Below are positions 1-64,000 of a stretch of 64,000 nt of DNA, in pieces. The stretch lies in assembly GCA_018857735.1 (NCBI GenBank), contig JABMCL010000194.1:682501-746500 (forward strand). Reading direction: 5' to 3'. The first letter of the stretch is position 1. Every line of letters begins with the position of its first letter. This DNA comes from Alviniconcha marisindica. Taxonomy: Eukaryota; Mollusca; Gastropoda; Provannidae. The notes beneath the pieces are model-generated. The model searched no databases and was not told the origin of the DNA. It worked only from the letters and a program-made list of their open reading frames with translations. The translations under genes were made by a program, and so were the position numbers.

Positions 1-144
1 TTCATAATTGTGAGGGGCAAAGTCACAAGACAGTGTCCACAGACCACAACTTTTGAAGAGAAAGGAGAGCCGAAGCGGATTCGAACCGAGATCCTTCTGC
101 TTACCAGCCTAACGCCTTACCGCTAGGCCAAACCGGCTCACCAC
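1..144 (-). repeat. tRNA-derived SINE (family B), head region, cut by window start
   Basis: On the minus strand this reads as a tRNA-like head with a good RNA polymerase III B box (GGTTCGAATCC, seen here as ggattcgaacc near 79-89) and an A-box-like GGCCTAGCGG. The same sequence recurs at 389-700, 28426-28745, 30690-30900 and 51208-51500, which marks it as a dispersed SINE and not a working tRNA gene. The rest of the element lies left of the window. Confidence 0.8.
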
Positions 145-153
145 CACCGTCAG

Positions 154-331
154 TTGATGATGATGAAGTGATGCTTAATGTCCTCAGATGTCAGTTGACA
201 TATTAGGGACAAGTTGTGACCGATGCCGAAGCACGGTTCAATAATTCTTTACGTCCACGGAAACCAGAAGGCTCGTTAGGACGGACAGCTCAGGACGGCC
301 ACCTCGACTCTCACACAGCTCCTGAACTATG
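154..331 (-). repeat. short interspersed element (family D) with 9-bp target duplication
   Basis: A ~178-bp unit recurs at 28746-28918 and about 31741-31907. Here it is flanked by the direct repeat caccgtcag at 145-153 and 332-340, which looks like a target-site duplication. The left edge is a simple GAT/GAAGT-rich tract that may be the tail, so minus orientation is inferred. No coding capacity is visible. Confidence 0.7.
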
Positions 332-340
332 CACCGTCAG

Positions 341-1117
341 TTATTGCTGACCGCTTTTATAAAGCGCTATTCTCCGCTCTCGAGCAGAGTGAGCAGGTGT
401 GGCCCAGCGGTAAGGCGTTAGGCTGGTAAGCAGAGGGACCTCGGTTCGAATCCGCTTCGGCTCTCCTCTCTCTTCAAAAATTGTGGTCTGTGGACACTGT
501 CTTGTGACTTTGTCCCTCACAATTAATGAAACATTAAAATGGCTCTCATCGCTGCCCACCTTAATGCAGAAGTCATTCTGGTGGTGACAGTGTGGCGATA
601 AGTATATAACCTCCCTCTCCCCTCACCTCTATACCCCCTTCTCCCCGTCCCTAATAAGCCTTATGGTTTCTGTGGACGTTAAGCACCATGTTTACTTACT
701 TCTCGAGCAGACTCACTGCGCTCGCATGTACATAAGTGACTAGCTTTTTACAGCGCGTTTTTTTTAAATCTACACCGAAGTTGTATACTTACAGCGCTGA
801 CATGGCTGGTGCCACGTGAAACTGCTGCCGTCTCGGCGCGTTGTGTGTAAACCATACAACCATGTACCATGTCACTTCATGCGAAGCCATATACGTAAGG
901 TGTGTTTAGCTGTAACCTGCCACCTGCACTTTTGGCAGAATGACCGGGGTCTTTTACGTGCTACTGCGGTAACACAGGGAGGAACGGATACCGAAATCAG
1001 AGTCAGCACAGAAAGTCGACCCTGGAGAAGAGAATTCTCCCGCCGTTCCTGCCGGGACTCGAACCCGCGACCTTTGGATCACGAGTCTGGCCCTCTAACC
1101 ACTGAGCTATCCCCGCT
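341..1117 (-). repeat. tRNA-derived SINE (family A), interrupted by a family B SINE
   Basis: The tRNA-like head lies at about 1036-1117 on the minus strand, with a B box GGTTCGAGTCC and A-box-like TAGCTCAGTGG. The body runs down to the AAT-rich tail near 341-350. A second, partial copy in the same orientation lies at about 40728-41015. The element is split between 388 and 701 by an inserted family B SINE. The anticodon-stem bases do not pair well, so this is not called as a tRNA gene. Confidence 0.75.
389..700 (+). repeat. full-length tRNA-derived SINE (family B) with 11-bp target duplication
   Basis: A complete 312-bp element. The tRNA-like head (A-box-like tggcccagcgg near 399, B box ggttcgaatcc near 443) is followed by a unique body and a (ttac)n tail ending at 700. 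The direct repeat tctcgagcaga at 378-388 and 701-711 is the target-site duplication, and joining across it restores the family A SINE seen at 40.7 kb. Confidence 0.85.
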
Positions 1118-1391
1118 GTCCGGGGAAATAAGTACAAGGGGCAAAATGCAAATCCCCTGAGAACTCAATTAATGGCAGTTCAGTCAGGTGAATGGTACTA
1201 CAGATTAGTAGTCCTACATGACGTGCGATTGGGGGTGGGGGTGGGGTGGGTGTGGGGGTGGCTATTTGCTCTTTATACATATGGACCTTTTTGTTGTTGT
1301 CATTCTCGGTCATACTGGTTGTCGTCATAACGTTGCTGTTGGTGGTGATGAGATTATTGCTGACGGTTCTGTTGTCTTTGTTTTTGTTTAG

Positions 1392-2675
1392 GTGACCCAG
1401 GAAGAGGCGGACGACGACCGGACGGTGACGGAGATGTACATTCGTGGGTGGAAGGTGGACAAAGCGATGATGGAGGTGTTCCTGGAGTGCTGGCCCACCC
1501 TGCCCTTGCTACACACTGTCCACCTGTGGAACACGGGGCTGGCTGCCGACACCCTGCCGCTGCTCGCCTCCTTCCTGCCGCTGTGCAGACACCTGCACAC
1601 GCTGGTGCTGGACGGCAACGCGCTGACCGGCACGCCCGTGTCCACTCTCTTCGGGGAGGGCAGCCTCCTCAAGCACCTGTCGCTCAGGTTCTGCGGCATC
1701 ACTGACACTGAGGCCTACGCCATCGGCTCTGCTCTGGCCGTTACCACTTGCCGCGTCAGCCTTCTTCTCACCCTCAACCTCTCCAACAACCAGATCGGAG
1801 ACGTCGGCGCCGGCCACATCGCCGACGGCCTCAAGCTGAACAGAAGTCTTCTCACCCTCAACCTGGCTTCCAACCAAATCGGCGACGAGGGTGTGGCCAA
1901 GCTGTCCATTGCTTTGTCTCAATTCCCGCTGAGCCATAAGCAGATTGTGGAGCGGAGACAGCTCTTGTCCAAGGAAAGAGAAAAGGAAAATGCCTCCCCA
2001 AACCTGTCTGCGAGAACAGGAAGATCTAGAGAAGCTCGTTTCCCCAAGTCACCGCTCGCTTCCTCATCCAACAACACAAAAGGAACAACGGAGCGTGGGA
2101 AAACATCCAAACCTCATGACTCCAAGGAGAAAAAAAAGCCCAAATCACGGCCTTCTTCAGCAAGGATAAGGAGGAGTTTCGGGCAAGAGGCTAAGGATTC
2201 CGGTAAAACAGATGCTCTCGAAGAATCAATATCCATGACAGCATTGTCCAATCTTCTGAAGTCGACCAAACAAAAACCGTCCAAGAAGAGTCAGGCAAGG
2301 GGACCTCAGAAATACTCGCTGGAGCACCCAGCAAATCCTCTCATTGGCGTTGGCAATTTGCGTGACGGAGAGCTGTGGTTGGAGGGCAACCGTACCTTGA
2401 TCAGCCTCAACTTGTCCCGAAACCGCATCGGAGCGCGTGGCTTCAGGTCGCTGTTGGAAGCGGTCGAGTACCAGACACAGCCGTTCCACACTACTCGTCA
2501 AGAATCCTCGGGGCTCAAGAGACTCGTTGTGCACCGGAACGCAGCGCCGGACGACGACCAAAGCCTGAGGAAACTCAACAAGCATATGCAGCTCCGAGAT
2601 CCGTTCTTCAGGACACCAAACATGGACCTGAGCAAGCCGAACATTACACCATGCAGCATTCCTGTCATCTTCTGA
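1392..2675 (+). CDS. LRRC71: LRRC71-like leucine-rich-repeat protein, last coding exon, copy 1
   Basis: The exon opens after the acceptor ttttgtttag (AG 1390-1391) in phase 0 and ends at TGA 2673-2675, giving 427 codons of C-terminus. Family hallmarks are TVTEMYIRGWKVDK (residues 11-24), two ribonuclease-inhibitor-type LRRs (about 124-147 and 152-176, LNLSNNQIGD and LNLASNQIGD), the helix KQIVERRQLLSK, a basic Ser/Lys-rich linker (about 194-322), and a third LRR after DGELWLEGN (about 325-360). This order matches vertebrate LRRC71, a poorly understood protein of ciliated tissues. No upstream exon of this copy was found in the window, so it is either cut by the window edge or a partial duplicate. 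Compared with copy 2 the ends are nearly identical but residues 194-322 are unrelated. Confidence 0.85.
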   Translation: MTQEEADDDRTVTEMYIRGWKVDKAMMEVFLECWPTLPLLHTVHLWNTGLAADTLPLLASFLPLCRHLHTLVLDGNALTGTPVSTLFGEGSLLKHLSLRFCGITDTEAYAIGSALAVTTCRVSLLLTLNLSNNQIGDVGAGHIADGLKLNRSLLTLNLASNQIGDEGVAKLSIALSQFPLSHKQIVERRQLLSKEREKENASPNLSARTGRSREARFPKSPLASSSNNTKGTTERGKTSKPHDSKEKKKPKSRPSSARIRRSFGQEAKDSGKTDALEESISMTALSNLLKSTKQKPSKKSQARGPQKYSLEHPANPLIGVGNLRDGELWLEGNRTLISLNLSRNRIGARGFRSLLEAVEYQTQPFHTTRQESSGLKRLVVHRNAAPDDDQSLRKLNKHMQLRDPFFRTPNMDLSKPNITPCSIPVIF

Positions 2676-2920
2676 AACAACTTTGTCCGGGTCGCCTAAC
2701 AGACTTGACCGTTTATCATGGCGCGTTCTCGTCATTGTCTGCGAGACCTATGACCAGGTAGCCTGACACAGGCTTAATCTAACTCAGGCAAATCCAACAC
2801 TGCACATAAAGTGTTCTCGTCGTCTTCTGCGAGATCTATGACCAGGCTGCCTGGCACAGACCTGAACAAATCCAACATTACGCCATGAATTGTTCCCCGT
2901 CTTCTTCTACGCTGGTATGA
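2676..2920 (+). repeat. 3' flank with degenerate copies of the LRRC71 terminal coding sequence
   Basis: After the stop codon, segments resembling the end of the coding sequence recur. The last codons contain CTGAGCAAGCCGAACATTAC followed by a cattcctgtcatcttct motif. Related strings appear near 2788-2835 (gcaaatccaacactgc, then cgtcttctgcgag) and 2862-2911 (gaacaaatccaacattacgc, then ccgtcttcttct). Copy 2 has a similar echo at 15892-15930. Probably 3' UTR. Confidence 0.5.
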
Positions 2921-3119
2921 ACTTGGGCACCCAAAGTACACAAAGACTCCCCTAGAAGCCAGTCTAAATGTACACCAGCCATTCTCCCTGTTAACAGTTC
3001 TTGGATAGGGTTGCCCTACATGAAAGCAAACCCACTGCATACAGTGTTTTCAACAGTATGGGACACATTTTCTCGGAGAACCCTTTCAAGGATTTTAACA
3101 AGCCAATGCCACCGAGGGA

Positions 3120-3540
3120 ACACACAAAAACTCAACCTGATGTGAACATACACAAACCCAGCCTCATGTCAACATACACAATTAAACCTCACCTGATGTG
3201 AACATACACAAAACCTAAACCCAAGATGTGAAAACACAGACCCGATGAGATGTGAACACACACAAACCTGGCCTGATGTGGAAGCACAAAAACCCAACAT
3301 GTGAAAACACAGACTGGATTAGATGTGAACACACACAAATCTGGCCTGATGTGGAAGCACGGAAACCCAAGATGTGAAAACACAGACCCGATGAGATGTG
3401 AACACACACGAAAACCCAAGATGTGAAAACACAGACCGGATCAGATGTGAACACACAGAAACTTGGCCTGATATGGAAGCACGAAAGCCCAAGATGTGAA
3501 AACACAGACCGGATTAGATGTGAACGCACGGAACCGTGCC
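3120..3540. repeat. minisatellite (gatgtgaacacacac-type units)
   Basis: Imperfect tandem units of roughly 40-80 bp built on gatgtgaacacac...cctgatgtggaagcac...aagatgtgaaaacacagacc. The repeats create long open frames on the minus strand, which are not considered genes. Confidence 0.8.
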
Positions 3541-3562
3541 TGATGACCTGAAAATCACCTAA

Positions 3563-4126
3563 AGCCCGTTCTTAATTGGGCGAATGTTTGTTCGCGAACC
3601 TAGTTGGAAGTAATCGGCGAACCTAGTTGGTTCTTAATTGGGCGAACATTTCTTCGCGAACCTAGTTGGAAGTATTCGTCGAAGCTATAATCGGGGTTCA
3701 AAAAGCTTCGCTCAATATGTTCTGGGAACATTCGCCCTGTTCGACGAACATTGCCTCTGACCGGCTGAGAGCAGAGCTCTCCTGTGGATGAAGAAAAAAT
3801 AAAAATGGATGACGGTGTCACTAGGTTCTTCACTCACTTCGGAGGGAATTTGTTTATTTGTTGACTTGTGGGAGACACAGCCTTGTCTCGGAGACCCAGA
3901 ATGAGATAGTAGTTATTTGAATTACCCTGTGAGGGATGATTAAAGTATATTGACTTGACTTGACTTGACTTTAGCCTACATTTTCGATCATGCTGTCTGC
4001 TGCGCGTCTGCCGCAAGTTCGGGCCGAAGCTTGCATCTCATTACAAGCCAGTTGAGAACAAGTAAATTCTTCGAACTGTCCGAACCATGTTCGGCGAACA
4101 AACATTCGCCCAGTTAAGAACGGGCT
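3563..4126. mobile_element. PIF/Harbinger-type MITE with ~38-bp terminal inverted repeats
   Basis: The left end AGCCCGTTCTTAATTGGGCG is matched in reverse complement by the right end (AGCCCGTTCTTAACTGGGCG read from 4126 leftwards). The match continues through gaatgtttgttcgc. The element is flanked on both sides by TAA (3560-3562 and 4127-4129), the 3-bp target typical of PIF/Harbinger elements. Subterminal direct repeats (cgcgaacctagttggaag) occur at 3590-3680. There is no transposase frame, so it is non-autonomous. The inner part contains a ttgacttgac-type tract around 3950-3972 that may be a further insertion. Confidence 0.8.
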
Positions 4127-4985
4127 TAAGGTGAACGCACCCAAACCACGCCTGACGTGAATGTTTCTGACACCTGTTCTCCCTGTGCATTCTGCTTCAC
4201 ATGACGGCTGCTAGTTTGGAACACTGTGGCTGAGGAGTGAATAAGACGCTTACTTGTGATTTCATCAATGTATACAGTTACACACGAACACTGATGACAG
4301 GATTTTCTTCAAAGGTTGTGATCGATGTTGTCAATGGGGCCTGTAGACTTTCCCAGCAGCACGCGTCACCCTTAAACCGCACTCAACCAATTCTTCCATT
4401 CGTCCGCCAGTCTATCCATCCACCCGACACTGGCTTCTGCAACACCTAACTGCTTGGCACGCAATGCGCAAGGCAAGACCAACACACAATTCTTCTGTTA
4501 ACAGAAACAGCAAACCTTTTCCACAAGACTGATTTACACACAAGGCTTGCATCGTCTTCTCAGATACTGACTTACGCACAAAGCAAAAGCATTATCCAAA
4601 ATATTTTCTTCACATTTTCAGTACCAAATCTGTTTGAATGTATTACTTCCCTTGAAGTCCGGTTTGTAGTTGAAGCGATGTTCAAGCTGTTACTTCTTTT
4701 TGTTGGCTTTGTTTGTTTGTTACTACTGCTACTGCTACTAGTACTACTACCTTTTGTTTGCTTGTTTTTTGTCGTTGTTGTTACTACTACTACTACTTCT
4801 CTCTCTTCATTCATCACTCCCCCCACCCCCACCTCTCTCTCTCTCTAACATTCCAAGTTTTGAACTTTATTTTTGAAGGTCGGAAATAGTTATTTAACTC
4901 CGATTTTAAATCAGACATTTAACTGTTACGCTGTTCTTGTTATTGTAACATTTGTTTCAATAAAACATGATATAGGTCCCGTGCT
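4127..4985. other. no gene seen
   Basis: AT-rich sequence with TAC/GTT-rich simple tracts (4700-4800). No exon with convincing splice sites and no recognised repeat family apart from simple repeats. Confidence 0.5.
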
Positions 4986-4989
4986 GTTA

Positions 4990-5005
4990 ATCATTCTCTG
5001 GAAAA

Positions 5006-5054
<49 letters not shown>

Positions 5055-5182
5055 GTGGTGTGGGGTGGGGGGGGGGGGGGGAGCGATGACTGCCCCAAGA
5101 AATGCAGACTTGCAAATTAGATATCTACGTGTGCATCTTAGTCAAATACAGAGACTTTCTCTCTCTCTCTCTCTCTCCTCTC

Positions 5183-5232
<50 letters not shown>

Positions 5233-5310
5233 TCTCTTCCGCTCTCTCTATCCACGCGATGTGTGTGTGGGTGCGTGCGACTGTGCATGCGTTGGAGAGT
5301 AACGCTCTAT

Positions 5311-5350
<40 letters not shown>

Positions 5351-5358
5351 TGAGATGT

Positions 5359-5435
<77 letters not shown>

Positions 5436-5545
5436 TCTATGGCGTGCGTGCGTGCGTGCGCGTGTGTGTGTGTGTGTGTATGTGAAATGATGGAAGCGCC
5501 GTATGCGTGTGAGGGCCTGTGTGAGATCGAGAGAGTAAGGGATTA
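4990..5545. repeat. compound microsatellite block (TG, CT, GA)
   Basis: (TG)n at 5010-5052 and a G run, (CT)n at 5158-5245, (TG)n at 5310-5346, (GA)n at 5361-5433, and (TG)n at 5460-5480. Open frames across it are low-complexity artefacts. Confidence 0.95.
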
Positions 5546-6072
5546 AAAACGAACACGCACACAATAGAGCGAGATTTCGTGTCGAGAACATCAATTTACG
5601 TAATGCGTAAAATTTCTTCGTGACGTCATATTCTCAAATGGAGAAATGTGAATGTGTCGCTGGAAGTCTCAAGGTAACCCACTTTTCTCTCTCCCTCTCT
5701 AAAAGTATGTATGCATTAATCTTCTTTTCCTCGTGAAATTGGGCAGAAGGCCTGAAATCGGTGATAATTGTCACTGCCCGTCTCTCTCTGTCTACGGCTC
5801 TTTCCTTCTCCAGAATTTTACTTTAGCGTTAGGCGATCGCAATTTTCACATAACTGACATTGGAAGTAAGAATACTAAGAATAAGATATTGTATGATTTC
5901 CAATACTGTGATCACTTTTGTGAAATTGCCGCGATATAACCGGCTTAATTATAGTTCACTGGGCGCTAAAAATCATCTGTCTATATACTTTCGTGAAAAG
6001 GAAATAAGAAGAAGCAGAAAAAGGCCGAGCATAGATAAATGTATATTTTGGCCGGCAAGTGTGATATTCCTG

Positions 6073-6075
<3 letters not shown>

Positions 6076-6136
<61 letters not shown>

Positions 6137-6224
6137 TTCATTTATTCATTCACTAACACACACACACATACACACACACACACGAGCGCGCGCAAGCATA
6201 CATACATATACATATTCATTCACT

Positions 6225-6301
<77 letters not shown>
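6076..6301. repeat. (CA)n microsatellites
   Basis: Two long (CA)n runs, about 6076-6134 and 6228-6301, separated by a mixed CA/CAT tract containing a repeated tcattcacta motif. Confidence 0.95.
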
Positions 6302-6302
<1 letters not shown>

Positions 6303-6419
6303 AATGTGAGAGTCCCGTGAACAGACGACGAGCATAATACCCATTTCTACGTTTGATCCAGCGTGACTACTTTGTCCGCACCCCACCACCCCCACCCGAA
6401 CCCCTCCGCCCCGCCCAAG

Positions 6420-6660
6420 GTTGTGATATTCCTGTCGACTGAGACACAGCGTGATATGATTGTGTACGGTAAGACCGGGATGATATTGCTGCCCACAAAA
6501 GTCAAGCATGGTACTGCTGCCCATTGTGATATTCCTGCCCACCAACTCCAGTGTGATTCTGCCCACAGACGACCAGTGTGATTCTGCTCACAGAAAGAAG
6601 ACCAGTGTGATTCTGCCCACACAAGATCAGTGTGATACTGCCGCCCACAAAGAAGCATGC
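6420..6660. repeat. short degenerate tandem repeat (gtgtgattctgcccaca units)
   Basis: About eight loosely conserved 20-35-bp units based on gtgtgattctgcccaca. Not coding. Confidence 0.6.
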
Positions 6661-6744
6661 CAGCAAAGCATAAGGTAGGAAAGATGCTGTCACGCACGGA
6701 GATGGTTTGGTGTACGGCTGGCTGGTTCGGTTGGCTTTTGCATT

Positions 6745-7025
6745 GACTGGTTGGTGCCGTTGTTGGCCAGTTGGCTGGCTGACTGGTTCATGTGGTTGGT
6801 GGCAAGTTGCTTCGCTGACTGGTTGATGTGGTTGTTGGCTGGTTGGCTGGCTGACTGGTTGATGTGGTTGTTGGCTGGTTGGTTGGCTGACTGGTTGATG
6901 TGGTTGTTGGCTGGTTGGTTGGCTGACTGGTTGATGTGGTTGTTGGCTGGTTGGTTGGCTGACTGGTTGATGTGATTGTTGGCTAGTTGGTTGGCTGACT
7001 GGCTGATGTGGTTGTTGGCGGGTGG
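6745..7025. repeat. 36-bp minisatellite (ggctgactggttgatgtggttg units)
   Basis: Around seven tandem units of about 36 bp. The period is a multiple of three, so frames stay open on both strands and encode Trp/Leu-rich or Asn/Gln-rich repeats. No splice sites or conserved flanks support a gene. Confidence 0.9.
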
Positions 7026-7317
7026 GGGTAATGGCACAGATCTCAAAGGCAATGCAGACTTAATTAGCTCATGGTTTGTTGGATGGAGACGTTCGATAGA
7101 CCGCATTTTTCAGACTTTGTACAATAAAAGTCCATATCTAATTTAACTGGGTCATACCAGATTTACTTAACTTTGTCCTTGTTCCAAGGTCACAGAAGCG
7201 TCACGAGGTGAAACGGAAAGTTGCATAATTATTCTCAGCAAGTTCTACAAACATGTACAAGAAAAACAGCATTATTCTTTTTCCTGGATAGTCAAAATGC
7301 TACTTATTCAGTCACTG

Positions 7318-7660
7318 GGGTTAGTTAGTAACTGGATTTTAACGTCATGTAAACCGTACAGGGTCACTTCAGGGCATTCAGACTCAGCCATACGCAAATG
7401 CACATTTTAAAACTCTAGTCATATATAAACCCTTTCTCGTCAGTCCACAAAACCATCCCTGAACAAACATGAAACAACATACACAATCATCAGACACGAA
7501 TTTCGACGAGCATATCCCTTCAATATTACCCGTGTCAAAAGAGCACATAAGGCTCCGACATGCCGGTATTGTCGAAAATTTCGCCTGATTTGGGGGAAGG
7601 GAGGGAGAGAAAGAGGTTGGCAGAGAGAGAGAGCTAACTGCATTTCTGGCCTGAATTACA
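7318..7660. repeat. dispersed repeat family F
   Basis: Starts ttagttagtaactggattttaacgtc and runs through gtacagggtcac, a tatataaaccctttctc tract and ttcaatattaccc. Similar copies lie at 23255-23620 and 42055-42480. The class is unknown; no terminal inverted repeats or Pol III boxes were recognised. Confidence 0.7.
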
Positions 7661-7734
7661 TTTTGATTCAATGTATTTGTTACACTGATATGTGTACCAT
7701 CCATAATTCATGTAACTCTTTTGTGTTAAAGGGC

Positions 7735-7862
7735 GATTTAGCAGCAGACTGCCTCAAATGGTGGCGCTGGTCACAGATGGGGCTTTACCAAAGCTCCAGT
7801 CAGCGGCAGACTATTTCCCCTACAGATACTAGTCAAGCCACTCAGTGGCACATCGTGTCGTG
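7735..7862. repeat. dispersed repeat family H
   Basis: The module ggcgatttagcagcagactgc...gggctttaccaaagctc...cagactatttcccctac has a relative at about 21945-22110. The 65-bp array at 13252-13541 also resembles part of it. Confidence 0.55.
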
Positions 7863-8036
7863 AAGCAAAGGCGATTCAGGGAGATTGTCAATGTGTGTCG
7901 CCTGGGTAGTTGTGTTTATGTTCTGCCTCCCCACCCCACCTCTCTCTCCTAGCTTTAGGTGCTAAGGCTACAAAATGGCGAACGCAACTTGTGCAATAAA
8001 CATAAACTATATGTGACTGACCCATCTGTGTTCCCA

Positions 8037-8261
8037 GTCAGGCAAGGCCATGGCTGAATAACTAAACACTATACCATCCGACAAGACGCCGCTTGCCAAG
8101 CAAGGTAACTAAACAGTATACCTTCCCACACGAAGTAACGGGTCAAGCAAGGCCATGGTTGAATAACTAAACACTATACCTTCCCACACGAAGTAACGGG
8201 TCAAGCAAGGCCACGGTTAAATAACTAAACAGCATACGCAAGGCCATGGCAGAATAACTAC
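8037..8261. repeat. ~58-bp minisatellite, left part, interrupted by a LINE
   Basis: Units contain cacacgaagtaacgggtc, aagcaaggccatggttgaa and taactaaacactatacc. The same unit reappears at 8841-8905 on the other side of the LINE fragment, so the LINE was inserted into this array. Confidence 0.75.
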
Positions 8262-8425
8262 TCCCACTACCACTAATAATAGCTCATTTCTATAGCGCCG
8301 TATCTCACCTACAAGGGTGAACACACCGCGCTTTACAAGATCAACAAAAATGTGTACATTAATACCGCAAAAGTAAGAATTTTATAGTCATAATACTGTA
8401 TTCTTCGCACACCGCACACGCACGT

Positions 8426-8513
<88 letters not shown>

Positions 8514-8840
8514 TCACGCACGCACTCACGCCCTTCCATGCACGAGCGCGGGGAAGGGCGGTCTCACAGAAGGAATGAAAGGAGGAGAGAGGAGGATAAG
8601 AGGGGGAGGGGGGCAAGTAAGAAGACAGAATCTGAAATTACTTGTCGTGGTACTATAATACTGTTTGTATAGGCGAGGTTTATTGATTGATTTGTTTTGA
8701 ACGCAGTTTTGAAGGCATAAAAGGATTGAATGTGACGGATGTCACAAGGGAGCGAATTCCATTGCTTTGGAGCACAGTAAAAGAAACTGCGTTGGCCAAA
8801 GGTTTTTGTTCCAACATGGGGGATACGAAGTATCCGTTTA
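8262..8840 (-). mobile_element. 5'-truncated LINE, reverse-transcriptase C-terminus and 3' UTR
   Basis: Read on the minus strand, 8840-8650 encodes the family-typical tail KTFGQRSFFYCAPKQWNSLP followed by DIRHIQSFYAFKTAFKT, as at the C-terminus of CR1/L2/Jockey-like ORF2 proteins. A 3' UTR with a (CA)n tract (8427-8510) and a tail near 8262-8300 follow. A sister copy on the plus strand at 32094-32715 has the same tail, a microsatellite at the same place and the same 3' end. The 5' end is truncated. Confidence 0.8.
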
Positions 8841-8912
8841 CCTTCCCACAAGAAGTAACGGGCCAAGCAAGGCCACGGTTGAATAACTAAACAGTATACG
8901 TTCCCACACGAC
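8841..8912. repeat. ~58-bp minisatellite, right part
   Basis: One further unit (cacaagaagtaacgggcc, then aagcaaggccacggttgaa, then taactaaacag) that continues the array at 8037-8261. Confidence 0.7.
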
Positions 8913-8933
8913 GTCACGAGTTCCCCTTCTCAG

Positions 8934-9050
8934 CAGCTGTGGCGGATCAAGCAGATCCTGCACGAGGCCAAATCAGCGGAAGTGACGATGTCCTCGATGG
9001 AAATGGAAAGCGGGTCGTCCGACTACTTCGTAAAAACCGGCCACTTCAGG
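8934..9050 (+). CDS. possible LRRC71-like penultimate exon (orphan or alternative)
   Basis: A 117-bp open segment with acceptor ccccttctcag and donor AGG|GTATTT, phase 0 in and out. It encodes QLWRIKQILHEAKSAEVTMS and then MEMESGSSDYFVKTGHFR. The last ten residues sit, without gaps, where the LRRC71 exon 13874-13986 has YSFFKPCIQ plus the first residue of the next exon, and both exons end in phase 0 before the LRR exon. It could be an alternative penultimate exon of copy 2 or a relic of another copy. The similarity is short, so it could also belong to an unrelated gene. Confidence 0.45.
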
Positions 9051-9194
9051 GTATTTCTCTTTATCCGTCTCTTTTGGTTTCAGTGCTTGCTTGCTTCTTT
9101 GTCTGTTATTCGTTTTGTTTCGTGTACTAACTGTTGTAATAAACTGCATATTGGAGACGGCGTGGGGAAGTGGAGATGGTGGTTTGGGAGTGTG

Positions 9195-9235
9195 TGTGTG
9201 TGGGGGGGGGGGTGGGGGGGGGGTTGGGGGGGGTC
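9195..9235. repeat. G-rich tract
   Basis: Runs of G broken by single T (about 9197-9232), on the plus strand just after a short TG run. Possibly quadruplex-forming; no gene. Confidence 0.7.
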
Positions 9236-9599
9236 TGATCAGGGACTAGATCAGGGACAAAACAAACAAACAGCCTGTTAACAAATACGGCACACTTTCA
9301 GCCCTAAGATGCCACTCGCTGAAAATAAAGCGCCGAGAAGACATGAGCATTCCTTCAGACTGTACAGGCACCCTTTCCCACCACCGGCCGTCTGGGCGTG
9401 CTGACAACTTCAACGTTGCAGACTTCTTGCACATAGTCAATACAACTGTCAAGCCTAGCACGATGATCACTCAATAAGACCCGTCAATCAGAGGCTTTGT
9501 TGTTGTTGTTGTCTTTTTTTCTTGTCTTTTTTCTTTTTCTTTTTTTAAATTATTTTTTTATTTGTCTTTACTTGTTCGTTGTTGTTGTTGTTGTTGGGG

Positions 9600-9816
9600 G
9601 GGGGGCGTGCGCGCGCATCTTGCACATAGTTATGCTTGAACCCTTGTTGATGTCTACATTATGTGTGTGTTAGCTTTTGTTAAATTGCTGATAACATTTT
9701 CCATCTCGATGTACATTATGTCATGTGTTATACTATGTTTGTTCAGCGCTTTAAGCCGCGGGGTAGGCGCTTTACAAATTCCCATTACTATTATTATTAT
9801 TAAAAATTGCCCGGGA
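9600..9816 (+). repeat. LINE/SINE 3' tail with (ATT)n end
   Basis: Contains tgttcagcgctttaagccgc, a ggcgctttacaaattccc motif and a terminal tattattattatta. This kind of tail (gcgctttacaaat plus ATT repeats) is common at the 3' end of invertebrate non-LTR elements. No RT coding sequence remains. Confidence 0.55.
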
Positions 9817-10082
9817 GTCGTGTAGACTTTTGCAGAGGAAGAACAAGCAAAGAGCAGTCAAATCTGTCAGGGTCGGCCAGCGCGTTTTGAATATGCACAG
9901 GAGTGGTGTATTTACAGCGCTGTTTGTTTGTTACATGGCTGGTGCCAGGTATCCTTTAATACTGCCATGCGATGCTTTTTTCTTTTCTTTTCTTTTCTTT
10001 TTGTTGTTTGTTTGTTTGTTTTGAAAACTGCCTAAGCTTTCTGCAACGTATTATATTCTTCTCCCCCACCCCCACCCCCTTC

Positions 10083-10084
<2 letters not shown>

Positions 10085-10119
<35 letters not shown>

Positions 10120-10183
10120 TTGTTTTGGTTAATTTACTTTTTAAGGAAGTTCGGTAAAATCGGTTAATTAGTCGATTGACTAA

Positions 10184-10258
<75 letters not shown>
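10085..10258. repeat. (TG)n microsatellites
   Basis: Two (TG)n runs, 10085-10118 and 10183-10257. Confidence 0.95.
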
Positions 10259-10259
<1 letters not shown>

Positions 10260-11680
10260 CTACATTTACAGGTAACCGTATAATTTTAAATGTAGTCTCA
10301 GTTGTTAAATTACAGTTGGTAATGTGAACTGATTTGCGAGGTCAAATCGTATCATTGCTTGCGTCGGGGTAGCAGCTTCTTGATGCATTTACATGTAATG
10401 CTTGCATTTACATGTAATGCCTGCTTACCTGCATACTTAGGAACAACAATGAAAACAATTCTCCCTTGGGGCATGACTAAAGTGTTGTTGACTTGGACTG
10501 AACTGGCTAACCATTCTGTACGTTACTTGTCAGTTCTCACACTGACAAAAATGTAGGATTGTCGGCGAAAAGGTAGGACTTAAGTTCGGATCTGAAAGTG
10601 TCTAGGTTTTTCGCATGTCTCATATCTGATATGTCTGATATATATATAATGGAAAAGAAAATGACTATCTCCTTGTAATGATTTCAGGAAAGACGTTCCT
10701 CTAATATAATCCCAAGCAATTGTTTGTTGCAAACAGTATCAACACTGAAGTTTCAAAATCAGTCAATTTCAAATTCTGTTTGTGTTCTTTATATTTATAA
10801 CAGTGGTATATTAAAATATCTTAAAACTTCTGGTAGTACAGTACATGCTTATGTGGCTACTTCGCTGTTTGCCGTGGCCATGTAAAACAGGGTATGCTAT
10901 GAAAAGGTGGAAACGTTCCCGGTGGGCACCCATTTTTCCGTTTAGCGGAATGATGCTATAAAAAAATACAAACATTTGGGGACACAGCCGGCCTTTATAG
11001 ACAGATAGATATATATATGTTTTCTGAAAATGTTTCTGGTTCTTCTTACTGAAAACAGGTAAGTAGGGGCCCTGTCTCCGTGACGGTTTGAACGAGTCTT
11101 TCAAATCTCATCTGATCACAGTCTCTACTGATCCAGTTTTTACATTTCCTTCAGAGCTTTTAGCCTGATATAACCCTCTGTGTTTGACTGGGCTCAAAGC
11201 ACCAGCTATCTATCTTCACAACGTCGGTGACCTCGACTGAATCAGTTTCAAGATCGCAAAGGCAGCGGACATGTTAAACTGAAAGTTTATTTTTCTCAGC
11301 AACTTTTTATCTGATCCAGTTCAAACCGCGTAGGAACTTTACATACACACACATCAAACAGTGCGAGCAAGTACGAAAGAACCAAAGTACTATTTCATTG
11401 TTTGGAACATGCGTAGACAAACACTCGTGTTAACGCCCTGTTAAAGGTGTATGTTATATGACGGCGAAGCAACGTATAGATCGAAAGGTCCACAGTCACT
11501 ACAGCAAGTGCTGCCAGTTTAATGCACAGGTGAAACCCATCCAGGCCCATAACGCTTGAACGAGATATTTGGAGAAGGGCAGGAATAGGAGGAACGAAAC
11601 TGGAAACCATGACAGTTATATCAGGAGGGAGTCTTAATTATAACGTCATGAAAATTGTCATGCAAACTCTAACTGCAATA
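10259..11680. other. no gene seen
   Basis: Unique-looking, AT-rich sequence. Short open frames (for example on the minus strand at 10811-11104) have no recognisable domain or splice context. Confidence 0.5.
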
Positions 11681-11682
11681 AT

Positions 11683-11845
<163 letters not shown>

Positions 11846-12373
11846 CTTCACACACATTTGCAGGGAAAAGAATATTCCTTTTGTGCCCGCTGTAGTTCAG
11901 CGAGCTCGACCTCCGCAAGCGTTGCACGTCTGTTACGTCATTGTCTTCACCACGGAGAGAAAGAGGGCGCGAGTGGGGAGGGGGGGGGGGGGGGGGAGAG
12001 AGAGAGAGAATGTCTTGATACTAACTAAATAGCATCAGTCAACCCGTGAAGCATGTTAGCGGAGGATTGTGAAAGACTGAAGTCGGACGAACGGGAAAAT
12101 CACCAGAAACGTCGAATTCCGGGCAACAGGCCAAGCGTCTGAAACCATAATTATATTCTGACATGTTCCGGGCCTTAAAAAGAGAACTTGTCATCCTTTG
12201 ATAGCTCCAGATTCTTCTTAGTATGGAGGACCATAATCTCTGCATCTTCGATGTTGCGGAGTAGGGGGGAAGAAAGAGAGACAGACACAGAAAGAGTCAT
12301 CGTGAGGGAGACAGACAGACATACGGAGACAAACAGCAAGACATGCCGGAAGATTAACAAGGGTAGAGAGACG

Positions 12374-12376
<3 letters not shown>

Positions 12377-12458
<82 letters not shown>

Positions 12459-12495
12459 CCAAAAGGAAAACAAAAATGGCGACATCACCCTCCTC

Positions 12496-12530
<35 letters not shown>
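12377..12530. repeat. (GA)n and poly-C tracts
   Basis: (GA)n at 12377-12455, then a poly-C run at about 12498-12530. The sequence lies just upstream of the first recognised LRRC71 copy 2 exon. Confidence 0.95.
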
Positions 12531-12531
<1 letters not shown>

Positions 12532-12675
12532 CCCTCCTAATTTTAACAGCAGATTAGGCCGACTATCGGTCGCGGAATGGATCTCGCTATTCCACAGTGC
12601 TAGGCAGCCAGACAATCGACTGTAGCTACCGTTTTTGCGACGGTCATTTTTTGATTTGCTTCCTTCGCTGCCGAT

Positions 12676-13021
12676 GTGCTGTTTTCCATCGCAACAGCCG
12701 TACAACAGTGTCCCTTTCGTTCGAAGCTGTTCCGATGGACAACAACAGGCCAGTCAAGGAAACAAGCACAGACGTTAGTCGTGGCAAAAACGGTGATTAG
12801 CCTGTTGCGTCGCCAGGGAACGGGAGCAGACTGGACGAGAGCGGAACGGGAGAGGAAACTGAAGAAGCCGGTGGGCCGGGGCAAAGGGAAACTATCGGTC
12901 CCTGTGTTGCCCAAAAGCCTGTCGGCGGTCGACTGGAAGGTGCGTACAGAGAGTGCCAAGCCGTCAGAGCCGGAACTGCCGGTCCACACAACGGGCAGCA
13001 AGCGTGTCGCACATCCTGACG
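12676..13021 (+). CDS. LRRC71: LRRC71 copy 2, N-terminal exon (5' end uncertain)
   Basis: An open frame from an ATG at 12676 runs to a strong donor GACG|GTAAGAG (intron from 13022). Its last base completes a Gly codon (G+GA) with the next exon at 13874, giving ...RVAHPD-G-KAADEN. The encoded segment is basic and low in conservation (GRGKGKLSVPVLPK), as is usual for LRRC71 N-termini. The start is doubtful. A second ATG at 12735 opens a more natural-looking N-terminus (MDNNRPVKETSTDVSRGKNG) in another frame that stops after 21 residues, which could mean a 1-2-base indel or an upstream splice acceptor. Confidence 0.6.
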
Positions 13022-13164
13022 GTAAGAGCGACAACAAGCAGCGCTAAATAAACAAACAAATCAGTAAACTCCCATCACCGCAGCTTTCTGTACCAGCGAC
13101 CATTATGCCGGTATATTCGCCAGTTTTACTCTTTTTTTCTTCTTTCTTTTCTTTTCCGAATCCT

Positions 13165-13183
13165 CCCTCTGTGTTGTGTGTGT

Positions 13184-13217
<34 letters not shown>

Positions 13218-13228
13218 TGTGTGTGTGC
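13165..13228. repeat. (TG)n microsatellite
   Basis: TG-rich tract inside the intron 13022-13873. Confidence 0.9.
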
Positions 13229-13251
13229 TCAGCTGTGTGTAACCAATGGCA

Positions 13252-13541
13252 GTTTCGCGCGCTCAAGCTTGCAAAGCTGCTCATTTGAGACTTGGTGCAG
13301 GGCACATTTGGGCAGTGCTTGCAGCGCTCAAGCTTGCAAAGCTGCTCATTTGAGACTTGGTGCAGGGCACATTTGGGCAGTGCTTGCAGCGCTCAAGCTT
13401 GCAAAGCTGCTCATTTGAGACTTGGTGCAGGGCACATTTGGGCAGTGTTTGCAGCGCTCAAGCTTGCAAAGCTGCTCATTTGAGACTTGGTGCAGGGCAC
13501 ATTTGGGCAGTGCTTGCAGCGCTTAAGCTTGCAAAGCCTGT
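13252..13541. repeat. 65-bp minisatellite in LRRC71 copy 2 intron
   Basis: About 4.4 nearly identical 65-bp units (gctcaagcttgcaaagctgc, then tcatttgagacttggtgc, then agggcacatttgggcagtg). Related in part to dispersed family H. The even copy identity points to recent expansion. Confidence 0.9.
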
Positions 13542-13873
13542 TGGCTTAATTGCCATGAACTACACTAAGTCGACTGTCTTCAAAAAACGCTTGTACTGAA
13601 AGTTTTGTGTGTGGGCTGAAAGTTTCACTGAAAGTTTTGAAGTCTGTCCTTCAAAACCCACCTTCTACATCCTGTATTTACCTTCATACATTACATTATG
13701 GTAAATTATTTTGTGCTATGCTGTGTTATGCTACATTTGATACAGTTATGAGACTGGGACTTAACAATCAACTTTCTGTATCGATCTATACCTACGTTAC
13801 GGTGTGGTACAGGTTACGCTACGCTGCGCTGTATTGTGATGTGGTACATTACGTAATGTTCTGTTCCTCCAAG

Positions 13874-13986
13874 GAAAAGCAGCCGATGAGAATGATAAGC
13901 CCCGCCACTCAAACCCAAATTCGCCTGACTATTCGTCCGAAGGAACCGTCACCGATAAATACAGTTTCTTCAAACCCTGTATTCAG
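13874..13986 (+). CDS. LRRC71: LRRC71 copy 2, penultimate exon
   Basis: Acceptor ttcctccaag (AG 13872-13873), donor TTCAG|GTGAGT at 13987. The exon begins with the last two bases of a Gly codon and ends in phase 0, for 37 full codons. The C-terminal part, TVTDKYSFFKPCIQ, joins directly to VEYEHADDDRTLTEIHIRGW of the next exon. This reproduces the vertebrate LRRC71 layout, where a KY-x-FF-[KR]-P-x-IQ-V-E stretch precedes the IRGWKV motif. Splice phases on both sides agree, which makes this one of the best-supported small exons in the window. Confidence 0.85.
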
Positions 13987-14607
13987 GTGAGTGGTTCCAT
14001 CTATCGACTAAAACAGATTACAGAAGTATTCACTGTTCTTATAGCTCGTAATTTTTATAGTCTTCGAATTCCTCGTACCTTTACTTGGCGAAAATAAAAT
14101 TCCTACGATTGAACAAGTTACACAGCCCAAATGAGGACTGTAAACATACATTCGGATAACGGATACACAGAGTAAAGACATGTGTGTCTGCTCAAGAAGC
14201 TTAGTTTGAACAGATGCGGGCAAAACTACTTGTTTGAAGTGAGCGAAAAAGGTTACAATTCTAAACAATGCACCAACAAAGCCAGCAAAGAATGCTGCTT
14301 CCGCTAACTCGAGGACCAGTGGCGGCAACATGCCATCAGGTTTCAGTGATACACCACCTGCACCAGCACAAAGGCATCTCGACAAACGCTCATTCCATTC
14401 AACGTTCGAAACAGAAGGAAACCTAACTCATTATTTGCTTTATGTATCAGTCGGCGGTGAGATCATCCCATACTTTACAGTGCATAGTGTTGTTTGAGAA
14501 TGGTCTCGTTATATTCATGTTAATACATGTATTTTGGTGTTTGCGACTGTTTTTAATTATGTTGATCAGATGTTATTGCTGATGACGGTGTTATTCTCGT
14601 TGTTCAG

Positions 14608-15861
14608 GTAGAATATGAACACGCAGACGACGACCGGACGTTGACGGAGATACACATTCGTGGGTGGAAGGTGGACAAAGCGATGATGGAGGTGTTCCTG
14701 GAGTGCTGGCCCACCCTGCCCTTGCTACACACTGTCCACCTGTGGAACACGGGGCTGGCTGCCGACACCCTGCCGCTGCTCGCCTCCTTCCTGCCGCTGT
14801 GCAGACACCTGCACACGCTGGTGCTGGACGGCAACACGCTGACCGGCACGCCCGTGTCCACTCTCTTCGGGGAGGGCAGCCTCCTCAAGCACCTGTCGCT
14901 CAGGTTCTGCGGCATCACTGACACTGAGGCCTACGCCATCGGCTCTGCTCTGGCCGTTACCACTTGCCGCGTCAGCCTTCTTCTCACCCTCAACCTCTCC
15001 AACAACCAGATCGGAGACCTCGGCGCCGGCCACATCGCCGACGGCCTCAAGCTGAACAGAAGTCTTCTCACCCTCAACCTGGCTTCCAACCAAATCGGCG
15101 ACGAGGGTGTGGCCAAGCTGTCCAATGCTTTGTCTCAATTCCCGCTGAGCCATAAGCAGATTGTGGAGCGGAGACAGCTCTTGTCCAAAAAATGGGAAAA
15201 CATGGCACAGCGTTCAAGAAGACCATCAGTCACGATGGCGCTGAAGACACCAATTATCAGGACTCAGAGCTTCGGGGAAGTAAAGGAAAAAAAGGAGCCA
15301 GGCAAACGCGTTCGAAGAGAGTCAAAAGCTAAAGCGAGGATCAAAATGTCACAAGGGCAAAAATACTCTTCAAAATCAGATAATCAACAAAATAGAGATG
15401 GCGACTTTTCACAACACGCATCGAAGAGAAACTTGTTCGAGGTATATATAAGGTCACAGAGAATTAAACAGAGCCAAACGACATCAAAGATTTCACAAGA
15501 CGAAGAAGAATATGAAATAAGCCCTCTGACCGATGCCTGCGAATTCCATGACGGAGAGCTGTGGTTGGTGGGCAACCGTACCTTGATCAGCCTCAACCTG
15601 TCCCGAAACCGCATCGGAGCGCGTGGCTTCAGGTCGCTGTTGGAAGCGGTCGAGTACCAGACACAGCCGTTCCACACTACTCGTCAAGAATCCTCGGGGC
15701 TCAAGAGACTCGTTGTGCACCGGAACGCAGCGCCGGACGACGACCAAAGCCTGAGGAAACTCAACAAGCATATGCAGCTCCGAGATCCGTTGTTCAGGAC
15801 ACCAAACATGGACCTGAGCAAGCCGAACATTACACCATGCAGCATTCCTGTCATCTTCTGA
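14608..15861 (+). CDS. LRRC71: LRRC71-like leucine-rich-repeat protein, last coding exon, copy 2
   Basis: The exon opens in phase 0 after the acceptor tctcgttgttcag (AG 14606-14607) and ends at TGA 15859-15861, giving 417 codons. It has the same plan as copy 1: IHIRGWKVDK, two RI-type LRRs, IVERRQLLSK, a basic linker, and a last LRR after DGELWLVGN (residue 315 on). From 14653 to 15187 it differs from copy 1 at only three positions, and from 15550 to the end of the coding sequence at three. In between (15188-15546) the linker is unrelated to copy 1. Identity continues 33 bases past the stop. All the visible features of an intact gene are present. Confidence 0.88.
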   Translation, partial: VEYEHADDDRTLTEIHIRGWKVDKAMMEVFLECWPTLPLLHTVHLWNTGLAADTLPLLASFLPLCRHLHTLVLDGNTLTGTPVSTLFGEGSLLKHLSLRFCGITDTEAYAIGSALAVTTCRVSLLLTLNLSNNQIGDLGAGHIADGLKLNRSLLTLNLASNQIGDEGVAKLSNALSQFPLSHKQIVERRQLLSKKWENMAQRSRRPSVTMALKTPIIRTQSFGEVKEKKEPGKRVRRESKAKARIKMSQGQKYSSKSDNQQNRDGDFSQHASKRNLFEVYIRSQRIKQSQTTSKISQDEEEYEISPLTDACEFHDGELWLVGNRTLISLNLSRNRIGARGFRSLLEAVEYQTQPFHTTRQESSGLKRLVVHRNAAPDDDQSLRKLNKHMQLRDPLFRTPNMDLSKPNITPCSIPVIF

Positions 15862-16216
15862 AACAACTTTGTCCGGGTCGCCTAACAGACTTGAGCAAGC
15901 CCGACATTACATCATGCATTACTCCCATAGTCAATTATGAAGCAAATGGACCCATCAGCTCACCTAGCACTCACATCAGCAAGTTAGCCTTACGCCACGT
16001 AGTAGTCGTCCCACGCCCCCTTGCTCAGGCCGCCTTGCGTGGACTCCAGATGTCATTAATACACATTGAGGAGTTCATGTATTTGGACACATCTCCAGTG
16101 CACACGTTTGCACGCTACGTCATGCTAAGAGGTATTCTGTTTTGGCATCCCTACATCGACTAAAGTAGACCCTGTATCACAGCACGCAAGAATTTCTCGT
16201 GCTGTGATTTTGTTTG

Positions 16217-16280
16217 TTGTAAGTAAGTAAGTAACTTGAAGTTTTACGCCCAGTCAAGCAGTACGGTTATATTAGGGCCC
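16217..16280. repeat. short dispersed repeat (family E)
   Basis: The module (gtaa)n, acttgaagttttacgccc, agtcaagcagtacggttata recurs at 22139-22192 and 38002-38060. It looks like the 3' end of a SINE-like element with a (gtaa)n tail. Confidence 0.6.
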
Positions 16281-16479
16281 GCGTGAGAAGCACTTCCGTC
16301 TGGCGAGAGAGCCTGTCTCTGTTCTCCATCTGCTACTCGCATTAGCTGTCAAAACATCATCTTTTTTTCTTCTTCTTCTTTCTTTTCTTTTTCTTTTTTA
16401 CACAGGAACTTGGACAAAGCCTAGCATTTTTATCATTGAAATCATTGGGAATTACGCGAGTAATTACAAGCAGCGTAAA

Positions 16480-17935
16480 GGCAGTTGGTATTTCTGTCTT
16501 ACACTACCTACAGGTTCTCACTACAGGCAAACGTAACAAACAAAATAAAGGCAGCAGGCTTCAGGTTCTCACTACAGGCAAACGTAACAAGTAGCATAAA
16601 GGCAGTTGGTATTTCTGCCTTACACTACCTACAGGTTCTCACTACAGGCAAACGTAACAAACAGCATAAAGGCAGCAGGCTTCAGGTTCTCACTACAGGC
16701 AAACGTAACAAGTAGCGTCAGTAAAGGCAGGGGGCATTTCTGTCTTACATTACCTACAGGTTCTCACTACAGGCAAACGTAACAAGTAGCATAAAGGCAG
16801 CAGGCTTCGGGGTTCTCACTACAAGGCAAACGTAACAAGTAGCATAAAAGGCAGCGGGCATTTCTGTCTTACACTACCTACAGGTTCTCACTACAGGCAA
16901 ACGTAACAAGTAGCATAAAGGCAGCGGGCATTTCTGTCTTACATTTACCCCAAAAAACAGGTTCTCCACTACAGGCAAACGTAGCAAGTAGCATAAAGGC
17001 AGCGGGCATTTCTGTCTTACACTACCTACAGGTTCTCACTACAGGCAAACGTAACAAGTAGCATAAAGGCAGCGGGCATTTCTGTCTTACATTACCTACA
17101 AGGGTTCCCTTCACTACAAGGCAAACGTAACGTAAAAAGTAACATAAAGGCAGCGGGCATTTCTGTCTTACACTACCTACAGGTTCTCACTACAGGCAAA
17201 CGTAACAAGTAGCATAAAGGCTGCGGGCAGTTTGGCGCTGTGAACACGCAAGGTTTTGTGTGGAAGTTTTTTTATGCGCGATATATAAATTTCCATTCAT
17301 TCATTCATTCATTTCTGTCTTACACTACCTACAGGTTCTCACTACAGGCAAACGTAACAAACAGCATAAAGGCAGCAGGCTTCAGGTTCTCACTACAGGC
17401 AAACGTAACAAGTAGCATCAGTAAAGGCAGCGGGCATTTCTGTCTTACACTACCTACAAGTTCTCACTACAGGCAAACGTAGCAAACAGCATAAAGGCAG
17501 CGGGCATTTCTGTCTTACACTACCTACAGGTTCTCACTACAGGCAAACGTAGCAAACAGCATAAAGGCAGCAGGCTTCAGGTTCTCACTACAGGCAAACG
17601 TAATAAACTGAAAAATGGCGGCGGACATTTCTTTCTTACACTACAGTTAACTACAGACAAACGTACCAAACAGCATAAAGGTAGTGGACATTTCTGTCTT
17701 ACACTACAGTTAACTACAGGCAAACGTTGCAAACAGCATAAAGGAGCGGGCATCTGTCTTACACTACAGTTAACTACAGACAAACGTACCAAACAGCATA
17801 AAGGCAGCGGGCATTTCTGTCTTTCACTACAGTTAACTACAGGCAAACGTTGCAAACAGCATAAAGGCAGCGGGCATTTCTGTCTTACACTACAGTTAAC
17901 TACAGACAAACGTATCAAACAGCATAAAGGCCGCG
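16480..17935. repeat. ~73-bp minisatellite, about 20 units
   Basis: Units contain cataaaggcagcgggcattt, ctgtcttacactacctacag and gttctcactacaggcaaacg. The right third (17590-17935) has a variant unit with cagttaactacagacaaacg, so higher-order divergence runs across the array. A 90-bp non-repeat piece interrupts it near 17228-17300. Confidence 0.9.
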
Positions 17936-20900
17936 CGGCGGGTTAGCACTGACCTAGACTTGTAATAAAAACAATTTTTTCAATGGAGAGAAAGCGGGAA
18001 GAAAGAGCAAACACTTACCGGCACAAGATGAAACTCAAGTTCCGTACCTTTTTAGTGTGTGCGTGTGTTCGCCAAGGGCCGACAACTCTCCAACTGACAG
18101 GAATCGGTGGCATGTTCAACGATGACTGTATAACCACGTGGCGACGGGTCCCGGTGGTGAAAGCGTGAAGGATTCTTGGGGTTTTAGTGTCCCGTCAACC
18201 GCACAGGTCTTTAGTGCTACGTGGGATGCCGCTGGTTCCTGCAACTGTTCCGTTTTCTCCTCTGTAATCGCCTCTGCCACTAACGGCAGCATCGAGCAGA
18301 TTGTTTAAATATTATTTTACACGGCGGCTAGTTGCTGTTCATACACATGGGCCCCGGAGGTTCAGGCGTAGAGGCCCAGAGTTTTGATCCTGCCCTCCTG
18401 CCGACACCCCAGGTGTGGACTGTCCATCTGAGGTCTGCTGCAATCTAAAGTCCGAGGTACGGGTTCTGATGAACTTGCTTCACGAAGACCCTGTCTAGAC
18501 TGTAGAACTGGGATTTGGGTTTGTTCACAGGATGACTGTCACCTCAGAGAAATATTTCGCAAAACAAAAACAAGGAAGCGACTGTCATTTAACTGTTCAC
18601 GTTTCCTTAGAATAGGCCATGCCGGCCGCCATCGTTTCGACACCAAAGTAATGCCACAAAATCATAGCACATAGCCTACCTCGGAGGCGAGTGGAACATC
18701 CAAAAAAAGTTCTTTTTTCTTTCTTTTCTTCTTCTTCTTCTCCTCCCCCCAACAACTCGTTATCAAACATGCTTCAGGCCACATGTTTAGTTTCGTCACA
18801 TAAGACAGTTTCTTCGCTGTTGACGGAAGGTCCCGGTTGCTTTAGACTGTAAAATGTTGGAGTGGTCGACAGCGTTCACAGCTGACTTCCTTTCAGCACG
18901 ACTTTTCCGTGGCAAGTGTGCGTCAACGGATTTTCTTGATTTTTTTGGTTAACTATTCGACACAGGCGTTCTGACTTTTCGGTAAAAAGTTTGCCGGCTT
19001 ATCTGTGTGCTCGATGGTTCTTCTGTGACACAGTGGCTGTAGTTAAGTCTGTGCCAAACCTTGTTTCGGCAACGACTTGTTTTCCTCCTTTTGAGAAAGG
19101 GCATCCTGTTCGGTTCACCATCAGCTGGCCACGGCTGTCTTACTAGCAGACGACAGTTAAGGTTTCCGGTGCTGGAGCAGCAAACCGAGGCGGCAACGCT
19201 TAAACCCGTTTGTGGTTTTGACTGCAGTGATCGACTTCCGTTCCACTCCATCTGCGCATCGTCTGCTCTTCCGTGGGCAGAATAGTGAATTCAAGGGGAA
19301 TAGAATGTTCCCCCACAAACAAGGGGAAGGGGTATGCTCTTGTCCACGTACTCAAAGTCTGCAACCAACAATCCCTCACACATCTGGAGACATGAGTCAG
19401 GTTGCGTATGCAGGTGTGGATACGGATCGCGATCATTCAGCACGCCGAGTCGGTTCTGGAACTGCTCGTCGACAGGTTCCTACCTCACGAGTGATAACTT
19501 TTAATGTTTTCATTTACTCGAGATACTTCTGCTATCTGCCACTTGTAGTTTATACAAACGATATCATGGGGACTTCCCAACTAAACGAAATGTTCGAGTC
19601 AGCTCGCAATGAAACATTGTCACGGGGAAGAATGTTTATAGTATTTTTTAGAGCTTACACACCCATTTGAAATGCAAGCGCCAAAATGTTGATTACATTT
19701 CCCCACTGACACAGATCCATGCAACTAATGTAAGGGACAGACCCTGCTTCCCACACAAAAACGGCGGACAACCTCTATCCAGAGTTCAAGGGTCAGGTAC
19801 AAGCTAGTGCTGGGGGGTGACGGTTTAAACTGTTACACACCCTGTGAAATGTGGATGCGCTGTTATCTTCCTTGTGTGTATGAGAGAGAGATTGAGTGAG
19901 AAAGTGAGAGAGATGCATTGCTTTTTAGACTTCACGATTCTTCTGATGAATTATATTAAGTGTTTTGAGACTTTCATTTTACACAAATTACGTAGTTACT
20001 ATATTCTAAGAATTAGCTTATGTAAGCTGCACATCATAAAAGCAGTATTTCACCCCCTCTTTGTTTGGTTTTGGTTCCCTAATGTGTTTTGATCAAATTT
20101 TATTGCTTGGCTTGCCCCCCCTCCCTATTTTGTTTTCACTTTTACAGTTATACCCATAAGTTGTATAGTCATTGACAAATAGAACTATTAATATACTATA
20201 TATAACATTGTGTAAATAAAATTTGTTGAGGAACCTGTTAATTCAGATGTGATCATCTGTACGTGGGCATGCCCTGCACGTGTGTGTGTATTTGTCTGCA
20301 TGTGTGTGCATGCGCATGTGTGTCTCTGTGTTATTTTTAGGCTGGCAGTCAAACAGTATACAAATGCCATTTAATACAGCACATTGAAAATATGTGGATC
20401 AAACATAAGCAAGGTTTCTTATGATGATGTACCACCACACCAATTTTGGTTATGAAATGATCAGCAGTTCAGAAAGTATTATCCAAACAATTGAAAGTTT
20501 GAACGTTTGTTTTGACCTTGACCACAGTAATCCAATATTTTCATTGGACATTTTCACTTATGAAAATCTGCCACAAAATTAAGTTTGGTTGCAAAAGAAT
20601 CAGTTCAGAATATGTATACTTAAAACTGTCACATTTTAACTATGTAGGCCCTTGCTGTGGCCTTGACCATGAAGATAGCACCAAAAATCTTTGCATGATA
20701 TGCTGTCTCAAGATGATGCACTGCCATACCAGGTTTGGCTGCCACAGGTTGAACATTTCAGAAGATACAGACAAAGCCAGACAGAAGGACAGATGGATAG
20801 ACATGGTGATTCCAGTGTACTTGCCTTCCCCAACTTTGTTACAGGGGTATGATCAATAAAAAATAATAAAAAAAGAGGCATGGAAAAACAGAAAAATCAA
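17936..20900. other. no gene supported
   Basis: Unique-looking sequence with a possible family F remnant near 18168-18230 (gttttagtgtcccgtcaacc) and a polypyrimidine stretch near 18710-18750. Open frames of 60-150 codons lack domains, splice context and codon bias that I could recognise. Confidence 0.5.
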
Positions 20901-20999
20901 ACATTTCTCATTTTCAATTGATCTGTCTTTATTTTCAAGGTATAAACCTAGGCCATTAATATCAGCATTACTTCTATCATCCTCTGTATACAGCCCCTG

Positions 21000-21620
21000 C
21001 TGTGTCATTTCTTGTATTGATGAGATGTATTACATCTGTGTCATTTTCTGTACTGGTCACACATCTTATGTAAGTCATACATGTGTCACTTTATACTGGT
21101 GACACATGTTGCATCTGTCATACATGTTTCTTATTTTGTACTCATGACATGTCTTACATCAGCCATACACATGTCATACTGATGAGACATATCAGTCATA
21201 AAAAGGAATCATATATGTCATATTTTGTACTGATGACAAGTCTTCTGTCAGTCAGACATGTGCCATATTTTGTATTAACCCCTTCACTGCCCCAGCCTGT
21301 AAAATGTCTGGGCTGGAAGTGCACTGACATCCCTGCAAATAGTATATTTTCTGGCTCTATATCACTGTCACATCTACTTTGAATGCAATGTGTTTGGATG
21401 AAAATCCTTTCACATGCCCATGCAAAAGAGAAAACAAAAAGGCTAATGGGTTTCAAATTTCACACTTTTAATGGTTGTTTTCAATTAAGATTATGGCAGT
21501 GAAGGGGTTAATGACAGATGTTACATCAGTCATCCAGGTGCCATACTTTGTACTGATGACACATTAGTCATACACATCTGATGACATGTGTTATGTCAAT
21601 CATACATGTGTATGCGCCCA
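21000..21620. repeat. degenerate tandem repeat (tactgatgacacatgt-type)
   Basis: Loosely repeated 35-45-bp units with tactgatgaca, catacatgtgtcatatttt and ttacatcagtcat, interrupted at 21275-21510 by a different segment that carries an inner aacccctt...aggggtta inverted pair. Confidence 0.6.
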
Positions 21621-21944
21621 AAACATTAATTTCATTTAGACAGAAACTTCACTTGTTGTAACACATAAACAGCTTCTGGGAAAAAGGGAAGCATCACATG
21701 TTCTATGTATGCACTATACAAAAACTCAGTGTTACAAATCTACAACTTCTGCTCATACAGCTTACAAAAGGAACTGTAACAGGATTTAGGTCAAAAATAA
21801 TAGCAATATAACTTTCAACAATAGCCCAGCTATTACGCAAGACTAAAAAGCCAATGGCACACACAACAGCAAAACTGATACATGATGCCTGCAAAGTAAG
21901 GACATAAGAGTTCCACAAAACACTAACAGCAACACAATGGGCGA

Positions 21945-22195
21945 CTTAGCTGCGGATCGCCCCGCTTGGTGGTGCTGGGCATATTTGGGGCTTTGACAAA
22001 GCTCAAGTCAGCTGCAAATGATCTCCCCTACACTAGCCAGGTGGCGCTGGGCCTATTTGGGCAGTGCAATAAACAAGCCAGCAAAGTCGCTCATTAAAAA
22101 ATCTGCAACGAAGGGAGTTAACTCTGCTAGACTGAGGTAAGTAAGTAAATTGGTGTTTTACGCCCAGTCAAGCAGTACAGTTATATCAGGGTGAG
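21945..22195. repeat. family H copy followed by family E copy
   Basis: 21945-22110 resembles 7735-7862 (ggtggcgctgggc, gggctttgacaaagctcaag, gcaaatgatctcccctac). 22139-22192 is a (gtaa)n plus ttttacgcccagtcaagcag module. Confidence 0.6.
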
Positions 22196-22589
22196 CTAGA
22201 CTGAGGTCACGTATATATTTTATAGAGACACAAAAACAGCAAAACTTGACCAGTTTCCAGCAACCATCAACTAGCATTACGTAACAAAATATAAATAAAA
22301 TCTAGGCTGATGTGAGCTTGGAGGATTTTATCTAGCTTGTACCAGGTAATGGCAGGCAATGCAGGTCTGCTTGTGTCCCTCCTTGGTAATAATTATGTTA
22401 GTTCAACACAGTTAACTCCATTTCATTGTTGGTATGCACAAGTGCTCTAAATTGCATTCTGTTTCAGGTCAGGAAAAACAACAACAAATAAAAATGCATT
22501 GAATATGACAGAGACATAAAACAAGGATAGGTTCATTATGGAGAAAGGATCATTTAATGATTGCTACAGTGTAATACACATGCATGCAC

Positions 22590-22597
22590 ACCTCCCC

Positions 22598-22634
<37 letters not shown>

Positions 22635-22769
22635 TACACACACTCACTCTCTCTTTCTCTCTCTCACAGACAACAGACACACACACACACACACACACAC
22701 GTACACACACACACACGCGCACACACACATACACACTCTCTCTCTCTCATGGACAGACAGACACTCAAC

Positions 22770-22800
<31 letters not shown>

Positions 22801-22839
22801 TCTCTCTCTCTCTCTCACAGACAGACAGACACATACACA

Positions 22840-22902
<63 letters not shown>

Positions 22903-22911
22903 CAACACACA

Positions 22912-22942
<31 letters not shown>
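22590..22942. repeat. compound (CA)n/(CT)n microsatellite
   Basis: A 350-bp tract of CA with CT and cagacagacaga interruptions. Long His/Thr frames across it are artefacts. Confidence 0.95.
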
Positions 22943-22943
<1 letters not shown>

Positions 22944-23254
22944 AGTGACAAATTCAAAAAATATTTGTTGTTTTCATTCTTCCTGTGTACTTCAAAAGAT
23001 CATTATGAGCATGGTTAGGTTTTGTGTGTGATTACTGCTCAGCTGCAGTGACATTCGCGTCATATCACATAAAGATAAAACCCAAAGGGAAAAGCCTTTA
23101 CATCTAAACAGACTAATCACACACCTGGATGCTCAAAGCTTTTGGCAGCTGGGAATTCCTTTTTTTTTTCGTCACTGGTTTAAAGTGTAAGTCACACATT
23201 TGTGTGCAAGAATAGCGCATCAAAACAGTGCCTCACTTGCTCGCAGAAATTAAT

Positions 23255-23640
23255 AACTGCACTTTAATGTCCTGCCACGTGCGTGTCATGTCAGGATGAT
23301 CAAATTATCATAAGTAAATACACATTAAAAACTCTTATTGTAAACTCTTTCCCAAGTCAGTCCCTATGCAAATATAAAACAAAACATACATACACAAACA
23401 TCAAACACAAATTTTCAAAGAGATAGTCACTTCAATATTACCCCAGTTAAAAAAGCATATAAGGCTAGGACATTCTGGTATCATTGATAATTTCATCTAA
23501 TTTACCAGTACCAACTAAAGAAAAATATAAAAATGGAATGGACAGAAACAATGATTTAAAAAACTATCTATATAAATGCATAATGGCAAATGCTAGTGCC
23601 ATAATGCAGCAGGCTGTACACACCACCTACCAACTATCAT
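23255..23640. repeat. dispersed repeat family F
   Basis: Matches 42055-42480 over most of its length (ttaatgtcctgcca, atacacaaacatcaaacac, ttcaatattaccccag, ggaatggacagaaac). Confidence 0.7.
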
Positions 23641-24794
23641 CTAGCTGATGACAAGAGCCATACAAAAAAGCCCATCTCTTAATGAGAAATGTTGGAGAAT
23701 TCCCCCCTCCCCCCCCAAAAGTCAGGAGAAGGGACCGTTACCAGAAACATGACAAGACACAAAGAGCAAGGGGACTAGGCGGAAAAACAAGAAATGAGAT
23801 AGGAAAGGAGAATCAAATGACAGCCCTGAGATTCCAGACAAGATGTGGACATCAAACATCCCTGGCCTCCCTTTAGGGATGCTTGAAAAAACTGCAAATT
23901 GTTCAAAACTGTCAGCAGCTGTGGTACTAAGTTCTTGGACATCAGAACCGCCCCCCCCCCATTCCCAGGTCTCAGACATCAGTGAGCAAAATAAAAACAG
24001 TGATCACAGACAGTAACTTTTAGAAAACTGATACTAAAACTGAATCAGTAACTAACAAGAATAAGTAAATAAAATGAGCAGGTAATATCATTTGATGCAG
24101 TATAAAAATAATCTCTGAAAAAAGGAAGAGAGCAAGACTATTTTAGAGAATTCACTTACAAAAACTTTAGTCAAAATACATTATCATATGATCTGCTGAG
24201 TCAATAGTCACATGATTAAATACCATCAAGGACATGGGAAGTGGTGGTGGGAAGTTCTATCAAAGCAATAGATGTTCAACAGCTGTGGGAAAAGAATAGT
24301 GACCCTGAACTTTTGAAGCAATAAATGTTCAACAGATGAGCGAAAAGGACAGTGACCTTGAACTTTCAAAAATGTTTTGTATACCATCCATGAATAGGGG
24401 CTGAATGTGTTTCGCATTACAACATTAATTCAAAGAAAGTACAAATAAATAAAAAAATTAAACACAATTCATGCAATCCCTGGCACAAAGAATAAACCTA
24501 CACCCCATTTTTGAAAGTTGCCAGGCATTTACATTTCATCTGCTTTTGTCTTCTGTAGAAATATTCCTCTGTCTGTCAGTCCACCGCTCTGTCTGACTCT
24601 GTCAAACTAACACAGTCATAGAGCATATAAAGAACGTGAGTTTGACCAAAATGGTCTGCCTGTCAACTACCGGTGGCTAACACTGTATTACGTATAGGCA
24701 TACTGTTGTGTATCATAAACAGAATCTTTCAAGCCTTGTGTGATATTTGCTGCCTACTTTTGTCCTAATGCAGAAAGATCAATCATCATCACAC

Positions 24795-24903
24795 AGTGTG
24801 TGTGTGTGTGTTGGGTGCTCAGGTGTGTGTGTGTACGTGTGTGTGTAAGGAAGGAGAGTGCGGGTGTGTGTGTGTGTGCGCTTTTGTGCATGCACGCATG
24901 TGT

Positions 24904-24943
<40 letters not shown>

Positions 24944-24990
24944 CATGCATGCATGTGTGCATGAGTGTGTGCATGAGTGTGTGTGTAATA
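24795..24990. repeat. (TG)n/(GCAT)n microsatellite
   Basis: TG runs with gtgcatgcatgc interruptions. Confidence 0.95.
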
Positions 24991-25175
24991 TGGAAGGGGG
25001 AAAAAAACCTCTCCAAAATGTACAATGACACAGAACCTACGCTTCATACTTCATGTAAATATCAGCAGTCAATACAACTTCCATCACAGCTCCAGCCAAC
25101 AAAGACTCACTTGTAAAAATAACTATTACAGATGACTCCAAACACACAGCTCACAAATGCACAGAACTGGAGTCC

Positions 25176-25960
25176 CTAATAATGGAGAATCATGGAATAT
25201 GACCCCAGCGTCTGTTTGTCAGCCTCCGATCCTTGTGAGGGAAACACAGGTGCTCTGGGCAGAGTGGGTTCCGAGCTCTCAGCTGCCCTGGCAAAAGTCT
25301 GCTCCATGGAGAAGGAGAAATCCTGAGGGCCCGACTCTGATGAAAGAGACGGCTCGGCGAAGTGGGCTCTCTGGCCAAGCAGGTTTGGCCAGGGCAGAAC
25401 CCGAGGAGGTTCTCTGAACGAAGACTTCCTGGTGGCCAGACTAGCCCAGGCAGTTCCCGCAGAGGTCTCCGCGACTGGCTTGCTGGGCTGTTGACCCGCC
25501 CACATCACTTCCTTCGAGGACTCCCCCATGGACTTCCTCCCCCACAGCGCATCCCTGGGTGGTTCTGGGGCAGACTTTGCCCCCCACGCGTCGTCCAGTG
25601 AAGACTCACCCGCAGTCTTTCTCGCCCAAAGATCATCCCTGAAAGATTCTTCAAAGGATTTCCTTGCCCATGGCTCTGGTCTCGAAGGATCTCCTGCGGC
25701 TTTCCTGGCCCACATCTGTGGAGCCAAGAGCTGTGGCACAGGCGCTCTGGGCACCTGGCTCGGCCACGTCTCGTCTTGAGAGTGTTCTTCGCCAGCCCCC
25801 TGCCGCCCTGGACCGCTGGGCCACAGGTCTTCCTTCGCAGAAGACTGGGCTGCTGTGGTCTTCCTCGGAGGTGGTGGCGGCCCAGAGTTGTCCACCTGCT
25901 CAAAGTACTGCTGGGGTTGGTGCTTGGACAGGTAGTCCGTCTGGTCCTGCTTGTCCGGAC
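25176..25960 (-). CDS. zinc-finger cassette I, terminal exon with a 14-residue Trp repeat
   Basis: The acceptor ctctgtgtggcag sits just above 25960. The exon starts with GT, completing a Gly codon with the single G left by exon 26694-26997 (ET-G-PDKQDQ), and ends at TAG 25176-25178. It encodes 260 residues without zinc fingers: a Pro/Gln-rich start with PPPPPRKTTAA, then a tandem repeat of 14 residues beginning W-[AG]-x-K (for example WARKSFEESFRDDL, WARKTAGESSLDDA, WGAKSAPEPPRDAL, WGRKSMGESSKEVM). About five clean copies are followed by looser ones of 18-19 residues. The tail is Ser/Pro/Glu-rich. I do not recognise the repeat. It may be an intrinsically disordered effector or interaction region. 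Confidence 0.75.
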
Positions 25961-25984
25961 CTGCCACACAGAGGTCAGGGGTCA

Positions 25985-26330
25985 AATGGTTGGGTCACTC
26001 TGTGGGGTCCCCAGTCTGGGGTTGGCTGGTTGGTTAGTTGCTTTGGTTGCTTAGGAGGATTGGTGGGTTAGTTAGTAGGGGTGGTTGGCTGGTTAGTAGG
26101 GGTGGTTGGTTGGTTAGTAGGGTTGGTTGGTTAGTTAGTAGGGTTGATTGTTTAGTAGGGTTGGCTCGTTAGTAGGGTTGGTTGCATAGTAGGGTTGGCT
26201 GGTAGTAGGGGTGGTTGGTTATTTAGTTATTAGTTAGTAGGGATGGCTGGTTAGTAGGGATGGTTGGTTATTTAGTTTTCAATTAGTAGGGATGGCTGGT
26301 TGTTTAGTAAGGTTAGCTGGTAAGTTAGCA
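25985..26330. repeat. short tandem repeat (ggttggttagtaggg)
   Basis: About 15-20 imperfect units in the intron just upstream (minus strand) of the acceptor at 25961. Confidence 0.9.
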
Positions 26331-26394
26331 GGGAAATCCTCGAGTTTTTGAGTTCAAGTTCTCTTTCTCTGTTTTTGTCTGTGTGTGTCTCTCT

Positions 26395-26465
26395 CTGTCA
26401 CACTCACAAAAACGCACATACACACTCTCTGTCACACATTCACACACATGCACACACACGCACAC

Positions 26466-26508
<43 letters not shown>

Positions 26509-26559
26509 ACACACACACACACCCCACACACAATACACACACACACACACAAAACACAC

Positions 26560-26593
<34 letters not shown>

Positions 26594-26644
26594 ACACAAT
26601 ACACACACACACACACAACACACACACACACACACACCACACAC

Positions 26645-26688
<44 letters not shown>

Positions 26689-26692
26689 CACA
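26395..26692. repeat. (CA)n microsatellite starting at a splice donor
   Basis: Nearly 300 bp of CA with single-base interruptions. On the minus strand the intron begins G|GTGTGTATATATGTGTG, so the donor of exon 26694-26997 merges into the microsatellite. Confidence 0.95.
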
Positions 26693-26693
26693 C

Positions 26694-26997
26694 CAGTTTC
26701 ACATGACTGGGGCCTCCTCTGGGTGACGATGCCATGTTTCTTCATGTGGCAGTCCAGGCTGGTTTTCTGCACAAAGGCAGCTTCGCACAGTTTGCACTGG
26801 TAGGGTTTGACCCCTGTGTGCAGTCGCTGGTGGGTCCGCATGTTGTAGGCAGTGGTGAATCCTCGGCCGCACTGCTCACACTTGAAGGGGCGGTCCCCGC
26901 CGTGTGTCTTGATGTGGCGGCGCAGTCGCAGCTTGGTGTAGAATGACTTGGTGCAAAGGTGGCAGTAGAACTTCCGCTCTCTCTCGTGTACTGACAG
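26694..26997 (-). CDS. zinc-finger cassette I, exon with three C2H2 fingers
   Basis: Acceptor aatctgttcag, phase 0 start, donor GAAACTG|GTGTGT leaving one base. It continues the finger helix begun in the previous exon (YLKEHK + LSVHERER) and adds FYCHLCTKSFYTKLRLRRH, FKCEQCGRGF...MRTHQRLH with linker HTGVKPY, and YQCKLCEAAFVQKTSLDCH. The closing motif with QKxSLxxHMKKH is shared with cassettes II, III and IV, which shows common ancestry. Function is inferred as sequence-specific nucleic-acid binding in the nucleus. Confidence 0.85.
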
Positions 26998-27313
26998 CTG
27001 AACAGATTGAATGACAATCTGTAATGTACATTAAAAAACAAAAAAAAAAGCAAAACTTCCATGTTCACAGCATGAGGTCCCCCACCACACCCTGTGTGAC
27101 ACAATGATGTAAGCACAAACACATATGCACATAGATGATAGAAGACATTACACTACAGCCGAAAACAATTCTTTTAAAGGAATGTGAATGATTAGGTGCA
27201 TGACAACATCAGTCCTCTAGTCCTGCCACCAACCCAAAAACAATTCTTTTAAAGGAATGTGAATGATCAGGAGAAGAAGACATCAGTCCTCTAGCCCTCC
27301 CATCAACCCCTAC

Positions 27314-27517
27314 CTTGTGTTCCTTGAGGTAGACAGCGGAGGTGTAGCTCTTCGGACACAGGTCACACAGAAACATCTTCTCTCCTGAATGAGTCCTGAG
27401 GTGTTTGTTGAGGATGGATGTCTTGTGTGTGGTGTAGTCGCAGTAGCTGCAGGTCTTCATGCTGTACGTGTTCATCCCATGCTTCAAAAGGTGGGCCTTC
27501 ATTGACCCTCGGAATAT
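27314..27517 (-). CDS. zinc-finger cassette I, exon with C2H2 fingers (split finger at both ends)
   Basis: Acceptor TCTGGTTGACAG|ATATTC, donor CACAAG|GTAGGG, phase 0 in and out, 204 bp. The first residues IFRGSMKAHLLKH finish a finger whose CDVCGE is in the previous exon. Then come KTCSYCDYTTHKTSILNKH, FLCDLCPKSYTSAVYLKEH and a canonical HSGEKMF linker. The acceptor and first ~24 coding bases are copied several times in the neighbouring array 27518-27810. Confidence 0.88.
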
Positions 27518-27810
27518 CTGTCAACCAGACAAAACCCTGTGTGTTAGACAACAAAGCAGGCCTTCATCCACTCTTGGAATATCTGTCAGCCAGACAAAAC
27601 CCTCTGTGTTATACAAGGTAGGCCTTCATCCACTCTCGGAATATCTGTCAGCCAGACAAAACCCTCTGTGTTATACAAGGTAGGCCTTCATCCACTCTCG
27701 GAATATCTGTCAGCCAGACAAAACCTTTCATCCAAGAATAGCCTTCATCCACTCTCGGAATATCTGTCAGCCAGACAAAACCTTTCATCCACCCTCAGAA
27801 TATCTTCAGG
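27518..27810 (-). repeat. 62-bp minisatellite made from an intron acceptor plus exon start
   Basis: Four to five units. Each contains (minus strand) a pyrimidine-rich GTTTTGTCTGG run, GCTGACAG and ATATTCCGAGAGTGGATGAA, matching the real acceptor and exon start of 27314-27517 with few changes. Each unit is thus a potential decoy acceptor. Confidence 0.85.
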
Positions 27811-27959
27811 CTTTTTGCATTGAATACTATTCATGGACTAAAGCTGCTAAACCGATTGGCACCCTGGAACTGTCTCAAATAGTCCATGCAACCAACCACC
27901 CAATCCTACCAGCCAGACATCCAATCCTACCAGCAGAACAAAACCCCATACAGACTTGC

Positions 27960-28199
27960 CTCGCCACAGACGTCACATTGCTGACGGTGGTACTTAGATG
28001 GCTTGAGCACATGCACACGCAGGTGTTGCACGAAGTCGTGGCGTGAGCTGAAAGCCTGCTGACACTCGATGCAGTGATTGGGTCGCTCGTCCAAATGGCC
28101 AGCAAAGTGGATCATGGCTGCCTGCTCCTGTGCCGCACAGAAAGACTGCTTGCACACTGGGCACACAAAGTCTGCAGCAGGCTGAGCAGAACGCTGCAA
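27960..28199 (-). CDS. zinc-finger cassette I, exon with C2H2 fingers, GC donor
   Basis: Acceptor gtttctttccacag, phase 0 start at LQRSAQPAADFVC, 80 codons. Fingers are FVCPVCKQSFCAAQEQAAM...H, HCIECQQAFSSRHDFVQHLRVH and the start of a third, QQCDVCGE, completed in the next exon. The exon ends GAG|GCAAGT, a canonical GC-AG intron donor. No GT donor gives the correct join. Confidence 0.85.
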
Positions 28200-28309
28200 C
28201 TGTGGAAAGAAACAATGACTGTACAGCTGAAACTTACTACACCTTTGACCTCCCCTTTTATTTCTACTCCCCACCCCACCTCTCTCAGCCTCAACAGGCT
28301 TGCATTTTC

Positions 28310-28985
28310 TTCTCTCCTTCAATGATTCTTCCAAGAACCAGACATAGCTCACCCCCCAAAAGATGAGTGGTTTAGCTCTCCATCTCATTTTTTCATTGTT
28401 TTTCACCATTTAATTGTTGTTTAAGTAAGTAAACATGGTGCTTAAGGTCCACAGAAACCATAAGGTTTATTAGGGACAGGGAGAAGGGGGGAAGGGGGTA
28501 TGGAGGTTGGGGGAGAGGGAGATTATATACCTATCGCTACACTGTCACCACCAAAATGACTTCTGCATTAAGATGGGCAGCGACGAGAGCCATTTTAATG
28601 TTTCATAATTGTGAGGGACAAAGTCACAAGACAGTGTCCACAGACCACAAATTTTGAAGAGAAAGGAAAGCTGAAGCAGATTCAAACCGAGGTCCCTCTG
28701 CTTACCAGCCTAAAGCCTTACCGCTAGGCCAAACTGGCTCACTAAAGTAGGTAGTGTTGCTTAATGTCCTCAGGTGTCAGTTGACATATTAGGGACAAGC
28801 TGAGACCAATGCCGAAGCATGGTTCAATATAGCTTTACATCCATGGAAACCAGACGGCTTGTTAGGACGGACAGCCAGGATGGCCACCTCAACTCTCACC
28901 CAGCTCCTAAACTATGAGTGGCTCACTAAGTTGTTTAAGTGTAGTTTTGTAGCTGGGTTATCCCCCAAATTTGCATGTTGTATTT
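28310..28985. repeat. foldback element split by SINE B, itself split by element D
   Basis: The outer element (28310-28425 and 28930-28985; cf. 59215-59480) carries a 10-bp duplication gttgtttaag at 28416-28425 and 28930-28939. These bracket a minus-strand family B SINE (28426-28745). The SINE's head is in turn interrupted by element D (28746-28918) with an 11-bp duplication tggctcactaa at 28735-28745 and 28919-28929. This gives a clear three-level insertion order. Confidence 0.8.
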
Positions 28986-28999
28986 TGTAAATAGTGTTA

Positions 29000-30310
29000 T
29001 TTTGAACTTTTTATGTGTGGAACTTCTTTCCTGACTCAGTGAACTTTTTACTATTTCATCCACTTTCTTATTTTAGCAAAAAGGGGGCTGGGGTGGGGGG
29101 TGGGGCCAGGGGCCTGAACATCCTGTTGTTCTAAAGGCGATGTGGCTCTTAAGGCAAGACCGACAACTCTGCTGTGCTCTCATTCTCCTTGGTCCAACCT
29201 TTTTCAACACCTTTGCTAATTGTTACAAATTCATTATTTTGAAGGGTGGTATAGCTCCGCTAAAGCAGACTTTCTTTGATGAGAGTTGTCTGAGCTTGCC
29301 ATGGGAAATTACAAACAGGATGGCAAAATATCAACAAACATTCGGAAGATAAAATGACAGACATAAAATTGCCAGTTTAGCAGCTATCGGGTTACCTCCC
29401 TTGACGCGATGGAAAGCGTTCCCTCACGCGACTCATCGACTTATCAGTTAATGCAGACAACAGCATAGTGATATTTTCTCTCTCGGAGTAATCTTCACTG
29501 GAAAGGAAACTTCACTGGAAAGGAAATGTTTGTGATCTGTTAATACTATCAGAATTCTTTCAGCCCCAGCAATTCTACTACAATATAACCTAATTACAAG
29601 TTTTTTTGCGAACCTGCAAAAACATAGTAAAATATACAAATTAAGCTCGTAAGTAATCCGTGGAAGCAAAACCGAGTCATATTTCTTATCAACAATTTAT
29701 AAGTCCACCAGTACAATCATACTGGTTTGAAAAAGGAAGGTTATTCACATATTTGGCTGAACACCAGCTATTTTATACAAATGTTGAGGTTGACACCTGT
29801 CGATTATACGTGTGTATGTGTAAACCCAAGACAGTTCCTATGGTTATATTCTTGTCTGATTGAGAATGATCCTTTCTCTCAAGGAAGAACAGGCGCTTGC
29901 CTGTATATTTCTTACTCGCCAGCCGCGTTGGTGTGTACAGATCGTCAGCGAGGGTGGCGTAAAATTACTCAAACACATACCTTTCCGCAACCAAACGTCT
30001 GGTAAATACCATGTATCACACCCCTAACCCTCAACCGTATCTACCATAACCCGTCTGCGTTACCCCTTATCCTGTCTGATACCATACCCCCCTACCCTTC
30101 TGGTATCTTCGATAGGTATCTTGGTAACCGCCCCACCCCCACCTGCTTAACTGTCCCACTTCATAGCCTATGTGATAATTTACTGTCCCACCCCACCTAT
30201 CACATAACCTATCTGGTATTTTACTATCCCACCCGCATCCCGTACCTATCTGGTATTTTACTCTAACCACCCTGCTGTCTGGTTATACCTAGACTGACAG
30301 TGGTACTCTG
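29000..30310. other. no gene supported; degenerate tactcatac-type tandem at 30005-30260
   Basis: Mostly unique sequence. From 30005 to 30260 there are loosely repeated cccaccctacc/ctatctggtattttac units. Nothing codes convincingly apart from the small exon candidate at 30316-30355. Confidence 0.5.
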
Positions 30311-30315
30311 TTAAC

Positions 30316-30355
30316 CTTTCCTGCCATACTCCAAGCATCGCTTTCCGGCAGCTTC
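30316..30355 (-). CDS. candidate 40-bp micro-exon, zinc-finger cassette I
   Basis: A strong acceptor catcctttctttgcag and donor GGAAAG|GTTAAC bound 40 bp. Its first two bases complete an Arg codon with the single C left by exon 34315-34430, giving KKQT-R-SCRKAMLGVWQE. It sits where cassettes II and III have their micro-exon and ends similarly (AMLGVWQ versus VIAKMW). It leaves two bases, which does not match the phase-0 start of exon 27960-28199, so another exon or a different donor is needed. Confidence 0.4.
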
Positions 30356-30689
30356 CTGCAAAGAAAGGATGTCGTAAACCAGTGCTTGGAGTTTGCTTTC
30401 TTCCTGGTGTGGCAGTATTTATGCTCCATGTAGAACAAAACTGAACAAAAAAACTCCTTTCTTCATGCTTCATGATTATATGTATATGATGACGCCTTGT
30501 AATTTATTTTAATTTTATTATTATTAATAACACCCATTAGTATATATATATATAGCTTAGCAATGACTAGTTGTTAGACAGGTTTTGGCTGAACCTAAAG
30601 TTTCCCAGTTTGAGTTCGAGTTCCTTCTTATTGCCCCTGCGGTCTTCTGCTGTCACTGCCCTCCATCAAATTTATAAAACGATCGAGAA

Positions 30690-30900
30690 CTAGTAAGCAA
30701 ACATGGTGCTTAACGTCCACAGAAACCATAAGGCTTATTGGGTACTGGTGGGGTCTGAGATCCCAGGAGGTGGCGTATGTGTGTGTGTGTGTGTGTGAGG
30801 TGCGAACTATATATACCTAACGCTACACTGTCACCACCAAATTTCTGCATTCAGATGGGCAGCGATGAGAGCCATTTTAATGTCTCGTTAATTGTGCGGT
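30690..30900 (-). repeat. SINE family B, 3' part
   Basis: Starts with the reverse-complement tail (aagcaaacatggtgcttaac) and runs to ccattttaatgtctcgttaattgtg. The tRNA-like head is missing. A (TG)n expansion lies at 30776-30798 inside the element. Confidence 0.8.
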
Positions 30901-31740
30901 AACAGGACTCGTGTCCAAAGGCAAAATTGGTTGCCGATAACTGACCATCTGTGTACCGCAATGTCTGCCAAGATCACCAAACGGTCACAGCTCCACCTGC
31001 TTCCCTTGTACAATTAAAAATACGCCCGACAGTGAAAAACTCGATCAGGCGAGCCAAACTCAGTGCTCGACCGCTTGCCAAGGGATAGGAAAGAGGTAAG
31101 CGGTCGAGTCTCTCTCTCGGGTAATGACCGATTAGACGCAAGTCGCATTTTTCCATCAATTGGTTTTACATATCTGAAATAGCACACTTAAGCAACGCTT
31201 TAAATAATTCATATATATAAAAATGAGCTCTTTACTGATTTCACGTAAAGTTTCCAGGGAAAAGTTACTTATTTTATGTAATATGATATATGGATTTTTG
31301 TTGTATTAATAACGGGAAAGACTTCAAGTTGTTTTGGAAGATATTGGTCAGAGAATAAACAAACGAAATCGCCAGGCAAGTAGATTAATCGCACATTCAT
31401 CTTACTGAACATGTCACATTTAGTTTTTGCCCACAACAAACAGAGCTTTCACTTATTATTTTGGGATTTCACACAAAAGTCAAAATAGTAATGTGATTTT
31501 CACTTTCATACATCCAAAAAATAGAAAAGCGACTGGGACTTATCCGACAACAAGAACACCACGCAGTGCAAGGGCGACAACCGTGTCAAAACTCAGCTCT
31601 TCGAAAATCCTGCTTGGCTACAATGCCGCTTCACTTTAATTCTGTCCATGAAGCAAATAGTTTCAGAGAGGATGACCCTTAACGATGGGAAATGTTGCTG
31701 TCTGCCAAGCCCCCCCCCCATCATTTCTGGGCGTGTGTGA

Positions 31741-31908
31741 GTGAAGTGAAGCTTAATGTCCTCAGATGTCAGTTGACATATTAGGGACAAGTTGTGACCA
31801 ATGCCGAAGCACGGTGCAATAATTCTTTACGTCCACGGAAACCAGAAGGCTCGCTAGGACGGACAGCCCAGGACGGCCACCTCGACTCTCACACAGCTCC
31901 TGAACTGG
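31741..31908 (-). repeat. element D copy
   Basis: Nearly identical to 154-331 (ttaatgtcctcagatgtcag, acatattagggacaagttgt, ggacggccacctcgactctc). Confidence 0.8.
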
Positions 31909-32093
31909 GCCTACGGTCTTCAGTGTTTGTGTGTCCCGAGAGCAGTTACTGCCCTTGCTGTTGCTAACGCTTCTGACAGGTCCAAAAGGAGTTTCTTTCA
32001 TTTGGAGTTTTCTTGTACTTTTGACAGTCAGTTTTAAATATTCCTTCTACAGATGAACAACAAAAACGAAAATTCTTTGTGGCTGTAGTTCCC

Positions 32094-32715
32094 ACTCCTC
32101 AGAAAGTTTAAAACTCTACAGCAAAGCTAGTTTTCAAAGCATGCAAACATGATCATTTGCAACCTCTTCTCCAAGCTCTTCATTGGTTACCAGTCCAGGC
32201 CTGAATAGACTACAAACTGACTCATCTCCTGCCTATTTTTTTGACAGTCTCACTGTGTAACACCTTCCAGGCAGTTTTATTCTTCTGAAGACACATGGAT
32301 ATTTTGTATCCCCCATGTTTGAAGAAAAACCTTTGGCCAACATTTGCTCCTACTGTGTTCCAAAGCAATGCAATTTGCTCCCTTCTGACATCCATCACAT
32401 TCAATCCTACCATGCCTTCAAAACTGTGTTAAAAACTCACCTCTACAAGCAATAAATACCACAACAAGTGATTTCAGATTCTGTCTTATTACTTGCCTCC
32501 CCCCTCACTCCTTGTTACATTCCTTGTGTGTGTGTATGTGTGTGTGTGTGTGTGCATACACATGCGTCCAGGTGTGGTGTGCGAGGAATACAATATTATG
32601 ACCATCTAATTATTATTTTTCAGATTTTAGTAAACACATTTTTGTTCACCTTGTAAAGAGCAGTGTGCTCACCCTTGTTGATGAGATACAGCGTGATAAA
32701 AATGTCCGCTATTAT
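32094..32715 (+). pseudogene. LINE reverse-transcriptase C-terminal relic and 3' UTR
   Basis: The plus strand encodes, with in-frame stops and frameshifts, LQALHWLPVQA (near 32171-32205), which is the LLQxLHWLPVxxRI motif of CR1/L2/Jockey-like ORF2, and later the tail PSDIHHIQSYHAFKT followed by VLKTHLYKQ and a stop near 32450. The 3' UTR (with a TG tract at 32526-32555) matches the minus-strand copy at 8262-8840. Not functional. Confidence 0.75.
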
Positions 32716-32862
32716 TATCATTACTCTTGAGAGATCAGGAAAAATAGCTGGCTGAATGAATGCATCCAGGTTTTCCAACATTACATGAGATGGATGGCCA
32801 AAGAAAGTGCTGAGTGAAACTCGGCAAATGTTACGTGCAGCAAGGGGATGGAGATGAGCCAA

Positions 32863-32950
32863 GGCACTGTAACACCTGAACATCATGTAACACCTGAACA
32901 TTATGTAACACCTGAACATCATGTTACACCTGAACATCAGTAACACCTGA
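32863..32950. repeat. 18-bp tandem repeat (gtaacacctgaacatcat)
   Basis: About five units directly after LINE-derived sequence. Confidence 0.85.
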
Positions 32951-33479
32951 ACCACTATGTACTTTTCCCCCTAGTAAGAGCCTTGATCAGTAGATGTGCA
33001 GTAACAATTTGTTCATTTATTTACCTATATTATAATCAAACTGTTCATTTATTTAACGATTTATTTCTTCATGTACCTACTTATTATATATTACACTTTG
33101 AAGGCCACCTCCTTATTTTTAATTTCTTTTAAATAAAAAACCCAGTTTATTCAGTTTTGATCTTGACTAACTTAATTTCCGTGAACCCACTTGATCCCTT
33201 CCCTGTTGTTTTCCTGTGACCACCATTGCCTTCAGCATCCATGTTGTCTCACACTGTCTCTTCTACTTTAGCACTTTCAATGCTATTGCCTTGTGTTCTT
33301 CTTCTTCTTTCCTTTAAGGGTCCACAATCAATGTGTCGATTATTCTGGCGCCTATAACTGGGGGTGTTCGCTGTTGTACTGGTCCGGCCACAAAAACAAA
33401 CAAAACCACAAAACTGAGAAAAAAAAGCTGTTCTCCTTTGAAATTTTTTAATAAATCTGAAACCGAATAACTGCTAGTG

Positions 33480-33635
33480 TTCTAAAACAAGATCCAAACA
33501 CAAAAAGGTTAAAATAAACACTTATTTATTTTAAATAAGTTTCCATCACTTTTTGACCGTTTATCTGCTGTTTAAGTGTCGTTTTGTGGCTTGATAAAGG
33601 GGATTTCCCCCAAAGATTTGCATACTGTGTGTCCG
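33480..33635. repeat. foldback element copy (short form)
   Basis: Contains gatccaaacacaaaaaggtt at the left and cttgataaaggggatttccc plus cccaaagatttgc at the right, matching the two sides of the element at 59215-59480. Confidence 0.6.
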
Positions 33636-34037
33636 TGTTCTCCTTTGAGTTCGGCTTGCTTGTGCTGTTGCTGTGGTCAGGGGGTCAGGGGGTCATGGGC
33701 ACACGATCGAGCTAGTGGTGAAAATAAAATGTTACGCACTGTGGCCTCGCTTGTCTCCGTCTCTTTCCTTTGGGACTGCCGGACTTTTCCTGTGACACAA
33801 AAACAGAACTGCACCATGTATGTATATGCAAGTGTTCAGCCATATGCCAGTACAAACACACCCACCTAAACAGATGGTGATGATAGTTGTTAGTTTACAG
33901 AGCACTCCAAATGGTCCTGGGAAAGCTAGCCATGCTTGGGGCACATACTGTGGTCCCTTACCCCCCCCCTCCCCCCACCCCCACCCCCCCACCCCCACCC
34001 CACCCCCAAACCACCACACTGCACAGAAGAAATACAA

Positions 34038-34038
34038 T

Positions 34039-34126
<88 letters not shown>

Positions 34127-34265
34127 GTGTGTGTGTGCTGTGTGTGTGTAAAATAGGGAGAATGGTGTGTGTGTATGTGTGTGTGTGTGTGTGCGTGCGT
34201 GTGTGTGTGCATCCATGTATGCGTGCGTGCATCCATGCATGTGTGCAAGCATGCGTGCATGTGTG
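34038..34265. repeat. (GA)n then (TG)n microsatellites
   Basis: (GA)n at 34038-34124, then TG/GCAT tracts to 34265, beginning about 50 bp inside the intron from the donor of exon 34315-34430. Confidence 0.95.
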
Positions 34266-34314
34266 TATGAGAGAGAGCTAGCAGGCCGCCAATTCAAGTG
34301 AATGCAGTGCTCAC

Positions 34315-34430
34315 GGGTCTGTTTCTTCAGCATGGTCTTCATCCAGTCCTCCATGATGAGGTCTTCCTCTCGCTGTCGCTTGTCCTGTGCACACTCCATC
34401 AGCGCCTCCAGCGACACCTCCGCCCCCTCT
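34315..34430 (-). CDS. zinc-finger cassette I, helical linker exon
   Basis: Acceptor gtgtttttgacag, first base completes Arg with the AG left by the previous exon, donor GACCC|GTGAGC. The 38 codons, EGAEVSLEALMECAQDKRQ and then REEDLIMEDWMKTMLKKQT, are strongly helical and acidic/basic. In Myb/SANT-like proteins a similar helix follows the DNA-binding domain; here it may be part of that domain or a short coiled coil. Confidence 0.75.
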
Positions 34431-34859
34431 CTGTCAAAAACACACACAGGCTGCATCAGCTCCCTTTTACAATACAATACCACACAAATGAACTTTATTA
34501 TTCTAAATAAATGCATAAAACAAAAATATGTCTTTTGGGTCACTCAAATTCCACACACAAAAAAGGACAGTTTGACAATTCAACACAACAAGGAGTGTAC
34601 AGATGAAAGGAAACATCGTAAAACATCACTTCTGAGATCAATTAAGTGCACATTCATTACTCATATTCCGACCCTTCACCACCTCTCCATTCTCCAAAAC
34701 AATGCCCGCACATCCACCCACCCACAAACACCTCCACCCACATTAAAAATACCACTACACTGTAAACCAAGATAACTCTACAGGCTACAAGCTCTCCAAT
34801 TCCTTCCAACATCAACACTCACAGACTCAAGCTCTTCCATGCTCATCTCCCCCCCCCTG

Positions 34860-35688
34860 TCTACCTGAGGTACATACACCCTCCACTTACCTTTCCCATT
34901 GTTTACCTGTCTACCTGAGGTGTGTACACTTACATTTCCCCTTTTTGCTTGCTTACCTGTCTACCTGAAGTGTTTACCTGTCTACCTAAGGTGTGTACAC
35001 TTTTGCTTACATTCCCCCTTTCTGCTTATTTACCTGTCTACCTGAAGTGTGTACATTTTCACTGTATACTTTTTCCATTTCTGCTTGCTTACATGTCTAC
35101 CTGAAGTGTGTACAGCTTCATTTATAACTTTCTGCTTGCTTACCTGTCTACCTGAAGTGTGTACACATTTAGTTACATTCTTCCTTTCTGCTTATTTACC
35201 TGTCTACCTGAGGTGTGTACACTCACACTCCCCCTTTCTACTTGCTTACCTGTCTACCTGAGGTATGTACACTTTCACCCACATTTCCCCTTTCTGCTTG
35301 CTTACCTGTTTACCTGAGGTGTGTACACTTACATTTCCCTTTTCTGCTTATTTACCTGTCTACCTGAGGTGTGTACACTCACACTCCCCCTTTCTACTTG
35401 CTTACCAGTCTACCTGAGGTGTGTACACTCACACTCCCCCTTTCTACTTGCTTACCTGTCTACCTGAGGTGTGTACACTTACACTCCCCCTTTCTGCTTG
35501 CTTACCTGTCTACCTGAGGTGTGTACACTTACATTTCCCTTTTCTTCTTGCTTACCTGTCTACCTGAGGTGTGTACACTCACACTCCCCCTTTCTGCTTG
35601 CTTACCTGTTTACCTGAGGTGTGTACACTCACACTCCCCCTTTCTCCTTGCTCACCTGTCTACCTGAGGTGTGTACACCTTCACCTAC
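34860..35688 (-). repeat. ~50-bp minisatellite grown from a splice donor
   Basis: About 16 units. Read on the minus strand each holds AGAAAGG(GGGA)GTG, TGTACACACCTCAG and GTAGACAG|GTAAGC. The first unit is continuous with the exon end GGAGAAAG|GTAGGTG of 35689-35850. Several GT sites per unit resemble good donors. Confidence 0.85.
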
Positions 35689-35850
35689 CTTTCTCCTTTC
35701 TCGGGGAGGTCTTTCTCGGTGGGTTTCTCCTCATCAGTGGGTTTCTCCCCAGTGACCCTGGTGTTCCTCTTCATCCTAGCCTGCTGGTGCCAAGCTTCTT
35801 GGCATTCCTCCGACCCCTCTTCTCTCTGCTGCTTCCGTCTCGATTCAAAT
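35689..35850 (-). CDS. zinc-finger cassette I, charged linker exon
   Basis: Acceptor actgtggctgcag, first base A completes an Arg codon with AG from exon 37589-37790 (LLNR-FESRRKQQ), donor GAGAAAG|GTAGGTG. The 53 codons contain FESRRKQQREEGSEECQEAW and a Lys/Glu/Pro stretch TGEKPTDEEKPTEKDLPEKG. The start continues the last helix of the Myb/SANT-like domain. Confidence 0.82.
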
Positions 35851-36019
35851 CTGCAGCCACAGTCATGAGTCATATTTAACGACTAATTCTGTGTCCCCCC
35901 CCCCCCCCTTCTCCCCAGCTTCACTTACCAACTTTTTCTTGTTCTGGGGGTGGGCAGAAACTATACACTTGTTTGCAGATCATTATCCTTAACCTTAACA
36001 CCAATAAAGATTTGGCATT

Positions 36020-36245
36020 CCATTAAAAGCAGTGTGTTGTGGGGGGGGGACATGTACATTGGATGGGAAATGGGGGGGGGGGGGTGGAGGGAGTGGGGGG
36101 GGGGGTCAGGACTTGTACACTAGTTTGAGGATGATTATCATTAATACATACTTCAGCAAATATCTGACATATTCACCCAAAAAGATGGGGTGGGGAAAGG
36201 GTGAGGGGAGGTGGAGGGAGGGGGGAGGGGGAGGGGACTGTGCAC
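36020..36245. repeat. G-rich tracts
   Basis: Several runs of 5-10 G (36040-36105 and 36180-36235) in the intron between 35850 and 37589. Confidence 0.8.
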
Positions 36246-36339
36246 CTGTTTCTGCAGACCCTTAAAATGTGACCGCTGAAGATGCCCAACTGAGAAAAAC
36301 AGAACACACACTTGCTGACTGAAGCATGAGCAAGGCTGA

Positions 36340-36640
36340 AGGTTATTCTGGTGTGATGTGATGAAACCTGTCTCTCAAGTTTGCCAAGGCAGCTGGGGAC
36401 ACTTCACCCACCCCTGTGTTTAACACCTGCCTCAGGAGAACCTTACATCTGCATACAACCGGAGACACTCAGGTACAAAACTCCCTTCACCGCCATCTGA
36501 AGGTCTCCACATTCAGTGCACTTTCCCCACCAGTCTAGAAGACAATTAGTATAATGGCATCAGAGGATTGAACCCAGGACCCCTGCCATGTAACCAGCGA
36601 CTGATGAGACTGAGTGCCTTTACCGCCCCACCAACCCACA
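36340..36640 (-). repeat. possible tRNA-related SINE remnant
   Basis: A B-box-like GGGTTCAATCC (minus strand, near 36565-36582) with an upstream ggcggtaaaggcactcagtc that could be a decayed A box. Only weakly supported; a distantly similar stretch lies at about 18340-18540. Confidence 0.35.
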
Positions 36641-36849
36641 GACTGGAAGCTAGGCTGAATCAGGGACCTGTGCCATGCAGAGTCAATTCAGCTGGTGACT
36701 CATCACGATGAGGACCGCTGGGCCATTTTGCCTTGATCCACCATCAACAACCAGCCGTTTACCACCACAGGCCAATCACCACCAACAACCACCAACCACC
36801 CACAATTTAAATTCAAGATTACTTTATTATCTCATAAGATAAATTAAAA

Positions 36850-37400
36850 TTAAATGCATCATCTACATCAACACCACAATCATTACCAACAGCAACCACC
36901 ATCACCAACCACCATCAGCATCAACCACCGTCACCACCACCATCAACAACTAACTGCCATCATCAACAACCACACACCACCAAAATCAACAGCAACTAAC
37001 TGCTATCATCATCAACAACCAAACACCACCAAAATCAACAGCAACTAACTGCTATCATCGTCAACAACCAAACACCACCAAAATCAACAGCAACTAACTG
37101 CTATCATTGTCAACAACCAAACACCACCAAAATCAACAGCAACTAACTGCTATCATTGTCAACAACCAAACACCACCAAAATCAACAGCAACTAACTCGT
37201 CAGTAACTGCTATCATCGTCAACAACCAAACACCACCAGGAACGACCAAACACCACCCAGAACAACCAAACACCACCAGCAGCAGCAGCAGCAACTAATT
37301 TGTCAGTAACTGCCATCATCATCAACAACCAAACACCACCAAAAACAGCAACTAATTCATTAGTAGCTGCCATCATCATCAAAAACAACATACCACCAGG
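36850..37400. repeat. ~47-bp minisatellite (caacaaccaaacaccaccaaaatc)
   Basis: About 10 units with aaatcaacagcaactaactg and ctatcatcgtcaacaacc, in the intron after exon 37589-37790. Units toward 37260 carry variant caccacc and agcagcagc runs. Confidence 0.9.
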
Positions 37401-37588
37401 AAGAAACAAACACCACCATCCTAACAGAAGAAAAACACAGAGAGACTACCATCACCAGGTCGCCCAAAGGGTCCAGGCCTCCACAACCTCGTCCCTGTGG
37501 TTGACAGGACGTTAAAATCCAATAAGTGACTAACTAACTAACTAGTATCCACAACCAATGAACCCCCAAAGGAACCACCGGCACCCAC

Positions 37589-37790
37589 CTGTTCAGCAGG
37601 AACGTAATCCTTTGTCGGACATGCCTGCCGTTGCAGTTGAACTTGGGTCGCACAAGGTCGCAGACGGCTTTCCAGGCGTCCGAGATCCTGGGATAGCGGG
37701 AGGCACACCAGGGGTTGACTTTGACGGCCGCCTCAACCAGCTCCCGATCCTGCTCGGCTTTTGGCACACGTCGGCTGGGGCCCGTCACAG
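37589..37790 (-). CDS. zinc-finger cassette I, Myb/SANT-like DNA-binding exon
   Basis: Acceptor cgctctgtctttcag, first two bases CT complete a codon from an unseen upstream exon, donor CTGAACAG|GTGGGT. The 66 codons read TGPSRRVPKAEQDRELVEAA, then VKVNPWCASRYPRISDAWKA, then VCDLVRPKFNCNGRHVRQRI and TFLLNR. The pattern L-x2-AV-x-VNPW...I-x2-AW-x2-V...R-x2-R-x-R-x5-LL is that of Myb/SANT-like helix-turn-helix domains. The exon join to 35689-35850 keeps the frame. Joined to C2H2 fingers this suggests a two-module DNA-binding protein. Confidence 0.8.
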
Positions 37791-38001
37791 CTGAAAGACA
37801 GAGCGTGTGATGAGGCAGGAGACTGGACTGGCCAAGTTGGCCGCATTATCACTACACCTGGTATTATGCACACGTACCTACACCACACACACAAATCAAC
37901 AATAACACATAAACAATACATAGAATTACAAAAAACTTTCTGGATGGGGGGAGCAAAGAACAGACAGATAAAGTAAAATGAACCAATGAGTAAATAATGG
38001 G

Positions 38002-38060
38002 TAAGTAAGTAACTTGATGCTTTACGCCCAGTCAACCAGTATGGTTATATCCGGGTGATG
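38002..38060. repeat. short dispersed repeat (family E)
   Basis: (gtaa)n, acttgatgctttacgcccag, tcaaccagtatggttata; compare 16217-16280. Confidence 0.6.
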
Positions 38061-38639
38061 CAAATAATGCATCAATGAGATTAACCAAAGGGAGTAACCA
38101 ACAAATGAAATAGATCAATGGATTGAGTAAATAATGACGTTATTAAAGGGGGAGTAAACAACAAAGTAAATAAATAAACCAGTGAGCAAAATAACAATGA
38201 ATCAAAGGGGGAGCAAACACGAGACAAATAAAGTAGATAAATGAACGAGAAAATAATAAATCAATGTGGTTAAGCTAAACAAATGAATCAATGTCTCACT
38301 GATTTTTATCGAATGAGTAAATAATAAATCAATGAGATTAACAAATGGGTGTATTTATATATATATATACATGACTGAATGTGTATGACAAACATGCAGG
38401 GGTATTTCAACAAAAACATGCATCATATTAAAACCAACCGAATTACTTGGGGGTGAATCTAAGAGTGAACAACAGCCCAGCAAAGTAAATAAATAAATGA
38501 ATGATATTAACAAAGATATGTATGCTCGACTGGATCCGACATGCATGATACATCTGAATGTCTCAACACAGCTGATGGCACACAAGGACGTACAATAATG
38601 AAAGTGAAGGTGCATGGTAGTTGAGGGCTGTTGTGTCTG

Positions 38640-39150
38640 CTGTGCTGTAGTCTGTTGTGTTCTTGTTCTGTCTGTTTTCAGCTGTAGTATGTTGTGTTCT
38701 TGTTCTGTCTGTTTTCAGCTGTAGTCTGTTGTGTTCTTGTTCTGTCTGTTTTCAGCTGGTTGTGCCTGACAATTGACTTCAGACTGAAGACATAAAGAGC
38801 AAAATGCTCAGACAATTCACATTCAATAAACTGCATTTTTTCCCCATAAAGTCAACAAAAACTATCATAATTATAATCAACCAATTAATAAAAATGTCAT
38901 GCTCAATTAACCAGTGAACAAAAACTTGTGAAAATCAAACAACCAATCAACAATAACTTGTGATAATGAATCAACCGATCAACAATTACTTGTCATAATC
39001 AATAAATCAACAACAAAAAGCTTGCCATAATCAATCAACCAATCAACAAAAACTTGTTATAATCAATCATCCAATCAACAAAACTATGTCATAATCAATC
39101 AACAAAACTTGCGAAATCAACAAAAATGATCATAGCCAGTCAGTCAATCA
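38640..39150. repeat. two short minisatellites (37 bp, then ~32 bp)
   Basis: 38640-38760 has three units with gtagtctgttgtgttcttg and ttctgtctgttttcagct. 38830-39150 has about nine units of aatcaatcaaccaatcaac plus aaaaacttgtcat. Confidence 0.85.
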
Positions 39151-39179
39151 ACAAAAAAACAACCAACCAAACTGTTCTA

Positions 39180-39400
39180 CGCACACAACGACAATCCAAG
39201 CCCCATCTTGGTCCTGAAGTCCTGGCCAGCGGCAGACACACTCGGGCTGCTGCGGATTCTGCTGACACTGCTAAACGCTGCTGCTTGCTCTCTCCTCCAC
39301 CTCCGATTCCCCGGCTGCATGGCAAAGACCACCAACCCGCTTCTTCTTCCTCTTCCCTTTAGTCGACCAACTTCTTTATACAGAAGTTGAAGTTCACACT
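39180..39400 (-). other. GC-richer island, possible upstream exon (unproven)
   Basis: A GC-rich patch within AT-rich surroundings with a minus-strand frame of about 100 codons (MQPGNRRWRREQAAAFSSVS is its most gene-like part). No splice pair with clear phase fit was found, so its role as a 5' exon of cassette I is only a suggestion. Confidence 0.2.
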
Positions 39401-39639
39401 GGGGAACTGCTGCTGAAGTTGTTAACCACAGTGCTTCCAGACCTGCAGCATTGTGGTATATTGCTGTTGTGGGTAATTTCAGTCCATGGACCATTTATAA
39501 GCAGTGTTGGTGTTTGTGAGGCAGATGGAAAACAAAGCTGAGTAGCGCTGGTCTTAAACCATGCAGCAGTGAAGGAGTCCAGTGAGGATGGTGAATAGCT
39601 CTTTAAGCATCAACACCAAGCTGTGTACCGTTTTTGAAT

Positions 39640-39878
39640 TCTCTCTCTCTCCCTCTCACACACACACACACGACACACACACTCACGCACACACATACAC
39701 ACTCTCTGTGTGTGTGAATGTCTTGGTTATTAGTAGCACTGTAGCAACAGCAAATATGTCAGTCGGTCTTTGTATAATATCTTCACTACTGAGAAATAAA
39801 GTTTAATATCTCTTTCTCTCTCTCTCTCTCTCACACACACACCACTCTCTCTCTCTCTCTCTCTCACATGTAAGTACA

Positions 39879-39914
<36 letters not shown>

Positions 39915-40005
39915 TACTCAACACACACACACACACACACTCTCTCTCTCTCACATGTACACACATACACCCCCTCTCTCTCTCACACACACACATACAC
40001 ACAAT
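39640..40005. repeat. compound (CT)n/(CA)n microsatellites
   Basis: Alternating CT and CA tracts at 39641-39712 and 39810-40003. Confidence 0.95.
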
Positions 40006-40339
40006 GCGCTACAAAACTATGGGTCAGTTACATATGACCCAGACTGGTGCCACACCTGGCGAAAGGTGTGCTGCACATACACCTGCCATCCGGACCAGAC
40101 TTGACTGTCAGTCAGATGTCTGACATCACCATCGCTCCAAACACATCATCTCTCAACCATAGGTCTTACAAATCTCGTGCTGCCAAAGTTCTTCAAACTT
40201 CAAAAATGACGTCAGATGACTCCCCATAGTCCTACTAGCAGAGCAGAGTGTGGTTTGCAGCCATCTGGGGATGGGCAAGCGTAAATGCAGTGAAAAATCA
40301 GAAACACGAATAGTCATTCTCGTTTCCGATTTTTCACTA

Positions 40340-40420
40340 GCGCTCTAAAACAAGATCCAAACACATGAAAGGTTAAAAAGAATGTCATTTATTGTGACTA
40401 AATCATGTTTTTTTTAACCT
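40340..40420. repeat. foldback element fragment
   Basis: tctaaaacaagatccaaaca then catgaaaggttaaaaagaat, as at 33480 and 59215. Confidence 0.5.
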
Positions 40421-40727
40421 CTTACGTGTTTGCAAATGTAGCAGCCAAAGCTCAGTCTGTGAATTTTTGCTGATGTAAATAAACACAGTCATGCACTCAC
40501 TCTCTTGCACGCAAAGCATAAGAAACAATTTCTGGTGACTGCAGATGGCTTTTTAAAATTTTATTCGTACACAAAGTGGTCCAGAAACAATGCCAGGAAG
40601 CAGGCTTTTCAAAGCAGGAGACTGGGAGCTGGCGCTGCTGAACACAACCACAGGGTGCAGTCTGGACACTGAGTGCCACTTCCCCTGGCGTACAATCTTA
40701 ACAACACTGTTGTGAAGGACTGGGTAG

Positions 40728-41015
40728 TTGTTGTTGTTGATCGCTTTTATATAGCACTGTTCTCTGTTTTCAAGCAGACTCACTGCACTTGCACGTGATT
40801 CTACATGAGTGACTAGCCTTTTATAGCAAGTCTTTGGAATATCGGCCACCGAAGTGGTGTACTTACAGCGCTGACACGGCTGGCGCCTCGTGAAACTGCT
40901 GCTGTCTCAGTGCATTCCGTGTACACCATAGAACCGTGCACCATGTCACTTCATGCAAAGCCACATGCATAAGGCGCCTGTGTGTTCAGCTGTAACCTGT
41001 CACCTGCACTTTTGG
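40728..41015 (-). repeat. SINE family A, partial copy
   Basis: Matches 341-388 plus 701-940 without interruption (ttatatagcactgttctctg, agactcactgcacttgcacg, acttacagcgctgacacggc). The tRNA-like head is absent. Confidence 0.8.
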
Positions 41016-41129
41016 ACAGGGTGGAGTCCAGTCACCATAATCCTCAGGTGCCACACTTGACGTTTTCCAGATTTGTAAAAATTACTGCTAGTCCTGATGG
41101 TGGGTGCAACAGGAGACACACGGAAACAT

Positions 41130-41830
41130 TTCATGGCAGGCAGACAGGTGGTACACCTGGCAGACAGACAGGTGGCATACCTGGCAGACAGACAGGTGGT
41201 ATACCTGGCAGACAGACAGGTGCTATACCTGGCAGACAGACAGGTGGTATACCTGACAGACAGACAGGTGGTATACCTGGCAAATAGACAGGTGGTATAC
41301 CTGGCAGACAGACAGGTGCTACTCCTGGCAGACACACAGGTGGTATACCTGGCAGACAGACAGGTGCTATGCCTGGCAGACAGACAGGTGCTATACCTGG
41401 CAGGCAGACAGGTGCTATGCCTGGCAGACAGACAGGTGCTCTACCTGGCAGACAGACAGGTGCTATACCTGGCAGACAGACAGGTGCTATGCCTGGCAGA
41501 CAGACAGGTGCTACCTGGCAGCAGACAGGTGCTAGTGAAATTTCCTGGCAGACAGACAGGTGCTATACCTGGCAGGCAGACAGGTGCTATGCCTGGCAGA
41601 CAGACAGGTGCTATGCCTGGCAGACAGACAGGTGCTATACCTGGCAGACAGGCAGGTGCTATACCTGGCAGGCAGGTGCACCCGCGCAGGTGCTATACCT
41701 GGCAGGCAGACAGGTGCTATACCTGGCAGGCAGACAGGTGCAATGCCTGGCAGACAGACAGGTGGTATACCTGGCAGACAGGCAGGTGCTATACCTGGCA
41801 GACAGACAGGTGCTAACTAACATCAAGCTC
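41130..41830. repeat. 24-bp minisatellite, about 28 units
   Basis: Units of ggcagacagacaggtg(c/g)t plus atacct with few changes. Because 24 is divisible by three, several frames stay open for up to 239 codons. No sign of coding function. Confidence 0.95.
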
Positions 41831-42054
41831 TTGGCACTAAGTGCTGCTGCAGGTTGCAGTCTGAACAGTCAAGCCAGAAATTTCAGGGAAAAAAGAAATC
41901 AAAATGACAGCTTTCATGAAATATCAAAACTGTACATTCAATATAAACCAGAACTATAATACAGAAGATAACAGTGACAATAGATAAAACCATGCTGGTT
42001 AAAACTTTTTTTCCAAAGCAAAATTTGGATGTAAGGTGCTGCATTCTGCATGCA

Positions 42055-42480
42055 TTGGTTCGTTAGTTAATTGGGTTTTAACGTCCTGCCAATCGCACAG
42101 GGTCACCTCAGGACAATCAAACTGTCATACGCAAATTCAGATTTCAAAACTCTTTTCATATATATATATAAACCTTTTCTCAAGTCAGTCCATAAAACCA
42201 GTCCCTACGCAAACATAAAACAAAACATACACAAACAAACATAAAACACAAATTTTCAAAGAGTTAGTCCCTTCAATATTACCCCTGCTAAAAGAGCACA
42301 TACGGCTAGGACATGCTGGTATTGTCGACCATTCCATCTAATTTATTGATACTAAAGAAAAATATAAAAAAGGAATGGACAGAAACAATAAAAACTTTAT
42401 AAAAAAATAAATAAATGCATAATGGTAAATACCAGTGCCATATGGCAGCAAGCTGCACGTACCACCCACCATTACCTCCT
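42055..42480. repeat. dispersed repeat family F, longest copy
   Basis: Begins ttagttaattgggttttaac and continues through gtcctgccaatcgcacaggg, atataaaccttttctcaagt and ggtattgtcgaccattccat. Confidence 0.7.
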
Positions 42481-42644
42481 AGCTGCTCAATGAGAGCCAT
42501 ACAAAAAGCCTAACTCTGAATGAAAAATATTTGAGAGTTTTCTGTAAATAAAAGTCAGAAGAATGGACCACTAGCAGAAAAATGACATGACAGAAAGAGC
42601 AAAAGAGGACTAGGCAGAAAAACAAGCCCTGAAAATTCCAGACT

Positions 42645-42715
42645 GGGAGGTGGGGGTGGGGGGTGGGGGGTGGGGGGTGGGGGGTGGGGGGGGTGGGTGG
42701 TGGTGGTGGTGGACT
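42645..42715. repeat. G-rich tandem (ggtgggg)
   Basis: ggggggtggg runs followed by ggtggtggt. Confidence 0.9.
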
Positions 42716-43399
42716 GACATCCCCATCCTCCCTTCAGGGGCATGCTGACTGAATCTCATAATCATCGAGTTGCTGCATACACTAGCACATGAACCTCCAA
42801 GACACACTGCATTCTGGAAACCCAACTTTGGCTTATGTGAATGCCATTTAATACAGTAAAACCCCAAAAGAAAGATCACCCTGATGAGAGACCCCCCCCC
42901 CCCCTCCCCTTTTAAGAGCACTTTTTGTGTGGAAACTTTCTCTTAAGTGAATCCTGCTACACCTCCACAAGACAAACAATAATACCAGGAAAATTATACT
43001 CTTTCCTTGTTTTATTTGAGTCCATGTCATCAGGGTTCTTTCCTCTTGATTTTCTCCTAGTTATCAAACATTGTTTGAAAGAACCTTACCATTGTGGGGC
43101 ATTTCAAATAGCTGGTCTACATTCCCCTCTGGGTTCACACAGCGGAGCTCCGCTTGGAAGACTGTAAAAATGGCTAAATATTTCGTGTTCCCCTTTCACA
43201 CATAGGTGGTCTACCCACAAGACCACAAAGCTGACCAAAAAAAAAAAAAAAAAAAAAGTCTCCAAAGAGATATGATCTCTGATGGTGGCTTCAGTGCACT
43301 GTGACCAGGTTTTTTGTTTTTTATCTCACCAACCTTTCGTTACCAGATTTCTACTGCACACAGATAATGTAGCACATCTCTCGTCTGCAATCTGGTTGC

Positions 43400-43930
43400 A
43401 ATATCCCTGTTATTGTACCTCACAGAATAAATCAAAATGAACAGATATGACAACCACCATTACTGTACCTCATGGAATGAAATCAAAATGAACAGCGAAC
43501 GTCATGAAATCAAATGAAAATGAACAGATGTAATAACCACCATTATTTTACCTCATGGAATGAAATCAAAATGAACAGTGAACGTCATGAAATCAAATGA
43601 AAATGAACAGTTGAAATAACTACTGTTATTGTACATGATGAAATCAAATCAAAATGAATGGTTGTAACAACTGTTACTGTGCATCATAAACTCAAATCAA
43701 AATGAATGGTTGTAATACCCACCATTATTGAACTTCATGAAATAAAACCTAAATGAACAGTTGAAATAACCAGTGTTATTGTACATCATCAAATCAAATC
43801 AAAATCAATGGTTGCAACACCTATAATTATTCTACCATTATTCTACCTAACAAAATCAAATCCAAATGAACAGTTGAACAAACCGCTGTTACTGAACATC
43901 ACAAAATATCAAAATGAACACAAAAACAAA
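43400..43930. repeat. ~60-bp minisatellite downstream of cassette II stop
   Basis: About eight degenerate units with ttattgtacctcatgaaatc, aaatcaaaatgaacag and ttgtaataacc. Confidence 0.85.
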
Positions 43931-44174
43931 AAAAACAAAAAAATGGGGACAACATTATCTGATGTCATTCCCATGACGTAAAAAATGAACAAATCATCAT
44001 CCCACAACAAACTGGTGCAACGTCACAACACGGCTACACCAACGCATCTGTATTCTGTCTTTTTCTCTTCGCATTGTTCACAGTAAACACCATCAGTCGG
44101 TAACTTCACCAACGACACGTCCTTGCATCACATCAACGTTACTGGTACTGACGCGCCATCGTCACGTGCAGGTA

Positions 44175-44897
44175 CTATTTCAGGTGCTTCTTCATGTGTA
44201 CATTGAGGGAATTTTTCTGGGCGAAAGCAACGTCGCACAGCTCGCACCGATATGGCTTGTAGCCGGTGTGAATGCGACGATGAAACTCCAGGTTGGACTG
44301 CGACTTAAAAGCATGGCCGCAGGCGTCGCACCGGTAGTCGCGCACCCCGGAGTGCATCTTGAGGTGCTTGTCCAGGTAGCGGCGCAGGTAGAAGGTCTTG
44401 GGGCAGTGCTGGCAAGGGAAGGTGCGACTGCGGATGTGTCGACTCTGCCGGTGGACGTTGAGGCCACCCCGGGTGCTGTACCCCTTGCCGCACACCTCGC
44501 ACACGTAGGTCTTGGGCCCCACGTCGGTCCCGTGGTGGTTGCACAGGTGCAGCTTGAAGGAGCGCTGGATGTTGGTGGAGTAGGGGCACATCTGGCACTG
44601 GAAGAGGCGAGCGCCCGCCGGCCCGCCCCCGCCGTGGCCCAGCTCCAGGTGGGCGCGCAGTTTCTCCAGGTTGCCGAAGGTGTCGCCGCACTTGTGGCAC
44701 ATGATGCTCTTGTTGGGCCGCTTGAACAGCAGCTTCTGCTGGCTCTCCGACAGCAGCAGGCCACCCGGGTTGAGGGTCACGCAGGAGACCTGCTGGTCCG
44801 CGCTGACGCAGATGTGAGAGGCGATGCCGCGCTGGGAGAAGTGGGTGTTGCACTTGAGGCAGCGGAAGCCCGCGCTTTTCCGACTCACTGCTGACTC
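44175..44897 (-). CDS. zinc-finger cassette II, terminal exon with seven C2H2 fingers
   Basis: Acceptor tttactgtcaccgcag, phase 0 start ESAVSRKSAG, stop TAG at 44175-44177, 240 codons. After FRCLKCNTHFSQRGIASH comes a spacer with SESQQKLLFKRP (a related [12 protein letters not shown] is in cassette III). The fingers that follow begin IMCHKCGDTF, LFQCQMCPYS, YVCEVCGKGY, FPCQHCPKTF, YRCDACGHAF and YRCELCDVAF, the last with [12 protein letters not shown]. All Cys and His ligands are present in the last six fingers. GC-rich codon use contrasts sharply with the AT-rich introns. Likely a nuclear DNA-binding protein. Confidence 0.9.
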   Translation of the reverse strand, partial: ESAVSRKSAGFRCLKCNTHFSQRGIASHICVSADQQVSCVTLNPGGLLLSESQQKLLFKRPNKSIMCHKCGDTFGNLEKLRAHLELGHGGGGPAGARLFQCQMCPYSTNIQRSFKLHLCNHHGTDVGPKTYVCEVCGKGYSTRGGLNVHRQSRHIRSRTFPCQHCPKTFYLRRYLDKHLKMHSGVRDYRCDACGHAFKSQSNLEFHRRIHTGYKPYRCELCDVAFAQKNSLNVHMKKHLK

Positions 44898-46260
44898 CTG
44901 CGGTGACAGTAAAACAGACAGAGACCTGTGGGTTAGGAGGAAACTAAAGCCCATACACAGGTTAAACTACTACAGCTGTGAAGCATGTAGAAGAGCTCCA
45001 ACAACACAACCACTTTTTACCAAACATTTTTTTCTCAGCTTAGGTTTTATGCAATAAGTGTTGTTCTTCTGCGTCCTTGTGAATGTGCCGGCCACTTCCA
45101 ATCCTAGCACTGTGTGGGCAACAGCTGTATCCCCCCCCCACCCCCCCCCAAAGGCAGCAAAGAATACAGGTAGCTTGCGTCTCCGAAGATGTGAAGTGTT
45201 GAGCAAATCTGACACACTACCAGTGGGCACAAAGCCAAGGACATCACACCACCAATCGTCTGGAGGAGAGAGGGGCAGAGAAAAGCATGAGCTTCCTTGA
45301 AAGGACGAGAAAGGGCCACCATCAAAGTGACAAACATTACAACTATTCAAAGGCAACATTGGGGAAGCCTCTGAGAGACAGGGTGGATCGCGTACATACC
45401 ATGTTCCACAGAACTGGACAGGAGGGACAGTCAGTCTAATCTTTCAAAAAACAAACAAAAGACGGGGTGGGGAAAAAAAGGCAGCAGGTCAGCCGTTGGG
45501 ATGATTTATACACAGAGCTCAGTGTCTAGTTATGGATGAAAGACCAGACAGACTGCTGTTCACGTGAACAGTTTCGCAGGTTCAGTTCCTTCTTGATCTG
45601 TTCTGGGCACCAAGGTGTTAAACATTTGGGCAGAACTGGAGTGAAAACAGCCCTGTGAATGGTCCCCCCATGTTCTGCCGTCTTGTCGCCAGCTGCCACG
45701 TCATTTTTAGCGTTTCACCGCCACTTTCTTCATCCTCTCGGTGCCCCACCACCAATCACCATCCTCATATTCACAGGCTGACAGCTGCACAATTCCACGG
45801 AAAAGAGAGAGAGTGCAACCGAACCAGTCCACTAGTCTTTTTTTTTAAAGTTTTGTTTAGAAGTAACTTGAGGAGTTTTAAGGAGTTTTTAAGGAGTTTT
45901 TGTTTTTTTGTTTTGCGAACACCCCCTAAAGTGCCGGAATAATCATCAACATAACTGTGGGCATCTAAGGAAAGAAGAAGAAGAAGCACGAAATGAACTG
46001 TATGACAAATCAGTAGCAAATTGGCACGAACAACAAACATGCTGAGTGTCACAGGTGTTCTGAGTGGGCCATGAAGTCTCCAAGACTTTGCAACCAGCAA
46101 ATGAAACGGCAAGACATAATGCATAAGTGTGTGTCAAATGGGTTGTGTGAATGGTCCTTAAGCTGTGACATAATATCATTATTTAAACCAGTTACTTGGG
46201 ATTCGGTCATAATAACGACTTGAGTAACAGCATGCATACAGAATGAACAGTCAACACACT

Positions 46261-46263
<3 letters not shown>

Positions 46264-46345
<82 letters not shown>

Positions 46346-46364
46346 ATTCACACACACACACACA

Positions 46365-46442
<78 letters not shown>
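46264..46442. repeat. (CA)n microsatellite
   Basis: CA run with two short att interruptions, in the intron just past the donor of exon 46473-46522. Confidence 0.95.
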
Positions 46443-46445
<3 letters not shown>

Positions 46446-46472
46446 ACATGAAATAAACCACCATGTACTCAC

Positions 46473-46522
46473 ATTCCACATCTTGGCTATAACATCAGCA
46501 AGAGGAAGCTCCACCACAGTGC
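46473..46522 (-). CDS. zinc-finger cassette II, 50-bp micro-exon
   Basis: Acceptor GTGTTGACTTCAG, donor TGGAAT|GTGAGT. Its first two bases complete a Gly codon with the G left by exon 49131-49265, then 16 codons read TVVELPLADVIAKMWN in phase 0 into ESAVSRK of the terminal exon. Cassette III has an exon of exactly the same length and phase reading IAVQMPLSDVIVKLIT. The conserved PL[AS]DVI[AV]K core indicates a real, selected exon. Confidence 0.85.
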
Positions 46523-46870
46523 CTGAAGTCAACACAGTCATTCAAATTACTGAAGTCAACATAATCATTCAAATTACTGAAGTCAACACATTCAAATTAC
46601 TGAAGTCAACACAGTCATTCAAATTACTGAAGTCAACACAATCATTCAAATTACTGAAGTCAACACATTCAAATTACTGAAGTCAACACAGTCACTCAGA
46701 TTACTGAAATCAACACAATCATTCAAATTACTGAAGTCAACACAATCATTCAAATTACTGAAGTCAACACAATCATTCAAATTACTGAAGTCAACACAGT
46801 CATTCAAATTACTGAAGTCAACCCAGTCATTCAAATTCCTGAAGTCAACACAATCATTAATGTCAGTCCA
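46523..46870 (-). repeat. 27-bp minisatellite grown from a splice acceptor
   Basis: About 13 units of ttactgaagtcaacacaatc plus attcaaa. On the minus strand every unit ends GTGTTGACTTCAG, the acceptor of exon 46473-46522, so the real site is the last of a row of near-identical ones. Confidence 0.9.
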
Positions 46871-47254
46871 ACTTTCAGACACAAACAATTCATTATTCTT
46901 TCACATTTCAATTTCTTTTGCCTTGTCCTGCGTGTCCACTCCTACATTCCCCCGCCCTGCACCTCTCTTGCCCAACCAAGCTATTAACAGAAAATGTAAC
47001 TGAAAGTATGCACATGTAGTAAATAAGTATGTTGAGCTCACATTGTAGGGATTAGTGCTATGAAACATTTACATGTTATTGTTCATACTGTTCTAGCTTT
47101 GTGTGTTTTTGCCCATTTAAAAAAGAAAATCAGAATGAAGTGTACAATGTGACACATTATCCACAGTACCAGGCAGCGCATTTACATGGCCAGTGTTTGA
47201 TGTACAGCAGGAATCTTCATGCACTACACACCAGTGCCGGTCTCACACATGACA

Positions 47255-49130
47255 CACACACACACACTATCTGGCCAGGTGTTGCTGTCCAGCAGACACT
47301 ATCTGGCCAGGTGTTGCTGTCAAGCAGACACTAACCTGGCCAGGTGTTGCTGTCGAGCAGACACTAATCTGGCCAGGTGTTGCTGTCCAGCAGACACTAA
47401 TCTGGCCAGCTGTTGCTGTCCAGCACACACACTAACCTGGCCAGGTGTTGCTGTCCAGCTGTAATCTGGCCAGGTGTTGCTGTCGAGCAGACACTAATCT
47501 GGCCAGGTGTTGTTGTCCAGCTGTAATCTGGCCAGGTGTTGCTGTCCAGCAGACACTATCTGGCCCAGTGTTGCTGTTGAGCAGACACTAATCTGGCCAG
47601 GTGTTGCTGTCCAGCTGTAATCTGGCCAGGTGTTGCTGTCCAGCAGACACTATCTGGCCAGGTGTTGCTGTCCAGCAGACACTATCTGGCCAGGCGCTGC
47701 TGTCCACCAGACACTAATCTGGCCAGGCGCTGCTGTCCACCAGACCAGTAGACACGCTAATCTGGCCAGAGCTTTGCTGTTCACTGATTGCGGTGATTCC
47801 CCATGCGTGTCCACAGAGCAGACTGCGCATGGTACAAAACACAGCACGACTCACAGTGACCCGTACACACTCACCTGGCTGGTGTTCACCACACAGCAGG
47901 TTGTGGTGATTCCCCATGTATGTCCACATAGCAGGTTGCTTGTGGTACACAACACAGCATGTCTGACAGTGACCCGTACACATTCACCTGGCCGGTGTTC
48001 ACCATGCAGCAGGTTGTGGTGATTCCCCATGTACACATTCACCTGGCCGGTGTTCACACCACACCAGGTTGTGGTGATTCCCCATGTACACATTCACCAG
48101 GCCGGTGTTCACACCGCACCAGGTCGTGGTGATTCCCCATGTACACATTCACCTGGCTGGTGTTCACACCGCACCAGGTTGTGGTGATTCCCCATGTACA
48201 CATTCACCAGGCCGGTGTTCACACCACACCAGGTTGTGGTGATTCCCCATGTACACATTCACCAGGCCGGTGTTCACACCACACCAGGTTGTGGTGATTC
48301 CCCATGTACACATACCAGGCCGGTGTTCACACCACACCAGGTTGGGTGACCCGTACACATTCACCTGGCCGGTGTTCACCATGCAGCAGGTTGTGGCGAT
48401 TCCCCATGTACACATTCACCTGGCCGGTGTTCACACACACCAGGTTGTGGGATTCCCAAAACCCTAGGCCGGTGTTCACACCACACCAGGTTGTGGTGAT
48501 TCCCCATGTACACATTCACCAGGCCGGTGTTCACACCCACCAGGTTGTGGTGATTCCCCATGTACACATTCACCTGGCTGGTGTTCACACCGCACCAGGT
48601 TGTGGTGATTCCCCATGTACACATTCACCAGGCCGGTGTTCACACCACACCAGGTTGTGGTGATTCCCCATGTACACATTCACCAGGCCGGTGTTCACAC
48701 CACACCAGGTTGTGGTGATTCCCCATGTACACATTCACCAGGCCGGTGTTCACACCACACCAGGTTGTGGTGATTCCCCATGTACACATTCACCTGGCCA
48801 TGTCACCATGCAGCAGGTTGTGGCGATTCCCCATGTACACATTCACCTGGCCGGTGTTCACATCACACCAGGTTGTGGTGATTCCCCATGTACACATTCA
48901 CCAGGCCGGTGTTCACACCACACCAGGTTGTGGTGATTCCCCATGTACACATTCACCTGGCTGGTGTTCACCACACAGCATGTTGTGGGGACTCTTCATG
49001 GACTACACAACACCGCATCTCTCACGCACGTGCCACAGAACACACTGACCTGGCCGGTGTTCGCTGTACACGGGTTGCGGGGACTACACAGCACTGCAAG
49101 TCTCACGCACGTGTCACACAACACACTGAC
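47255..49130 (-). repeat. complex minisatellite (33-, 55- and ~110-bp units) grown from a zinc-finger exon and its donor
   Basis: Right part: 55-bp units, about 18-20 copies, reading on the minus strand ATGGGGAATCACCACAACC, TGGTGTG and TGAACACCGGCCAG|GTGAA. They match the exon end ATGAGGAACCACCACAACC...CGAACACCGGCCAG|GTCAG of 49131-49265. Longer units at 47750-47995 and 48980-49130 also match the exon further upstream. Left part (47255-47750): ~33-bp units with ctggccaggtgttgctgtcc, a shorter derivative. The array is the start of the intron. Confidence 0.88.
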
Positions 49131-49265
49131 CTGGCCGGTGTTCGCTGTACAGCGGGTTGTGGTGGTTCCTCATGTGTGTCTGCAGTGTGGTCTGCGTGCA
49201 GTACAGCATGTTGCACGTCACACACAAGTGGAGGGAATCAGACACCGCCTCCTCTCGTGTCATCT
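49131..49265 (-). CDS. zinc-finger cassette II, one-finger exon
   Basis: Acceptor ggtacatttcag, starts AG|ATG (completing a codon from an upstream phase-1 donor), donor CGGCCAG|GTCAGT leaving one G. The 44 codons include MTREEAVSDSLHLCVTCNML and YCTQTTLQTHMRNHH, a C2H2 finger, then NPLYSEHRP. Cassette III exon 53299-53415 has the same phases, the same AG|ATG start and a finger in the same place. The 3' end seeded the neighbouring array. Confidence 0.85.
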
Positions 49266-49757
49266 CTGAAATGTACCAGACGGCAGGTCAGAGGTTGCAT
49301 TTTCCCACCAAACTGAGACAGCATGCCAGGCGGTTACTATTAGTTACTCGAACAGGAAACGACAACAACAGCAAAAGCTTGAAAGCACATGCAAAACAGA
49401 GATGTGATGAACGATGAAGTAGCTCTAATCTCAGTGCTTGTGAATTTCTTTTCCAAACTGCCAACTGTGTCACAAGTGAAGCTTTTTACACTGACCCTTG
49501 AACGATATAAATAAACATGACTGTCCTTTCTCCCAGTCAGCAAGCATGCACACATTGTTACACACAACAATATGGATAAAGCAACAGGGACAGCAAAATG
49601 GCACACACTGAAATGGAAAACAATAATGATGCACGTTTTATTGTTTGCTCTGTGCCTACCTACTTGCATATGCATGTGTGTGGAAATGTTTGTGTGCATG
49701 CATAATTAATGTGTGTATGTGTGTGTGTGTTTGGGGGAGAGTGAATATATGTGTGTG

Positions 49758-49788
<31 letters not shown>

Positions 49789-51200
49789 ATGCGTGCATTG
49801 CGTTTGAGTGTATGTGTGCATGTGTGTGTGCATTTGTAAGTGTGTGTGTGTGCACACGCATGAGCGCATGTATGTACCATGCATGCAAACATATTATTCA
49901 CACAACAAACAGATATGCTCATGTTGTAAACTGTAAAAAGACATCAAATCAACCAGCACACGTCTGCAAACCACACACAATGTTTTGCAATACAAAAAGT
50001 GAATGCACTCAGGTGAACCATCTGAACAATTTACAATCTCTCCTCACACATAAACAATACACCCTTCTAACAGCAATACACAATTTCTATGCATCCTGCA
50101 AAATGCATTGTTTAATACAAACGTATTCACAGACCTGTCAAACATACAAGCAGAAGAGTATGGCCAAAACTACAAACAATTCAAGCTCTGAGTCTGCAGT
50201 AATTTTCCGTCCGACTTGGGAAAGTGTTGCACATGTCCAGCAGGAGGTGAACCAGCTCCATCACACACGTGCACACACTCATAGGAGGTGAACCAACTCC
50301 ATCACACACGTGCACACACTCATACGCGGTGAACCAACTCCATCACACACGTGCACACACTCATATGAGGTGAACCAACTCCATCACACACGTGCACACA
50401 CTCATTCCCGCACATGCATCAAAAGAATGAAAGCAAGAGTTCCAGTCCATCGTGAAAACAGTGGGAACAGTTTATTTTCTGAACCAAAACCTGCATCCTC
50501 CCATGTGCACTAGCTAACTTCAACACAGCAAAGACAAAGTCAATGAGAAAAAAGCTCCTTAAACATAAGATTAAGAAGCGGGAAGACTCAAGGTACTGTT
50601 CAACACAGTACTTGTTTAACATGCATGGGTTCTCATCTAGATATTATCATTGCACCAGCAGCATTTTCAGCTATTTCCCTGTTGTTCGTTTCTTGTATGT
50701 AAAAAAAATGGTAACAAATATTTTATCAATGGAAAACACAAACACACACGTATATATACAGGGGAAAAACAGCAGATGCATGCAATGTTTCCAAACAAAA
50801 AATAATAACAATTTCAGGAATTTACTGAGCGTTTTTCACTCAGCAGCTCAAACGAAACAAGTTAACTACACACAGAAATCAGAAGTGCTCACAAAAGCAA
50901 TGTCTGACAAAACCAACGTTAAGCTCTTTTTTCCCCCTTCTGAGTCGGGAAACACATCTGACATAAATACATGCCTATGTGACTAAAAGCATTATGTACA
51001 TGTGTGTTCTTGTTAATGTGCATAACAGTCATACACATTTCCATTGAATTAGACCATGCCAAAACAACTTCAACTTCCAGTTTCATCTTCCCAAAACAAT
51101 TGTGATTTTGAAAACAGAGGAAGTCTTTAAAAGTGGTACAAGTGGGGGTCAGTGGGTTCTAACAGAGTGCCATATGGCTGTATCAATGAAACACTTATGG
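49266..51200. other. no further exon recognised; microsatellite and 40-bp repeat
   Basis: A TG/GCAT tract lies at 49700-49860, and about four 40-bp units (gaggtgaaccaactccatca plus cacacgtgcacacactcat) at 50245-50410. No 5' exon, promoter or start codon region for cassette II could be identified here. Confidence 0.5.
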
Positions 51201-51207
51201 AATGAGC

Positions 51208-51500
51208 CATAAGGCTTATTAGGGACCCGGAGAAGAGGGAGAAGGGGGTACGGAGGTGGGGGGAAGAGGGAGGTTATATATACCTATCACTACACCGTCA
51301 CCACCGGAATGACTCCTGCATTAAGGTGGGCAGCGATGAGAGCCATTTTAATGTTTCATTCATTGTGAGGGACAAAGTCACAAGACAGTGTCCACGGAAC
51401 ACAACCTTTTTGGTGAGAAAGGACAGCCAAAGTAGAATCAAGCCGAGGCCCTTCTGCTAACGAGCCTAATGCCTTACCGCTGGGCCAAAACGGCTCACAG
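51208..51500 (-). repeat. SINE family B, nearly full length
   Basis: From ccataaggcttattagggac to the head cttaccgctgggccaaaacg plus gctcac. The B box is mutated (tagaatcaagccg), so it is an older copy. Confidence 0.8.
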
Positions 51501-51583
51501 ACACGCACAAGAAAGCTATCAGTTCACCTCTGTTTCATACTAATACTCACACTCAGGTTCGGTTTAGCTCACAATTTTTGCAG

Positions 51584-52349
51584 CTAATACAAGTATCGAT
51601 ACGTGATGGGGCTAGCCATCAGCTCCTTGGCATGTTTCTTCATGTGAACATTCAGACTCGCCTTCTGAATAAAGGCCTGATCACAAAGCTGACACTTGAC
51701 TGGTTTTTCCCCAGGTGTGCCTGTAGCGGTGGTTGGTCATGTGGTGTTTGCGGTTGAAGCGCTGACCGCAGAGGTCACACTCGTACTTGCGGACATTGGC
51801 ATGGATGGCGGTGTGGCAGTTTAGCTTTGTCTTGCTGTGGAAGAACTTTGGACACTGGTCGCATGGGTAGATTTTGGCATGGAGCTCAACTCTTTCCTTG
51901 TGAGCCTGAAAATACTTGTTCTCTGTGAAGCTGCTGTTGCCGCAGACACGGCTGTTGAGTTGGTTAAAGTGCCGCTCTTTCCTGTGGACTTCCAGCTTCC
52001 ACTTACTGGTGGCTTCATACCTGCAGATCTGGCAACAATACTTCCAGGACACGGTGGGTGAATGAACAGCGCCGACATGCTCCCAGAATGCAGAAGTGTC
52101 CATAAAGTCCAGCTGGCAAGCGCGGCACTGGGCATCGGCAAAGACTCGGCCCTTGAAGAGCAGGGTCTGCTGGTCAGGTTCAAGGCCAATGCTTTGCAGT
52201 TCATCTACAGTGCTGTGCCGGCAGGTGTACTTCCTGCAACGTTGCACTCGGTGCACTCGGATGTGGTCTGCAATCTGGTGCCGGCTAAGGTAAGTTTGAC
52301 ATCGGAGACACCTGAAGCAGGTGAAGAGGTATGCCCCGTCACCATACAC
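51584..52349 (-). CDS. zinc-finger cassette III, terminal exon with a frameshift before the last finger
   Basis: Acceptor cctgttttgtgtttcag, phase 0 start [11 protein letters not shown]. The frame encodes [19 protein letters not shown], the spacer with [48 protein letters not shown], a degenerate finger (SRVCGNSSF...H, first Cys replaced by Ser), [19 protein letters not shown] and [19 protein letters not shown]. At 51713 one extra base (CACACC-T-GGGGAA) shifts the frame, and translation stops at 51681 after SQVSAL. Beyond the shift, bases 51712-51584 would still encode a complete last finger ([20 protein letters not shown]) and stop at 51584. Either the gene is damaged, the allele is polymorphic or the base is an assembly error. 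Confidence 0.82.
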
Positions 52350-52479
52350 CTGAAACACAAAACAGGGATCGTGGCTGAGGATCTTTACACTTTCCAAGAA
52401 CTACATGCTACTGACAGTTAAAAACTTTATCGACCCCAGAGAGAACTTAAAGATTCATGGAATGCTCACAAATCCCAGA

Positions 52480-52801
52480 ACCCTTACCATGTTGCTGTTC
52501 AAGGTCAGATCATCTGCGTGAACTTCCTGTTATGAACTTGAAGGTAACATCATCATGTGAACTTACTGTTAACCACTTGAAGGTCATATCACCATGTGAA
52601 TTTACTGTTATCAGCTTGAAGGTCAGAACACCATGTGCCCTTACTGTTATTCATGTGAAAGTCACATCAATAAGTGAACCTATTGTTATTAATACTTGAA
52701 CGTCACATCACTATGTGAATTTACTGTTATCACTTGAAGGTCATGTTACCATGCGAACTTATTGTCATCAACCTGAAGGTTACATCACTGTGTGAACTTA
52801 C
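52480..52801 (-). repeat. 39-bp minisatellite grown from a splice donor
   Basis: Eight to nine units. On the minus strand each reads close to GATGTGACCTTCAAG, TTGATAACA|GTAAGT and TCACATG. The exon 52802-52851 ends GATGTGATCGTCAAG, TTGATAACA|GTAAGT, so the repeat unit is exon end plus donor. Confidence 0.88.
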
Positions 52802-52851
52802 TGTTATCAACTTGACGATCACATCAGACAGAGGCATCTGAACAGCAATGG
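52802..52851 (-). CDS. zinc-finger cassette III, 50-bp micro-exon
   Basis: Acceptor gtgttctttttcag, first two bases CC complete an Ala codon with the G left by exon 53299-53415, 16 codons IAVQMPLSDVIVKLIT, donor ATAACA|GTAAGT, phase 0 into VYGDGAY. Same length, phases and core motif as the cassette II micro-exon (46473-46522). Confidence 0.85.
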
Positions 52852-52989
52852 CTGAAAAAGAACACAAAAAATAAACTGCAAAACACATCCATCACTGGCC
52901 CCTCACATAACACCTTGAACACAGTTAAATACAAATATTTAAGGAATCAATATAAATCAAGCAAAGATCTGGTCTTTGAGCAAAAGAAA

Positions 52990-53085
52990 ACATGCATGCA
53001 TGCATGTGTGTATGTGTGTGTGTGTGTGTGCACGCGCGCGCATGCATGCATGCGTGCATGCATGTGCATGCATGTGTGTGCATGA
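52990..53085. repeat. TG/GCAT microsatellite
   Basis: gcatgcatgcatgtgtgtatg and (tg)n tract inside the intron 52852-53298. Confidence 0.9.
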
Positions 53086-53298
53086 GAGAAAGAGACAGAG
53101 AGAGAAGACAGAGCAACGAAGTAAGAGAGAGATAAAGGGTGTGCTTCATCTGAGACATGAAACCTAAATCAATTCTATGACACAATCATACAGAAAAGAA
53201 AAAACACCTGAATACATATGCAGTTTTAAAAAAAAAAAAAAAATTTTTTTTTTTTTTAAATCCCCAAATTGGATGCACACAAAAGAATGCCTATTCAC

Positions 53299-53415
53299 CT
53301 TTTTCATGCCTTCTCGTTTCGTTTTGTATATGTTCTGCAACAGCTGCTTCATCAACGCAGAATTTGTGGCACACTGAACACATGAACAGTACTTCTGTCA
53401 TTTCCTCTTCCATCT
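53299..53415 (-). CDS. zinc-finger cassette III, one-finger exon
   Basis: Acceptor GTTGCTTTTTACAG, starts AG|ATG, donor GAAAAAG|GTGAAT leaving one G. The 38 codons are MEEEMTEVLFMCSVCHKFCV and DEAAVAEHIQNETRRHEK, a C2H2-like finger (C-x2-C...H-x5-H). Equivalent in phase and position to exon 49131-49265 of cassette II. Confidence 0.82.
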
Positions 53416-53700
53416 CTGTAAAAAGCAACACACATCTTCTGTCAAAAAAAAAACAATTTCCTTTGTAACGCCATATCTACCATTTATGTAAAAAGCAACA
53501 CACATCTTCTGTCAAAAAACAAACAATTTCCTTTGTAACGCCATAACTACCAATTTTGTTGTAAAGCCCAAACACACATCTGTCAAAACCACAAATTCCT
53601 TTGTAACGCCATAACTACCATTTGTGTAAAATGCAACACACATCTTACGTCAAAACCAGAAATTCCTTTGTAACACCACAACTACCATTTATGCAGTGGT
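53416..53700 (-). repeat. ~80-bp minisatellite adjoining a splice acceptor
   Basis: About four units with gtaaaaagcaacacacatct, tctgtcaaaaa and tttcctttgtaacgccataa. On the minus strand each repeats GAAGATGTGTGTTGCTTTTT plus ACA, the pyrimidine tract and acceptor region of exon 53299-53415. Confidence 0.85.
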
Positions 53701-55560
53701 CAACGTACAACCGTCAGATTAAGACATCAAGTTTAAACAGATTTAACCAAGAGTGTTAAGGGTGAGGGCTAATTTGTATCATGCTGTCTAACAATAACAA
53801 AGATAAAAGAAATATACCGCACCCCCCCTCCCCCCCACCCCCCCAAAAAAAAAATAGAAGAAGAAGAAACACCCAGTCAATCCACATGCAGAAGATGGGA
53901 AACCAGAGCATTCCATAGGAGCAGTGTGAAGCAGAGGGTAGAGGGGACAGGACGATGCCAAGAAAGAACAAATCCACTCTGAGTCTATAAAGTGCAAGTC
54001 TTTTCTGAAACTGCTGTAAACCCTGAAGGTGACCAAGGTCCTCAAAACTGGTGTAAGGCTCCGCAAAGGCTGTTTATTATCTTGATCTCCAGGCCTCAGG
54101 TCACAAGGGTTGTCAGACCTTGGCCAAGCCTCGCAGAGACCGGCAGGGCCGGGACAATGGCGGGGCAATGGCGGCATTCCATGCTGGAGACAGCCACCCC
54201 ACCTTCTGGACTGTGCTGATTAGCAAGCGTTATTCACGCTTTAGGGTGAAGTTCAGCCATTTATCCTTCTTCTGGGGTCAGCACTTCCCTCCCAAGTTGG
54301 GACAGAAGTGTTACGGCATTGTTTGCCCCTAAAAGGACAGTCCAGGGGAGACAATCCCTTCCGCTAGGCAAAAGTTCCTTTCTCTAGCCTATACCTCAGG
54401 CTAGCATGCACAACATTTTAGTGTGGTCCTCTCGAAGCATTTATTCATGACACACAGTTTATAGTTGACAGAGTACAGGTCTGGTTGAGACCAGATTGAG
54501 GCTCTGCGATTTCCTCTGAAATACACAGGGTGGGGTGGGAGTAGAGTGGGGGTAGGGTGGGGGTAGGGTGGGGGTGTAGTAGCTGCGTTTTGTCAAAGTT
54601 TCAGTATAGGGTGACAAAGCTCAGCCCTGCTTAGCATGTTCACAAAAAGATTTCAGTTATAATCAGGGTCCGAACAAATAAATCGGTGCGCAACAGATCC
54701 TATAGACGAGCATCAATTAACAGATTTGTACACGTGACACAGACACTACAGGCACAGACAGCCACATGTACACCTAAACACAGACATTACAGGCACAGGT
54801 CACAGACAGCCACATGTACACCTAAACACAGAACTATAACAGGGTCCAAACAACAAACATCCATTGTGTACCTGGCAAACCAAAGTTCACACTTGCTGTT
54901 TTGATCTTCTGTTTGTGTTGAAACCTCCCCGTCATGTGATCCTTCAGGGCGCAAGCACCTGTTGGTCCGTAAATGACCTCTGTCTGGCAAAGTAAAAAGC
55001 ACCCACCTAGTAACCCTTTTGTGTTACTCTCAGCTTCTTGACGCTTGCCGAAATTGTATTTTTCAGACTTGTGTGGTTCCACTGAAGGTCAGCGACCATG
55101 CCTGGAGTAAGAAGATACTAAGAAAACCAGCATGTGATCTGAACGTTCTAATGCCACCTTGACATAAGGTCAAGGTCATCAAATGTGGTATGAACAGGCA
55201 TCTCAGCTCAACAGAGATCATTAACCACACTCCAGTACAAATGAAAGCCCTAACTCCAACCACACTCCAGTACAAGTGAAAGCCCTAACTCCAACCACAC
55301 TGCAGCACTCAATGTAAAGGTTGAAGCTGTGTGTGTACATGTGTGGGTGGGGGGGACAGAGGGGGGGGGGGGGGGCATTATTTTGCATGCTTAACTTCAC
55401 AGCAAATAACAGCATCCTCCATATCTGCGCCAGACCTTGTATCTAATCTGCATATATAATACATATGCAGATATGCAAGGTCATGGATGGCCATGGATGA
55501 CCTGTTGTTAGTCTGATGCAATCTAATTACAAGCAAACAAAGACAGAGAGACAGAAGCAA
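53701..55560. other. no gene supported; small simple repeats
   Basis: G-rich tandem ggtagggtggg at 54530-54575 and a 52-bp near-duplicate with cagccacatgtacacctaaa at 54750-54835. A 37-bp duplicated aaccacactccagtacaa segment lies near 55222-55295. Confidence 0.5.
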
Positions 55561-55566
55561 GATTAG

Positions 55567-55885
55567 CTGCAGGTTAGTCTGTTAGTTTCTTCATGCAGTC
55601 TGTTAGTTTCTTCATGCAGTCTGTTAGTTTCTTCATGCAGTCTGTTAGTTTCTTCATGCAGTCTGTTAGTTTCTTCATGCGTCTGTTAGTTTCATGCAGT
55701 CTGTTAGTTTCTTCATGCAGTCTGTTAGTTCTTCATGCAGTCTGTTAGTTCTTCAGCAGTCTGTTAGTTTCTTCATGCAGTCTGTTAGTTTCTTCATGCA
55801 GTCTGTTAGTTTCTTCATGCAGTCTGTTAGTTTCTTCATGCAGTCTGTTAGTTTCTTCATGTAGTCTGTTAGTTTCTTCATGCGC
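55567..55885. repeat. 21-bp minisatellite, about 15 units
   Basis: Units of tctgttagtttcttcatgca with several 1-3-base deletions. On the minus strand the perfect unit would encode the heptad HEETNRL after an acceptor-like GCACTGGCTTCAG near 55895. The deletions break every frame. Confidence 0.88.
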
Positions 55886-56037
55886 CTGAAGCCAGTGCTG
55901 ACTCTACACTAGGCTGACCCTGCAGTTATACACATCGGTACGCACAGCAAACACAGTTCTGCTGTCAACATGGATAACACAAATCCTGTATCTGCTAGGG
56001 AAGGGAGGTGGGTGGGGGTGGGGAGAGCAGGGGTGTA

Positions 56038-56071
56038 GGGGTGTGTGTGTCACTGTGTGTGTGTGTGTGTC

Positions 56072-56114
<43 letters not shown>

Positions 56115-56168
56115 ATGCATGTGTGTGCATGCATGCGTGCGTGCGTGCATGCGTGTGTGTGTGTGTGC
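56038..56168. repeat. (TG)n microsatellite
   Basis: TG and GCAT runs. Confidence 0.95.
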
Positions 56169-56595
56169 CTCCAGATGAACAAAACCCAACACAGTCAGTA
56201 AACAAAATAGTTTAAAGTCACAACTGTGCTTGTCAGTGATGGCTTCATTGTCTGCACACATGGGCAACACTAAAAATATGTACTGCAAATGTTAACAAAG
56301 TAGGTAGTGCATAATAAAATAATATATAAAAAAGGCATGTCTTCGTCATCTCACATCTAGTATAATAAAAAATAAATGAAGCAAATGGATCATTTTAATC
56401 CTCAACATGCACACACAAAATGTTCTTGTACATAAAGCAAAAAAGCAACAAACAAGCAGAAAAAGAAGAAAAAGAAAGAAAAAGAAAAGAAAGCCAGCTG
56501 TCACAACTTTTTGTCATCAAAATAAAATGCAAAAACAAATTAAAAAAGGCATCCAAGTTACTTCCAGTGGTGTTGTTCTCATTCTCTATATTCAC

Positions 56596-56669
56596 AGGTC
56601 TTCGTCAGTTCCTGCTCATATTTGGCATGTCCAGCCAACACTTCAACACCCGGGTGACCACGGCGATAG
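56596..56669 (-). CDS. possible 74-bp exon at the edge of a minisatellite (weak)
   Basis: Minus strand: acceptor-like GGGGAGGCTGCAG, open frame with VEVLAGHAKYEQELTKT, donor-like ACCT|GTGAAT. One base in, one base out. Joining its last T to the AG start of exon 53299-53415 would create a stop, so it cannot splice directly to that exon. May be spurious. Confidence 0.25.
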
Positions 56670-57225
56670 CTGCAGCCTCCCCATGGCGTGCCCAGCCAAC
56701 AATTCAACACCCGGGTGACCACGGCGATAGCTGCAGCCTCCCCATGGCGTGCCCAGCCAAGACTTCAACACCCGGGTGACCACGGCGATAGCTGCAGCCT
56801 CCCCATGGCGTGCCCAGCCAACAATTCAACACCCGGGTGACCACGGCGATAGCTGCAGCCTCCCCATGGCGTGCCCAGCCAAGACTTCAACACCCGGGTG
56901 ACCACGGCGATAGCTGCAGCCTCCCCATGGCGTGCCCAGCCAAGACTTCAACACCCGGGTGACCACGGCGATAGCTGCAGCCTCCCCATGGCGTGCCCAG
57001 CCAAGACTTCAACACCCGGGTGACCACGGCGATAGCTGCAGCCTCCCCATGGCGTGTCCAGCCAAGACTTCAACACCCGGGTGACCACGGCGATAGCTGC
57101 AGCCTCCCCAAGGCGTGTCCAGCCAAGACTTCAACACCCGGGTGACCACGGCGATAGCTGCAGCCTCCCCAAGGCGTGTCCAGCCAAGACTTCAACACCC
57201 AGGTGACCATGGCGATAGCTGCAGC
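56640..57225 (-). repeat. 61-bp minisatellite, about 9.5 units
   Basis: Highly uniform units of cttcaacacccgggtgacca, cggcgatagctgcagcctcc and ccatggcgtgcccagcca. On the minus strand each has an acceptor-like GAGGCTGCAG|CTATCGCC. Confidence 0.92.
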
Positions 57226-58024
57226 CTCCCCAGCTGAACACTGTAGGGGTCCCACAGTCAATGCAACTGCACACTGACGCATGCATTCCACAGGGTGCGA
57301 GGACTGCTGTGTGGCCGTGCTTTATTACCCCGCCACATGGGCAGCCACATGCCATCCTCGGAGGATTTATCTCCATTTCTGGCGGGTGGATGCTGTTATG
57401 CAAGGAGCCTGTCATGGCTGAAAATAGTCCCCACATAACTGTACTGTGCATCATAACATTTTTATCTTCACGCTGATCTAGCTTTTTAATTGAGAGGTGT
57501 TTTGATAGTTTGAGACAGGAGATTTGAGGATTCATCATGACATCACCATGGGTTTAAACTCCAATTACTAACTGGCTGTGGGCATTGAATTTGTCCACCT
57601 GTGTAGCACATATCACACGTCGCTGATGACCAAATGCGCTTCACTGAGCCAAGTTCATGTACTATGACTTGTGAACATCCTGCTGAGTGCACACTTCTAA
57701 CCACTTTGTTGTCACGGCCGGTAACCATATTTTCCAGCTGTTGGCGAGGAAAGTGGTTCCGGAAGCGGGGCAGTCCAGATGGAGCTGTTCAAACTGGAAA
57801 CCCAAACCGTATGAAAGCAAATAAGTGAGGATGTACCTCCGGTGGAGTTTATGAACCTTGTATTTACTTGCAAGCCAGGTCTTCATTGTTGTGTTTGTGT
57901 AATTACCTTTCAAGCACTAATTAACTCCCTTGTGTGTTGATTCTAAGTGAGCTTGTGTTTGTGTGTGTGCATGCCCGCTTGTGTGTGTATGCACACATGC
58001 ACATGAATTTGTGTTTGTATGAAT

Positions 58025-58025
58025 G

Positions 58026-58068
<43 letters not shown>

Positions 58069-58214
58069 ATGTGTGTGTGCATATGTGTGTGTGCACGCAC
58101 GCATGCAGTAGTGCCTCCAATTTTCTTTTTAAAGAACAAAGACCTGTAGGACAAGACGACTGTATCTGTATTGTTTATTACTTGAACAGAGACTGCATGA
58201 GGAAAATGAAAACC

Positions 58215-58250
<36 letters not shown>
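58025..58250. repeat. (TG)n and (CA)n microsatellites
   Basis: (TG)n at 58025-58095 and (CA)n at 58216-58250. Confidence 0.95.
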
Positions 58251-58255
<5 letters not shown>

Positions 58256-58654
58256 CACTGTCATAATGAGTAAGACACATCATTACACATCAACACAATC
58301 GACATCTCCATGGTAACTGCCTTAATTCAGATCAATTACACTTTACACCTGTAGACATAGCTTTTTGAAAAGCTGAAACACCATAGAAATCAGTGAAGTA
58401 TCATAAACACTCAGCATTATTAAATGAAACAAATAGTTGCTCGACTTGCAACATAGTCTTTTTATTTCGTTTTTATTGACACACAACAAACACACCACAG
58501 CCATCAAAGACTTGCACTAAAGGGACTCCAAACAAAGATATAACGTGGGTCCTATGATAAAAATGCAATATAAAAACACACAAAAAGAACCCACACATTC
58601 ATAGCAGTTACTCAATCAAATCATGATCTAGTTTGTTCAAAATCGATGTTTGAA

Positions 58655-58765
58655 AACTGAAAAGCATTTAACGATGAAAACTGCCATTTTGACAAAGTCT
58701 GTGACATCAAAAGCATTTGACGACGAAAACTGCCATTTTGACAAAGTCTGTGACATCAAAAGCAT
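58655..58765. repeat. 47-bp direct duplication
   Basis: Two copies of gaaaactgccattttgacaa plus agtctgtgacatcaaaagca. Confidence 0.8.
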
Positions 58766-59214
58766 GTGTGGTATGTGGGGCAAAGTGCAAACCAGTATAG
58801 CTGCGTGGCAAGCAGGTCAAATTCAAAACAAAAAGCACTCTTGTTGCTTGGGATCCCCTTTAAGTGCTATGGCACTTCACTCATTTGGCAACAACTGACA
58901 CAGTTGTCTGTGTCTTGGTTACTGGTAAGCCTTCACACACAAGTCGCAAAAGTGCGTATCAAAACTCTGCCTCACAATGTGTACACAGTCATTACACACA
59001 ACAGTTATATACACCCAGCTCAAGGCAGACACACTGGTCACCATACACACAACAGTTATATACACCCAGCTCAAGGCAGACAGACACACTACCGTTACAC
59101 ACTCACCACCATGTGGACAGACTCGTCTTTACAGACTCTCGACGAAGTGCAGACAGACACACTGGTCACCATGCAAACAGACGCACAAACACATCGTTAC
59201 ATACTCTCTTTGAA

Positions 59215-59482
59215 AGATCCAAACACATAAAAGGTTCAAAATAATGCCGTTTATTACGACATGACACAATATGCGAATTTTCAGGGTAATCCCCTTCATC
59301 AAACACTTCCAAGCAATCTTTATCAACATTCTTCCAAGCACTGGACAGAGCTCAACCAAAAACAAACAAAAAAAGATGAGTGGATTAGCTCTCCATCTCA
59401 TTTTTCATCATTTTTTTTTTCACTGTTTAATTCTTAAATGTCATTTTGTAGCGTGATAAAGGGGATTACCCCCAAAAATTCC
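59215..59482. repeat. foldback/MITE-like element
   Basis: Inverted arms: aattttcagggtaatcccct plus tcatca at 59276-59301 and tgataaaggggattaccccc plus aaaaatt at 59454-59480, enclosing about 150 bp. Related copies or halves lie at 28310-28985, 33480-33635 and 40340-40420. Confidence 0.65.
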
Positions 59483-59484
59483 AG

Positions 59485-60330
59485 GCTGTGGGGAACTCAA
59501 AATTTCACACAGGCACAAAACACTGAAAAAACTCAAAATTTTGCACAGGCACAAACACTGGAAAAAAAATCTAAATTTCACACAGGTACAAAACACTGAA
59601 AAACAACACACAAAAATTCACACAAGCACAACACTGAAAAAACTCCAAATCTCACACAGACACAAAAAAAACTGGAAAAACAAACTCAAAATTTCACAGA
59701 CACAAAACAGAAAAAACTCAAAATCTCACTCAGGCACAATATTGAAAAAACTCAAAATGACACTACAACACTGAAAACACACATACACACACACACAAAA
59801 ACAAAACAAAAACACTCCAACATGACAATGCGGAAAACCCCCAATAACAACAAGCAAGCAAGCAAACAACTCAAAATGACACAAGGGCACAAGACTGCGA
59901 AAACTCAAAATCAGACACCAGATTCAGAAACATCATTTTTCACAGGAATCCACAAATGTGTTTCTGAAAGACTGCCTTAGAAAGTACTCAAACAGTTCTG
60001 TGCACTTCTCTTATCTCAAGAATGACCCCTGCTCGCTACTGACAAACAAATCTGATGATTGCAAAACGACACTTCCAGGCAGGACACTGCAAAAAGTGAA
60101 ACAAAATGACACACAGCAGAATACTGCAAAAACTTCAAAATGACACAGGCAGAATACTGCAAAACCTTCAAAATGTCACAGTTCTAGGCAGGACACTGCA
60201 AGAAGTCAAAATGACACACAGGCAGAATACTGAAAAAAACTTCAAAATGACACAGTTCTAGGCAGGACACTGCAAGAAGTCAAAATGACACACAGGCAGA
60301 ATACCGCAAAACACTGAAAATGTCACCAAT
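59485..60330. repeat. degenerate tandem repeats (aactcaaaatttcacacagg; cttcaaaatgacacag)
   Basis: 59485-59760 has ~40-bp units with caaaacactgaaaaaactca. 60060-60330 has ~75-bp units with ctaggcaggacactgcaag and tcaaaatgacacacaggc. Confidence 0.8.
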
Positions 60331-60689
60331 CCAGAATATAGTAAAAAGTCCCCAAAACACTGAGGCAGAACCCTCCAGCAGGTCAAAAGATACAGACATT
60401 CTGTAGAAAAGAAAGAAAAAGAGCTGCTCAACTGTACTAATAACCATTATGCCTTGGTAACTGATAACCACACCCTGTGTGAATAATTTCAATAAATCTA
60501 TACTAACCATGATGCCACATGAAGCATCAAATAATTCAAAATAACAAAAGCAGGCAAACAATTGGGGACAAAATAATGAAAAATGTGAACCCTCTAAAGA
60601 TGACAATTGTTTAAATAGTATTGTGCTCCATATGAAATAAACACAATAATAGGGTATACTTAAGAAACAGTGCATGCTGTATAAGTAAC

Positions 60690-60704
60690 TGCACACACAC
60701 ATGT

Positions 60705-60768
<64 letters not shown>

Positions 60769-60801
60769 GCACACACACACACACACACACACACTCAGGC
60801 A

Positions 60802-60832
<31 letters not shown>
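60690..60832. repeat. (CA)n microsatellite
   Basis: CA run with atgtg and tcaggcatg interruptions. Confidence 0.95.
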
Positions 60833-61269
60833 GCTGAAGGCACACAATAAGGAGAAGTACAAGAACTGAAATATTTTTGTTGGAATAATGTAAGTTATTA
60901 TGCAACAGCGACCACTAAACCTCCAGTCATCTATTCACCTGACCCATGATACTGAATAATAAAACAGCAAAAAAGCCAGAAATGGCGGTACCGGCCAGCC
61001 TCCTGGTTTTGTGGGTGATGCTTGAAAATGACAAGAAAACACGAAGCAACTTAATATACCGACACTAACGCAATCAACCAAGACCAAATGGCACGTGAAA
61101 AGTACAGCCACAAACAGTTTTGACTGCCACACATGGAAGCAAGATGTGAAGCACATCACTGCACACACACACATGTGCGTCTCTCTTCCCTCCCCCCCCC
61201 CCCAATCACATGCATGCACACCCACCCACATACTACTAATACATGCACTGCTGGTGATAGGTTGGTAGA

Positions 61270-61400
61270 AAAGAAAAGAAAGAAATGACAAATCAGTACA
61301 CAGTAGAGAAGAGGGTTGGTTTTCAGTTTTGACTTAAAAAGAGAGTAAAGAAGAAAGGATCTCTTCCCCAGGGTCCTCCTGCCCATCTCGGGAACACAGA
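61270..61400 (-). pseudogene. possible LINE RT C-terminal scrap
   Basis: The minus strand encodes GRRTLGKRSFLLYSLFKSKL followed by KT, resembling the RTLGxRSF...FKSKLKT frame of LINE ORF2 tails with the middle missing. Short, so uncertain. Confidence 0.3.
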
Positions 61401-61539
61401 AAATCCAGGTATGTGAGGCCGAGTGAAGAGAGCGAGAAGAGTAGATGGGGTATGTTCTTCATGCCCTGCCATCCCCACAAAATGGCTGTCCCACTGCCAT
61501 GTGCCAGTCACGTTTTCCGCACAAAGACAACTGTGACGG

Positions 61540-61900
61540 AGCCTCAGACCTGTGAAATTAGTCCGCCTGCAACGCTACTCACGTTCTGACAGGAAAGTCA
61601 GCTTCGGTGGAATCTTTTCTGCCCACCGTCCTTGTGGAAGTGTCTTGCCAGCAATGCCCGAGTCACATTTCTCTGGCAAAGTCAGCCCTGGTGGAGTGTT
61701 TGGTATTGTACTGTCCCTACATACATGTGCTGCCAGCAATGCCACATTGTCAAGTCAGCTCTGGTGGAGTGTTTGGTATTGTACTGTCCCTACATACATG
61801 TGCTGCCAGCAATGCCACATTGTCAAGTCAGCTCTGGTGGGGTGTTTGGTATTCTACTGTGCCTACATACATGTCCTACCAGCAATGCCAGTCACGCTCC
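61540..61900 (-). repeat. ~73-bp minisatellite adjoining a donor-like site
   Basis: About four units with ctggtggagtgtttggtatt, gtactgtccctacatacatg and gccagcaatgccacattgtc. The edge segment (61575-61700) is an open minus-strand stretch (CDSGIAGKTLPQGRWAEKIP and PKLTFLSE) ending GTCAGAAC|GTGAGT, which may be an exon. Its CCACCGAAGCTGACTT matches the unit's CCACCAGAGCTGACTT. Confidence 0.7.
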
Positions 61901-62419
61901 CTTGTGAAGTCAGCTCTAAGAGTTCACAAGCCAGATGCAAATGAAAGCCAAAGCCAAAGCCAGGCAAAATTCAGCAGAAGTCAACAAGCAATAGCACAAT
62001 TAACACGGCCAACAAGCGTCGACTCAAGCCTATTGACTGCTGAAAGGGATAAATGTACAGAACACGCAGACTACTGACGTTGCGGTCTTCAGACAGACTA
62101 CACTGCATGGGAGGACAATACCTGGCTGAGACAGAAACACAGTTGCAGAATCACTCCAGCTATGCGCAACACCAGGTCAAATAACTTCTTTGCTGCAGAA
62201 AAGAAACAACAGAGAACAGCAGATAAAACTAAACACCAGGCTCATTGGATTGGTGCAAATTAACACAACACTGGCCTTTCACAGATGGAGACATGCCCAT
62301 GATACAAAATGGAAACATGTCCCTGACACTAGATGGAAACGTGCACATGGTACAAGATGGAAACGTGTCCATAATACATGTTGATGATACACTCCTAGTA
62401 CTCAGTAACCCTAGCACTC

Positions 62420-63085
62420 AGAAATCTCCTTCAGTGATATACATGTTCCACAGACGGAAACATGTCCATGACACACTTAGTAACCCTAGCCCTAAAAAGA
62501 AACTTCAGTAATATACACGTTCCACAGATGGAAACATGTCCATGACACACTTAGTAACCCTAGCCCTGAAAAGAAACTTCAGTAATATACATGTTCCACA
62601 GATGGAAACATGTCCATGACACACTTGGTAACCCTAGCCTTACAAATTCTCCTTCAGTAATCTACATGTCACACAGATGGAAACATGTCCATGACACACT
62701 TGGTAACCCTAGCCCTAAAAAGAAACTTCAGTAATATACATGTTCCACAGATGGAGACATGTCCATGATACACTTAGTAACCCTAGCCCTAAGAATTCTC
62801 CTTCAGTAATATACACGTTCCACAGATGGAAACATGTCCATGACACACTCAGTGACCCTAGCCCTAATAATTCTTCTTCAGTAATATACAAGTTCCACAG
62901 ATGGAAACATGTCCATGACACACTTGGTAACCTTGGCCGTAAAAAGAAACTTCAGTAATATACATGCTCCACAGATGGAAACATGTCCATGATACACTTC
63001 GTAACCCTAGCCCTAAGAATTCTTCTTCAGTAATCTACATGTCATACAGATGGAAACATGTCCATGACACACTCAGTGACCCTAT
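62420..63085 (-). repeat. ~73-bp minisatellite downstream of cassette IV stop
   Basis: About nine units with gttccacagatggaaacatg, tccatgacacacttagtaac and cctagccct. The core agatggaaacatgtccatga resembles agatggaaacactgtcatgg in the terminal coding sequence at 63191-63211. Confidence 0.9.
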
Positions 63086-63146
63086 CGTTAAGCAGTGCCC
63101 TTCAGTGGGCAAAAGCTGACCATACCAACAGACGCCAGCTCTGGCC

Positions 63147-64000
63147 TCACGGTCTGGTGACAGGCATGAACTGGTAGGACGGGCCTGGTATAGATGGAAA
63201 CACTGTCATGGCATACTCCGGGTAGGCTGCATACCCGTACTGCATCCGTTGAGGATTGGAACCCGACACCTCTCTCGGGTGCTGCGGACTTGATATCTCC
63301 CTGGAGTGTGGGAGATTTGACACCTCTCTCGACTGTGGCGCTGGCAGTGGGTTGGACGCCTCTCTTGCAGCGGAGTCCAAACGCTCGGCCTGTTTGTGGC
63401 GCGGGCTGGCGGTAGCGGTAGTTTCCGTCGTCTCTCGGAGGCGATGGGTGTGCAGGTTGGAATGCTTCCCTCCCCCCTCATGCTTTTTCATGTGAACATT
63501 CAGGCTGTTCTTCTGGGCAAAGGCTGCATCACACTGCTGACACTTGTAGGGCTTCTCGCCGCTGTGCAGCCGCTCATGGACCTTGAGGTTGTACTTGACC
63601 GTGAACCCTTGACCGCAGTGCGTGCACACCCAGGGGCGCTGCCCAGAATGGGTCCTCAGGTGCCGACGCAGCCCTTGGCGGCGGTAGAAAAACTTGGGGC
63701 AGACGTTGCACTGGAAGATCTTGTCCTTGACGTGCATGTACTGCTTGTGCTGCTCCAGGACGCCCTTGAATACAAACGTCTTCCCACACAGCTCGCACAC
63801 GTGGGGCCGAGGCCGCGGCTCGTCGCTGTGCTGCCCGCGCATGTGGATCCCGAAGTAGAACTTGTTGTTCGTGGCGTAGGGGCAGTGGTCGCAGACAAAC
63901 TTCTTCAGCTCCACGCCGACGCCGTGTGACTGGACGTGCATCTGGAAGGAGGTGTTGTCGGTGAAGGGGGTCCCACAGGTGTGGCACAGGTACTCCCGCT
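63147..64000 (-). CDS. zinc-finger cassette IV, terminal exon with six C2H2 fingers, cut by window end
   Basis: The frame is open to the window edge; no acceptor is visible. It ends at TGA 63147-63149, at least 283 codons. The fingers begin YLCHTCGTPF, FVCDHCPYAT, HVCELCGKTF, FQCNVCPKFF, WVCTHCGQGF and YKCQQCDAAF. The last ends [12 protein letters not shown] as in cassette II, with canonical HSGEKPY linkers. The ~100-residue tail is Ser/Arg/Pro-rich and has three loose copies of a [HQ]xREVSxxP motif (QSREVSNLP, HSREISSPQ, HPREVSGSN), then ends in GPSYQFMPVTRP. Likely a nuclear DNA-binding factor. Confidence 0.88.
   Translation of the reverse strand, partial: REYLCHTCGTPFTDNTSFQMHVQSHGVGVELKKFVCDHCPYATNNKFYFGIHMRGQHSDEPRPRPHVCELCGKTFVFKGVLEQHKQYMHVKDKIFQCNVCPKFFYRRQGLRRHLRTHSGQRPWVCTHCGQGFTVKYNLKVHERLHSGEKPYKCQQCDAAFAQKNSLNVHMKKHEGGGKHSNLHTHRLRETTETTATASPRHKQAERLDSAAREASNPLPAPQSREVSNLPHSREISSPQHPREVSGSNPQRMQYGYAAYPEYAMTVFPSIPGPSYQFMPVTRP

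Follow-up and report, generated by a model that had tools for sequence, protein, structure and literature searches.

The 64,000-nucleotide window that we analyzed holds a cluster of zinc-finger genes whose exons, like the junction arrays described below, all lie on the minus strand. Exon edges were placed by reading phase, by alignment to an ortholog from Littorina saxatilis (P0017) and to a homolog (P0002), and by comparison with the in-window paralog. In gene 1, the C-terminal exon E7 with the stop codon (25176-25960) has an open frame, a cag| acceptor, and an alignment to P0017, and both edges of E6 (26694-26997) are gap-free relative to the same protein. Exon E5 (27314-27517), from whose acceptor the 27.5-kb array derives, also aligns to P0017 and does so without gaps across its edge (CDVCGE|IFRGSMKAHLLKHG versus CDVCGE|VFQGSMKAHLLKHG). 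Exon E4 (27960-28199) has a GC donor (GAG|gcaagt) and agrees with both frame and P0017, while E3 (34315-34430) was located by tblastn with P0017 138-172 and by frame. Because E3 and E4 join out of phase, an exon is probably missing from the gene 1 model between them. The zinc finger encoded across E4 and E5 is two residues short, and P0017 lacks the same residues. Exon E2 (35689-35850; donor AAG|gtaggt) is weakly conserved, with its 5' part aligned to YESTRK of P0017. Exon E1 (37589-37760), with an undefined 5' limit and a CAG|gtgggt donor, was located by tblastn with P0017 5-63, and the array nearest to its donor (37589) is about 190 bp away.

Gene 2 includes exon a (49131-49265; phase, P0002 alignment, and paralog), exon b (46473-46522; P0002, and exon b of its paralog, gene 3, compared by eye, TVVELPLADVIAKMWN / IAVQMPLSDVIVKLIT), and exon c (44175-44897), which encodes zinc fingers and the stop. 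In gene 3 we placed exon a (53299-53415) by phase and paralog position, exon b (52802-52851) as the paralog of gene 2 exon b, and exon c (51680-52349), whose frame is broken near the 3' end. For the junctions that concern us here, edge support comes from P0017 for E5, from P0002 and the paralog for gene 2 exons a and b, from the paralog for gene 3 exons a and b, and from phase as the sole support for the E2 donor.

Tandem arrays at exon-intron junctions

Tandem arrays had been described beside phase-consistent exons at 27.5, 34.9-35.7, 46.5, 47.3-49.1, 52.5, and 53.4 kb, and we find both the arrays and such exons at all six places, between 25.1 and 53.8 kb. In total, the window holds 35 arrays that cover 11,831 bp (18.5%). 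As the preliminary description held, donors (E2, gene 2 exon a, and gene 3 exon b) and acceptors (E5, gene 2 exon b, and gene 3 exon a) are both affected, three of each. The TRF arrays cover 30 exon nucleotides at E5, 29 at gene 2 exon a, 25 at gene 3 exon b, and 6 at gene 3 exon a; the array at gene 2 exon b covers none and halts at the AG, and that at E2 also covers none, beginning 10 nt into the intron. An exact start at the exon edge, claimed for all six, applies to one array, or to two within 6 nt, and not to the others.

Comparing the 35 arrays with 16 coding segments, we find that four, beginning at 27488, 47264, 47788, and 52518, carry the edge of the adjacent exon on the same strand, so that their units span a splice junction. 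For these arrays, which belong to three junctions, the earlier proposals that the junction itself seeded the repeat and that the unit holds the splice site with coding bases (27.5, 47.3, 47.8-49.2, and 52.5 kb) are borne out. The arrays at 34.9, 46.5, and 53.4 kb do not follow this pattern; they adjoin a junction and contain little or no exon sequence. Resemblance of their units to the exon edge is weak (P 0.048 for E2, 0.057 for gene 2 exon b, and 0.10 for gene 3 exon a), and at these values we dropped it as proof of spanning.

The arrays differ in unit and in what has become of the copied splice sites. At the E5 acceptor (27488-27782), a 62-bp unit forms four decoy acceptor copies of 19-34 intron and 23-30 exon nucleotides, with AG in 4/4; the copies have a mean column agreement of 0.97, and their identity to the true junction is 88-90%. 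The E2 donor array, inside the intron (34856-35678), has a 50-bp unit that matches the real donor region at 80-92% and holds CAG|GTAAG-type decoy donors; GT stands at the donor position in 5 of 15 readable matches, and the strong CAG|GTAAG-type site derives from intron sequence. At gene 2 exon b the array (46523-46858) ends at the acceptor and consists of 27-bp units of acceptor copies, with AG in 13/13 and exon sequence that is not significant.

The donor of gene 2 exon a carries several unit lengths, 81, 55, and 33 bp among them, and 33-35 copies are recognizable from this one junction. Its proximal array (47788-49159; units of 55, 81, and 113 bp) has mostly 45 exon and 10 intron nucleotides per unit, a mean column agreement of 0.965, and copies 75-84% like the true edge (90% for the first). 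GT is present in 20 of 22 aligned copies, the others having GG and AT; in a slightly different set it is 19/20, the copy at 48509-48455 having lost the donor. In the distal array (47264-47745; 33-bp unit of 23 exon and 8 intron nucleotides), GT remains in 2/11 or 2/15 copies by two alignments and is mostly changed to AT. In gene 3, the exon b donor array (52518-52826) is built of 39-bp units, of which as many as 25 nucleotides are exon, and has GT in 4 of 7 copies, where a search from the junction itself gave only three copies with the donor position. The exon a acceptor array (53410-53690) ends at the acceptor; its 67-70-bp units have an exon part of 9-10 nt only, in two of three matches covering the site, and AG is lost in all three readable copies.

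Three further arrays had been suggested as possible members of this set. For two of them, at 56.6 and 61.6 kb, the units resemble the 16 coding segments no more than shuffled sequences do, and we dropped both as junction arrays. No exon edge was found there, and tblastn of three homologous proteins gave no match between 54 and 63 kb. The 62.4-kb array has a weak likeness to coding bases 63192-63217 (score 30, versus 26 for the best of 60 shuffles), at a strength of which about 0.6 matches are expected by chance among 35 arrays, and it lies downstream of the gene 4 stop codon (63147).

Comparison with known systems

The preliminary description knew of no system of this kind, yet amphioxus mirages and a human CBS VNTR have been reported (PMC3087553, PMC3902484, PMC2630376). 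As set out in the available portions of two of these reports, mirages are minisatellites that arose by duplication of an intron-exon boundary, whether at the 5' or the 3' edge, and are found in amphioxus Adh3, the globins BflGb6 and BflGb9, troponin C (TnC), and PGBD5 (PMC3087553, PMC3902484). To the extent of those portions, the arrays here are alike in being boundary-spanning tandem duplications in several genes of one genome and in having AG or GT in many, not all, units (20/22 in the proximal and 2/11 in the distal array of gene 2 exon a). Retention in many but not all copies is what we find across gene 2 exons a and b, E5, and gene 3 exons a and b. Both exon boundaries are affected by unit-spanning arrays (the acceptor of E5 and the donors of gene 2 exon a and gene 3 exon b), and units are homogenized with an exempt boundary copy, as judged by column means, at E5 and in the proximal array of gene 2 exon a. 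Mirages are also defined by undisturbed regular splicing and by length instability between individuals or tissues; here we presume normal splicing at the six junctions, and the arrays come from the sequence of one haplotype. They differ from the amphioxus ones in occurring in a mollusc, in numbering six junction arrays within a 28-kb cluster, and in reaching 33-35 copies from a single junction.

In the human CBS gene, the VNTR c.1444_1467+7(16_21) has, in the text available, a 31-bp unit of 24 exon and 7 intron bases (PMC2630376), repeated 16-21 times at the donor of exon 13/intron 13 (PMC2630376; position also in PMC5188458). The same source, in part, describes 844ins68, a duplication of the intron 7/exon 8 junction of which the distal copy is strongly favored (PMC2630376). 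Our arrays share with the CBS VNTR a junction-spanning donor unit of exon and intron bases, whereas both CBS variants belong to a single human gene, are polymorphic in people, and form no array cluster. Internal tandem repeats at exon-intron boundaries are also reported for human segmentally duplicated genes, with 27 intron modifications (PMC2812944, available portions). These too are minisatellites at boundaries of recently duplicated paralogs; in that partial account, they are defined by copy-number differences between near-identical paralogs and are often kept in an alternative transcript.

Among the matches listed, as titles and abstract openings with few subscription journals, we found no mollusc report of junction-derived minisatellites. 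The available portions of work on earthworm metallothionein, C. elegans minisatellites, abalone TSSK1, gastropod hemocyanin introns, and Conus introns do not describe junction-spanning arrays. Judged from the repeat units, the junction-copy arrays of this snail zinc-finger cluster are a mollusc occurrence of a known repeat type. A little-known class, described in amphioxus and human, is hereby extended to a mollusc, with six examples in one cluster and an in-window paralog that serves as a built-in control.

Origin of the arrays

We propose that the arrays are probably mirage-type minisatellites, that is, junction duplications that grew intron-ward and are tolerated, with no function required. 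A short tandem duplication spanning or abutting a splice junction would have arisen by replication slippage or repair, and copies would have been added and homogenized on the intron side, because extra exon-side copies would alter the protein. If the spliceosome stays on the exon-side copy, the remaining copies would be intronic and roughly neutral decoys, as reported in the available portions of the comparable human and amphioxus cases (PMC2630376, PMC3087553, PMC3902484). The mixed fate of the decoys, with sites kept or lost by array, matches the expectation for homogenized neutral copies. Against this proposal, the E2, gene 2 exon b, and gene 3 exon a arrays have little or no exon sequence and may simply adjoin their junctions.

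We compared the placement of arrays with random expectation between 25.1 and 53.8 kb, a region with 16 minisatellite arrays and 22 minus-strand splice junctions; the window and the tolerances were selected with the data already seen. For 6 of the 16 arrays, the exon-facing end is no more than 30 bp from a junction, where random placement gives a mean of 1.07, and 8 of 20,000 trials reach six (2/20,000 with the two arrays of gene 2 exon a merged). Within 15 bp the count is 3/16 (304/20,000 trials), and within 5 bp it is 1/16, which is not significant (3,598/20,000). Counting junctions, 6 of 22 are touched within 15 bp (0/3,000 trials with a 30-bp exon overlap allowed, 56/3,000 with 50 bp) and 4 of 22 are overlapped outright, a number reached in 6/3,000 trials with a 30-bp overlap allowed and, not significantly, in 408/3,000 with 60 bp. 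A circular shift that ignores exons gives a mean of 5.15, with 1,592 of 4,043 shifts reaching six, and is likewise not significant. In 4 arrays the founding segment includes 20 or more exon nucleotides, versus 0.39 expected (P 0.0004; P 0.006 with gene 2 exon a counted once), where the observed four and the unit lengths were entered by hand. The excess at junctions, though from one selected window, goes beyond what purely random duplication would give and counts against our proposal. The preliminary description called chance adjacency unlikely; the counts support this at 30 bp and do not at 5 bp, under the circular shift, or with the 60-bp overlap.

An alternative that we consider unlikely is a lineage-specific duplication process with a preference for exon-intron junctions, so that arrays would arise there more often than elsewhere; co-transcriptional breaks, R-loops, or local repeats near splice sites could cause such a preference. 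The excess of array ends and of spanning arrays fits such a process, and so does the 33-bp unit of gene 2 exon a, which is closer to the real junction (27/32 match) than to the 55-bp unit (23/35) and hints at repeated seeding. Against it, the single window was chosen for the pattern, the tolerances are post hoc, two of the nulls fall short of significance and the one with a 50-bp overlap gives a weaker result, and 10 of the 16 arrays in the region are away from known junctions. A process favoring junctions, as the preliminary description offered, is therefore not established, its excess depending on the null model. We also consider unlikely the broader idea that duplication in the snail lineage targets transcribed splice junctions and that introns lengthen as their own ends are copied again and again; were the junction excess to hold across the genome, a duplication process directed at junctions would be indicated.

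Quite improbable, in our judgment, is the reading that adjacency is mostly chance in a minisatellite-rich genome, with only the exon-edge arrays junction-derived, as random duplications would give. The share of the window taken up by arrays, the ordinary count at 5 bp, and the slight likeness of the E2, gene 2 exon b, and gene 3 exon a exon ends to their units all fit this reading, whereas the rarity of the 30-bp count among random placements and the number of spanning units above expectation do not.

Fate and strength of decoy sites

Decoy donors are about as strong as the real ones where we scored them (matrix scores of 11.0 versus 9.8 at E2 and 8.7 versus 8.6 at gene 2 exon a). An in-frame premature stop follows the decoy in 19/19 cases at gene 2 exon a, 31/31 at E2, 4/4 at E5, 12/12 at gene 2 exon b, and 4/5 at gene 3 exon b, among sites picked by motif; the counts are weak evidence, since stops are common in any intron. 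Because most of the decoys tested bring a premature stop, position must decide the choice of site if the genes work. Splicing probably passes over the array copies. In the proximal array of gene 2 exon a and in the gene 2 exon b, E5, and E2 arrays, the columns of the splice dinucleotide vary little or not at all, compared with unit means of 0.93-0.97. This counts against our proposal in that it leaves room for weak selection, though many further unit columns are equally invariant.

That the arrays are useful, as redundant or decoy splice sites regulating the splicing of the zinc-finger genes, strikes us as very improbable. Retention of GT or AG at gene 2 exon b, at E5, and in the proximal array of gene 2 exon a would suit such a role, as would the strength of the E2 and gene 2 exon a decoys. 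The site is lost, however, in the distal array of gene 2 exon a, at gene 3 exon a, and in part at gene 3 exon b, most tested decoys lead to a stop, and arrays lie at different junctions in different paralogs, the matching junctions of the in-window paralog having none; this part of the preliminary description is unsupported. Scarcely credible is an origin in which the arrays predate the exon edges and supplied them from their repeat copies, or an error in the gene models: the phase-placed E2 donor, the low conservation of E2, the edge of gene 3 exon a placed by phase and paralogy, and the incomplete gene 1 model would allow it, but the E5 and gene 2 edges agree with ortholog, homolog, or paralog, and the paralog has no arrays at matching junctions.

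The arrays are natural test cases for spliceosome choice by position among equally strong sites and for intron growth via junction duplication. Arrays fill 2,161 of the 2,608 bp (83%) of the intron between exons a and b of gene 2, both ends of which are affected.

Array placement at exon edges

The preliminary description held that minisatellites here start exactly at exon edges. The pattern is genuine and no reading artefact, but its exactness and its novelty fall short of what was claimed. Tandem Repeats Finder (TRF) gave 148 rows of tandem repeats in the window. Rows with period ≥15, length ≥90 and score ≥100 were kept, dinucleotide-like units were removed, and merging left 35 arrays, which total 11,831 bp or 18.5% of the window; 16 lie in the stretch from 25.1 to 53.8 kb. 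These 16 were compared with 22 junctions of 13 exons, whose edges were set from reading frame and phase, GT/AG dinucleotides (one GC) and homology. The exon-facing end lies within 30 bp of a junction in 6/16 arrays, against a mean of 1.07 under random placement with up to 30 bp of exon overlap (six reached in 8/20,000 trials). Exactness fares worse: 3/16 arrays qualify at a tolerance of 15 bp (304/20,000 random trials) but only 1/16 at 5 bp (3,598/20,000). Counted by junction, 6/22 are touched within 15 bp, a result found in 0/3,000 trials with 30 bp overlap permitted and 56/3,000 with 50 bp. Two results count against the claim, namely that the 4/22 junctions overlapped outright were matched in 408/3,000 trials with 60 bp overlap permitted, and that a circular shift ignoring exons gave a mean of 5.15, with at least six in 1,592 of 4,043 shifts. 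Under these laxer nulls an array may span an entire 50-bp exon or more, something that functional genes would scarcely withstand. The window and tolerances were picked after the data were seen. The placement in this one window suggests, short of proof, that array formation may favour junctions; the laxer nulls show no excess.

Gene models

The window contains split zinc-finger genes, long introns and many microsatellites, features that mark it as animal DNA; P0017 is the basis for calling it snail-like. The closest protein to gene 1 (25.2-37.8 kb, minus strand; exons E1-E7) is P0017, annotated as "zinc finger protein 892-like" in Littorina saxatilis, a snail, with 57% identity at 98% query coverage. 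Gene 2 (44.2-49.3 kb) and gene 3 (51.7-53.4 kb) are paralogs with corresponding exons a, b and c, and gene 4 has its stop at 63147 and continues into the window end. By Pfam, both P0017 and gene 2 contain C2H2 zinc fingers.

Because the E4/E5 join aligns with P0017 gap-free (CDVCGE/IFRGSMKAHLLKHG versus CDVCGE/VFQGSMKAHLLKHG), the acceptor at 27517 and the GC donor after 27960 are fixed; E5/E6 is likewise gap-free. The GC-AG intron at 27960 (minus strand), with donor GAG/gcaagt after exon E4, is supported by the Littorina ortholog. P0002, a homolog of gene 2 (348 aa, from a 1,087-base contig; 44% identity), is gap-free across the a/b and b/c joins, with a 2-residue gap within exon b and low similarity at b/c; we infer that it derives from a spliced transcript. 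By eye, both edges of exon b agree between genes 2 and 3. Support is weakest for the E2 donor, given by phase only, and for the gene 3 exon a (g3a) acceptor, given by phase and paralogy. E3 and E4 join out of phase, and in P0017 about 20 residues separate them, so an intervening exon is probably absent from the gene 1 model.

The frame of gene 3 is broken near its last zinc finger and runs into a stop (51680-51740, minus strand), and one of its fingers apparently lacks the usual residues, as either a pseudogene or a sequence error would give. Elsewhere, two closely similar leucine-rich-repeat open frames (1392-2675 and 14566-15861, plus strand) are paralogs, and a dispersed sequence, cattaaaatggctctc..., perhaps a short interspersed element, has similar copies by eye at 28600-28480 and 51350-51190 (minus strand).

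Exon sequence inside array units

Units of all 35 arrays were compared on both strands with 16 coding segments, using 60 shuffles each (about 0.6 false matches expected). Five arrays, named by start, score above their own shuffles: 27488 matches exon E5 at 27488-27517; 47264 and 47788 match g2a up to its donor or to a point 2 bases from it; 52518 matches g3b at its donor; and 62400 weakly matches gene 4 coding bases 63192-63217. Since 27488, 47788 and 52518 themselves overlap the exon edge, a second search used the junction as query and only the intron past its first 40 bases. This gave 4 copies for E5, 33 for g2a and 4 matches for g3b, 3 including the donor position. The g3a query (array 53410) gave 3 matches, two extending 9-10 nt into the exon. 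Units at the E2 donor (34856) show 16 matches to the donor region (80-92%), with GT at the donor position in 5 of 15 readable; those at the g2b acceptor (46523) stop at the AG (7 matches, 0 extending into the exon). Array 62400-63084 (minus strand), directly downstream of where gene 4 stops, holds telomere-like ttagggctagggtta words.

Fate and strength of decoy sites

Array copies of splice sites are fully kept in some arrays: AG in 13/13 g2b and 4/4 E5 copies, and an intronic CAG/GTAAG-type site in 15/15 E2 copies. At g2a, GT is present in 20/22 proximal copies (19/20 in a slightly different alignment set, one copy being GT-less on checking) and in 2/11 or 2/15 distal copies, by alignment set. 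The g3b array has GT in 4/7 and the g3a array AG in 0/3. Arrays that keep the site show invariant or nearly invariant site columns (unit means 0.93-0.97), and many other columns are equally invariant; in arrays that have lost it, one or both site columns fall under the unit mean.

Scored with a matrix, decoy donors match the real ones in strength at E2 (CAG/GTAAGC, 11.0 versus 9.8) and g2a (CAG/GTGAAT, 8.7 versus 8.6). One g3b decoy is on par with the real donor (7.1), and only two sites of the distal g2a array score at least 4. An in-frame stop would follow decoys picked by motif in 19/19 cases at g2a, 31/31 at E2, 4/4 at E5, 12/12 at g2b and 4/5 at g3b. If these genes work, splice-site choice must then go by position, as we infer it does.

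History of the arrays

Gene 2 has arrays at the a donor and b acceptor and gene 3 at the a acceptor and b donor, with none common to paralogous junctions; the arrays are therefore probably younger than the paralog split. The 2,608-bp a-b intron of gene 2 comprises 2,161 bp of arrays and a 447-bp remainder, and that of gene 3 is 447 bp, an exact equality that is surely an accident. Unit lengths at the g2a donor are 81, 55, 113 and 33 bp (TRF). The 33-bp unit is closer to the true junction (27/32 identical) than to the 55-bp unit (23/35), which hints that the two were seeded separately.

Known systems

Tandem repeats spanning exon-intron boundaries are described as "mirages" in the globin, Adh3, troponin C and PGBD5 genes of amphioxus, reported there as without effect on splicing (PMC3087553, PMC3902484). 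Human CBS carries a VNTR with a 31-bp unit (c.1444_1467+7; 16-21 copies; PMC2630376, position also PMC5188458), and its 844ins68 is a duplicated intron-exon junction of which the distal copy is favoured (PMC2630376). Boundary repeats also occur in human duplicated genes (PMC2812944). Snail arrays 27488, 47264, 47788 and 52518 share the boundary-spanning arrangement of the mirages and the CBS VNTR, and the finding is thus a further example of an already known kind; the preliminary description, which knew of no such system, is superseded on this point.

Other repeats near splice sites

Two arrays at 59494-60326 (minus strand), with no known exon close by, have units with acceptor-like words (tttttgcag, ttttttcag). 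Of the 8 minus-strand copies of TACTAAC, a branch-point-like word, in the window, 7 lie in array 26020-26301 (minus strand). This array sits 60-340 bp upstream of the E7 acceptor and may consist of decoy branch points. Long (TG)n microsatellites on the minus strand begin at the E6 donor (26433-26693) and about 24 bp past the g2b donor (46254-46448).
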